Shown: positions 1 through 64,000 of the stretch, piece after piece
Layout: the number at the start of each line of letters is the position of its first letter
How positions within the stretch are numbered: position 1 is the first letter of the stretch
Source of the DNA: Owenia fusiformis
Lineage: Eukaryota; Annelida; Polychaeta; Sabellida; Oweniidae
NCBI GenBank assembly: GCA_903813345.2
Contig: CAIIXF020000001.1
Coordinates: 55,445,885-55,509,884 of the forward strand
Direction of reading: 5' to 3'
DNA length: 64,000 nt
Made by a program: the position numbers and the translations under genes
Notes under the pieces: model-generated
What the model was told of the DNA's origin: nothing
Databases searched by the model: none
What the model saw: the letters and a program-made list of their open reading frames with translations, nothing else

Positions 1-3000
1 TTACTCCATGTGGGGATACTACATGTGTTTCCCAGACACAAGTTAGTACAACTGATTCTGATGTGGTTGTGCATGCACCATACACTAATGATAGTGATGT
101 TGTTGTATTTGATGGTGAGGGTAACCCCATTGATTTCTCTGGAGATACTTGTACATCAAATTGCACATCTACATCTATTACTAGTGATGATGGTAGTACC
201 ATTGTTAGTCTTACAACAGGGAAGGAAGCAACAGTAAATGATGTTACTATTTCTCGTACTGGTGAAGATACATATGAGGTAACTGATCCATCAACTGGAA
301 ATGGATTTACTATAACTACAACAATAACATCTGATGGAATTACAAGCACAGATATTACAGATACAGATGGCAATTCTGTTGACCTCTCTCCTGGAAGTTC
401 TGAGACAATTGATGGTGTCACTCTGACTCAGGTTGATGATGATACCTATACTGTATCTTCTGGATCATCTGACAGTGAAATAACAATCAATGTCCCAACA
501 CCTACATCAACACAGGAAGGCACTGGAAGCACAACTACTATCACTGATGGAAATGGTAATCCTGTCAATACCTCACCTGGACAAAGTATAACTACTGGAG
601 ATGTAACTGTTTCTCAACCTACAGATGGCACAATTGTGATCAATGATGGGTCCTCTGATAATAGTTCCATAACAATAACAGATTCTGGAATAACTGGTAG
701 TGATGGCAATGTTATCAATATTTCACCAGGGAGCAACACCACTTCTGGCAATTTGACAATTGTGAGGATTGATGAAGACACATATGTTGTGGTTGATAGT
801 GATGGAAATGAGGTTACCGTCACTGTAACATCTCCCACCGAAACTGTCATTACTGATAGCAATGGTAACAAAGTTAATGTCTCTGGTGAATCTGCTGCAA
901 CAGTCGGAACATTGACAGTATCTCAAAATGCTGATGATACAATCTCAGTAACTGATAGTGGTACTGGCACAACTATTACAGTAACACCAACAGGCCTTAC
1001 AGACAATGATGGCAATAGTGTCAATCTGTCACCAGGGACTACTGCAGTAATCAGTGGTCAAACTGTAATAGAATTGATGAGGACACACTAGTCATTGTTG
1101 ATAGCACCTCTGAGAATGAGGTGACAATCACAATACCTGGACCTTCAGATCCTGTTTTGACTGATGAAAATGGAGATCCAGTCACTATTCCAACAGGTGG
1201 TTCAACCAATGTTGGCAATCTGGAGGTTGGTGAAACTGAAGATGGTGATGGATACACAATTGGAGATGGAGAATCTGGAACAACTGTTAATATCACTGGA
1301 GATGGTATTATTGATGGCGATGGAAATATTATTGACCTTTCAAATGGAGAAAGTACACAAATTGGTGATAATACTAACATCACAAGAGTGGATGATGACA
1401 CTGTTAAAGTAACTGATGTATCAACAGGAAGTGAAGTAACAGTAACAGTTCCAGAAACACCACCTGTTGATACAGGAAGTACATCTTCAATTGTTGACAA
1501 TAATGGCACTGTAGTTGATCTCAAAAAGGGAGAGAATACTACAATTGGAGATTTCGATATCACACAAGGTAAGGACAGTACCTCAATTACTGATAACTCT
1601 TCAGACAGTACAATTGTCATATCAGGAACTGGTATAACTGATGATGATGACAATATTATCAACATTTTACCAGGAGACAGTGTAACTGTAGGTGATATGA
1701 ATATTACAAGGTTGAATGAGGAGGAATATGAGGTAACAGAGGGATCTGATGGAAGCACTGTTACTGTTACAGTGACATCACCAACTGAAACTGTCATCAC
1801 TGACCAGCATGGAGATATTATTGACGTCTCACCTGGATCTAGTGATACAGTTGGTGGTTTGACCATTTCACAGGCTGATGATGGCACTATTACAATAACA
1901 GATGATGATACTGGAAGCAGTGTCACTGTTTCAGAGACTGGACTCATTGATGATAATAATAATGTGATCAATATTCCTATTGGTGGTTCAACAACAGTTG
2001 ATGATGTGACCATTAATAGAATTGATGAGGATACATATGTCATAACTGAAACATCTACGGGAACAGAAGTGACTGTCACAATCCCTACCACTTCAGTAAC
2101 AGGAACTACTGTCACAGATCAACAGGGCAATCCTATTGATACAACACCTGGATCTACCCAAACAGTTGGAGATTTGACAATCACACATGGAGATGATGGA
2201 AATGGCGATGGCAATGGAGATTCTTTGTCAATAACAGATGGAACTCCTGAGGGCAATGTTACAATTACTGACAATGGTATCATTGATGGAAATGGCAATG
2301 CTGTGAATCTCTCTCCTGGGGATACTTCAACAAATGGTAATATCACAGTTACTAGAATTGATGAGGACACACTGGTTGTTAATGACACTTCATCTGGAAG
2401 TACAGTCACAGTAACTATCCCACCAGCAACTGAAAATACTGTTACTGATGGAAATGGCAATGAACTTGATATTTCTGGTGGCAGCAACACTGTTGGAGAC
2501 TTGACCATTACACAAAATGCTGATAACTCTATCTCAGTAACAGATGGGTTATCAGATAGCACTGTTATTCTTAACTCCACTGGAGTTACTGATGGTGATG
2601 GTAATGCAGTTGTCATTTCAACAGGAGGCAGTGCAACAGTTGGTGATATGACCATCACCAGAGTAGATGGAGATACATTTACAGTATCTGATGGACTTTT
2701 TGAAGGCGAGGTAACTGTAACAGTTGTTGAGTCTACTAATGAGGGTGACTCTGGTTCATCAGTAACTGACAGTAATGGAAATGAGATTAATCTAGCACCA
2801 GGACAAAGCTCAACAGTTGGTAATATCACTGTTGGTCAAACTGATGATGGTTCAACCTCTATAACTGATAACTCTGGTAGTAATATTACAGTCACTGATA
2901 CAGGGATTATTGACGAAAATGGTGATTTGATTCACATAACACCAGGCACCAATGTTACAGTTGGTAATCTAACCATTACTCGTAATGATGAAGAAAACTA

Positions 3001-6000
3001 TACTGTACAAGATGGAGACTCAGGTGCTGAAATTACTGTTACTGTTCCAGAGTCAACAGACAAAGATACTGTTGTAACTGATCAACAAGGTAACCCTATT
3101 GATACTACACCTGGTAGTAGTGAAACAGTAGGAGATATGACTTTAACAACTGGTTCAAATGGTTCAGTTACAATAACTGATGAATCTTCTGGAAGTACAG
3201 TTTCAGTAACTGAAACTGGTATCACTAATACAGATGGTGATCTTGTGAACATCCCACCTGGAAGTAGTGAAACAATTGGTAATTTGACTGTGACAAGGAT
3301 TGATGAGAACACATATGTTATACATGATGGCTCATCTAACACTTCGGTTACTGTTACAGTTCCAAAATCAGATGAATCAGTTGTAACTGATGTACATGGA
3401 AACCCAGTTGATATTTCTTCAGGAGGTACTGAATCCATGGGTAATTTCACTGTTTCTCAAGACAATGATGATTCCATTACAGTTACTGATGACTCTGGAA
3501 ATACCATTATAGTCACTGGGGATGGACCCACAGATAGCAGTGGTAATCCATTTGACCTTTCTCCTGGGGAAAACACAACCATAGGAGATGTGACAGTTAC
3601 AAGGATCGATGAAGACACTTATGTTGTAACTGATACAACAACTGGGGAGCAAATAACTGTTACAGTACCAACAACAGAAACAGGTGATGTTGATGACCAA
3701 ATTACCACACCAGTTACAGTTATACTTGATAATGACACATCCATTACTAAAGATGGTGATGATATAATTATCACCAATTTGGGTGATGGATCTGAAACCA
3801 CCATTGGAGTGAATGGCGATGGATCCCTTGATGTTGGCATAACTGCTCCAAAAGATTCTTGTTCGAGTGGTGTAAGTGGAATGTCAGGATCTTGTGATGG
3901 TGATATCAACAATGAGATTCAAACTGGTGATGGTGAATATGTTGACCCAACTAATATAACATCATCAGACCTGAATGATATGGCTGAAACATTTGCAGAT
4001 AGTGGTAATGATACAAGCTTTGTGTATGAATACACAGATCCTGAAACAGGTGTAACCCATACTGAGCCAGAAACAATTGCTTCAAAGTGTCCTGTTGGTT
4101 ACTATGGAGCAGACTGTAGCTTCAAATTGGAAGACACAGCATCTGGAACTTCCACAACTTCAACAGCTGGAGTCAATGAAGATGGAACAGTTACTACATT
4201 TGATGGTATCACCTATACTGTTGGTGAATCTGGTGAATTTACACTTGTCAATACATCTGATATTGATGTTAGTGTTTGGCAGGTTCCTTGTGGTGAGACA
4301 GTTTGCACTACTGAAACCTCTGTAATGACTGATAATGGTGGATTTGTGATTAACACTGGCAAGGGAGATAGTGAAGATGATACAACCAAAGTAACTGACC
4401 ATGAAGGTAATCACATGACACTTGGAACTGGCAACACAACAACAGTTGGTGATATAAGTGTATCACAAACAGATGACAGCACAATTGTTGTTTCTGATGA
4501 ATCATCTGGAAGTAGTATAACTATCAAATCTGACGATTCAGGCATAAGCATCAATGATCATGAAGGTAACCCACTTGATTTTACTTCTGGAGATAGTGAA
4601 ACTGTTGGTGACTTAACTGTAACTAAATCTGATAATGGTACAATAGTAGTAACAGATGCATCCTCAAACAGTGAAGTAGCCATCACAGCTGGAAGTGGAA
4701 GTGGTGTCCCTGGTGGGAATTCAGTGACTGACAATGAAGGCAATGTAATAGACATCTCTTCAGGAGAAACTGCAACAGTTGGTGATGTAACTGTTTCCCA
4801 ACAAGGTAGTGGCAATTCTGTTCTTATTACTGATGGATCAACTGAAATCACAATAACAGCTTCATCTGGTGATGAACATACCATTACTGATAGTAATGGT
4901 GATACAATCAATCTTACTCCAGGACAGACTGAAACAGTTGGTGATATAACATTTAAACAAGTGGATGAGGATACATTTACTGTAACTGATATATCATCTG
5001 GAAGTCAAGTTGATGTACTGTTTCATTACCACTAATTGAAACAGTTATAACTGATTCAAATGGTACTGTTATAGATCTAATGCCTGGACAGTCTAAGACA
5101 GATGGTGATGTTACTATTAAACAATTGGACGGAGATTCATATATAGTAACTGAAACTTCTTCTGGTAGCTCAGTGATAGTTTCAGTGGTAGCACCAACTG
5201 ATGGAAGTGGAACTGGCTCTGATTCTGGGTCTGGATCAGGAACTGGCTCTGGCTCAGAGACCGGTGATGAAACAGGAACTGGATCTGATGGCTCTAGTAG
5301 TCTGTCAGTCAAAGTTAATGTACCAAAGACCGCATGCTCAGACAGTTTAGATACACTCACTGGAACATGTGACGGTAATCTTGACAATGAGTTCCAAGAT
5401 AGCAATGGCAATGACATTCCTATTGATCTTGTTACAGAGGAAAATATCAAAGAATCTGCTGCAACTAACAAGGTAGATCAATACTATTCTCCAGAAGCTG
5501 AAACATTCATTGGAAATGAAACTCATTCTATTGCTACTGTGACTGCTGAGGGTCAAATGACAAACTATGATGGTGAATCATACACATTAGTTCCAGGTGA
5601 ATATGTATTATCTGACAGTGATGTTGATATAACTATCAAGGTTGTACCATGTGGCAATTCAACTTGCATCAACCAAGTATCAGTAAGCACAGACTCTGAC
5701 AGCCTTACTTTCCATACACCATACCAGAGCACTATGGATGATATCATTGTGTTTGACTCAGATCTCAACTTGATCACAGTAACAGATACAACTGTACTTG
5801 ATAACATACCTGTGGATGTTGATGACACAAATGGTTATCATATTGTTAGTCCAAATGGCAATGATATAGTTGTTAGTGCAGGTAACAATGGTTACATAGA
5901 TGTAGCAATTATTTCTCTGAAATCAAACTGTGCATCAAGTGCTGTTGATTTAGCTGGATCCTGTGATGGTAATCAGTATAATGATGTCAAGGATTCCAGT

Positions 6001-9000
6001 AAGATCACTGGGAGCAGTGGTACTGACAATTGCAATGGCTGTTTCATTGACTCAACGGAGGAATCCAACTTTGTGTACACATATACCACATCAACTGGAG
6101 TTGTGTATGAAGAGCCAAAGGAATTCACTGGTACTTGCACATGTGGGTACTACATTGAAGACTGTTGTGTCACAGTTGTCCCAAGTCAAACAACAGATAC
6201 TGAATCTGAATCATCTATTGTTGATGGTACATTTACAACATTTGATGGTGTTCAATATGAACTAGACACAAGAGGTGAATTTGAATTCTATAACAGCTCT
6301 GAGACTGATGTCTACATAAGAATGACACCATGTGGACTCCAAGATGTTTGCCTTACACAAGTACAAGTATCGACCGAGACTGCATCTGTTGTTGTTCATG
6401 CTCCTTACACAAATACTTCTGACGCTGTTGTTTTTGGTGATGATGGTCAAGAAATTGACTTCACAAATGCCATCACAACAACACTTGATGAGAACACATC
6501 CATCACCAAATCAGATGATAATGAGTTTGTTGTTACAAATGCAGGTGATAACACTGAAACAACCATCACTGTCAACTCTGAGGGAACTCTTAATGTTGTT
6601 GTTACATCACTCATTAATTCATGCTCCAATGATGTGAGTGGGTTGGCTGGATCTTGTGATGACAACCTGAACAATGAATTAACAACTGGAAATGGGGATT
6701 ATATTGACCCAACCTCAGCATCATCTGAAGATATTACCAATGTGGCTGATGCATTCAATGTAGGAGGATCTTCTGACAGTGAATCACCAGACGGTGGATC
6801 TTCAGGCACTGATAACACGAACTTTGTGTACAACTATACAGATGATTCTGGTACAACATATACTGAACCAGAAACCATATTGTCTAGCTGTCCACCTGGC
6901 TTCTTTGGTGCTGATTGTAGTCTTGTCTTGGAAGATGAGAGCACAAACTCAGAAACACATGGAGTCGCTACAGTTAATGAAGATGGCACAATTACTACAT
7001 TTGATGATGTAACATATGATGTCACTATAACTGGTGAGTTCACATTTGCCAATACTTCAGATGGTGTTGTAAGTGTGAAGCTGGTGCCATGTGGAGATAC
7101 AGTGTGTGTAACACAAGTAAGTGTAGAAACAGACAAGGGTGCTGTTGTGGTCCATGTTCCATATGTTAATACAAGTGATCCTGTAATATTTGATCAAGAT
7201 GGTGATTCTGTAAACATTGCTCCAGGGTACAGTGTATATGTAGGTGATATTGCAGTTTCTCAGCTTAATAGTGAAACCTTTGTTGTTAAAGATCAAACTG
7301 GTAATGAAGTCACTATTACAATTATTCCTCCTCAAGATGGTTCCATAGATGAGACCACTGGTGAACCTGGAGTTAATACTGGAGGAACACATACCCTGAA
7401 AGTAAATGTAACAGTTGAAAATGATGGCTGCAAGTCACTAACAAACTCATTGTCTGGTTCTTGTGATGGAAATGTCAACAATGAATTCCAAGATGTCAAT
7501 GATAATGATGTCCCTGTTGGTATGATCGATGAAGATACATTGAATGTTGTTGCAGACCATAATTCTGTTAATGCCAATGAATCCAACTTTGTGTATACAT
7601 ACACTGACTCTGATGGTGAGGTTTATACAGAACCTCAGACATTTGAGAGCAAGTGTGTATGTGACTTTTACCTAGATAGTTGTTGTATAAGTGTTACAAC
7701 ACCATCAGATGATGGTTCACTTTCTACAACATCTATTAATGGTGAGAACAGCACGCTAACTACATTTGATGGATTGTCCTTCTCACTAGGAGATGGTGGT
7801 GAATTTGACTTTGTTGATGTTAGTGATATGAATGTCAGTGTTAAGACAGAAACCTGTTCAACTGGTACATGTGTTACACAAGTATTGGTACAAACTGGTG
7901 ATGGTAACATTGTGGTAGTTGCACCTGTTGATGAAGAAGGGAATCTCATCGGAGAAGGTGATGTTGTAGTTTCATCTGGTGGTGAAACAACATCATCTGT
8001 AGACACACTGACTTCAAACACAGTTGGCAATACCACAATGGAACAAAATGAAGATGGAGACCTGATCATTACTGATTCTGATGACACAGAAATAACTATT
8101 AGGGTTAGTGAAAATGGTGGTTTGGACATCTCTGTCTCTGTTGACAAAACTAATTGTGCAGATATGACTGGTCTAACTGGAAGTTGTGATGGTGACATTG
8201 ACAATGATGTTGTTATTGATGGAGAACCAGTCTCTGTTGCTGATATAACATCTGGTGTTCTTAGTGAGAATATCAACTGAAAGTATCATGAATGGCACTA
8301 ACATTGAGAGTGATAGTGAGACTGACAGTGATGGATTTGTTGATGATGTTGTTTCCATTGTTGTTACAACAACACCCATTCCAGAAAATACTACTGAAGA
8401 GCTTGTCTTCACTGACCCAGCACAATCACTATGTAGCACATTTGGAAGCCTCCTTGGATGGGGTGGAGACGATTGCAGTGTCCGCTGTGTAAGTGGTGAA
8501 TTCATTGATGGAGTCTGTACTTGTACTGATGGATACTGGGGTGAAGAATGTGACAAACTTTGCTACTCAGATGACAATGGTCCCTGTGGAGCTGGTAAAT
8601 GTAACACAACTACTGGTTTATGTATTGTGCCAATATCATACGATACATCTAGTAATGGAACAAGCTGTAATGAAGGCTGGTATGGAGCAGATTGCAGTGT
8701 TGCTAAATCTCAAGTTACTGGTAAGAATTCATCTGCTATTGCATCTGTTTATAGTTATGCTCATTACACAACGTTTGATGGTGCATCATTCACAATGGAT
8801 ACAAGAGGTGAATTTAAGCTGTTTGAGACTGAGCATCTCCATATTTTTGTGAGGCAAGTCCCATGTGGAACTGATGAAAATTCATGTGTAAACCAGGTCT
8901 GGGTGAAAACTTTAGATGGAGATGACCTTACTGTTAGAGCTCCATTTGAAGAAGGACTTGAACCTGTCTTATTTGATGAGGATGGTAGCTCTATTAATAT

Positions 9001-12000
9001 TGGTGTAAGAAAGGACCTTGGTTCAGATGTATGGGTGGAACAAGTTACTCCAACCATGTTTTCTGTTGCTGATTCTTCTGATACTGAAATTCTTATCAGA
9101 AACAGAGGTCGGTTCTTAGATTTGCAAATTACTGTTGACACAAGCCAATGTGGAACATCCATGAATGGTGTATTAGGAACATGTGACGGCAACATGGATA
9201 ATGACTTTAAAACAGCTGACGACACAACTATAAGCTTTGATGACATCAGCTATATTGGACTTGGTGATGTAGCTGCATATCACTCCATACCTGCTGAAGA
9301 GGAAACAGGCTTTGTGTATTCTTATGACAGTCCCGAGGGAACTTATTATGAGGAACCAAGGGATTATCAGGGAGCTGGACATTGTTTGGTATTCAACAAC
9401 ACAAGAGTGGAATCAAATCCTTTGACAACAATTGTTGATGAATCTTCAGATATTACAATTGAGTTCAAGTTTAAGGCAGGTGATGCAAATGATGCAGCTG
9501 GCACAATGGTTGCTTATACCACAGACAATACATTTGAAGTGATATACAATTCAACAGTTCAGATTCTAGTTGATGGTGTGTTACATGACACTAATTATGA
9601 ACCTACACCTGATGCCTGGGAACATATAACTCTTGGGTACGAGCGTGACACTGGTCTTCTTATTGTCTATGTTCTTGATGAAGCCAAAAATATCAATGTT
9701 GAAAGGCTTGATATTGGAACTGGTCATTTTGACACTGGTGGAATCATGTCCCTTGGAGGCTTGGTAGCCCAAGAGGGTCAATCAAGTGATGATGTTCCAC
9801 CTCCAACCTTCATAGGAAGAATTGATGAACTGAGAGTATGGGATACCACACTTGATGTGTACACAGTTCTTCAGAACTTTGATGCAGATATTGACACTGG
9901 ATACCCCAACCTTGTTGGATCCTTTGGATTTGATGAAGGATATGGAGACACAATTACTGATACAGTTGCTGGTGAGTTATTCATTATTCCAACATATGAC
10001 GGACCAAAATGGCAACTATCAGATGCTGAGCAAGAAACAACAACCAACACTAAGGCACTGACTGATTTAGATATTGCTGAGGCTATTGGTGAAGATGCTG
10101 TAGCATTGTGCAGGAATATTGTACTGAATAGTACATTGACAGAAGTATGTGGAGAACTTGGTGCTGCAACTGCTCAATCATACTATGTCTCTTGTCTTGA
10201 GGACTTGTATTACACAGGAGATTCATCAAATATTGTATTCTCTGTTGCTAGTTTCACAGCATACTGTCAGGAAACTTCTGAACCAGAAGAGCTTGATCAA
10301 GAAACATTGTGTGCCAATAATACACTACTGACTAATGATGCGATGTGTACTGAAAAGATGAACTGTCGCTTTGGTGAAGTAGACAGTGAAGACAATTGCA
10401 TTTGTTTCTCAGGTTTCTGGGGAGAGGACTGTGGTAGTGAATGCCCTGGAGGCATTGATAACATATGTAATGGACTGGGAACATGTAACATGACAGATGG
10501 TACCTGTAAATGTGAGCCTAAATTTAGTGATGAAAGCAATTGTGTAGAATGTGCTGAAGGCTGGAAGGGTTCAAGTTGTAACCAGTTTGACATAAAGGTC
10601 ACTGTCCCAGAAGAGACAATAAAAATGTGTCCTCTGGGTACAGCTGGAATTGACTGCTCCCTAGAAGTACCAATAGTACCTGTCACCTCTGTTAATGGCA
10701 CATCTACAGCTACGATCAATGGTGATGGATCATACACAACCTATGATGGTGTCACATATCATGTAAGTGTAAATGGAGAGTTCACTTTTGTTAATACTAC
10801 AAACACAAGTGTAACTGTCAGACAAACACCTGCAGATAATGGCGATAGTGTTGTTAACCAAGTGTGGGTATCTACTGGTGATTCAGATATTGTTATAAAA
10901 GCTCCTGTGGACAACACAAGTGATCCTATAATTGAGCATACAGTCCCGGGAGATGACACAGCTTATCCTGGTCTACCTGATGATGGCTCTGTTATGGTTG
11001 TAGATAACACTACATTCATTATTAACACTACATCTGGTGATGTTATTGAAGTAACAGTAGATCCAAATTCAGAATCTCTCACTGTTGAAGTAATTGTTGA
11101 CACAGAAACATGTGCTTATGGTAGCATGGGAATGGCTGGCTCTTGTGATGGTGACCTTGACAATGAGTTATCAACTACTGATCCAACAACAGGAGAAGAG
11201 AACTATATACCTTTGGATGAAATCACAAGTGATATCATTGATGATGTTATAGATGATCACAAGCTAACGCCAGAAGATGACTCACAATTCATCTACACAT
11301 ATGAAAACAATGGCACTGTTTATGAGGAACCAAGAACAATTGCTGACAGCTGTCCTGAAGGTTTTATTGGTGCAGATTGTAGTGTAGCAATGGGACCAAG
11401 TGGAACCAATGATACACATGGAACAGGATCAATTAAGAATGGCACATTTACCAATTTTGAAGGTGTTCAGTTTAACATATCCACCAAAACAGAACTGATG
11501 TTTGTGAATACAGACACTGTTACTGTTTATGTTAGAACTGTACCCTGTGGTGATGGCAATGCTTGTGTTACACAAGCATGGTTGGATACAGAAACTGAAG
11601 ATGTTGCTATATATATTCCTTATGGGGATAACAGCAACTTGCTTATTGCTGATGTTGACATCACTGGCACAACTAGTGCATCAACACCAACAACTGGTAC
11701 CACACTTGACATGGGTGTTGGTGACATCATTGATATAGGTACCCTAGAGAACCCCATTTTCATCAAAATGGTTACCAAGAGTGAATACATCATGACAGAT
11801 TCATCAGGAACTCAGATTACTTTTGAAAACAATGATGGACAGATGGATATTGTTGCAACAGTTGAAACATCAACCTGCCTTGGCACAAACATTGGTCTAC
11901 TAGGTCAATGTGATGGCAACCTCAACAATGATTTCCAGACTGGTAACAACAGTTATGTGCCTGTAGAGGTAATAACCTCTGATGGTATTGACTCTGTTAT

Positions 12001-15000
12001 TGACAATCTCACACCTAATGATACAGATACAACTGGTTTTGTTTATGTTTATGAGGCTGCTGATGGTACAATTATAGAGGAACCTGAAGAATTCCCAGAA
12101 GAATGCCCTGATGGTTTCACTGGAGCAGACTGCACTCGACAGACAGTTTCAGATACAGGAGCAACTGCTACACATTCTGTTGCTCATCTATCAGATGGTG
12201 CCAAGATGACAAACTATGATGGTGCGACATTTGACATCTCCAGTGGTGGTGAATACTCACTTGTTGAGTCTGACATTGTTGATGTGAATATCAGAACTGT
12301 GCCTTGTGGTGATTCTGTTTGTGCCAATCAAGTTTGGTTTGAAGAAGAGTTCAGTGACATTGTGTTACATGCTCCATATTCACCAGCTGGTGGCATAATT
12401 GTGTTTGATGCAGATGGCAATCAAGTAGGCATTTCAGGTGAAACTGTTGTTGGTTCTAATATGAACATAACTCGTGTTTCAACAGATGAATACCATATTG
12501 TGGATTCTGGAGATCAAACAGTTGTAGTGAAATTAGGTGGTAATAGACATCTAGACATCACAGTTGTAACTCCTAATGCTGCTTGTGCAACATCAACTGG
12601 AACACTTGTTGGCAGTTGTGATGGTAATCTGAACAATGATCTTGTCAATTCAGAAGGTGTAATAGTACCATATAGTCTTGCTTCAGATGAGCAGATAGAT
12701 GGTGCTGTGCAAACAACATATATTGATCCAAATGCGGAAAGCAATTTTGTATACACTTATGAAACACCAAATGGTGATGTATATGAAGAGCCCAAAGAGT
12801 TCACTGAATCATGTATTTGTGGATTCTATGCTGATCCTTGCTGTGTGAATATTGTTGACACTACCACTAATGATACCCATGCCCAAACATCTATTGTAAA
12901 TGGTACTTTCACCACTTATGATGGAGTGCAGTATGATATCGACGTCCGTGGAGAGTATCAGTTCTACAACAGCACAAACTCAAGTGTTTACATCAGAATG
13001 ACACCTTGTGGACAGGAAGCGTGTGTGACACAGATTCAGGTAGGAACAACTGATTCTGATATTGTTATTCATGCTCCATATACAAATGGGTCTGAAGCAG
13101 TTGTTTTCTACAATGGTACAACTCTTGATCTTGAGACAAATGAAACCGTATCTATTAGCTCCAGCACAACCATTAAACAAACAGATGACAATGAGTTTGT
13201 TATTGTAAATGAAGATGATGGAACTGAAACAACCGTTAATGTCAATGGAGATGGTAACTTGGATGTTACAATTGAATCACCGAAAGACTCATGTTCATCT
13301 GATGTAACAGGAATGTCTGGATCATGTGATGGTGACATTAATAATGAAATCCCAACTGGTGATGGAGACTATGTTGATCCAACAACAATAACTTCAGATG
13401 ATCTTACTAACATGTTTAATGCAAACAATGAGGGTTCATCTGGATCTAGTGATGAAACATCTGGATCTGGAAGTGGATCTTCTGGATCTGGAAGTGGATC
13501 TTCTGGTTCTGGAAGTGGATCAGGTAGCAACACTAATTTTGTATATGAGTACACAGATGAAAATGGCACAACATACAGTGAACCAGAAACCCTTGCACCT
13601 AGCTGTCCTGTAGGATTCTATGGTGCTGATTGTAGCATTGCATTGGCAGATACTACTACCAATACTGGAGATAATTCAACAGCTGGAGTGAACCCAGATG
13701 GATCAGTCACTACATTTGATGGTGTTACCTACAATACAAGTACCCCTGGAGAGTTTGCACTTGTGAACACTACAGATTTGGATGTTAATGTTTGGCAAAC
13801 ACCTTGTGGTGATGAAGTATGTACAACAGGAACAACAATTAACACTGGTGATGGTGGAATAACTATTAATACTGGTGATTCAGGATCTGGTAGTTCTGAA
13901 GTTGTTGACAGTGATGGAAATGAAGTAGATTTGACAACAGGTGACACAAAGACAGTTGGTGATTTGACTGTCTCACAAGATGCTGATAACTCATACACAG
14001 TAACTGATGATTTGGGTAATTCTGTTACAATCACTGGAACTGGTGCTGAAGATGGCAATGGTAATGAAGTTGACGTTTCACCTGGACAGACCAAAACTGT
14101 AGGGTAATATTACAGTTGGACAGACAGATGATGATACCTTTGTTATATCATCTGGTTCATCTGAGGTTACCGTAACTGTTCCTGCAGAAACTGTAATCAG
14201 AGATAATGATGGCAATATCATCGATACATCTGCTGGGGAAGATACAACTGTTGGTGACATGACAGTCTCTCAAGACTCAGATGGTAATGGTTATACTATA
14301 ACTGGTACAGATACCTCAATTTTAGTCACTGATACTGGAATCACAGATAGCAATGGTAATCCTATTGATCTGTCCCCAGATGGTACCACAACCATTGGTG
14401 ATCTGACAATTACTCAAGGGGATAATAATACTCTGGTTATTACAGATGAGTCTGGAGAGGAAATAACTGTTATAGTACCTCAAACTCCCCCTGCAGTCAT
14501 TACTGATGACAAGGGCAATGAAATCGACCTTGATGCTGGGGAGACAGAAACTGTTGGCAATGTTACAATTACCCGTGAGGATGAAAATACCTACACAATT
14601 GTTGATAATACAACAGGCAGTGTGGTAAAAGTGACTGTTATTCCACCAACATCTGGAACTGGATCTGGAACAGAATCAGGTACTGGATCTGGAACAGAAT
14701 CAGGTACTGGATCAGGATCAGATTCAGGAACTGGATCTGGAACAGGAACTGGATCTGATACAGGAACTGGATCTGGAACTGATACAGGAACTGGATCTGA
14801 TACTGGAACTGGATCTGGAACTGGAACAGGATCTGGTGGATCAAGTCTCCAGATTGAAGTCACTGTACCTAATGATCAGTGTAATTCTAGTACAAGTACT
14901 CTAACAGGCTCTTGTGATGGAGATTTGGACAATGAGTTCCAAGATACCAATGGCAACAACATTCCAATTGATCAAGTCACTGAAGATAATGTGATCGAAT

Positions 15001-18000
15001 CAGCAACAGTCAATAAGATCTCTGATTATTATGACCCAGATGCAGATGCATTTGCTGGCAACTCCACACATGCTGTTACAAGTACAATTGGAGATTGTGA
15101 ATTCACAAACTATGATGGTTCAAAATATAATCTGAGTTCACCAGGGGAATACAACATAGTTGACACTGATACAACGGATGTAGGAATTAAGGTTGTACCT
15201 TGTGGTGATTCTACATGTGTCAACCAAATTGCTGTGTCTGCTGGAAGTAGTGCAGACTCTGACAGTGGAAGTGACATTGTTATACATGCTCCTTACTCAG
15301 CCAATGGTGATATTGTTGTGTTTGATTCTAATGGTAATCCTATTGATGCAACAAGTGATACTACTACAACAACAGATACCACTACTGTTATCAACTCTGA
15401 TGCAACACTCACAGTAAGCCAAAATGAAAATGGAGACAATGAATACCACATCACTACATCTGATGGAACAGACATTACTGTTACTGGAGATGACAATGGC
15501 AATCTACAGATCACTGTTGTAACAACAAAGACAAACTGTGGATCAGAATCTGGTGATATTGCAGGCTCATGTGATGGAAACCCATTTAATGATGTTGGCT
15601 CTCAAGGTGACATTGACTCATGTTCAACTTGTACAACTGATTCTGATGATGAATCCACATTTATTTATTCTTATGAAACTGTAACTGGAGTTGTATATGA
15701 TGAGCCAAAGGAGTTCACTGGAACATGTACATGTGGTTACTATGCTGATAACTGCTGTGTGTCTGTTGTTGAACCCAAATCAAATGATACACATGCATCT
15801 GCATCTATTGTTAATGGAACATTCACCACATATGATGGTGTTCAGTATGACTTAGACTCCAGAGGAGAATATACCTTCTATAATAGTTCAGATTCTGATG
15901 TATTTGTAAGGATGACTCCATGTGGTCAAGAAGCCTGTGTGTCACAAGTATCAGTATCAGGGAATAACTCTGGCATTGTCATTCATGCACCGTATACAAA
16001 TGGTTCTGATGCTGTTGTATTTGGAGATGATGGCAAACCACTTGACTTCACACCAGAGAATACAGCAAGTGTCAATCTTACTGACAGTGATGGAAATTCA
16101 GTTGATGTGTCAACTGAACAAAATGCAACTATATTTGAAGATGTGACACTGTCTCAACCAGATAATGGCACACTTGTAATACAAGACGAATCATCTGGTA
16201 AAGGAGTCACAATATCAGGAGGATCTCCTACTGAAGATGGTGGCTCTGGAACTGTTGTGACAGACGAAAATGGTGATGTGGTTGATATTCCACCTGGATC
16301 TAATGTAACAGTCGGAGATGTCACTGTTTCACATGAAGAAGATAATACCTTTGTGATTTCTAATAATGCTGACAACACAAGTGTTACTGTGACAGTTACT
16401 CCACCTGAAGTAGTTACAGAAAATGTCCTTTCTGATGCTGATGGAAATACTGTTGATCTTCAAGAAGAAGATATTGCATCAGTCGGTGATATGGACATTA
16501 GTACATCTAATGATGGTAATACCTATACTATCACAAGTGGAGATGGCAGTTCTGTAACTATTGGAGGAACAGGTCTCATTGATTCAAATGGTGATAGAAT
16601 TGACCTGACATCAGGAAATAGTGTTACAGTTGGTGATGTTACCATTTCAAAGATTGACGATGACACATATGAAGTCACAGATGGATCATCAGGAGAACAG
16701 GTTACTGTTACTGTTACATCACCTTCCACAACTGGTGTTACAGATGAAGATGGCAATCCACTTGATGTCACATCTGAGGAAGGTGCAACAGTTGGTGACC
16801 TTACTGTTACCCAAGATGATGATGACACATTTACACTCACTGACTCAAGTGGAGACACCATTACAATTAATGCAACAGGTGTTACAGATGGAGATGGCAA
16901 CCATGTTGATTTACCAACAGGAAATAGCACTTCCATTGGTGATGTCACCATAAGTCATGTCCATGATGATACAATTGTGGTAACTGACTCATCTGGCAAT
17001 GAGGTTGTTGTCACAGTTGTGCCTGATGCAGGTGTCACTGATCAATATGGCAATGAAATTGAAGTGGAATCTCAAGAAAGTGGAACAGTTGGTGACATGG
17101 AAGTTACACAAACTAACAATGGCAGCTCTGTTGAAGTAAATGGTGGATCATCAAACAGTACTGTTGTTATAACAGGAACTGGTGTCACTAATGGTGATGG
17201 CGACATCATTGATATCACAACAGGGGCTGATACTACTGTTGGAGATGTTACTATTACCAAGATTGATGAAGATACATTCGTGGTTACAGATGAATCAGGA
17301 ACTAATGTAACAGTTACTGTTGTTGTACCTACAGAGAATGGTGTTTTGGATGAAAATGACAACCCAGTTGATGTTTCTCCAGGAGAATCTACATCAGTTG
17401 GTGACCTGACAGTCTCTCAAGACACTGAGAATAGTTTCACTGTTACAGATGAATCTGGTTCCAGTGTAACAATTGATGAAAGTGGGGTTACTGATGGAAA
17501 TGGAAATACCATTGATGTTTCTACTGGAGGAAATGCTGAAAGTGGTGACTTAACAATTCACCGAGTCCATGATGACACCTATGTTGTAACTGATGGATCA
17601 TCTGGTAGTGAAGTAGCTGTTACAGTTATAACTGGAACAACTACAGAAGTAACGGATGCTAATGGCAATCCTGTAGAGTTTGAATCCCAAGAAACTGGCT
17701 CAGTTGGTAATATAGCCATAACTACATCCAATGGAACATCAAGCAATGGAAGCACTACTTACACAGTAACTGGTGGTTCATCTGGTGACTCTGTAACAGT
17801 GACTCCAACTGGTGTGACTGATGGTGAAGGAAATTTGGTTGGTGGCCTATCCCCAGGATCAAATGCAACAATTGGAAATATTACCGTCACACAAGTTGAT
17901 GAAGATACTTATGAGATTGTTGATGAAACTACTGGAGACAAGGTTACTGTTACAGTTGAAATACCAACAACCACTGGCACAACAGATGGAGATGGTAATC

Positions 18001-21000
18001 CCATTGATTTAACACCTGGCACAAATACAACAGTCGGAGATTTGACCATAAACCAAGATAACGATAACTCATTTACAGTTACAGATGACTCTGGTACCTC
18101 AATAACTGTTGGTCCCAATGGTGTGACTGATGATGAAGGTAATGCTGTTGATCTCTCACCTGGAGCTAATACAACAATTGGAAATGTAACAGTCACAAAG
18201 GTGCACGATGATACATACATAGTTGAAACTACATCTGGTGATGAAGTTGCTGTACTGTTATATCCAGAAGAAGGATTGACTGATGAAAATGGAAATCCAA
18301 TTGAAGAAGTACAATAGAAACTGGAGCCATTGGGGATATGGAAGTATCTCATGATGACGACAGTGGATCTTATACAGTAACTGGTGATTCTTCTGATGAC
18401 ACTGTGATAATAACACCAACAGGTGTCACTGATGGCAATGGAACATTGATCGGTCTTCCTATTGGAGAAGAAACAACAGTTGGGGATATCACAGTCAATC
18501 ATCCTTCTGATGATACATATGTGATCACTGATGCCAATGGAACCTCAGTAACTGTTACTGTTGAAGTACCAACTACAACTGGTGTCTTAGATGGAGATGG
18601 AAACCAAATTGACTTGACACCAGGAACTAATACAACAGTAGGTGATATGAGTGTCTCTCAAGATGGTAAGAATACCTTTACTATCCATGATGAATCTTCT
18701 AACACAACAGTGGTAATTGATGGAACGAGTGTCACTGATGGAGATGGTAATGAAATTGACATCACAACTGGTGAAAACAAAACAATTGGTGATGTCACAA
18801 TTAACCGTGTCCATGATGATACATTAGTTATTACTGATGGAACTTCAGGAGATGAGATTGCTGTTACTGTTGTAGAGGAAACTGGTGTTACTGATCAAGA
18901 TGGCAATACTGTTGAAACCACATCACAAGAGACTGGAACAGTTGGTGATATGACCATCACTCAAGACAGCACTACTGGTTCTATTGAAGTGACAGATAGT
19001 TCTTCTGGAGCTTCTGTGACAGTCACGGGAACAGGTGTAACAGATAGTGATGGTAACATCATTAACCTGTCACCAGGACAGAACATTACTGTTGGAGATG
19101 TAACAATCACTCAAGTGGATGAAGATTCATTTACTGTGTATGATGCTTCAACAAATGAAACAATAACTGTTACAGTGCCTATTACAACTGGTGTCACAGA
19201 TGCATCTGGCAATGAGTTAGATGCAACATCAGAGGAGGGTGTGACAGTTGGTGATCTCACCATTTCACAAGAAGATCAAGATGGAACATCATTCTCAGTT
19301 ACTGTTGGATCTTCAGATACCACGGTAACTGTTAATGCTACTGGTGTTACTGATGGAGATGGCAATGTGATTGATGTCCCAGCAGGTGACAGCACAACCA
19401 TTGACGATGTGACAGTTACTCGTGTTGATGGTGATACATTTGTTATAAGTAGCAATACTTCAGAAGATGAAGTAACAGTCACAGTTCCAACACCTGACAC
19501 ACCAAGTGTAACTGACCAGGATGGTAATGAGATTGATCTTACATCAGGGGAAAATATAACTGTTGGTGATCTGACTGTGTCACAAGACAATGATGACACA
19601 GTTTCTGTGACCTGATGGCTCATCTGGTAATACTATATCTGTAACTGGCAATGGTATTGTAGATGGAAATGGTAACATAGTAACTGTATCAACAGGTGGA
19701 AACACAACTGTTGGCAATGTCACTATTACACAACTTGATAAAGATACCTTCCATTTGACAGAAACATCATCTGGTGGTGAAATCACTGTTACTGTGCCTA
19801 CATCATCTGGTCTTACAGATGAAAATGGAACTAACATTGACCTACCATCAGAGGGTGATGTGGTGCAAATTGGTGACATATCTGTTAGCCAAAATAAGAC
19901 ATCCTTTACTGTCACTGGAGGAGACTCTTCTACAGATATTGTAGTGAATAGCATTGGTGTAATTGACAGTGATGGTAATGTAGTTCATTTGTCACCAGGT
20001 GAAAGTGTACTACTTGGTGATATACTTGTTGAGCGTGTTGATGATGACACCTATGTTATCACCAGTGAATCAACAGGAACTAGAGTAACTATTACTGTTG
20101 AGGTACCCAATACAACTGGACTTACTGATTTAGAAGGCAATGACATTGATATGTCATCTGAAGATCCTGTTTCTGTTGGAGATATGACAGTTGGCCAAGA
20201 AACTGATAATTCATTCTCAGTAACTGGTTCAGATGGAACATCATTTACTGTGAATGACTCTGGAGTTATTGATAACAATGGTGATATCATTGATATACCA
20301 ACTGGAGAAAACACTACTATTGGTGATGTAACTGTTACTCGTGTACATGATGATACAATTATCCTGACTGATGAATCAACTGGAAGTGAAGTTGCTGTCA
20401 CAGTTACACCACCCAACACAGGAGTTACTGATAGTGAAGGAAATCCTGTTGACCTTACACCTGGAGGATGTTTCATCTGTTGGCAATGTAACCATTAGCA
20501 CTCAGACAGGTGGTACAGCTTTCAATATATCTGATGGTTCATCCAATGGAACGATTAAAGTCACTGTAGCTGGTATAACTGATAACAATGGTGAAAACAT
20601 TGATCTCTCATCTGGTGAAAACATTACTGTTGGTAATTTGACTATCACCAAGGTAGATGAAGACACTTTTGAGGTTACTGATGACACTACAGGAAATGAG
20701 GTTACAGTTACTCTTACTGAACCAACATCAACTGGTGCAACTGATAATGAAGGAAATCCTCTTGATATTACATCAGGAGATGGAAATGGCACAACCATTG
20801 GTGACATGACAATATCTCAAGATAGTCAAACTAACATTATCTCTGTGACAGATGGATCATCAGGAACTACTTTGAATGTTACTGGAACTGGCATTGTTGA
20901 TGAAGATGGTAATACAATCATTCTCAAAGAAGGAGAGAATACAACAATTGGTGATATAACTGTAACACAAGTACAAGATGACACAGTTGTTGTATCTGAT

Positions 21001-24000
21001 GGATCATCTGGAAGCGAAGTTGTAGTTACTGTTGTGACTCCACCTGGTATCACTGATGATGATGGAAACAATGTTACCTTAACAACTGAAACAGTTGCAA
21101 CTGTGGGTGATATGACCATCACACAAGAAAACAATGGAACTACATGGTCAGTAACTGATGGATCATCTGACAGCACAATCAATGTTGGTGGAACTGGTGT
21201 CACTGATGGCAATGGTGACATAGTTGATATACCAATAGGTGAAAATGTAACAGTTGGAGATGTGACCATTACAAGAACTGATGATAATACTTATACCATA
21301 AATGATGGATCATCTGGAAGTGAAGTCATAGTTACAACTGAAGTCCCATCAACAACTGGAGTCACAGATCTAGATGGTAATGCTGTTGAAACTTCACCTG
21401 ATGGCACTTCAACAGTTGGCGATATGATTGTTTCACAAGATAGTGATAATAGCTCTATTGAAGTAACAGATAGTTCATCTGGAGAAACTGTAACAATAAC
21501 TGAAACTGGTGTAATTGATGGGGACGGCAACAGTGTAGACCTTTCCCCAGGAGAAAATACAACAATTGGTGATTTAACAATTCATCAAGTGCATGATGAC
21601 ACTGTTGTTATCACTGATGCATCTGGAAATACTGTTGTTGTCACTGTTTCAACTCCGACTCTGAACCTGGAGTCACTGATGGGGATGGTAATACTGTTGA
21701 GCTTACACAGGAAGATGTGGCAAATGTAGGTAATATGAGTATTGTTTCTCAGAATGGTGGTGACAAGGTGTCTGTTACAGACAGTACATCTAATAGTTCT
21801 ATTACAGTTACAGGAACTGGTGTAAAGGATGATCAGGGCAATACTGTTATTGTTTCACCTGGTGACTCTACAACAATTGGTAATGTTACTGTCACTCGTG
21901 TTGATGAGGATACTTACATTGTAACTGGTGAAGATGGTGATAATATTACAGTTTCAGTAAGTCAACCCACTACAACAGGTGTCACTGATGGAAATGGTAA
22001 TCCACTTGATGTAACACCTGGTGGGGATGGTGATGGTGTTGGATATCTAACTGTAACTGAAGATGCAGATGACACAACAGATACTTTTACAGTAACACAT
22101 GAGTCATCTGGAGATGCTGTCACATTTGATGGAACAAGTGTGACTGATGGTTATGGTAACGATGTTGATCTGTCATCACCTGATGGTACAGAAGTTGGTG
22201 ATCTTACTGTTAGACAAGTGAATAATGACACCATTGTCATTACTGATTCACTTACTGGAGAAGAAGTTGCAGTCACTGTTATTACACCATCCACTCCTAG
22301 TATTACTGATGGAAGTGGCAACACAGTTGAACTCACTCCAGAACAAGTTTCAACTATTGGAAATATGACCATTGCAACTGGAAATGATGGCCAAACATAT
22401 ACAGTTACTGGAGGAAGCTCTGATACAATTGTAACTATAAGACCAACAGGTATCACTGATGGCAATGACAACACATTTGTCTTGTCACCAGGACAAAATG
22501 TCACAATTGGTGATGTCACAGTTACCCAGGTGGATGAAGATACCTATATAGTTACAAATGCAGATGGATCTGAGGTAACAGTTACTATTGATGTGCCAAC
22601 CACAACCGGTGTTACAGATATTGATGGAAATCCTATTGATGTTTCACCAGATGGTGATGCAACAGTTGGTGATTTGACAGTAAGTCAACCTGATCCAGAT
22701 AGTGTGACAATCACTGATGGTTCATCTGGAAGCACAATCACTGTTACAGGAACTGGTGTTATTGATGAGGATGGCAACAAAGTTGACATACCAAAGGGAT
22801 CAAATACAACAGTAGGCAATGTGACAATAACTCATGTACTTGATGATACATTTGTTGTAACAGATGATATATCAGGAACTGAAATAGCCGTCACAGTTAT
22901 TCCAGAGGCTGGTTTGACTAATCCAAATGGAACTTCAGTTGATCTCACCTCACAGGAAACTGCTACAGTTGGTGATCTGGCTATCGTTAACACTGACGAT
23001 AAATATACCATCTCTGATGGAACTCCAGAAGGAACCAGTTGAAATAACAGACTCTGGTGTTCTTGATATTAATGGTAATCCAGTCGATCTATCCAGTGGT
23101 GGATCAGTTTCAGTCGGTGGAGTGACCATCCAACAAGTTGATAATACAACTTATACTGTAAGTGATTCCAGTGGAAATGAAGTAACTGTAGAAATCATTG
23201 TTCCATATGTCCCTGTGACTGTGCAACTAGATAACAGTACAACAATCACAAAGGTAGGCGACAATGAATATGTGATTACTAACACAAATGATGGCAGCCA
23301 AACGAATGTTAATGTCAATGATGACGGAGCCCTTGATGTTATTATTGAAACAACAAAGGAATCATGTAGCGGTGATGTCAGTGGTATGTCCGGAAACTGT
23401 GATGGTGATATCAACAATGAAATTGTTAATGGTGATGGTGAATTTGTTGATCCATCTTCTATTACTTCAGATGATCTTTCAGGTTTGGCAGAAACATCTA
23501 ACCTTGCAAACAATACTGGAACTAATGGTGGAAATGGCAGCAGTATCTTTGTGTATGAATACACAGATGAGAATGGAGAAACATACAAGGAACCAAGCAC
23601 TCTTGTTTCTGAATGTCCAGCTGGTTACTTTGGTGCTGATTGTAGTGTTGTGTTAGAAGATACAACTCAAAATACAAACAGTAACTCAACTGCAACAGTT
23701 AACACTGATGGTACATTCACTAACTTTGAAGGTGTAACATATGATATCAGCAAGCCAGGTGAATTTGTATTCATCAATACAACTGAAGTTGATGTGAACA
23801 TTCGACAAGTACCTTGTGGTGACATTGTGTGCACTACACAGACATCTATTGGAACTGAAAATGGTAGTGTGATTATACATACTCCCTATGATGATATCAG
23901 TGGACCAGTTGTATTTGATGATGAGGGCAATCCTCAAGACATCGCTCCTGGAGAATCAGTCAATGTGGGTGACATATCCGTCACACAGGTTGATGATGAT

Positions 24001-27000
24001 ACATTTGTAATCACCATTAATGGTACTGATGACAAAATTACAGTAGATGTTATTCCTCCACAATCTGGGGATACTGGAACCTCTGGTTCTGGAAGTGGCT
24101 CGGGTGGATCTGGAAGTGGTTCATCTGAGGCTACTGATACATCTGTTGATACTGATGGATCAAGTACTTTGCAAGTAACTGCTACTGTTTCAAACGATGC
24201 CTGTTCATCATCTACTGGCAGCTTTGCTGGTTCATGTGATGGCAACTTGAACAATGACTTCCAGGATGAAAATGGCAATGATATTTCCATTGATATGATA
24301 AATGAAGATATGTTACAAGAAGTAGCTGATACAAACACTCTTGATGAATCTGACTCTACTTTTGTGCATAACTATACTTCACCTCATGGAGTGGTGTATA
24401 CTGAACCCACAACATTTGAAAGTCAATGTGTGTGTGGATTCTACCTCAGTGACTGCTGTATTGATGTGTCTGAACCAGTTGGTAACAACACACATGCTGT
24501 CACCTCAATAAGTGGTGACAATGCTGACATTACAACATTTGATGGTTTGACATATGCTGTTAGCACAAATGGTGAGTTTGAATTCTTAGATGTTTTGGAT
24601 ATGACAGTGAGTATAAGAACAGTACCTTGTGACCTTACTGAAACATGTGTTAATCAGATCCTGATTGAAACATCTGAAGGAAATGTTGCAATAAGATCAC
24701 CTGATGATGATAGTGGAATACCAATTATATCATCTGGAGATGGTTCAACAGCAAATGGTCTTTCTGGTGTGATTACTGTGGGTGATGTCACAGTGGAACA
24801 AGGCTCTGATGGTGTACTAGCCATCACCGACTCATATGATAATCAACTTACTGTTAATGTGAACAATGGCTATCTTGATGTTACAGCTGCCATTACCAAG
24901 GAGAGTTGTGATGCATTGACTGGGTTAACAGGTAACTGTGATGACAATGTCAACAATGATCTTGTTGTTGATGGCGAAGCTATTCCTGTTAGTCAAATCA
25001 CAGCTGATGTCCTCAATGAAGTAGTTAATAGTAGCACTGTTGATACAGATCCCAATACTGGTGACAGTGGATTTATTTACACATTTGAAACAAGTGATGG
25101 TACTACATTTACTGAACCCTCTGAGTTTGTGGATTGTCCTACAGGAAAGTATGGTGCTGATTGTAGCCTAACAGTGTCCACAACAACAACAACTAATGGA
25201 ACACATTCTACAGCAACAATTACTGATGGATCTGTATTCATCAATTATGATGGCACTGAATATGACCTTGATATTATTGGGGAGTTCACGGTCACTTCCT
25301 CTGACTCAAGCAACTTCACAGTTGGAATCAGGACTGTTCCAGAGGATGGCTCTGGAAGAACAATTACTGGTGAATCTGGAACTGGTTCTGGAACTGGCTC
25401 TGAAACAGGATCATCATCTGATGATGGTGTTGTGATTGACCAAATCTTTATTGAAACTGACGATGGCAATGTTACTATTCATGCATCATTTAATGGTACA
25501 TCTGATCCAATTGTATTTGATTCAGATGGCAATGTTGTAGATGATGTTAGCACTTTGAGTATCATTGTTGACCAGGTTGATTATGATGGTGAAACTGGAT
25601 ATATTATTACAAATCCAGATGGTGATACAGTTGTTGTAACAACAAACGATAAAGGATCTTTAGATGTTGCAATTACATCTCCAGTGGAGTCTTGTGATAC
25701 CTCATCTGGTTTGCTTGGAAATTGTGATGGTAACCTGAACAATAACTTCCAAACAGGAGATGACACATACATTCCATTTGATTTGGTATCTGAAGAAGGT
25801 CTGGTTGATGTTGCATCAAACAATGTACTCCCTGAAGATGATAGCACATTTGTGTATACATACACTGATCCAGATACTGGCCTTACATATGAAGAAGAGA
25901 GAATAATGAATGATTCATTGATCATATTTGTTCCTGAACCTAAGTGTGATGAAGGCTGGACTGGCGATGACTGCACTATCCAAATTACTGAAAACACTGG
26001 TAATAATGATACCCATGCTGTGGCAACAATTGTTGGAGAGGCAACATACACAACTACTGATGGATTGACATACACACTTCCTGTAAGAGGTGAATTTACA
26101 TTCTTTGAATCAGGAAACACATCTGTAGATGTACGTCAAGGTCCATGTGGTGCAGGAGCAACATGCGTCACACAGATAGCTGTTACAACAACTACAACAT
26201 CAGAAGATGGAGAGGACATCAGCTCTGGTGTAAGTATTCGTTCACCATTTACAGAAGGTGGAGATGCTGTAGTCTTTGATACTGATGGTGAAACTGTTGA
26301 AACAACAGTCGGCCAAACAATTACTTTCAGTGATGGGACCACAATTACGCAGACATCTGATGATTCCTTCATTATTGATGACACATCTGGAAATGAAATA
26401 ACTGTCAGTGTAAATGATCTTGATGGGTTAGATATTAGTGCTACATTGCCAAGAACAGAATGTGAAACATCTGCTGGTTTAGCTGGTTCATGTGATGGCA
26501 ACGTCAATAATGAGTTTTCTGGAAATACAAGTAGTACTGATGACCTTCCACCAGGAACTGAGGTTTATGGAACTGATTCTTGGTCTGGCGTCCCACCAGG
26601 CACTCAGACTGATACCATTTTGACTGATGCTGATGGAAATAAGATTGAAACTACATCACAAGAAACAACAACAGTAGGAGACATGACAATTGCTCAAACT
26701 GGAAGTGATGCAGGTAGCTATACAGCAACTGATAACTCTGGTAATACGGTTGAGGTAACTGGTACTGCTGTGACTGACAGTAATGGTAACGTTATTGACA
26801 TTTCACCTGGTGAAAGTGTTACCACTGGCAACATAACAATAGTTCAGGTAGATGAAGACACATTTATTTTAGTTGATGAATCTACTGGATCTAATGTTAC
26901 AGTTAATGTCGATGTGCCAACCTCAACTGGAGTAATTGATGAAGATGGTAAGCCAGTTGACCTTACACAAGGTGGTACATCAGTTGGTGATTTGACTGTC

Positions 27001-30000
27001 ACTCAAGAAGATGATGACACATTCACAATAACTGACGGATCTGGTGATACAATTACTGTGAATACAACGGGTATTACTGATGCTGATGGTAACAAGATTG
27101 ACCTTTCACCAGGTGATAATGTCACACTTGGCAATGTGACTATTCATCAAACACACAAAGATACAGTTGTTGTTACTGATTCAGCAACAGGTACTGATGT
27201 TGCTATTACAGTTGTACAAGAAGACGGCTTGACTGATCAATATGGAAATCCAGTTGAGACTGAATCACAATCAACAGGAACAGTTGGAAATATGACTATT
27301 ACCCAAGACAATAGTGGGTCTGTCACTATAGGTGGATCCTCTACTGGTGACAATTCATCTACCACAGTTACTGTTACTGGAACAGGTGTCACTGACTCTG
27401 ATGGTAACATCATTGACATTGCTCCTGGATCTAATGTAACAGTTGGTGATGTGACCATTACTCGGGTGGATGAGGACACATATACTGCACATGATGAATC
27501 ATCTAATACCACTGTTGCTATAAATGTGGAAACGCCATCTACAACAGGTGTTTCTGATGGCAATGGTAATGACCTTGATCTTTCAACTGGAGAATCTGAA
27601 ACAGTTGGTGATATGACCATTACCCAGGATGGTGACAACTCATTCTCTGTAACTGACAGTTCCAACCAAACTATCACTGTGAATGCAACTGGCATAGTTG
27701 ATAACAATGGTAATGAGGTTGACCTAGCAATAGGAGACAGCATGACAGTTGGAGATGTAACTATTCACAAGGTCACAGATGACACTATTGTGGTAACTGA
27801 TGATTCCACTGGAAGTGATGTAACTGTTACAGTTGTACAAGAAGATGGGTTAACTGACCAATACGGTAATCCAGTTGAGACAACTAACCAAACTAGTGGA
27901 GCAGTTGGAAATATCAAAATCACTCAAGACAGCGATGGTACAACCTCCATAACTGGTGGATCATCTGGAGACACTATAACTGTAACAGACACTTGCATTA
28001 CTAATGATGATGGAAGCATAATTGATGGTGTTTCCCCAGGCAATAATGTAACAGTTGGTGATGTCATCATAGAACAAGTGGATGATGATACATTTGTCAT
28101 TCACGATACATCAACTGGTGATCAAGTCACTGTTACAATTGAAGTACCAACATCAACAGGTGTCACAGATGGAAATGGTGACTCAGTTGAAATATTGCCA
28201 GGTGGAGACATGGTAACTGTTGGTGACCTTAGCATAACACAGCTTGATAGTAGCACATTCGTTGTAACAGACGATGAAACTACCATCAAAATCACTGCAG
28301 TTGGATTAATAGATACTGTCAATAATGTAACATTTGATGTTCCTCAAGGAAGCACAAGAACTGAAGGAAATATATCAGTTCATAGAGTACATGCTAATAC
28401 ATATGTGGTCATAAATGATAATACAGGAGATGAGGTAGCTGTGACCATCATTCCAAGTACAGGTCTTACTGATTCCCTTGGAAATGAGATTCCAGTTACA
28501 TCACATGAAACTGGAACAGTTGGTGACATGACAATTACTCATACTGATGATGGTTCTTATTCCATTGGTGATGTATCATCTGATACAACTGTGTCAATAA
28601 CAGGAACTGGTATCACGGATGGCAATGGTGATCTAATTAACCTCGCGCCAGGACAGAATACCACCATTGGAGATGTAACTATCATTCAAAATGATGAAGA
28701 TACTTACACTGTTATTGACAGTTCTGGAAATGAAATCACTGTAACTGTTGAGATACCTACAACCACTGGTGTTACTGATGGTGATGGAAATTCAGTTGAT
28801 TTAACCCAAGGTGGATCACAGACTGTTGGTGACCTGACTGTCTCACAAAATACCAGTAGTAGCATTGTTGTAACAGATGGCTCCTCAGGAAGCACCATTA
28901 CAGTTGATACAACAGGCATCACTGACACAGATGGAGAACCAGTTGATCTTACACCAGGAACTAATACAACAATTGGAGATGTGACAATTCACCATGTCCA
29001 TGATGATACGTATGTCATAACTGATGGATCAAGTGGAAGTGAAGTTGTTGTCACAGTTGTTGAACCAACAGGATTAACAGATTCTGATGGCAATACCATT
29101 GATGTTGTTTCTCAAGAAACTGCTCATGTTGGTGATTTGACTATCAATCAAGATAACAATGGCACATTCACCATAACTGATGACTCATCAAACACCTCCA
29201 TTTCAGTGACAGGAACAGGTATCACAGATGCAAATGGTAACATTATTAATCTCTCCCCCGGACAGAATATTACAACTGGTGATATTACCATCACACAAGT
29301 TGACGAAGATACATTCATTATACATGATGGATCTTCTGACACTGGTGTAACAGTAACTGTACCAACTACAACAGGAGTTACTGATGGATCTGGAAATGAA
29401 GTAGATCTTACCTCTGAAAGTGGAACAACTGTGGGTAATTTGAATATTACTTCCCCAGATAGTGGAAATACAATCTCTGTTTCTGATGGAACTGGCAATT
29501 CTGTTACAATTAATGGCACTGGTGTCATTGATGGATCTGGTAATGCTGTAGACATCGGACCAGGCAACAGTACAACTATTGGTGATGTTACTGTCGAACA
29601 GGTTGATGGTGATACATATGTTGTTACTAATGGTGATGGTGATGAGGTAGTAATTACCGTTCCAGTAACAGAAACACCCAGTGTAACTGATGAAAATGGA
29701 AATGATATTGATACATCAGGAGAAGGAGCAACCATTGGTGATATGACAATATCTCAAGGTGATGATGACACATTTACTGTAACTGATGATTCTGGTAGCA
29801 ACATTACAATAACTGGAAATGGCATTACAGATGTTAATGGAGATGTTGTAAACCTTTCTCCAGGAGAGAGTGTAACAGTTGGTGATGTAACCATAACACA
29901 ATTGGATGAAGATACATTTACCGTAACCGATTCTTCAACTGGAGAGGAAGTTACTGTTACAGTACCAGTCACAACAGGAGTCACAGATGGAGATGGAAAC

Positions 30001-33000
30001 ATAGTTGATACTACATCAGGTGAACCTACCATAGTTGGTGATATAACCATTGAGGAGAATAATGATCAAGGCACATTTACATTAACAGATGGATCATCTG
30101 ATACTACCATTTCAATAAATGGAGTTGGTGTTTCTGATAGTGATGGAAATTCTGTCAATGTTTCACCAGGAGAGAGTACAACGATTGGTGATTTGACTAT
30201 TACTCATGTTGATGGTGACTCTTGGCAAGTAACTGATGGATCCTCTGGAACTGAGGTGACTGTCACTGTCCCAATACCTGATACTACTGGGGCAACTGAT
30301 ACTTCAGGAAATCCAATAGATCTAACATCTGAGGATGGTGCAACTGTAGGTGATATGACAATCTCTCAAGATAGTGATGACACAATTACAGTTACAGATG
30401 GATCATCCAGTACCAGTTTAACAATCACAGACTCAGGAATAGTTGATGGCAATGGCAATGTGATTGATATTCCAGTTGATGAAAGCATTACCATTGGTGA
30501 TGTAACAATAACTCGTATCAATGATGATACAGTCATCATATCTGATGGATCATCTGGAAGTGAGGTTGCAGTAACTGTTGTTTCAACTCCAGGCATTACT
30601 GATGTTGATGGAAACGAGATCACTCTCACACAAGAAGATGTTGCAACACTTGGCAATGTTAGCATTGGAACTCAGAATGGTGGAAATACATTCTCAGTAT
30701 CTGATACTTCCGGAACCAATGTAACAGTTACGATACTTGGTATCACGGATGAGGATGGAAATGTCATAGATCTTTCACCAGGAGAAAATACAACAGTTGG
30801 TGATGTAACTATAACAAAAGTGGATGATGATACTTATACTGTAACTGATGGATCTACTGGAAGCACTGTGACTGTAACACTTACAAAGCCAACTTCCACT
30901 GGTGTCACTGACCATGAAGGCAATAATGTTGATATCACTTCAGATGGTGGTGCAACAGTTGGTGACCTGGAAATTACATCAAATGAGGAAGAGAGTGAGA
31001 TTACAGTATCTGATGGCTCCGGCAATACAATAACAGTCACTGGAACTGGTGTCACCGATACAGATGGTAATGTAATAGATCTTCCTAAGGGAGAAAATAC
31101 AACAATAGGTGATGTTACAATTGAGCATGTGTATGATGACACATATGTTGTAACTGATGGCTCAACTGGAAGTGAAGTTGCAGTGACTGTAGTAACAACA
31201 CCTGGTGTTACAGATGGTTCTGGTAATTCTGTAAACTTAACATCTGAAACAGTTTCAACAGTTGGAGATATCAATATCATGACTCAAAATGATGGGAACT
31301 CATACACTGTTGGTGGTAGTTCTTCAAACACAAACGATACAGTTCATGTTGGAGGAACAGGTGTCACTGATGGAGAAGGTAATGTTATTGATATGAAGGA
31401 AGGTGATAGCACAACAATTGGTAATGTAACAATTACTAAACTTGATGATGACACTTACTCACTTGTTGATGATTTAACAGGTGATGAGGTTATTGTCACT
31501 GTTGATGTACCTACATCCACTGGTGTCACAGATGCAGATGGAAATGTAATTGATCTAGAGTCTGGTGGAACTACAACAGTTGGTGATATCTCCATTACAG
31601 AATCTGGAGATGGAGAGTCATTTACTGTTACTGATGGATCATCAGACACTACTATTGTAGTAACTGAATCTGGTGTGACTGATGAAAATGGCAATTCTAT
31701 TGACCTTCCTACTGGAAACAGCACAACAATTGGTGATATTACCGTCAGTCATGTAAATGATGACACAGTGGTTGTAACCGATGGCTCTTCTGGAAGTCAG
31801 GTTGCAGTGACAGTGGTTACAACATCTACACCAGGTGTCACTGATGAAACTGGTGATGCAGTTGACCTAACGCCAGAAGAAGTTGCAACTGTTGGAGATA
31901 TGACCATTGTCAATCAGAATGATGGAAACACCACAACAGTATCTTCTGGGGACACTGATTTGACAATTACAGGAACAGGAATTACAGATCAAGATGGCAA
32001 TTCAATAAATCTCACACCAGGAGCAAATATCACTGTCGGTGATATAACTGTCAACAAAATTGATGATGACACCGTTGTTGTACAAGATGGAAATGGCAAT
32101 GAAGTAACAATCACTGTATCCCTACCTACAACAACTGGATTAACAGATGAATCTGGTAATCCCATTGATATCTCAACTGGCGATAGTACAACTGTTGGTG
32201 ATATTAGTGTTACCCAAGATTCAGATTCCTCATTTATGCTTGAAGGTCCATCTGGCACTAGTGTTTCAATTAATGAAAATGGCTTAGTTGTAGATGGTAA
32301 TCAAGTGGATCTGAACCAAGGAGATGGAATTGAAGCTTCAGAACTGAACATCACTAGACCTCTTGATGACACATATGTTATATCTACTGGTTCTTCTGAA
32401 GTTGCAGTTACTGTTGTAACACCACCTGGCATTACAGATGAAGATGGTAATGATGTAACTCTCTCACCAGAAACAGTGGCAAATGTAGGTGATATGGAGG
32501 TTGTCACTCAGAATGATGGCAACACTAATGTCATCTCAGATGGCTCTGGCAATGAAGTAACCATAACATCAACAGGTGTACTTGATGGTGATGGAAATGT
32601 AGTTGACATTACACTTGGTGAAACAACAACAGTTGGTGTTATGACTGTTACACAGACTGATGACGATACTTATGTTGTAACAGGTCCTACTGGTGACGAG
32701 GTTACTGTCACACTTGATATACCAACAACAACAGGGGTAACTGATTTGAATGGTAATCCCATTGATACATCATCTGGTGATGGTGCTTCAGTTGGTGATA
32801 TGACCATATCCCAAGATGGTGATGACACAATCACAGTAACTGATGACTCAACTGGTAATACTGTCACAATCACAAATGAAGGAATAACTGATGAAAATGG
32901 TAACACAGTCGATCTTGCTCCTGGTGAGCAGACTACAATTGGTAATATCACGATTCATCAAGTTCATGATAACACTGTTGTGATAACTGATGGGTCTGGT

Positions 33001-36000
33001 AATGAGGCAGCTGTTACTGTTTCTACACCATCTTCACCTGGTCTAACAGACTCTGATGGAAATACAGTAGAGTTGGTTTCGGAACAAGTTGCATCAGTTG
33101 GTAACATGACTCTGACATCACAGGATGATGGTACAACATACACAATAGACAGTACAACAACTAATAGCTCTATAACTATAAGAGGAACTGGTATCACTGA
33201 TGCTGATGGTAACTTGATTAATCTCACACCAGGAACAAATGTAACATCTGGAAATGTGACTATCACTCAAGTAGATGAAAACACCTATGTGATTACTGAT
33301 GGAACATCTGGAAGTGAAGTTACAGTTTCAGTTCCATTGCAACACCAAACTGGCACAACAGACTTAGATGGCAATGAAATTGTTGTTACAAAAGATGATG
33401 ATGCTACAGTTGGAGATTTGACCATTTCTCAAGACAAGAGTGAAACATACACAATAACTGATGGTTCCTCTGGTAGCAGTGTTACATTTACTAGCAGTGG
33501 TATCACTGATGGAGATGGTAATACACACAATCTGGCTCCTGGAGAGAACATCACAATTGGAGATGTAACAATCTATAAGACTCATGATGACACCTATGTT
33601 GTAATGGATGGTTCATCTGGAAGTGAAGTTGTTGTGACTGTCATTCCACTTGTTTCCACTACTGTGACAGATGAGAATGGCAACACACATGAACTGTCTG
33701 TTGGGGAAAGTGCTACTGTTGGTGATATCACCATCACACAAGATGATGAAACCACATATTCTGTGTCTGATGGTACCTCAACAGGTAATATAACAGTTAC
33801 AAGTTCTGGAATAACCGATAGCAATGATAACCCAGTTAACCTTGTACCAGGTACACAGGCCATAGTCGGAGATCTGACTATCACTCAAGTTGATGAAGAT
33901 ACCTATGTTATAATTGATGGGTCTAGAAATGAAATTACAATAACATCTCCTGAACCTCCAGTTTTGGATACTGTCTTAACTGATGAATCTGGTAATGTAG
34001 TAACTACAGTGCCAGAGGATGTTGCAAATATAGGAAATATGACTTTTGTAACACAAGACGGCGGAGACTCCTATTCAGTTATGGATAAGACTACAGGTAG
34101 CTCTGTTACAGTTGCTGGGACAGGCATCACTGATGGTAGTGGTAATCCAGTTGACCTCTCACCAGGGGAAACAATAACTGTTGACAATATTACTATAACA
34201 CAAGTAGATGAGGACACATACACTGTTACTGACTCATCAGGAACTGAGGTTGTAGTTGAGGTCACAATACCTTCATCATTTGTAAAGGATGGCAATGGCA
34301 CTGTGGTCGATCTATCATCAGGTGAAGAGGCAACAGTTGGTAACTTGACTATCAGTCAAGAAGACACAGATTCTTATTCAATTGTTGGTGACTCTGGTAA
34401 TGCTGTTATAGTCAATGGAAGTGGAGTGATAGATAGTAATGGCAACACAATTGACCTTTCACCAGGAGGAGATACGACCGTCGATGGAGTAACAATCACC
34501 AAGGTTGATGAGGATACCGTCGTGATAACTGATGAATCAACTGGCAGCAATGTAACAGTTACAATAAATACTCCAACTGAACCTGGTGTAACTGACAATG
34601 ATGGAAATCCAATTGATTTATCTTCTGGAGATACATCAACAGTCGGTGGTATATCAATCACTCAAGAATCTGATTCTGGAGATGAAGGAAACACTGATGG
34701 AGAGACATCATTTAGTGTTGGTGATAGCTTATCTGGAGAAACTTCTACTATAACTGGCTCTGGTGTCACTGACAGCAATGGTAATACAGTTGACCTGTCA
34801 CCAGGTGAACAAACTACCGTTGGTGATGTAACAATAGAAAAACAGGATGATGAAACATACATTGTAACTGATGAAGATGGGAACCAAGTGATCATTACTG
34901 TCCCAGAAACTCCTGCCCCAGGTAGTGATACAGATACACTTCTTACTGATGAATCAGGTAATACTGTTGACTTAGTATCAGAAAAGGTTTCGACTGTTGG
35001 CAATATGACACTTGTTACATCAGATAATGGTGACTCTTATTCAGTAAATACTGGTTCAGGGGATACAATTTCAGTTACAGGTACAGGTGTTATTGATAGT
35101 GATGGTAATGTCATACCAATCACAACAGGGGTGAATACAACAATTGATGATGTCACTCTGACAAAGTTGGATGATGACACATTTGTATTAACTGACAATG
35201 CAACAGGAAGTGTAGTAATTGTTACAGTTGATGTACCTCTCACATTTATAACTGATGAAAATGGCAATGTTGTTGATATCTCAACTGATGGAAGCACCAC
35301 TGTTGGTGACATGACTGTCGATCAAGACAGTCATGAAGAAGGTGGAGATACCTACACAATATCAGATGGTTCGTCAGGAGAGACTGTTACAGTTACAGGT
35401 AAAGGTATCACTGATGCTAATGGTATTCCTATTGAAACAACGGTAGGTGAGAATGTAACAGTTGGTGATGTGACAATCACACAAGTTGATGAAGACACAT
35501 ATACCATAACTGATGGATCATCAGGAAGTGTGATTACAGTGACTGTTACACCACCACCTCCACCCACAACAGTCCTTACAGATGAATCTGGAAATGTTGT
35601 TAATCTTACATCCACAGAAGTTGCAAATGTAGGAGACTTGACTATTGCTACTGATGATGGTGGTGATAGTTTCACTGTTGATGGTGGATCATCTGGTTCA
35701 TCTGTAACTATAACTCAGACTGGAGTAACTGTTACTACACCACCAACAGAAGGTGGTGTAACTGATGGAAATGGCAACCCTGTTGATGTAACACCTGGCG
35801 ACCCTACAACAGTTGGAGATATTACAATTACTCAAGAAGCAGATTCTGGAACTGGAGATGCTACAGGTACATCATTCACAGTTGGTGATAGTTCTTCTGG
35901 GGAAACCATAACTATAACTGGTTCTGGCATTACTGACAGCAATGGTGAGACAGTTACCCTTGCTCCAGGAGAGAATGTAACAGTTGGAGACATAACCATT

Positions 36001-39000
36001 GAGAGGCAGGATGATGGAACATACGTTGCAACAGATGGATCTGGTAATGAAGTAACAGTCACAGTTCCAGAAACGCCTGGTGTCACTGATCAAGATGGAA
36101 ACACTATTGATCTTTCAGATGGAGGCTCCGCAATTGGTGATATAACAATTACTCAGGGAACTGATACTGTTAGTGGAGATAGTGAATTCACAGTTGGTGA
36201 TAGCTCTTCTGGAGAATCTGCAACTATAACTGGTTCTGGTGTTACTGACAGCAACGGTAATGTGGTTAACCTGTCACCAGGTGAACAAATTACAGTTGGT
36301 GATGTAACAATTGAGAGACAGGATGATGACACATACATTGTTACTGATGGAGATGGCAACCAAGTGACTGTGACAGTACCAGAAACTGGTAGTGATCTAG
36401 ATCTATCACCTGGTCAGACTACAACAATAGGAGGTGTAACAGTTCAACAGACCGGTGATAATACCTATGTTGTTACATCACCATCTGGAGATGAAGTAAC
36501 TGTTACAGTACCACCATCACCTGATATAACGGATGGAGATGGAAACCCAGTAGATGTCACACCTGGATCAAGCAGTACAGTCGGAGATATGACAATTACT
36601 CAGAATTCTGGAACAAGTTTCTCAGTAGTTGATGGCTCATCAGACAGTAATATCACAGTTACTGATTCAGGAATCATTGGAAGTGATGGTAATATCATCA
36701 ACATTCCAACAGGAACAAGTATTACTGATGGTGATTTGACTATCACACGTGTTGATGAAGACACTTATGTGATAACTGACTCATCCTCAGATAGTGACAT
36801 CACAGTAAATGTTCATATTTCTGAAGTTACTGATCCAGTTATCACAGACCAACAAGGAAATACAGTTGATCTCATATCAGGAGAAAGTACAACTGTTGGA
36901 GATATAACTGTCACACCAAGTGATGGAGATAATATTGTTATTGGGGATGCTTCAGCCAACAGCTCTGTTACCATTACAGGAACAGGTGTAACTGATACCA
37001 ATGGTGATGTCATCAATACTGCACCAGGAACTAGTGTAACAGTTGGCGATATCACTGTAACTCGTGTTGATGATGACACATATGTTATCACAGATGAAGA
37101 AGGCAGTGCAGTCACAGTCACAGTTCCAGTAACAACAACTAATGAAACAGTTATTACTGACCAACAAGGAAATGTGATTGATACTTCATCAGGTGATGCA
37201 ACAGTTGGTGACATAACCATATCGCAACCTGGAGGAAATGATGGCACAGTCTCAATAACTGATGGATCATCCGGTAGCAACATCACAATTACAGGAACTG
37301 GAATTACTGATACTAATGGAACTCTGATTAATATTGCACCAGGTAGTGATGCAACAGTTGGCGATGTAACTATAACACGTATTGACGATGACACATATGT
37401 TGTTTATGATAATTCCTCTGATAGTGGTGTCACAGTAGATGTACCCCCTACAACAGAAACAGAATCATCTATTGTTGATGCAAATGGAAATCCAGTTGAC
37501 TTGGTATCAGAGAAAGTAGCAACAGTTGGTAATATGTCCATTACACAAAATTATGGACAAAATTATTCAATTAACACTGGGTCCTCTGATGGTACAGTCA
37601 CAGTAACAACCTCTGGTGTAACGGATGCTAATGGTAACACTGTCAGTATCTCAATTGGAGAAAATATAACCATTGGTGATATAGTCATTACCAAAACTGA
37701 TGATATCACTTATAATGTAAATGATACTGCAACTGGAAGTGAAGTTGATGTCACTGTAGTGCCAACTACTATAACTGGTGATGATGGAAGTACTATTGAT
37801 CTTACATCTGGTGATGCAACTGTTGGTGACTTAACCATTAGCCAAGGTGATGATGATATAATCACTGTCTCTGATGGTTCAAATACTATTACAGTTACAG
37901 AAACAGGTATCACAAATAGCAATGGTGATATCATCACTGTATCATCAGGTGGTACAACGACTGATGGTGATATTACAGTTACACGTGTTGATGAAGATAC
38001 ATATATAATAGATGATGGCTCTGGCAATCAAGTAACTGTAACCGTCCCACGGTCAACTGATACAGAAACAGTTATAACTGATGAACAAGGTAATGTGATT
38101 GATGTATCATCTGGAGGTAGTACAACTATTGGAGATATGACTATCACAGAAGGTGAAGGAGATTCATACACAATAACTGATGAGACTACTGGAGACAGTT
38201 TATCTGTTACAGGAGCTGGAATCATTGATAATGATGGTAATGTTGTCACCATACCATCTGGAGTCAGTGATGGTGTTGGTGATGTCACAGTTTCTCGCGT
38301 TGATGAGGATACATATGTAATAATTGATTCCTCATCTGGTGGTGAGATAATTGTCAATATACCTACATCAACAACAGATGAAACTAGTGTTACTGATGCA
38401 CAGGGTAATCCTATTGTTGTTCCTGATGGAGGAACTACCGTCATTGGTGATGTAAGTGTCTCAACTGATGGTAATACTACCTCAATAACTGATGGTTCTT
38501 CTGATACCACTGTTGTTGTAACTGAATCAGGCATCACTAGCTCTGATGGCAATGTTGTTACCATTCCACCAGGCACAAGCACAACTGATGGTGATATTAC
38601 CATTACTAGAGTGGATGAAGACACATATACAATAGATGATGGATCTGGCAATGTGATCACAGTCAGTGTTCCCTCAACATCAACAACAGAAACAGCAATT
38701 GTTGACCAACAGGGTAATGTACTGAATATATCATCCGGATCAAATCAAACTGTTGGAGATTTGACTTTGGCACCAAGTGATGGAGACTCATACACTATTA
38801 CTGATGGAACTTCTGATACAACTATCAATGTGACACAAACTGGAATAACCACAAGCGATGGAACCAATGTAAATATTTCTCCTGGAGGTAGTACAACAGA
38901 TGGTGACATCACTATAACCAGAGTGGATGATAATACTTACACAATTGAGGATGGATCATCAGGAAGTGGGGTCACAGTTAATGTGCCTTCAACTGAAACT

Positions 39001-42000
39001 GGTGGCCTAACTGACTCAAATGGTAACACTGTTGATGTCACTGTACAAGAGACTGCAACACTTGGTAACATGAGTATTACACATGGTGATGGTGACTCCA
39101 TAACAGTAACTGATAGTTCATCCGGAGACTCATTTGCAATAACAGTAACAGGCATCACTAATATGATAGGTAGTGTAATCAATATCTCACCAGGAACATC
39201 AACAACAATTGGTGGGATTACAATCTACCGTGTAGATGGAGATACCTATGTTATAACAGATGAATCAACTATGACTCAAGTAACAGTTACAGTGGTTACA
39301 ACTACAGTGACAAATATCATATCTGGTTTGTTGGGAGGAGATGGAAACCAAATTGATCTCACCTCACAGGAAACTGGATCAGTAGGTGACTTGATTGTTA
39401 CACATGATGAAACTGGTTCATATGAAATAACTGATGAGTCAGGCAATTCAGTTGATATCACAGAATCTGGCAGAATCACAGATGAGAATGGAAATACAAT
39501 TGACATTTCTGTAGGAGGAACTGTAACAATAGGAGATGTAACTATCACTCAAGTTGATTCAACAACTTATCTGGTCACAGATGGATCTGGTAATGAGTTA
39601 ACAGTTACAATAACACCACCTGAAGAGCCAGATACAGGGTTAACTGATGAAAATGGCGATACAGTTAGTGCTGTGTCACAGGAAACAGCAAATGTTGGTA
39701 ACCTAACAATTGTTCACAGTGACAATGGTACTTATTCAATATCTGGTGAATCTGGAAATGCTATTCAAGTCACAGGCTCAGGTTTAACTGATCAGAATGG
39801 AGATTCACTTGATCTGACTTCTGGCACCACCACAATAGGTGATGTTACAATAACCCAGGTAGATGAGGCAACATACACAGTCACAGATGCCAATGGAAAT
39901 GATGTGACAGTCACTGTTGTGCCAACTTCTGGTCTGACTGATGCCGATGGTAACCCTGTTGGTACTGAATCTCGTGAAAGTGCAACAATTGGTGACCTAA
40001 CCATATCTGAACAAACAGGTGGCAGTTATTTAGTTACTGATAAGTATACTGGATACTCCATAACAATCACCATAATTGGTGTTCAAGATATACTTGGAAA
40101 TCCAATTAATCTTGAAACAGGAACATCTGTTACCCTCTTTGGATGGACCATTTATCGAGTGAGCATTAATGTGTATATAATCACTGACTCATCTGGAAAT
40201 GAAGTAACAATCACAACACCAACTCCAGAAAGTGACTCCATTGAAGGAGGAACAACAGCTGAAGATGTTACAAGCATTGGTCAACTTGACATGACTGATA
40301 TCATTCAAATTGTACAAACAAGCTTTGCTGTTCCAGCAAATGATTCAACATTTGTGTATGAATACATAGGCCCAGATAATGTATCCTATTCTGAAGAACA
40401 GGTGTTCACTGGTGATGATATCCTTGGTAAATTGCCTGAGACTAACATTAATCCAGACTATGTTGAACCTGAACCCGAACCAAAACCAGAGGAGCCTGAA
40501 CCCATTAAGACTCCATACTACGCTGCATTTATTGGACAAGGACATATACAGAGCTTTGATGGCACCTTGTACGAATTTACAACACCTGGAGAATATTACT
40601 TCATAAGGTCAACTAACACCATTAAAAACCCAGATATTAAGATCTTCACTGAAACTTGCCAGGGAGGAGCAAACTGCCTCAAGGCAGTGTCCTTTGAGCA
40701 AAATGGAGAACAGTTGATCGTTAGAGGTGCATACACTGATAGTGATCCAGCTGTTATCTTCGTGAATGGTGTTGAAGACACAACTGGTTTGAAAGATATT
40801 GTGACAGCTAACTTCAATCTGACAATGGATGGATTTGGTATTTACACGCTGATAACATCTACTGGTATTGAAATCAAAATCAGATCTAACAACCAGTACC
40901 TCAGTATTATGACCAAAGTGCCTGAATATCAAACTGGTAAGATAAATTCAATTGCTGGAATGGTTGACACCACGGGCAATAATACTGCTGACTTCCCTAT
41001 GGAGCCAGAAGATCTTGTTGTTTCACTAAATGAAGCTGCATTTGAAATTCTGTATTCTAACACAACAACTTTCCATGAGGAGAAGGACGCTGGAGACAAC
41101 TCTGGATACTGTGTTGTATTGAATGATGCTGTCATGGCAACCAGTATAATTGATGATCTATTCATACCAGATGTAGATATCACCGTAGAGCTCTTTGTGA
41201 AACCATTCTCAGATGTAGGTACAATACTGGCATACAGTTATGAATCAACATTTGTGATATACCTTAATGGCACTCTGAAGGTGCAAGTTGGTACGCAGAT
41301 ATTTGATTCTCAGTTTGTTCTTGATACTGGTGTTTGGTGGAGGATTATGACTGTGTATGAGTCCAGGAAGAACATTATGATGATATATCTTGTCTCATCT
41401 ACTGGTGCAACCAAATACAGGACATTCAACATTGATGATGGCAATCTTAATGCATTCACAGCTGGTGGTACTGTTGTCATGGGACAATGGATGCCAGCTT
41501 TTGATGACACTATTCCATTGCCTCCTAAAGAACCATACCATGGAGCTCTTGATCAGGTTCATATTTGGCACAAGGCTTTCTCATATTCAGAGATCACCTA
41601 TAGTGCTAGACAGAGTACACGTCTTCTGGAGGAAGGAACAGTTGCATATTGGTCATTCAATGAAGGCAAAGGATTCAGAGTTGATGACTCATTGGGTGAT
41701 TCAGATCTAATGATAATTACATTCTATGGTGTCACATGGCAGTTCTGCTATGCCCCTATTGGAGCTGAACCAATCAGTGAATCATATTCATTTGATGATC
41801 CTGTTCTTGAGGCTTCTGCTGATAACCTTTGTACAACTGGAATCAACACCATTAAGGCAGTTGCTGAGGCCTCTCTTGGAAGCGCTGTGTTCCAGTACTA
41901 CAAAGCAGTTTGCATGCTACAGGTTGCTGTATCTGGAGATTTGGTAACTTCAACTGATGTTATAGTACCATTAGCTGACTTGATTCAATTGGCACTTGAT

Positions 42001-45000
42001 CTGGATGAATCACCTATTCAGTCACTATGTGCTTTATATGATGTTGGATTCCTTGGAGCAAACTGTGACATTCCATGCAAACATCCTGATGGTGTGAATA
42101 CTGATACATGTGTTTGTGCCGCTGGCTATGCAGGTGTAGAGTGTGATGAAGTCTGCCCTGGAGGTTACATGAACCCTTGTAGTGGACATGGTGTCTGCGT
42201 TGCTGAAACCAGCTCTTGTGATTGCAGTATCAACTGGGGTGGTAATGACAACTGCTCTGCTTGCTCTGAAGGATGGATCGGTGACCAATGTACAGAGACT
42301 GAACTGGAAGCAGAGGCTCCATACACATGCAGTGCATTTGAAGGATACTTCAAATTATTCAGTGATGAAATCTTGAAGCATACAAAGAATGCAGCTATGC
42401 CATTGTACTCTGATCCAGTGAAGAGATTCACTGTGGTAGTCTGGCAAGAGGCTTGTCCTGAAAGAGATGTCTGCATTAAAAATGTTGGTATCCGTATCGG
42501 CAATAGCATCTTTGAAACCAACATGAACCATAACTCATCAGATCTCACATTGAATCACATTCCAGTCACTGTTGATAAGATGACGGTTGATGGATACACA
42601 ATCAAGAGGGATTCAGCCTATTCTATAACTGTAGATAGCCCTGATGCCATTGCATTGAGAATACGCAGATTGAATACTTCACTTAGTGTTCACTTCACCC
42701 TTGCATCAGAGTCCCAATGCTTGGAGAGTTACGGCATATGTGGACACTGTGATCCAAAGGACTATTGTGATCCTGTAGATAGATCTTGTCATTTGGATAA
42801 TGATTTCCAAGTGGTTGCTAACTTGCCTGATACAACTGAAGGGAGTGATGCTTCTGCTAATACATCAGTCTCACTCAATGTTTCAACTGCTGAGGTCATA
42901 GAATATTCTGTATATCTTGATAATTGTGGATTGGCATCACTACCTGTAGAGAACCTTCTTTCTAGTGAGTACATCACAATGGAGATGGTGATCAAACCAA
43001 TGAATACAACAACATCAGCTCATGCAAGTGGAACACTCATGTCATTTACAAAGTATGACACGTTTGGATTCGCACTAGATGAGGGTGAGATTACAATTCA
43101 CAAACCAGATGGCACTAAGATTAACTCTGGTATGTCAGTCACAACAGGAATGTGGGGACAGGTGTCATTCAGTTTACACATTGAGACTGGTGAGATGCTG
43201 CTTCATTATGTAAATGCTGACATGGTACCACGCTATAAGCTCATCAATGTTGGTGTTGATATATTCCCTGCAGCTGGCACTATTGCTCTTGGTAAATGGC
43301 AATTGTCAGGATCTAGTAATGATAACAACCGACCAACAGCACAATACAGAGGCTACTTTAACAGATTCGCCATCTGGGGCTCCAATTTTGGACCAGCTGA
43401 ACTATTGCAACACTTTAGAAGAACAATAGTGAAGACAGAGAGTGAACTTTTGGCACTGTTGATGTTCAATGAAGGAAATGGTAAACACACATTTGATGCA
43501 CTGGCCACATTGAAGATGACCTTTATGTGCAGTGATCCTGATGTCTGGCAAGCCAATGAGAGCCCTGAGTATATAACTGAGGGTGATTCTGTGAACATGA
43601 TGATGGACTTCAGTGATCCTGCACTACTAGAGCAGGCCAATGCAACATGTATGGCATTGTTCTATAAAGGACCAATATTTGTCCAATGTCAATATCTACC
43701 TGTAAGTCTGAACTATTACTACATGCAATGTCTAATGGATATCTCTGAAACTGGTGACCTAGAAGCTGGTTTTGATTCTGTTATCAAATTCGCTGACAAG
43801 TGCCAAGACATCATGAGTATGAAGAACTGGCCAGCACAAGAACTCTGTAACGATTTCCCCAACAAGGCCTTCCCAACTTGGACTGGAGAAAACTGCACAG
43901 TGGAGTGCTTACATGGCAGTCCCCATCAACCTACCAAGACATGTCTATGTGATAGTGGCTACAGTGGTCTGACTTGTGATATTACATGCCCTGGAGAAGG
44001 GACTCCATGTTCCGGCCATGGTGTGTGTGAACAGACAACTGCAACCTGTCTCTGTGACAAGAACTGGGCCGGCAACTCCATTTGTTCCAACTGTTCTGCA
44101 GACTACATTGGAGATGACTGTGCTATATTCAAACCACAATTGCCACCAGGACTGAAGACAACATGTTCGACTGGAGTGAATGGTGACATCATGAACTACT
44201 TGTATAATGGTATCACTGTGCCTTCAGCTGGAACATACTCACTAACAAAGATGGACAATCTGGACATTCAGGTAAGAATTGATTACCATAATAATTGTGA
44301 TTTTTGCTTAGTTCAAATTAACTAAATGAAAACAGTTGACTATTGTTTAGTCACGTTTTTAATAAAAATACTTCAGTTGTCTCCTTCATAATATCTTAAT
44401 GTGTATTCTTTTTCTTTTATCAGGTAATCATGCGTTCATGCAGTGAAGGCCTGTGTATTGTGGGAGTTGCCCTTAAGTTCCACAACCGCCTGGTTACCTT
44501 GGAGTTAGTGAGCCAGTACAGTGGTCAGCTCAAGATCGATGGTACAATCATCACATCTGCTAGCCCTCTTGAAATAGCAGTGAATGGAGGATGCAGTATC
44601 AAATTCAGCAAACCCCAGAATCTTGCCTATAGGTTCCAGATTCCTGAGCTCAGTATGACTTACACTGTGTATACATTCAAGACTCGTCTACATAACATCC
44701 TCGAGGTGTCGAACTTTGTATGCTGTGGTAACGAGATCGGTGGTTTATGTGGAAGCTGCTCTGACTGTGAATCTGACCAAGGTCTCCCATGTGTTTTGTA
44801 TGGTGATCTTCCAGTATCAGAGGGCTCACAAGTAACCACTGTGCCAACTGCTGCTCCAGTGATATGTCCAAGATTTGAAGACTGCACAACCCAGAGTGAA
44901 ATCGAAGAATTCATCGCCTGTAACTCTGTTGGTGGTAACAATAGTCACTTTGGCAATTTATCCATTTGGGATACAGAGCTGGGTGGCGGGTACACATTGT

Positions 45001-48000
45001 GCTTTGACAGATCATCGGCTATTGCCAAGAATGTCAACTTTGAGAATAATGTAGATGGTTCTGCCACCATTGAGCTTCTTGTCCGCACTTGCAGTGCTGC
45101 TTCATGTCAAGGTATGTATTCTTGTTTTTATGATTAATGATAAAATGTTATATTCATTTTTAATCAGTCCAGTTTTGGGTCAGCCTGTATGTGACAGTGA
45201 ACAATGTCAGTTCTACATCTAATCTAGTTTAAAATTTACAAAATCCTAATATTAATCTCATTTTATCTGAATGTATTGACATTTTGTTAACATGTTTAAT
45301 TTTCTAATCATAGTACTATTTATTGTTAAAACATATTATTCTTTTCTTCTAGGAACTATATTGTCATATTCCAACACCAAGACATTTGCAGTAATGCACA
45401 AGGGTCCAGTACTGGAGATTCACCTTGGTGAAGATGTTCAGTATGTGGATATTGCCTTGGAGAACCTTGAATGGAACCAGTTGTCTCTTACATATGACAG
45501 TGAAAGTATGACCTTAGATGTCTATGTAATGGACAACAATGGAATAGCGAGCAGAAGAATCCTGACAATGGCTGTAAGTTAACACATATTCTTTCCTGGA
45601 CACTTTTATGTTAAACAACATCAGAATTATTGCCTTTTGAAAATCAGTATGCTGAATAAATGAGTTCAAAACTAACTATGTGATAAAGAATTTTTCTCCA
45701 ATACTTAGACACACATACTCTGATTTTAGGAAAATCCATTCGTATCCGGTGGCAACCTTGCGTTGGGTAGATGGATGTCTGCAGCTGGTAGCAGTGAGAC
45801 AAGGACTGTGGATGAACAGATTGCGGATCACTTCACAGGATGCATGGATGAACTCCGCATTTGGAACAGGTAAGTTCACCAGTTAACATTATCTCTGTTA
45901 AGGGAATAGGATGAGTATCAGAGGGTGGGACCAAAGGACCTAGTTGGTTCCCACATATAAAGCTATGTTCTGTGAATTATTTCGTTGATAAAACATTGAA
46001 AATACCCAATGATGAGGACAATGGTTGATGAAAACATCTCTGCACAAGTTGTATCATACATGTAATATAATGCACATTTTGTTCTAGATGGTTCCACAAT
46101 CTGGAGGTTGAGACTCACTGGAACACCAACTGGAAGTCTCCTCTTGATGGATTGGAGTATTTGTGGAAGTTTGATGATGCAGCAGGTACAGTATTTTGCA
46201 TTCCTCAATTTAGTTTGATTTTTAAAAATTATATGTAAACTGTATTTCAGATCGGAACGTACAAATAATTTTATAATTGATTTACCAAAGGAAACACTAA
46301 AAATCTAGATATGTGGAAGATTCTACATGTGAATTAGTTTAATATAAGTAATCCTTCAATAATGTGACAATATTATATGATGCAGGTATTGTGAGCTATG
46401 ATGAGGTATCTTTGGCACCAATGGCTGTCCCTGAGAGGCCCTTCAAGGCACCTGAGAACTCCCTCTCTGATGCCCCTGTACCAAAGGATGAAGATAGCAC
46501 GGAACTAGTTCCCTATACCGTCACCATTGATACAAGTGGCAAAAACAATACCAGCAAGAGAAGGAGGAGATCTACTAGTGAGGGACCTCTGACTCGAGAT
46601 GCAATCTTTGACTTCTGCGATTTCTTATTTGTTGAGAGCGAACTTGCAACGTGAGTTTGAATTTATCTTCATGAATATTTTCAATATTATACAACTGTCA
46701 ATTTTCCTAACAAGTTAGTTCAGCTGAACTTTTTTGAAAAGATTTGAAATGGAACAAGCATTTTGACATATTTAAAGATTGTTTATTGATAATTCTCTAA
46801 CATAGAGCTGGAATGTAAATTTATTTTGTCATGTTTTTATTTTCAGTACATGTGCACCGTTGGGAGCATCAAAACAACAAGACTACTTCTACCAGTGTGT
46901 ATCCAACCTGTACTTCACTGATGACAAAGATTCAGCATTTGATCCCATGTTGGCTTATGCTATGGAATGTATGGCATCATTAGGCTTGGCAACCAACCCT
47001 GCTCAGTCCTTATGTAATGCATTTGGACCCAGTGTTGACTTCCCAGGATGGATTGGATCATACTGTGACATCCCATGTGTATTTGGTGGACCCCATGCTG
47101 ATAATAGCTCTGTGTGCTCATGCCATTATGGCTACTGGGGTGAATCCTGCAACTCTACTTGTCCTGGTGGAGATGATTTGGAGACCTCATGCTCTGGCTA
47201 TGGAACATGCGATGTGGCTATGGGAGCATGTGACTGCCCAGTGAACCGTATGGGAGCCCCTGACTGTAGCAACTGTACATCTGGATGGTATGGCGATGAT
47301 TGTTCATTCATTATCAACCCATCTCCTTCTTCAGCAAGCCATGGTGTAGCCAAGCTGACTGATAAGGGACATGTGTATACATTGGATGGAGTAAGCTTCG
47401 TCACAAATGTCTATGGAGAATACCACTTGATGAACATCAACTCTAACATCCTCCTTCAAGGAAAGCTTATCAAATGTTACCAGAACTCATCATGCGTGAC
47501 CAACTTGGCTATTGCATTGGGAGATGGTACCACCAAACATGGCAAGCTCAGTATCCACACCAGTTCAGATAGGGCCCCAAGAGCAGATGTCTACATCAAT
47601 GATGTCCTACATGATAGCGATGCTGATGTCTACTTCAAGGGCTTCTATGTGAAGAGATTATCTGTTGATGAAGTCAGTATTGTTGCAACTATCACCCAAG
47701 GTGAAGTGAGAATGGTTGTGAGAACTGTTGGTATTTACTTACATCTCACAGTCTACCTCCCCAGAGAAGTTATTGGAACAACTAAGGGTATTCTCAGTGG
47801 AACAGGATCTGACGATGCGGATATTATTCAGCGTCATATTGTGTACTCAACTGGGTATCCCTCTTCTGTAGGCTTATGCTCAACATCCTTGACCCTGCAA
47901 ACACCACAAATGACACCCCAGGCTGGCACCATCTCTGCAAATGCATTGTTTGCCCCTGTACAACCACCAGTAACAGACCCCATCACAGACACCACCCTGA

Positions 48001-51000
48001 ACGCATACTGCTCTCTATGGGAAATGTTATCCTGTGATTCCCTGATCATCTTTGATGACCAGACCAATAGGGATCAAGGCCAAGGTGGATTTGCTATGAA
48101 CTTTGATGGAACAACAATTACATCTGACTCCAAGATAACTGAGATTCTGACGGCAAATGTGTCCATTGAATTCCTTGTTAAGGTTGAATCAGATGGTGTT
48201 CTTCTGTCATACACCAATGATGCCTCATTTGCCATTGTCACTTCCACAACTGTTAGAATGACTGTTGGAACAACATCATACGACTCTGGTCTTGCACTGG
48301 AATCTGGTGTATGGAACAAGTTTGTGATGTCATACGAAGGCAAGACTGGCAAAACTGATGTTTTCATCTTCAATCAAAACGGCACAGTAGAGAGAACAGC
48401 TCTAACCTTACCTAGCGATCTATTTGAGAATGCTGGTATGCTTGCTCTTGGACAGTGGATGGCGCCAAATGATGGAGAAGGTTATAACATCCCAGCAGGT
48501 TTTACTGGACAGCTTGACAATCTCCGTATCTGGAATATTCTCATTGAGCCAACATACATCTATGATGTCTGGGACATGAACATTGCTGAAGCCACAGCTA
48601 CTATCACTGGCGCATGGGACTTCAATGAAGGACAAGGCTATGCTGTAGATTCCTACAACTCTGACCTCATATTTGAACTACCTGGTAAATCCTGGTCTAA
48701 ACCAGAATGGGTAGCATCAGATGCACCAGAAATGGTCACTATTGGTCAAAATGGACTCTACACTACATTTGCTGACCCCGAACTCAAGAAACTTGCAAGA
48801 GTGAAATGTCAAAGCTTACTGACTGGTGTAACATGTACTGGCATCTCTGCAAGTGTGGCTGAACTGTTCCTACTTGAATGTGAACGAGATGTCATATTGA
48901 GTAGAAATACCAACAATGCCTACACTACTATGTATGACTATGCTGATGTATGTGAGAACACTCTCGAACTTAGCACATGGCCAGCTGTAGATGTATGTTC
49001 TGATCCAGAGACTCCACAGAGAGTAGGAAGCACATGTAATGTTTCATGTGTATTCGGAACCATTGAAACAACACCTGCAACGAACAATACAAATGCAACA
49101 ACCACATGTAATTGCTTAAGTGGATTCTATGGAGCAGCATGTAACAACCTTTGTGAGGTACACAATGGAAGACCATGTAATGACCATGGAACATGTACTC
49201 AAGCTGGAACATGTGATTGTGAACACAACTGGCAAGGATCAGACTGCGGCACATGCGTATCTGGATTCTATGGCTCAGACTGTAGCATCCTTGTATCAAC
49301 TGCTGCTGAACTCCCTGTTAAGACTGCTGGAGCCTCAAGTGTAGGAGACTACCTCTCATTCACTGGAGTGGTGCAAACCATCAATGACTTCTCTGGAGTA
49401 TTGAACGTCCTTGAAGAAACCAATCTAGAATTACAGGTCCAAGTCCATACTGTGTTCTGCGATTATGGGTCATGTATTGATGCTGTGGCTGTGAAGCATG
49501 GATCAGACAAGTTCACCATGTATGCATATAACCCTGATGATGTCATGAGTACTCCAGTTCTCTACCTAAATGGTGTAAGACACTACCTAGGAGATAAGAC
49601 TGACTCTGTGACAAGTACCATTAGTGTTACCCAGAAAGCCACACAAATGCTGTCTGTTGCTGTTGCCACACCAGAAGTTGTAAACATCAATGTTGTATTC
49701 ACTGGAGGATTCCTGCAGATTACTGTAAAGGCTGATCCCACAGTTTGTATGGCTACAACTGGTGTATTTGCATCATGTGCCAATAGTGCCAACACAACTG
49801 CATTCACGACAGAGACCAAAGAGACCTTAGCTACTGCAACACTGTCTGCCCACCAGGTTACATATGGTTCAAGTATTTTCAACTCAGATGGATACCTGTC
49901 TCTGAGTGCTAACACTGAAGCAGGATATGCTCTCTACTTTGATGGAACATCTGTTGAAAGTAAGAGTTCAAAATACACTGTTGACAGCGGGCACTTGGAC
50001 AATGACTTTACAATCAGTCTCATGGTGAAACCAACTGCATATGGAGGCTCTATCTTCTCTCTAAAGGGCAAAGATACAATCTCCATTAGCAATGATAGAG
50101 ATATGGTTGTGAGGATTGGATCAAGAGATCACATTACAAAGGCAAGAAATGTTGTGAACAGATGGAACCATATTGTTTTGGTCTTTGAGAAATCAAGTTC
50201 ACAGGTGCATTTCTACCACTTTGATCCATGGAAGAAGGTCACATACCAAACGATCATGCTGGAATCTGATAACATCATGCAAGGTGCATACATGATCAAC
50301 CTTGGTGCATACATCCTGTCACCATCATCTAACATGTCTAATACCTTCTCACAGAACTTTAAGGGTATGATGGATGAGGTTGCAGTCTGGAACAAGAGAC
50401 TAACTCATAATGTGATCTATGAATCATTCATGTTGAATGTGAAGATTCAATCATATTCCTCTGAGATTGAGCATTTGTACAAGATGGAATCTGGTGTTGG
50501 AAGAACAGTCAAGGATCTAGGAGATGACAATAGTGTATATATGCCTGTTGATCCCTGGTCAACTCCTCAGTGGAGATACTCTGATGCACCAATGCACACA
50601 TCAACAGCTGCCGTAGAAGAAGAAAATACAACACTGACTGAAACAACAAAGATCATATGTGCACAGTTCTTTGCTAGAACATGTGATGCATTTGATGAAC
50701 AACTTGTTGAGTACTTCCAAGCTGCTTGCGTAGATGGAGGTATTAATGCACTGTCAACTGATGGAATTTTCTACTCTGTTGTTATGCTGAATGAAATATG
50801 CAAGATTGAAGCTGAAGAACCTGCCACTACAGTTGCCCCAACTGTTGCTGTAACTACCGCATCAGCTGGAAATGCTACAACTGCAGCGCCAGAAGCTGCC
50901 ACAACTAACACAGCTGAAGCCACAACTGTTGCAAATGCAACTAACACAACTGTGTCAGAGGGAGGCAGACGTAAGAGATCATATGATGAGGATGTCATTG

Positions 51001-54000
51001 TAAGGAGCAAGAGATCAGTCTCTGTTGCATCATCAATGCCATTCTGCAACATCTCATCTTCTACAACACCATCTTGGTTGACCAACCTGTGTGATAAATG
51101 CACATTTGGCCAAGAAGATTCAGATGGTAATTGCACTTGCGGAACAGGTTTCTACGGAGAAGAATGTGACAAAGTTTGCCCTGGAGGAGCAGCAACACCT
51201 TGCAACAACCATGGAACATGTGGCACAGATGGCACATGCCAATGCCATGCTAACTTTGTTGGTGCATCGTGTGATACATGTGCTGCAGACTGGACAGGAG
51301 CAGATTGTGATATCCTTCAAGGAACACCATCAACATCTGGATTTGTAACTGCACAGATAACAAACACACTCAGAGTGACTACCTTTGATAAGGTCTCATT
51401 TGATATGACTGATATTGCAACCTTTGAATTGTTCAGAGTTAGTGGTACAGTTATATCTGGAACAACCAAGAACTGTTTGATTAGAGGTCAACACACACCA
51501 TGTCTTGGATCTCTATACATCACCCAGTCTACAGATTTTGTCTACATTGACCCATCCAGCATGAGTTCAGATGCCCTATCTGTATACACAAAGAATGGCA
51601 TTGATATAGTCCTTACAAATAAGACTGTTTCCTCCAGATTTGATGTGTACAGGACAACACCCACAACATTTACTATTTCAATAAGCAACATTGATGTTGT
51701 TGTGTCTAGTATTGAGGACAGCTTCACAGTAACTGTCTCAACATCTGATGTATCTGTTTCAGGTGCAAATGGAATGTTTGCATCTTGTGACACTGCTCTG
51801 GAGATCACAACTGCATGTTGCATGTCACAACGGCCATGCGGTTTAGCAGCTAGTTGCTCTGAACCTGTATCTTCAACAACATTGCAATGCTTTGTGAACA
51901 GATACAAACTGAGCGACACTTCATTCATGACATATGCTGAAGCTTTAAGCTCATATGTTGGAGATGAAAAGGCAGTACATATCACCGATAACTGCATGAC
52001 TTTGGATGCATTCACCACTTTGCCTTCTGATGTGTTTATGATGGAGCTGCATGTCAAACCTGATGTAAATGGAGGAACTATCTTCTCATACACAACATCT
52101 ACAGACGTGTTTGCATTGACAATCCACAATGGCGTCATTGAGTTCTTGATGACCAACAATACAGTGCTCACTACAGAAATGAGCTTTGAACTTGGCCAAT
52201 GGAACCAGATCAACATAATGTATGATAACTACATTGAGGTCATGGAAGTGTTTGTGTTCAACTCAGCTGGAGATCCTTCTGCATTTGTAATCAATCTACC
52301 AAACAGTACATTTACACCTGGTGGTAAACTCACATTAGGAGTGAATGTTGTGTCCAACCTGACAACTGATATCTTCAGTGGTTATATAGATGAACTGAGA
52401 GTATGGAGAACTGATAACAACCCCAGCATTGCAGTTAACAACTGGAACATTGCAGCAACAAAAGAACTTGCTGACCTGGTCGCATGGTTTGACTTTGAAC
52501 CAAGTGTAAATGAAGTTGTTGATAAGATTGGTGGTAATTTGACAATTAGGTCATTCTCACAGATCAATACTCCTTCATGGAAGAAAGACAACTTAGAACT
52601 TCAACCATTGAACATTCCAAGGACCACAGATAAATCTCTGTTTGACATGGCCAGTGATATGTGCCAAGCTGCACTGATGACTGGAGATTTCTACACTCAT
52701 TGCTCTGCAATTGGTGACTCTCTATTGAAGACATATGCTGAACAGTGTACGCAAGACATTGTTACATCTTCAGATATTGGATCTGGAGTTGCTTCATTGC
52801 TTGCTGCATCTGATTTCTGCCGAACTCAGCTAGGACTTGCATCTATACCAGTATGGCCTGCTTGTGGAGTATTTGGCTCTGACAACAGTACATGGTACAA
52901 AGATAGCTGCGATATGACCTGTGTGTTTGGCAAAACTGTCTCCAGCTCAAGCTGTGAATGTGATGAAGCCCATTGGGGAAGCAACTGCAGTGAGTCATGT
53001 CATGCAACATCCAATGGTGTATGCGACTCCCATGGATCTTGCTCTCAACCTAATGGTGCCTGCATCTGCAGCTCAAGATGGACTAGTGGAGATCCCTACC
53101 TGAATGTTTATGAGGATATGGAGTTTGGATCCTATGCTTGCACAGAGTGTACAAATCAGTGGTATGGCCTGGATTGTAACATAGCAGTTATGCCACCAAG
53201 TGATGTTTACATCATTAGTGACACTGCTACTAAATATACAGGTGCCAGTGCTGTTATAATGGGCAACATGGTTGTCAACTTTGATGGTGCTGCCACTGAG
53301 TCTACTTTGCCTGGAACATACACACTCTTTGAAACAGCTGATATATCTGCTCATGTCCTATATGGACCTTGCAAGAAGGAGGCAAACTGTAGAACTATCA
53401 ATGAGATAGCAATCAAACAGGCTGAGGAATCTATTTCAATTCAACGCCATGCTGACCAGATGTATGCTTACTTCTACAAAGACCAAAATGCTGCACCAAA
53501 AGAACTTAAGCACCCTATAACTGAAACATTCCTAGGTGACTGGACTGCATATTGGGAGGTTGAAAATGTTATTAGAACTCAACTTGGAAAAGGAGACTAC
53601 AGTGTCAATGTGACCGTTGCCATGTTCCAAGGTGAATTACTCTGTGGTATACAACTGCCCAATGGATGGTCTGGACTGACAGGTGGCATGTTTGGTAAAC
53701 TTGATGAAGCGTGGGAAGGTGACTTTAACTTTGGAGCAGTATATGGAGACATCAGAGAAACAATCAGTGAAGCTGAGTTACTCAATTCACATCTCAGTGG
53801 AGAATATGTTGCCCTTGGTTACGAATACCTCTATGGTTATACCACAAGAACAAATATCTCACTGACACACAACAACACACAACATGAGATGTCATCAGCT
53901 GGATTCACTATGAGATTCAATGGAGGATTTGCCCGATTTGGTCTCAGTGACATCTCAGAATCATTGAATGAGTTCTCCTTTGCTGCCTGGGTAACACCAA

Positions 54001-56257
54001 ATGATGCAGATGTTGCAGATTTGGATGTCATTATTCTCAGCATCAACACAAATCAAGGCACTTTGGAACTACGCTCAGATCATGGAAAAGTGAAGCTTGT
54101 CTGGGATGGAGAGATCTCTAACAATAACACAGTATTGATCAAGGATGAATGGACATTGGTGACAGTATCGTGGAGAAACTTTGATGGCAGAGTCATTCTC
54201 ACAACTACCACCAATGGGGCCTTCAGCCAGGAAACCAGCATATACCACAATACAGGCGTAGCTGTTACTCTTGCAGATATCACTGTTGGAGGAACATCTG
54301 AAGTCAGTATGGACATTGACAATGTAAAGATGTGGAGTTACACCAAATTATATGGTGAAATGAAATCTGAATCTGAGGACTACATTACAAATGTGTTCAC
54401 TTTAGCCCAACTGTTGAATATTGGATTTGACGAGGGTGATTCGACTCCACGCATTTACTTCAATGATGCCTATCCAAAAGCAACAACAAGTGAAATGCAT
54501 AGCACAGAAGGCACTATGGGACCTGCAAATAGACTCCCCGTATGGATCCCCTCAAATGCACCAGTCATGAGGAAAGCAATACCAACACCAATTGCTTCTT
54601 ATGATTCTGCTGAAGGACAAATCTGTAAGGAATCTATTGATGCTCTCATGCCTATGTGTCCAGATATGATATCAATTGGACAGATGTTTGTTGAGAATTG
54701 TGTAAGAGATCTCAAACGATATGGCACCAGTAAAACTAATATCACCGCCTCAGCATTTGCATTCTACTGCAAAGGACAGAAGAACATTGAGGAATGTGAC
54801 ATGGAAGGCTATATGGACTTCTGTTATGACTACTACGTACCCCCAACAGATTCATCTATGGCAATAATCATTGCTGCAGCTGCTGGAGGTGCTCTGGTTG
54901 TAATTGGTCTCATCATTATCATAGTCATTGTGGTCATTAAGAAAAAGAATGCAGCGAAGGGTGAAGATGATAAACTGGACAAGAACCATCCATTACTTAT
55001 GGATCAAGATCAAATGGCTGAGAGTAGCGGATCTGCACCACCAGAAACTAAAGATGAATATGGCTTCAGAACTCATATAGATGATGATGATGTAGACTTT
55101 AGCTCTGGAAACAACTTTGAAATGTCTGGTCGTTCCAGACGTGAAAGTACTGGCTTCATGGAGACTGATATTGACAAACCATTGTCAGGCACCAGAAAGG
55201 TTGCCAATCTGATGGCTGCACTTGACGATGAGGAAGACATTGATATGAGACCATTGTCTGCTAGAAATAGACCAAAGTCTTCAGTATCCAGGTCATCATT
55301 GTCTTTGTCATTGAGTCCAAGACGTAATAGTGTTACTCCTATTGACTTTGACCCACCAGCAGATGCTCCAACAAGCAGACCAGGAACTGGCAGGAGCCAC
55401 AGATCTATACATCCTGAGGACCCCAGACCACAATCTGCTGTCAAGTCTATTCATCCTGATGATCATTATTCTGAATATGACTCCGAATCATCTGATGACT
55501 CTGAAGAATGGAATCTCCCAGACGATGTTCCCACCAATGCTACTGCAGCTGCTCCAACTACAGTTATGGCAGCTGCTGTTGTTGCCGAGATAGCAAAGGT
55601 TGATAAGAAGCCTAGTACCGAACTGACAGAGGAACAGATTGAGGCCAGGAAAGAGAAAGCCAAAGAAGATCTTAAGACTTTCCAGGAGAAGGCTAACAAA
55701 GCTCATATATCCTCCTCAAGTGTGGACTGGAAATCTCAACTGCTTGGTGGCATGGGAGGCATTAGTGCTGCAGCTAAGATGGGCAAGCTCTGGAAGAAAA
55801 AGGCTACAACTGCCAACACTGACAACCCAACTGCTGCACCACCAGCTGCTTCAGATCAACTCTTACGTATGGAAACATTCACAAGTGTAGATCTTAGCGC
55901 TTCACAAACAAATACAAGAGAGAGCACCATTGCTGAGGAAGAGGAATCAAGTTTCGGGTAAGTTTCTATATTTTCATTAGGAAACATTTCAATTATTGCA
56001 AGAATGATTGAATTTTGAACCCCGAGTCTTTTCTTCATAAAGTTATTTATATGTGCAATGATGAACATATATTTAGTAAATCTACATTAATGTAAAGTTC
56101 TGTTTGTAATAAAACAATGAATAAAATAAATAATATGTATAATTGTGATTTCAGAGCTGCATCTGGAGCTGTGCCAAAGATTGCACCCCCTTCAAGCCCC
56201 AGGAAACAGAGCCTTGCTGGACTCTTCGGAAAAAACAACAAAACAAGCCCAAGATAA
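1..56257 (+). CDS. Giant VWD / beta-repeat / LamG / EGF transmembrane glycoprotein (3' part of gene, 8 exons visible)
   Basis: This single gene covers 88% of the window and is cut by the left edge, so no start codon or signal peptide is visible. Exons as I splice them: 1-44271, 44424-45111, 45353-45573, 45730-45869, 46088-46185, 46386-46650, 46847-55957, 56155-56257 (stop TAA 56255-56257). All introns are GT-AG and the reading frame is kept through every junction; exons 2-8 sum to 10626 nt, exactly 3542 codons. The order of parts is: VWD-like modules with inserted beta-repeat arrays, seven VWD-LamG-C8-EGF units, a transmembrane helix (54861-54938) and a cytoplasmic tail. The predicted product is an extracellular adhesive or matrix-like membrane protein of at least about 18,300 residues. 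VWD domains are known from mucins, zonadhesin and IgGFc-binding protein, where they support polymerisation and adhesion; that role here is inference. I do not recognise a named orthologue. Exon 1 contains nine apparent single-base frameshifts. Confidence 0.9.
3..1067 (+). CDS. Giant gene exon 1, frame block a: end of VWD module V1 first half, start of repeat array R1
   Basis: Open in frame 3 from the left edge. It begins inside a VWD-like module with the PCG-x-x-x-C motif (residues TPCGDTTCVSQTQ, from position 3) followed by VVVHAPYTN and VVFDGEGNPIDF. From about 130 the sequence turns into tandem beta repeats. The block ends where the expected residues TRIDEDT are reached only by a change of frame near 1065-1070. 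There is no splice signal at this point, so the block is part of the large exon. Confidence 0.85.
130..3700 (+). repeat. Beta-repeat array R1, inserted in VWD module V1
   Basis: About a dozen tandem units of about 95 residues, each made of two half-repeats of about 47 residues. Half A: TDxDGNPVDLxxG then TVGDLTIxQ then TVTDGSSGxTVTVTGTG. Half B: ITDGDGNxIxLxPG then NTTIGDVTITRxDEDTYxV then a TVTVP end. Apart from two Cys at its very start the array is Cys-free, and it is rich in Asp, Thr, Gly and Ser. It separates VVFDGEGNPIDF from the VWD end at 3706. Confidence 0.9.
1065..1070 (+). other. Frameshift 1 (one base missing)
   Basis: Frame 3 reads QTVIELMRTH-stop, while the family consensus RIDEDTLVIVD is found one frame over from 1070. 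One base is lacking in GTAATAGAATT relative to GTAACTAGAATT-like neighbours. Confidence 0.8.
1070..5017 (+). CDS. Giant gene exon 1, frame block b: array R1, end of V1, first half of V2, array R2
   Basis: Continues the protein in the next frame from AGA ATT GAT (RID) at 1070. Repeats run to about 3700. Then the second half of VWD module V1 follows: strands from 3706, GSCDGDINNE at about 3886-3915, FVYEYTDPE at about 4020, and the terminator CPVGYYGADC at about 4088-4117. Module V2 starts with TTFDGITY (about 4194) and PCGETVC (about 4285). From about 4385 it is interrupted by array R2. GxCDGxxxN is the counterpart of the GLCGNxNG signature of VWD domains. Confidence 0.87.
4385..5190 (+). repeat. 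Beta-repeat array R2, inserted in VWD module V2
   Basis: About three units of the same family (VTDHEGNHMTLGTGN, VTDNEGNVIDISSGE, ITDSNGDTINLTPGQ). Contains the frameshift near 5017 and runs directly into a Ser-Gly linker. Confidence 0.88.
5014..5019 (+). other. Frameshift 2 (one base missing)
   Basis: GATGTACTGTTTC stands where neighbours have GATGTAACTGTT; loss of one A of a doublet. Continuation TVSLPLIETVITDSNG is intact. Confidence 0.8.
5020..8277 (+). CDS. Giant gene exon 1, frame block c: end of V2, VWD modules V3-V6
   Basis: Array R2 ends at about 5190 and is followed by a Ser-Gly linker (5194-5305) and the V2 end (GTCDGNLDNE, about 5361-5390). Further VWD-like modules follow. V3 has TNYDGESY at about 5560 and ends CTCGYYIEDCC at about 6140. 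V4 has TTFDGVQY at about 6237 and ends CPPGFFGADC at about 6890. V5 has TTFDDVTY at about 6997 and ends CVCDFYLDSCC at about 7655. V6 has TTFDGLSF at about 7760 and GSCDGDIDND at about 8181. Two types of cysteine terminator alternate (CPxGxxGADC and CxCxxYxxxCC). Confidence 0.88.
5194..5305 (+). repeat. Ser-Gly-rich linker 1
   Basis: Encodes alternating Ser, Gly, Thr with Asp/Glu (GSGTGSDSGSGSGTGSGS and on). Simple DNA repeat of GGATCAGGAACTGGCTCT type. Ser-Gly pairs beside acidic residues match the known context of glycosaminoglycan attachment sites; actual modification is inference. Confidence 0.8.
8275..8279 (+). other. Frameshift 3 (one base missing)
   Basis: ENIN-stop in one frame continues as TESIMNGTNIES one frame over. 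The shift is at ATCAACTGAA. Confidence 0.78.
8279..14104 (+). CDS. Giant gene exon 1, frame block d: EGF, VWD-LamG-C8-EGF unit, VWD modules V8-V12
   Basis: This block is 5.8 kb long and unbroken. It opens with an EGF-like Cys cluster (about 8430-8700, ending GWYGADC). VWD V7 follows (TTFDGASF 8769, GTCDGNMDND 9177), then a concanavalin/laminin-G-like domain (about 9385-10020; GRIDELRVWD near its end). Next come a C8-like Cys-rich helical segment (about 10060-10340) and a second EGF pair (about 10345-10590). VWD modules V8 (TTYDGVTY 10738), V9 (TNFEGVQF 11452), V10 (TNYDGATF 12211), V11 (TTYDGVQY 12913) and V12 (TTFDGVTY 13711) follow. V7-V11 contain no repeat array. A Ser-Gly stretch lies at about 13435-13527. 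Array R3 starts at about 13895. Confidence 0.9.
13435..13527 (+). repeat. Ser-Gly-rich linker 2 with 21-bp minisatellite
   Basis: Three direct copies of a 21-bp unit at 13460-13480, 13481-13501 and 13502-13522; the first two are identical. Encodes (SGSGSGS)-type sequence just before NTNFVYEYTDENG. Confidence 0.88.
13895..14645 (+). repeat. Beta-repeat array R3, inserted in VWD module V12
   Basis: Between two and three units (VDSDGNEVDLTTGDT, ITDSNGNPIDLSPDG, ITDDKGNEIDLDAGE). Same position within the domain and same following Ser-Gly linker as R2, which supports a common origin of V2 and V12. Confidence 0.88.
14102..14105 (+). other. Frameshift 4 (one base extra)
   Basis: GTAGGGTAATATT in place of GTAGGTAATATT (V-G-N-I); a G run of three instead of two. 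Confidence 0.82.
14106..18311 (+). CDS. Giant gene exon 1, frame block e: end of V12, V13, first half of V14, start of array R4
   Basis: After array R3 there is the longest Ser-Gly-Thr linker of the window (14649-14847), then the V12 end (GSCDGDLDNE at about 14912) with no Cys terminator. V13 (TNYDGSKY 15109; GSCDGNPFND about 15567; CTCGYYADNCC about 15728) and the first half of V14 (TTYDGVQY 15828; PCGQEAC 15921) follow. From about 16060 the V14 domain is interrupted by array R4, which continues in the next blocks. Confidence 0.87.
14649..14847 (+). repeat. Ser-Gly-Thr linker 3 with 18-bp-type minisatellite
   Basis: About 66 residues of SGTGSGTES / GTGSDTGTGSG pattern. The DNA is an imperfect tandem repeat of units such as GGATCTGGAACAGGAACT. 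Follows array R3 directly; likely length-variable between individuals. Confidence 0.87.
18310..18312 (+). other. Frameshift 5 (one base missing)
   Basis: GAAGTACAATAGAAACTGG; with one more base (GTAACA) the frame reads EVTIETGAIGDMEV, as expected of the repeat. Confidence 0.75.
18314..19612 (+). CDS. Giant gene exon 1, frame block f: array R4, middle part
   Basis: Consists wholly of beta repeats of the form TDxDGNxxDLxxGxxTTVGDxTI. No VWD Cys motifs and no splice sites. Entered from block e by an apparent missing base near 18310-18312, and left at 19611-19612 where an extra C in GTGACC breaks the frame before DGSSGNT. Confidence 0.82.
19610..19613 (+). other. Frameshift 6 (one base extra)
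   Basis: GTGACCTGATGG in place of GTGACTGATGG (V-T-D-G); an extra C. Confidence 0.82.
19614..20465 (+). CDS. Giant gene exon 1, frame block g: array R4, continued
   Basis: About three repeat units in a third frame, starting GAT GGC TCA TCT (DGSS) at 19614. Ends at the run GGAGGATG (20463-20470), where one extra G moves the frame out of the expected GDVSSVGN. Confidence 0.8.
20465..20468 (+). other. Frameshift 7 (one base extra)
   Basis: CCTGGAGGATGTT in place of CCTGGAGATGTT (P-G-D-V); an extra G. Confidence 0.82.
20467..21660 (+). CDS. Giant gene exon 1, frame block h: array R4, continued
   Basis: About four repeat units, opening GDVSSVGNVTI and closing VVVTVSTPT at 21660. The expected continuation EPGVTDGDGN lies one frame over, from 21663. 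Confidence 0.8.
21658..21662 (+). other. Frameshift 8 (one base missing)
   Basis: ACTCCGACTCTGAACC; the continuation EPGVTDGDGN is one frame over, most simply by loss of a T. Confidence 0.75.
21663..23035 (+). CDS. Giant gene exon 1, frame block i: array R4, last complete units
   Basis: Opens EPGVTDGDGNTVELTQED and runs through about four to five units. Ends at an apparent extra C (GGAACC at 23031-23036); the continuation VEITDSGVLD is read from 23038. No stop codon interrupts the block internally. Confidence 0.8.
23034..23037 (+). other. Frameshift 9 (one base extra)
   Basis: GGAACCAGTTGAAATA in place of GGAACAGTTGAAATA (G-T-V-E-I); an extra C. Confidence 0.8.
23038..44271 (+). CDS. Giant gene exon 1, frame block j: end of R4/V14, V15-V18, array R5, first two and a half composite units
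   Basis: This is an uninterrupted reading frame of 7078 codons. It contains the end of R4; the V14 end (GNCDGDINNE about 23395, CPAGYFGADC about 23614); V15 (TNFEGVTY 23719), V16 (TTFDGLTY 24535), V17 (INYDGTEY 25240) and V18 (TTTDGLTY 26050, GSCDGNVNNE 26490). Array R5 (about 26590-40240) then follows, and the separated V18 end FVYEYIGPDN at about 40350. Composite units follow: VWD 40510-41080, LamG 41090-41745, C8-like 41790-42030, EGF 42030-42300; VWD 42320-42810, LamG 42890-43555, C8-like 43590-43860, EGF 43880-44130. The next VWD begins at about 44150. The exon ends CAG|GTAAGA at 44271, phase 0. That the frame is clean here while the first 23 kb is broken nine times argues that the gene is functional. 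Confidence 0.93.
24067..24165 (+). repeat. Ser-Gly-rich linker 4
   Basis: Encodes GDTGTSGSGSGSGGSGSGSS, then an acidic/Thr stretch, in VWD module V15, at the same place as linkers 1 and 3 in V2 and V12. A shorter one (GESGTGSGTGSETGSSSDD) lies at about 25371-25428 in V17. Confidence 0.82.
26590..40240 (+). repeat. Beta-repeat array R5 (largest), inserted near the end of VWD module V18
   Basis: About 13.6 kb with no frame break, roughly 45-50 units of about 95 residues. I see only one Cys (about 27990). The marker PGxTDxxGNxVxLxxExVAxVG recurs at about 30595, 31200, 31835, 32425 and 33035, again a spacing of about 600-635 bp. Later units (33.9-38.9 kb) vary more in length, and several carry extra inserts such as QEADSGTGDATG. 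Unlike the other arrays it sits after the GSCDGN motif of the domain and before its FVYEY segment. Confidence 0.92.
44424..45111 (+). CDS. Giant gene exon 2: rest of a VWD-like domain and start of a LamG domain
   Basis: Acceptor TTTTATCAG ends at 44423; the exon opens VIMRSCSEGLCIVG, joining DIQ of exon 1 in phase 0 to give the VWD strand and its paired Cys. The VWD part ends with a Cys cluster (CCGNEIGGLCGSC, about 44722-44760) close to the GLCG core of canonical VWD. A LamG-like domain starts at about 44990 (YTLCFDRSSAI). Donor CAAG|GTATGT at 45111, phase 1. Without splicing the frame meets a stop soon after the donor. Confidence 0.9.
45353..45573 (+). CDS. Giant gene exon 3: LamG domain, middle
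   Basis: Acceptor TTCTTCTAG ends at 45352. The exon gives GTILSYSNTKTFAV, the typical LamG strand seen in every other copy of the domain here. Ends CTGACAATGGCT|GTAAGT, phase 0. Length 221 nt; its phase fits exons 2 and 4. Confidence 0.88.
45730..45869 (+). CDS. Giant gene exon 4: LamG domain, last strands
   Basis: Acceptor TGATTTTAG ends at 45729. The exon encodes NLALGRWMSA and FTGCMDELRIWN; compare GRIDELRVWD in the copy at 9.8 kb. Donor AACAG|GTAAGT at 45869, phase 2. 140 nt. Confidence 0.88.
46088..46185 (+). CDS. Giant gene exon 5: end of LamG domain
   Basis: Acceptor TTGTTCTAG ends at 46087. The 98-nt exon completes NRW and encodes YLWKFDDAAG, the equivalent of the GxFGFDEGYG / YWSFNEGKG strand of the other copies. 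Donor GCAG|GTACAG at 46185, phase 1. Confidence 0.85.
46386..46650 (+). CDS. Giant gene exon 6: charged linker with furin site, start of C8-like domain
   Basis: Acceptor TATGATGCAG ends at 46385. The exon encodes a linker that is acidic and Pro-rich (PERPFKAPENSLSDAP), the basic cluster SKRRRRS, then DAIFDFCDFLFVESELAT, the first helix and Cys of a C8-like segment. Donor GCAAC|GTGAGT at 46650, phase 2. Confidence 0.87.
46556..46573 (+). other. Furin-type cleavage site 1 (K-R-R-R-R-S)
   Basis: Encoded KRRRRS in exon 6, between a LamG and a C8-like domain, in a hydrophilic linker. It fits the R-x-K/R-R consensus of proprotein convertases; cleavage would fall after 46570. Confidence 0.7.
46847..55957 (+). 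CDS. Giant gene exon 7: four composite units, transmembrane segment and most of the tail
   Basis: A 9111-nt exon. It finishes the C8-like/EGF part of the third unit (TTCAPLGASK; EGF about 47050-47310). VWD about 47330-47890, LamG 48050-48720, C8-like 48770-49010 and EGF 49030-49290 follow. The next unit is VWD 49330-49800, LamG 49915-50590, C8-like 50640-50815, a Thr/Ala-rich linker with two furin sites (50820-51030) and EGF 51070-51310. Then VWD 51335-51860, LamG 51940-52600, C8-like 52640-52880, EGF 52905-53180. Last come VWD 53190-53740, LamG 53870-54560 and C8-like 54600-54830, directly before the membrane helix. Donor TTCGG|GTAAGT at 55957, phase 2. No frameshift anywhere in the exon. 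Confidence 0.94.
50967..51017 (+). other. Furin-type cleavage sites 2 and 3 (RRKR-S and RSKR-S)
   Basis: Two dibasic sites 12 residues apart (RRKRS at 50967-50981, RSKRS at 51003-51017), placed after a Thr/Ala/Asn-rich linker and before an EGF pair. Cleavage would release everything N-terminal from a membrane-bound piece containing two composite units, unless disulphides hold them together. Confidence 0.7.
54861..54938 (+). other. Transmembrane helix of the giant protein
   Basis: 26 uninterrupted apolar residues (AIIIAAAAGGALVV, then IGLIIIIVIVVI) followed by the stop-transfer sequence KKKN. The Cys-rich extracellular modules are N-terminal, so the topology is type I. Confidence 0.93.
54939..56254 (+). 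other. Cytoplasmic tail of the giant protein
   Basis: About 370 residues in exons 7 and 8, without Cys-rich modules. Features seen: basic stop-transfer; acidic runs (HIDDDDVDF, DDEEDIDM); Ser/Arg clusters with kinase-like sites (SRRES, RRNS, SPRKQS); a repeated SIHPEDPRP / SIHPDDHYS motif; Ala-rich stretch; a Lys/Glu-rich probable helix or coiled coil (LTEEQIEARKEKAKEDL, about 55623-55673); and a C-terminal Pro/Ser part. No catalytic domain recognised. Its length suggests cytoskeletal or signalling contacts (inference). Confidence 0.75.
55958..56154 (+). other. Intron 7 of the giant gene
   Basis: GTAAGTTTC at the donor, TGTGATTTCAG at the acceptor, 197 bp, phase 2. Joins the tail in exon 7 to the last coding exon. 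Confidence 0.85.
56155..56257 (+). CDS. Giant gene exon 8: C-terminus of cytoplasmic tail
   Basis: Acceptor GTGATTTCAG ends at 56154; the first base completes a Gly codon. Encodes AASGAVPKIAPPSSPRK then QSLAGLFGKNNKTSPR and TAA (56255-56257). Basic, Ser/Pro-rich. Without this exon the exon 7 frame stops at once at TAA 55959-55961, and that stop contains the donor GT. Confidence 0.85.
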
Positions 56258-56720
56258 ACAATCAATGACACAAAATGGACTTTGAGAAAAAACGAATGGA
56301 TATTATATAATAAACCAACCCTGCATGATAATGGACTATGAAACAAATAGCATTTAAAAAAACTAAAAAAAAAGAATAAGAAAACATGCTCACATATTTA
56401 TACAAATTATTTATTAAAAGAATACTCAATTTATTATTTTAAATCTTTCCAAAGTAGATTCTATTTTTTTATATGAAACAGTTTTGCAGATATATTTATA
56501 ACAAAAATAGATACCTCAAGATGAACATCAAATCAAGATTCTACTTATATTACTATTGTTTTTTCCATATCAACATCAAATGGAGAAATCTGTCACAAAA
56601 GTATAATAAGTATTATCCTTGATTTAGATAAATATATAAAATTATTTTGATCATTTTCTATGTAGTGATTTTCTGTCTTATTCCAGTGAAAAAAATAAAT
56701 TAGATTTCAAATATGTTATT
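56258..56720 (+). other. 3' UTR of the giant gene with candidate polyadenylation signals
   Basis: A+T-rich non-coding sequence after the stop. AATAAA occurs at 56309-56314 and at 56694-56699; the second is followed by TGTTATTTATTTGTTTATTG, a typical T/GT-rich downstream element, so it is the better candidate. Confidence 0.6.
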
Positions 56721-58591
56721 TATTTGTTTATTGAAAGTGTCTGAGAAAAACATGATCAGGGGCATATCTAGTATCTTAAAATAGGCAAGGAAGAATATCA
56801 ATATAAAAAATATCCTAATGCCTCAGTCACATTTGATCTACAGCAAATGTATGGCAGCTGAATCTTCCCAAAATCGAGAGAAATATGCAGTACGATGAAG
56901 ATTTTCTATATCAATTTTGTGAAGCTACGGCCAATGTAGAGCAAATTTGACTGAGGCTTTAGCATTCATATTAAGTTTCATTTAAAAACAAATCCTAATA
57001 AATATTTTCTGTAACATTTTGTTGAGGAAGATGCCTCGCCTATTTCTTGACTGGCAATGCAAATGATTATGGAAATGGAGAATCTAACAGCTTAAAGTGA
57101 GAAGTGCAATGCTTGCAAATAGACCAAAAAGCCTAGTTCTAAGATCTTGGATTTTTAGAATGTAGGCATAACAGGCCATGTTAGCCAATTGGCCTTGCTC
57201 TCCCTTTATCATGACAACAGTGACAGTTCAGTGATTCCACCCATTAAATGTTATAAAGAATCCTCGGCCTGCAGACTCATTGAAAATACAACAGGCCCAG
57301 ATGTCATTTACCAAATACTGAGTCAAAGAATACATAAATAATATGAGGACCCAAACAAGTGCAGACAAAATAGGACATAAACATTTTCTTCAAGTCATGA
57401 CATCAAAAATATGTTTTATACCCTCATATTTTTACATTGAAATTCACAATATATTATACTTTTTTCTGCCATTTTTGTGCTTTTCATACTCTATTATTAA
57501 AGGTATGTGATTAACTATGGATTATACCAGCATATCATATCTGTTTTTTATGTCATTTTATGTCACCACAAGTGATGACATATTTTTATGGTCTCCAACT
57601 TTTTTGTGGACAGTGGACAGTGTTCAGTGGTTTGAGAAAAGATATGATCAACCTGCGTTTGTCACTTTGGCAATAACATTAAGGTGACTTATAACATTAA
57701 GCAGGCTACATGACTTCTACAAAACTAGTTAAACCACAACAGATGAGACCAAATTATATATTTCAATGTTTTATTTTCATTATTTACAAATGCACACACA
57801 ATTCATTTTGGAAATTGCTATTTTTTACAATATATGAAAATATTCCATACACATAACTGAAAATCTATCAAAAATTTCTGTTATTCTAATGACACTAGGA
57901 AACCATAAATGAAACCCAATTTTTTGGCAAACAACAGCCGAAATCTTTGATAAATATGTTGGCAGAATAATTAAGTCCAGAGAAATAAATTACAGAGTGG
58001 TTTCAAATGACTCGACTACAAAGGCCAATTTTGAAGTACAAAATGCCTACTATTTTTTTATTCACCAAAAAGTTGAGTATCAATTTGCTTGAACAGTTCT
58101 TTAAGATCTTAAATCAGGGGCACACTATATTTAAAAATAACATATGCAGGTATGGGGCAGGTATATACCTTTTGGAAGTGTTCAGATGAACATCCATAGT
58201 AACATTAAACAGCTCAGATTAGATCAAGTAATGTTAACATGCCATTACCAAACACTTTACAATACTATACAATATATGGACTGGAAGATGTTTCTTGAGA
58301 ATAAGGTCCTAAGGTTCACTTGTGTTATATAAAACTACCATAGCAATCTTTAGAAAGTCGATTGATATCCAGGAATCCAGGAAATACTAAGATCAGGTGA
58401 GAGAGAAAAGAATTACAAATGTCATTCCCTGTACTGGATTCAGGCTCCAAATTGTTTTCATAATTAGCCTACATAACTAGATCTCATTTATGTTTAAGTT
58501 GAAGCACTGCATGTATCTGTTGTTGCCAAAGGCTACAAACTGAACCCATCAATCAGTCAATCACCATAAACCCAAGTCTGACCATCCATCA
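56721..58591. other. Intergenic region between the giant gene and MRPL20 (tail to tail)
   Basis: No convincing exon on either strand. It holds a short fold-back element (56820-56957), a small palindrome around 57550-57575 (ATGTCACC / TGATGACAT), and on the - strand candidate polyadenylation signals (reverse AATAAA at 58057-58062 and 57770-57775) suited to the MRPL20 transcript. The two genes converge here. Confidence 0.55.
56820..56957. mobile_element. Short fold-back (MITE-like) element
   Basis: 23-nt terminal inverted repeats: GCCTCAGTCACATTTGATCT... at 56820-56842 and its reverse complement at 56935-56957, 21 of 23 positions matching. The inner sequence (138 bp in all) is partly self-complementary too. 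No coding capacity; no clear target-site duplication found. Confidence 0.6.
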
Positions 58592-58690
58592 TCATAACAT
58601 GCCTCTTGTTATGACACCTGAGGGAGCAACTAGTCCATTTTGAGTTATCCCTGCCTCTAATTGTTGTTTCTTGGCCAAATCCACTAAGCT
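58592..58690 (-). CDS. MRPL20: MRPL20 exon 5 (last, 3.4 kb from exon 4)
   Basis: 33 codons including TGA; acceptor TTTATTTTCAG. Encodes SLVDLAKKQQLEAGITQNG then VITRGML-stop. It joins exon 4 in phase 0 (TFK-SLVDLA), as in other MRPL20 (TFKSLAALA). Confidence 0.88.
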   Translation of the reverse strand, partial: SLVDLAKKQQLEAGITQNGLVAPSGVITRGML

Positions 58691-61600
58691 CTGAAAATAA
58701 AAATTTTACAAAATTGCAAAATAAGGCTTACAAGATGCAAGATTAATGCAACAAAGTAGAGACACATTCTGACATACCAGTGACAGTGTATTTGGTACAT
58801 GCCCCTACAACTTTGACAGTATCCCTGTATAATAACTTTTAATGGGCATCTGCTAATGTTCAGTACTGAATTAAAACCTTGTAACAATTGTAATCAATAC
58901 AAGCAGTTATGGGATAAAGCCTATTTGAACCTTTAACTTAAATGACACAAAGATATAATATACAAGCAGAATGTCCATGAGGTTTGTGATGAAAGAGAAA
59001 TGGACAATATTTATGTTTATCATACTGGTATACATTAGTTTCTGGACATATCAGGTTAATATATTCCTATCAAAGCCAATGAAGAATAGTTTTGAAGAGA
59101 ATATGGCCCTTGTGCATGATACAAATGAAAAGAAAGAACAAAAGTATGGTAACATGGCTCATGTGACAGGTGACAAGTATGTACAATTGGAACATGAAAC
59201 ACATCACACAAATGTCACATTGGTTTTAAATCAAAATGTTAAGTTGGAAAATGAAGAAACCATATCAGCATCAATTGAAAATAACAATTACATAGATGAA
59301 CCAACAGATAATGAAGAAAATGGTGATAACCTACTCATGGGAAGTGACCAACAGAGCATATGTGAACCAGAAATAATACAACATGGCTCAAATTATAAAA
59401 TGGCCAAACAAACATGGAAATATAAAATTGTACAATGGATGCCATATCAGCGCAAAGTTGTTGGTCGTGAACTAAAGAATACAAGCATGGGTGAATTCTG
59501 GCAGGTGGATAACTGCTTGGTCATTGATCATTTTGATGTAGAAAATGCTGATGCTGTAGTTGTTCCTATTATGAGTCTGAATCCATATGAAGAATATGCC
59601 CCACCAAGACAATTTCCACCTAGCGAAACAAGAAAAGCATCCCAAATATGGATCCTCCTTCATAATGATCATCCTTATTTTCTTTCATCAAGACAATGGG
59701 GAACAGAGTGTTTGGATAATTATTTCAACTGGACAATGACTTATAGGTCAACGTCAGACATTCATATACCTTATGGGAATTCATTTCCAAAAGACAGTCC
59801 CACAGACAATGGTATAGACTATACAATTGGGAAAACAAAAATGGTGTCAGCAATGGTAAGTGGCTACCAATCACAGAACTTCCGAATGGAGTACATAAAA
59901 GAATTGGAAAACTACATTCAAGTGGATATGTTTGGTAGATATGGAATCCCATGTTATGGTCATTATTTTCAGACTTGCCCACTTTTAAAACTCTACAAGT
60001 TCTATCTAGCATTTGAGAACTCAAATTGTGAAGAATATGTAACAGAAAAGCTCTGGTTAAATGGTTACCATAACAATGTCCTCCCTGTTGTAATGGGGGC
60101 CACAAAAGAATTTTACACATCTATCGCACCACCTTATTCATATATCCACATTGAGGATTTTAAAACCCCTCAGCACCTTGCTCATTATTTGCGATACCTG
60201 AACTCAAATGACACAGCCTATAACGAATACTTCAAATGGAGAGACACCCATGATTACTGCTACAGTTTATTACATTTAGGTATGCAACCATGGAAAGTCA
60301 TTTGCGAGAAACTGAACTCATTCAATGGGGAACATAAAGTTTATAAAAATATGAGCACTTATCTGGATCCAGAGTCCCAATGTAGACCTGCTCATTGGGA
60401 GCCAAAGGAGGAAATTTCAAAGCAGTCAATTGACTTCATCAAATAGCCTTAGTTAGTTAGCTCTGTTCTAAAGAATGTATATGTATTCTATACCTGAGGT
60501 TCCAAGTACATAACGAGCGGGAATATATAGTGTATCTTGGGAGCTACTGCCAAGGACCGGGCTTTTCAGGAGCTGGACCGGGATGAAACAGCGTGTATCC
60601 ATCCCGGTTCAGCTCCTGAAAAGTGAACTCAATTTACGTTTTACTTAATTTACGAAATAAGGATTATCAAACTTATACCGTTTCGGTAATTTAAGTGAGG
60701 GATTAAATCGACGATTCCGTTGTCTTCTAAACTATTTGTTCGCAAATGTGTACATTTTCTTAATCATATGATACTGATACACATTTGTGATAAAAATGTT
60801 GTGGGAATTCTGCCTACAATGTGTGAAATAAGGAAAAAAGAAAAATTGTGCCTTCGACGTTCCGACATTTTGTCACCGAAACGGTTCCAGCGTAATCGAG
60901 TGGATCACCAGTGATACTATAACGTATTGTTCAAAAGTATTTAATTGAAGAATTCCTTTACAAAAATAGTTGAAGATGAGAACGACCCACACATTTGAGA
61001 AAACTTTATGTGTAAAACTGTAGTATCAGTATTACCCTCAAATATTGTTGCCCATGTCTGGCATACTATTTCCTTATACACTCCCCTCAATAAGTTTGGC
61101 AACCTTTTTTCCCCCATTGAACTACGTGTTAAAGCCTCTTTACCTTTGAATTTTTATTTACTTAACCTGCGATGAAAATACTTATACTATTGATGGAAAC
61201 GTAATTTGACTTTAATTCCAATAACTCCAAATTTTCTCAATTTTTTTCCTTAATTACAATAGGTCGAAAATTGACGAGGAATTTGAGGAATTTTTGAAAA
61301 TCGACATTCCCATGTTAACCAATGGGAAATGGTAGGTTTGCCGCAAGTCATATGACAGAATATCCATCCATCCGAGTCCTTGCAAAAAATACGAGTTAAT
61401 CAGGCAATTGAATTTGCTAACTTTATTTAACAAAAAATTGATATGTTTTTTCAGGTTCAACAAAGTTATGGGGCTTTAAAGTCAAAATTGTTTTTCAAAA
61501 TACCTCTCCCATTGAAATAACACAGGAGGGCGAAAAATTATTTTCAAACATGACTTTGAAGCGCCGTAACTTTAATATTCATCAAATAAACTAAACACTT

Positions 61601-63999
61601 AGTGTTAAAAAAAGTTAGACAATTCAATTTTCTATATAAAAATATTTTTGCTGAATCTTTTACTGAAAAGATATCCTGATTTCTGATTTGCCCCGAACCC
61701 TCCATTTCCCATTGGATTACATGGGAATGACGTTTTTCAAAAATTCATCAAATTTATCATCGATTTTCGACCTATTGTAATTGAGGAAAAAAATTGAGAA
61801 AATTTGGAGGTATTGGAAATAAAGTCAAGTTACGTTTCCATTAATATTATAAGTTATTTCATCGCCGGTTAAGTAAATAAAAATTCAAACGTAAAGAGGC
61901 TTTAACACGTAGTTCAATGGGGAAAAAAGGTTGCCAAACTTATGGAGGGGAGTGTACCTTTATAATTAATTGGGCAAGCAAAGGCCAGTGAAAAGAAAAT
62001 TTTCCATTGGGGACCACGATTTTACGCATATCACATTTTTGAAAACAGAACTAACTAACCTCATTATTATTGTTAACTCATCAACTAGAATAGTATTCCA
62101 TTGAGCCCGCCCGTCATGTTTTATGTATATATCATACCTTAAATGTTCTTGGCTCATATATGGCAAGCTGGGCCAACATCTGTTTGTTTAGTCCTATGTT
62201 ACTCTGAAACAATAAAATCATACTTTTACATCATCAATATTGTGATTATTGTCTGTTTGTTAATTAATTAAGTTCTGTTAACCAATTGTATATTCTGTAA
62301 AAATCGTAAAAAGGTTTTGATTTAGCAAAACAGGTACATGTATAGTTTAAAAGAATGTACATGTGAAAATGCTCTGAGGGAATTTCATGTACATTGCACC
62401 TATTGACAACTTACTTGTGCAATGCCTTCTAAAAATATATCTTTCTCACAGCCATGTTCATAGCATCCAGCATTGATCCTCTGACCCCATAACTGAAACA
62501 AATGTAAAAAGAAAATAAGGGGAGGAACAAAAATGTAAGCAAAGTCAGGGTTCTACAGTGACTTCCCAAGCGTTATAGCAAAAGGGTACTACATGTACAT
62601 GTACACCCATTTTGAAAATAGACATGCAGCTGCTCCCTAAATTCATTCTTCATCCACTTGAAAATTAGAAAAAAACTGAAAGTTGGCATGTTTTGACTAA
62701 CTTTAGTAAGAATTGCGAAAATCAAAATGTTGCACCATTACAGAATCTTTGGGAGACACTGTAGTGTATGTATACCCATCCTGTATTTCATGATTGAGGA
62801 AGACATTGAAACAACTGGGTGTACTCAACTGGCCTTTTTCTATGACTCCCGCAATACCTCTGTTGTACCCCTTAGTGCTAAAATCAATGTGACAAGAACT
62901 AACCCATTTCAGAAAAATAAGTGTAAAACATTGTTTCAATGAAGAAAGGGCCCCCAAGAAATCATATCATACTTCCTTCCCTGACAAAATCAAGTTAGTT
63001 ATTCCATGATAACTGCTGACATTTGAACACAATTCCTTGTTGTTCAAAGATGAACCTGGATCACACATAAGGAAAAAATATGTTGTCAGATCATAGACTG
63101 ATTTATAAATGGTTCTATTCACCTTTCTCATTTGTATTTTCTTTAATTGCCTAGCTAATGTTGCTTTCTTCAATGCTTTATGTACACGTCTCAAGGCAAG
63201 CACCCAGCAATTCCTACTTCTGCCATAATAGCGCTGCAATTAAACAATTCTTTTTTCTTCATTATTAGTTCAATGACTTTAATTGACCCGTAAAAATTTG
63301 ACAATTTTGATGTTGGCTTGAGCCATTTTGAAAATTCAGAGGTCCAAAGGTCGATATTAAATGGACAACTTCGCACTTCTACTTAAATTGGCGGATTTGC
63401 TGTTTTTAACATTTGGAGGCTACTTAATTTGGCAGACTTCCAATATTACAATGTACTAATGGTACTAATGTACATGGTACTAAAATTACTGATTAATTTG
63501 GCGGACTTTGACAATTTAGCGGGTCCACCAAATTAAAACAGCTGCCAAATGAAGTCGAATTACAGTAATAGACATATACAGCAAATTTTGATAGATGCTG
63601 TATCCCAACATAAATCTGACTTCTGGTGTTGTATCACTTGAAAGGAAAGATAGACAAACGGGATACATAGATAAATAAACACAGCTTCTCTATATCCCTC
63701 CATGAATTTCATTTGGCCAGATACTAAATATATAATGTTTGTAGTCGGAGTCATAAATTGACAAATACATTATGGCCTGCCAGACTATAAATGTATATAA
63801 AAAATTGAGAAATCCAGATGATAAGTGTAATCCTGGTAAAAATATCCAGACTTCACAGAGATGCTGTAAAATAATACTCTGTTAATTGACAAATGAATTA
63901 TGTTCTTCTTACCCATGCCATCCTAAAATACATTTGCCGCCTCCAGAATGGGTCAGGGCCCCTACTTCGTGTAAACCTGCATGCTGTTAGAAACACCAT
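58592..63999 (-). CDS. MRPL20: Mitochondrial large ribosomal subunit protein bL20m, five exons
   Basis: Structural protein of the mitochondrial 39S subunit, a homologue of bacterial L20. Exons on the - strand: 63999-63913, 63233-63123, 62492-62415, 62203-62138, 58690-58592; all introns GT-AG and phase 0; 146 residues, close to the usual about 149. The N-terminus MVFLTA is the one typical of animal MRPL20. Exon 2 has the L20 core (YGRSRNCWVLALRRVHKAL), exon 3 LWGQRINAGCYEHG (bacterial form LWIQRINAACREHG), exon 4 LNKQMLAQLAIYEPRTFK, exon 5 SLVDLAKKQQ and a short tail to TGA (58594-58592). Start ATG is at 63999-63997, two bases from the edge, so the promoter lies outside. The last intron (58691-62137, 3447 bp) houses a fucosyltransferase gene and a transposon-like element. 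Confidence 0.93.
58971..60446 (+). CDS. GT10 alpha-1,3-fucosyltransferase, intronless, nested in MRPL20 last intron
   Basis: 491-residue type II membrane protein, expected in the Golgi, transferring fucose from GDP-fucose to N-acetylglucosamine of glycan chains. A short N-terminal tail and a hydrophobic anchor (residues about 11-32) are followed by a polar stem (about 35-135) rich in Asn/Glu and the catalytic part. Motifs seen: NWTMTYRSTSDI (residues 253-264), like the NWTxTYRxDSD motif, and FYLAFENSNCEEYVTEKLW (residues 344-362) then VLPVVMG, the GT10 donor-binding signature. Closest family: animal alpha-1,3-FucT (FUT4/7/9-like and invertebrate homologues); linkage type is inferred from family. 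The start at 58971 is chosen because the anchor follows it; Met 3 and Met 7 are alternatives. It lies antisense to MRPL20, wholly within intron 4, with no intron of its own. Confidence 0.92.
   Translation: MSMRFVMKEKWTIFMFIILVYISFWTYQVNIFLSKPMKNSFEENMALVHDTNEKKEQKYGNMAHVTGDKYVQLEHETHHTNVTLVLNQNVKLENEETISASIENNNYIDEPTDNEENGDNLLMGSDQQSICEPEIIQHGSNYKMAKQTWKYKIVQWMPYQRKVVGRELKNTSMGEFWQVDNCLVIDHFDVENADAVVVPIMSLNPYEEYAPPRQFPPSETRKASQIWILLHNDHPYFLSSRQWGTECLDNYFNWTMTYRSTSDIHIPYGNSFPKDSPTDNGIDYTIGKTKMVSAMVSGYQSQNFRMEYIKELENYIQVDMFGRYGIPCYGHYFQTCPLLKLYKFYLAFENSNCEEYVTEKLWLNGYHNNVLPVVMGATKEFYTSIAPPYSYIHIEDFKTPQHLAHYLRYLNSNDTAYNEYFKWRDTHDYCYSLLHLGMQPWKVICEKLNSFNGEHKVYKNMSTYLDPESQCRPAHWEPKEEISKQSIDFIK
60447..61076 (+). 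other. 3' flank of the fucosyltransferase gene
   Basis: No coding exon recognised. Contains the hairpin at 60562-60623 and an inverted pair ACCGTTTCGGT (about 60678) / ACCGAAACGGT (about 60877). No AATAAA signal; ATTAAA at 60702-60707 is a weak candidate. Confidence 0.5.
60562..60623 (+). other. Perfect-stem hairpin, 24-bp stem and 14-nt loop
   Basis: Left arm 60562-60585 (CTTTTCAGGAGCTGGACCGG GATG) and right arm 60600-60623 are complementary over all 24 positions, with a single G-U pair if transcribed from the + strand. Lies 116 nt after the fucosyltransferase stop, probably in its 3' UTR. Confidence 0.75.
61077..61956. mobile_element. 880-bp fold-back Tc1/mariner-type non-autonomous element
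   Basis: Ends are TA-CACTCCCCTC... and ...GAGGGGAGTG-TA. The arms match as inverted repeats for at least 270 bp at high identity and remain recognisably homologous almost to the centre (near 61510), so the whole element is one long palindrome. TA at both ends and the CACT start are hallmarks of Tc1/mariner termini. No transposase frame. Inserted in MRPL20 intron 4. Confidence 0.82.
62138..62203 (-). CDS. MRPL20: MRPL20 exon 4
   Basis: 22 codons, acceptor TTGTTTCAG, donor TTTAAG|GTATGA. Encodes SNIGLNKQMLAQLAIYEP and RTFK, matching LNRKxLAxLAIYEPxTFK of the family. Confidence 0.94.
62415..62492 (-). CDS. MRPL20: MRPL20 exon 3
   Basis: 26 codons, acceptor TTTGTTTCAG, donor GCACAA|GTAAGT. Encodes LWGQRINAGCYEHGCEKD; the WxQRIN-A-EHG pattern is diagnostic of L20. 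Confidence 0.94.
62493..63122 (-). other. MRPL20 intron 2
   Basis: 630 bp, GT-AG on the - strand. Contains the microsatellite-like TACATGTACATGTAC at about 62590. No nested gene seen. Confidence 0.7.
63123..63233 (-). CDS. MRPL20: MRPL20 exon 2
   Basis: 37 codons, acceptor TTTAATTGCAG, donor AGAAAG|GTGAAT. Encodes RYYGRSRNCWVLALRRVHK and KATLARQLKKIQMRK, the basic rRNA-binding part of L20. Confidence 0.95.
63234..63912 (-). other. MRPL20 intron 1, with a repeated TTAATTTGGCGGAC motif
   Basis: 679 bp. Direct, imperfect copies of TTAATTTGGCGGACTTT at 63383-63399, 63424-63441 and 63493-63510, with an inverted trace (CCAAATTAA, about 63528). It looks like a worn repeat element (about 63360-63560), with no coding content. 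Confidence 0.55.
63913..63999 (-). CDS. MRPL20: MRPL20 exon 1
   Basis: 29 codons from ATG 63999-63997 (MVFLTACRFTRSRG...) to RMAW; donor TGG|GTAAGA. Aligns without gap to the family: WRRQMYFRMAW-RY fills the place of the helix before the GRxxN core. Confidence 0.88.
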
Positions 64000-64000
64000 T

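Follow-up and report, generated by a model that had tools for sequence, protein, structure and literature searches.

A tandem beta-repeat homologous to the interior of the VWD domain in a giant cell-surface protein gene of Owenia fusiformis

In the mucins MUC2, MUC4 and MUC5AC, giant surface proteins whose exons are very large, long Ser/Thr-rich PTS tandem repeats lie by VWD domains. The origin of repeat proteins from subdomain pieces has mostly been argued on ancient, blurred cases. Beta-propellers were amplified from single blades; their unit is a four-stranded beta-meander, and its amplification and differentiation are ongoing (PMC9218822, PMC3797127).

The locus described here lies on a 62 Mb contig (CAIIXF020000001.1) of the 498 Mb genome of the annelid Owenia fusiformis. 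The window is the whole stretch of DNA analysed (64,000 nucleotides); positions refer to it, negative ones lie upstream, and the arrays and modules with coordinates are on its forward (+) strand. An iterated profile retrieved approximately 285 units of about 47 residues (median spacing, 52 residues). Ten arrays, with 5 to 88 units each, hold 274 of them, and two of these 274 are remnants of a host module's own interior. The modules share their fold and the place of the interior strands with the VWD domains (PF00094) of gel-forming mucins, VWF and FCGBP (Z 19.9). Unlike in those proteins, the interior is amplified here into arrays of 5 to 88 units, and C8 and TIL, which gave no match at E 0.01 after the VWDs in the scanned pieces, are replaced by EGF-like and LamG domains and a membrane anchor. 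As in MUC2, MUC4 and MUC5AC, long tandem repeats adjoin VWD domains in a giant surface protein, but PTS repeats are disordered, whereas the present units have conserved hydrophobic positions, are predicted to fold as beta strands and are apparently derived from the VWD itself. The four-stranded beta-meander as amplification unit is shared with the beta-propellers (PMC9218822, PMC3797127), and blade amplification is the nearest known process; in contrast to propellers, the unit here would come from a non-repetitive, non-propeller domain and form open-ended strings of up to 88 copies, inside or beside copies of the source domain.

Our main reading, to which we assign a probability of about 80%, is that the unit is a duplicated four-stranded piece of the VWD interior that was amplified first as a dimer and then spread by recombination. 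A broader version, which we favour with less assurance, is that the VWD domain budded off its four-strand interior as a self-standing repeat, which reached more than 270 copies, re-entered copies of its parent at three loops and now forms a long beta rod in an exon of nearly 70 kb. If true, a folded domain has produced a new repeat out of its own interior, with about 270 copies in one giant cell-surface protein, and the VWD family, familiar from proteins of clotting and mucus, would gain a further way of growing. The parent domain, single-copy forms, and short and long arrays coexist in one gene, which makes the step from domain to repeat testable. Regarding precedents, the first-pass annotation had stated that no described VWD family is known to expand from within, and no such description was found in the open-access papers searched.

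Homology between array units and the VWD interior

The annotation had pointed to an interior segment (12400-12540) of an unexpanded B-type module (12209-12629, within the stretch 12155-12700), and the segment VFDADGNQVGISGETVVGSNMNITRVSTDEYHIVDSGDQTVVV is indeed present there at 12401-12529. The comparison was kept free of circularity by training a profile HMM on the 88 units of array R4 alone, since R4 lies outside any VWD core. This R4-only HMM was searched against 21 unexpanded modules, with 4,200 shuffled modules as the null, among which the best score was 15.5 bits. Significant, in-register matches were obtained with the interiors of the two A-type modules that carry exactly one array-grade unit or one unit and a Gly/Ser linker (6949-7521, unit 7186-7320, and 23665-24300, unit 23911-24051; 47.6 and 43.0 bits, modules at about 6950 and 23719, respectively), of the complete module directly before R4 (26002-26550, interior 26272-26412; 27.8 bits), of the B-type module named above (20.8 bits) and of the D-type module at 24532 (17.2 bits). 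The B-type module at -23538 and the D-type module at 7759 scored 14.7 and 13.1 bits, neither being significant alone; most of the remaining interiors were matched at the same place under the null maximum, and those of modules 5560, 10736, 11450 and 25245 scored at or near chance. The order of elements in the array units is that of the unexpanded interior, as had been claimed, and it is this interior that the R4-only HMM matches.

When the R4 units were aligned by hhalign with 17 unexpanded modules, a set that omits the two A-type modules (the most array-like ones), the match fell exactly at the interior (E 3.3e-10, score 51.5), while the controls stayed far lower: 12.1 with the N-terminal halves of the modules, 15.3 with the modules reversed, and no more than 15.4 over 100 column shuffles. 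The profile test proposed in the annotation thus gave a significant match in register with controls at chance, and the homology of the array unit of about 47 residues with the four-strand interior of the VWD modules holds.

The A-type interiors (43-48 bits) are far more array-like than the B, C, D and E interiors, and gene conversion from arrays into them could heighten their likeness. The direction of copying would then be partly reversed, array units having overwritten the A-type interiors, with near identity as a secondary feature. We regard this as doubtful, since the non-A interiors match as well (E 3e-10 without A), which makes the homology independent of the A-type modules; moreover, conversion would alter the degree of likeness, not its origin. 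For derivation of the unit from the VWD interior, the reading that we prefer, the sequence matches lie within this gene. No VWD match, and no family beyond chance, was obtained with 22 array units against Pfam, nothing beyond chance was found with the unit alignment against PDB sequences, and hhalign of the units with six VWDs of other proteins (including MUC2, FCGBP and three from this genome) scored 7.6, within the null. The link to the canonical VWD therefore goes via the fold and the modules of this gene. Genome-wide, the unit is confined to this locus, while VWD domains occur in many genes; a search with a 365-aa array piece for bacterial and archaeal relatives found none.

Places of the arrays and proposed spread of the units

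The insertion places were mapped by matching array flanks to a split module profile, and seven of the ten arrays split the VWD interior. Five of these are in A-type modules, which read as an N part up to profile position ~57, the array, a last unit at ~73-114, a Gly/Ser linker and a C part at 111-142. Across A-type modules the unit counts are 1, 5, 6, 15, 17 and 21; the arrays of 5 and 6 units lie at 4391-5187 (module 4193-5379) and 13901-14639 (module 13709-14924), as defined by the unit HMM and the split profile. The other two are in C-type modules, split at profile position ~77, inside the interior. These are R1, with 23 units matched by the unit HMM (177-3667), whose host parts at about -93 to 136 and 3668-3904 align to module profile positions 1-110 and 76-142, respectively, and R3, with 47 units and a remnant of the host interior at 23236-23316 (16080-23316). 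Two B-type modules that lie just upstream of the window carry their array before the HAPY strand, with the interior of the host complete or almost complete. R4 (26623-40215; 88 units in alternating pairs) stands after the VWD core and not within it, beginning after the GSCDGN of the complete module 26050-26503, which aligns to module profile positions 48-142, and before the FVYEY segment.

The proposal that R1-R4 lie exactly at the VWD interior was therefore right for 177-3667, 4391-5187, 13901-14639 and 16080-23316, but R4 follows a complete module. Likewise, a location between HxPY and GSCDGN is correct for the A- and C-type arrays, wrong for R4, and not that of the B-type arrays, which occupy a different loop. 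Growth of the domain from within with both ends kept fits the A-type architecture and is not general, as the B-type arrays and R4 stand elsewhere with the host interior complete and the units in C-type modules are unlike the host interior. Low-complexity Gly/Ser/Thr linkers with DNA repeats of 18-42 bases were seen at 13439-13521 and 14651-14836, the latter after the last unit of an A-type array.

Linker lengths alternate in the long arrays, and with two profiles built from the two unit types of R4, most units of the other arrays were labelled as alternating as well. As this two-type dimer alternates in nearly every array, it seems older than the spread of the arrays. Among single interiors, 12 of 15 scored better with the second unit type and three with the first; the preference of the two A-type modules for the second type amounted to 16.5 and 17.5 bits. 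This bias, which is expected if the second type is the older one, gives a direction. Tandem Repeats Finder at score 100 reported no array whose period is close to 141 bases; as DNA, the arrays are thus not recent. Between similar units, the differences by codon position (0.29, 0.22 and 0.52) suggest constraint on the units; the pairs were picked by protein identity, so these values are not counted as evidence.

It is conceivable that, as the annotation had proposed for all arrays, every VWD domain grew alone through tandem copying of its interior. The A- and C-type arrays are at the interior with both domain ends retained, and the series of 1, 5, 6, 15, 17 and 21 units among A-type modules would fit such growth. 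However, one dimer pattern is common to all long arrays, and the B-type arrays and R4 stand elsewhere beside complete interiors. Furthermore, the units of R1 and R3 have mean identities of 0.371 and 0.377 to A-array units but 0.244 and 0.273 to C-type interiors, respectively, so that these arrays probably did not grow from the interior of their host. Independent growth is already disfavoured for B, C and R4, and we consider it unlikely as an account of all arrays. The units are short, which makes trees weak; at the level of sequence comparison, the shared dimer, the identities of the C-type arrays relative to their hosts, and the placement of the B-type arrays and R4 favour one founding amplification with later spread over separate growth per domain.

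Under the founding amplification that we favour, the array unit would have arisen by duplication of four antiparallel strands belonging to the interior of a VWD domain. It would have been amplified at first as a dimer of two units, most likely within the interior of an A-type module or next to it, and recombination within a single huge coding exon may then have spread strings of dimers. The recipients would have been C-type modules, at the corresponding site, and related modules, at two other loops. The founding site, the means of spread and the order of these events are inferred.

Predicted folds of modules and arrays

PF00094 was found above its curated cut-off in the piece 8255-14104 (E 2.2e-29) and in two other pieces (E 3.4e-13 and 3.2e-14), and the module sequence contains the motif GSCDGNxNN, a putative counterpart of the C-terminal CGNxNG region with its calcium site and disulphides in VWD domains. 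Profile and fold both identify the modules as VWD domains, yet they are not D assemblies (VWD-C8-TIL), as no C8 or TIL was found in the scanned pieces. The one-unit A-type module at 23665-24300 was modelled by AlphaFold2 from an alignment of modules of this gene (mean pLDDT 84.9), and the unit was the best-predicted part (~95-97). VIA-align placed this model closest to MUC5AC (Z 19.9, rmsd 2.2 A, 159 residues); the next 22 rows were all VWD proteins (other mucins, VWF and FCGBP) or RGMB, and unrelated folds reached Z 5.9. By this prediction, an array-grade unit therefore belongs integrally to a normal VWD fold. The structural test suggested in the annotation accordingly yielded a predicted VWD fold with the unit inside the core, and, together with the in-register profile match, it gives good support to the repeat unit being an amplified inner piece of the VWD.

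The model of a six-unit array piece (28771-29682; mean pLDDT 88.5, pTM 0.64) showed the four strands of every unit in the same order. Its best VIA matches were chains of MUC5AC, VWF and MUC2 covering D1-D2 (Z 8.1 to 6.7), with rmsd values of about 22-25 A, as two domains were spanned, and Z near the level of common arrangements; WD40 proteins followed at Z 4.9. Foldseek ranked beta-propellers first, but with TM 0.10-0.15 and rmsd ~18 A. Both results fit a four-stranded meander, and the packing between units is fixed by neither. That an unrelated beta-repeat domain (a propeller blade or an adhesin repeat) was inserted into VWD loops and resembles the interior in composition (strands rich in T, S, D, G, V and I) is very improbable: the Foldseek ranking, the strongly biased composition and the lack of a sequence match to VWDs of other proteins would speak for it, but the Foldseek similarity is low, the match is confined to one register and one place, composition-preserving shuffles, reversed modules and N-terminal halves gave no comparable score, and the predicted one-unit module is an intact VWD fold.

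The giant gene around the arrays

The coding stretch of the giant gene is open from about -25458 to 44322 (contig positions 55420427-55490206), nearly 70 kb with the appearance of a single exon, which would be exceptionally long if real as one exon. It is not one open frame: nine small frameshifts, at 1.09, 5.03, 8.26, 14.1, 18.3, 19.6, 20.4, 21.7 and 23.0 kb, are the sole interruptions. All nine lie within 22 kb, none being found in the 26 kb and 21 kb on either side, and the open frames beside the frameshifted part encode 8,849 and 7,135 residues. At every frameshift the homology resumes immediately in another frame; the frameshifts are probably assembly errors, and a broken allele is possible. 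Units were extracted from each open piece separately, with no frameshift repaired.

The types of VWD module recur in a repeated order (B, C, A) between -23.5 and 26.5 kb. The gene shows a nesting of strand-level repeats in domains and of domains in multi-domain repeats. By profile, the protein comprises PF00094 (VWD), EGF-like and LamG-like (Laminin_G_3) domains, and its sequence indicates a single membrane anchor near 54.9 kb with a cytoplasmic tail behind it. Cysteine occurs once among the 274 array units, the net charge is near -7 per unit, an N-glycosylation sequon is present in 161 of the 274, and Asp, Gly and hydrophobic positions are conserved. This composition and the membrane anchor suggest that the arrays may be long, stiff, acidic, possibly glycosylated or calcium-binding rods that space folded modules at the cell surface. 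Such cysteine-free beta rods would keep apart the VWD, EGF and LamG regions of a surface protein anchored in the membrane.

The regions 50950-51050 and 54840-54960 contain basic RRKR/RSKR motifs similar to furin sites, as well as the single hydrophobic membrane anchor with its cytoplasmic tail. Upstream exons (-50000 to -29700) encode many EGF-like modules as well as repeated, glycine-rich domains of unknown family, and are probably the N-terminal part of the giant protein. A separate neighbouring gene at 58971-60446 encodes an enzyme of glycosyltransferase family 10 (fucosyltransferase; E 4.4e-50).
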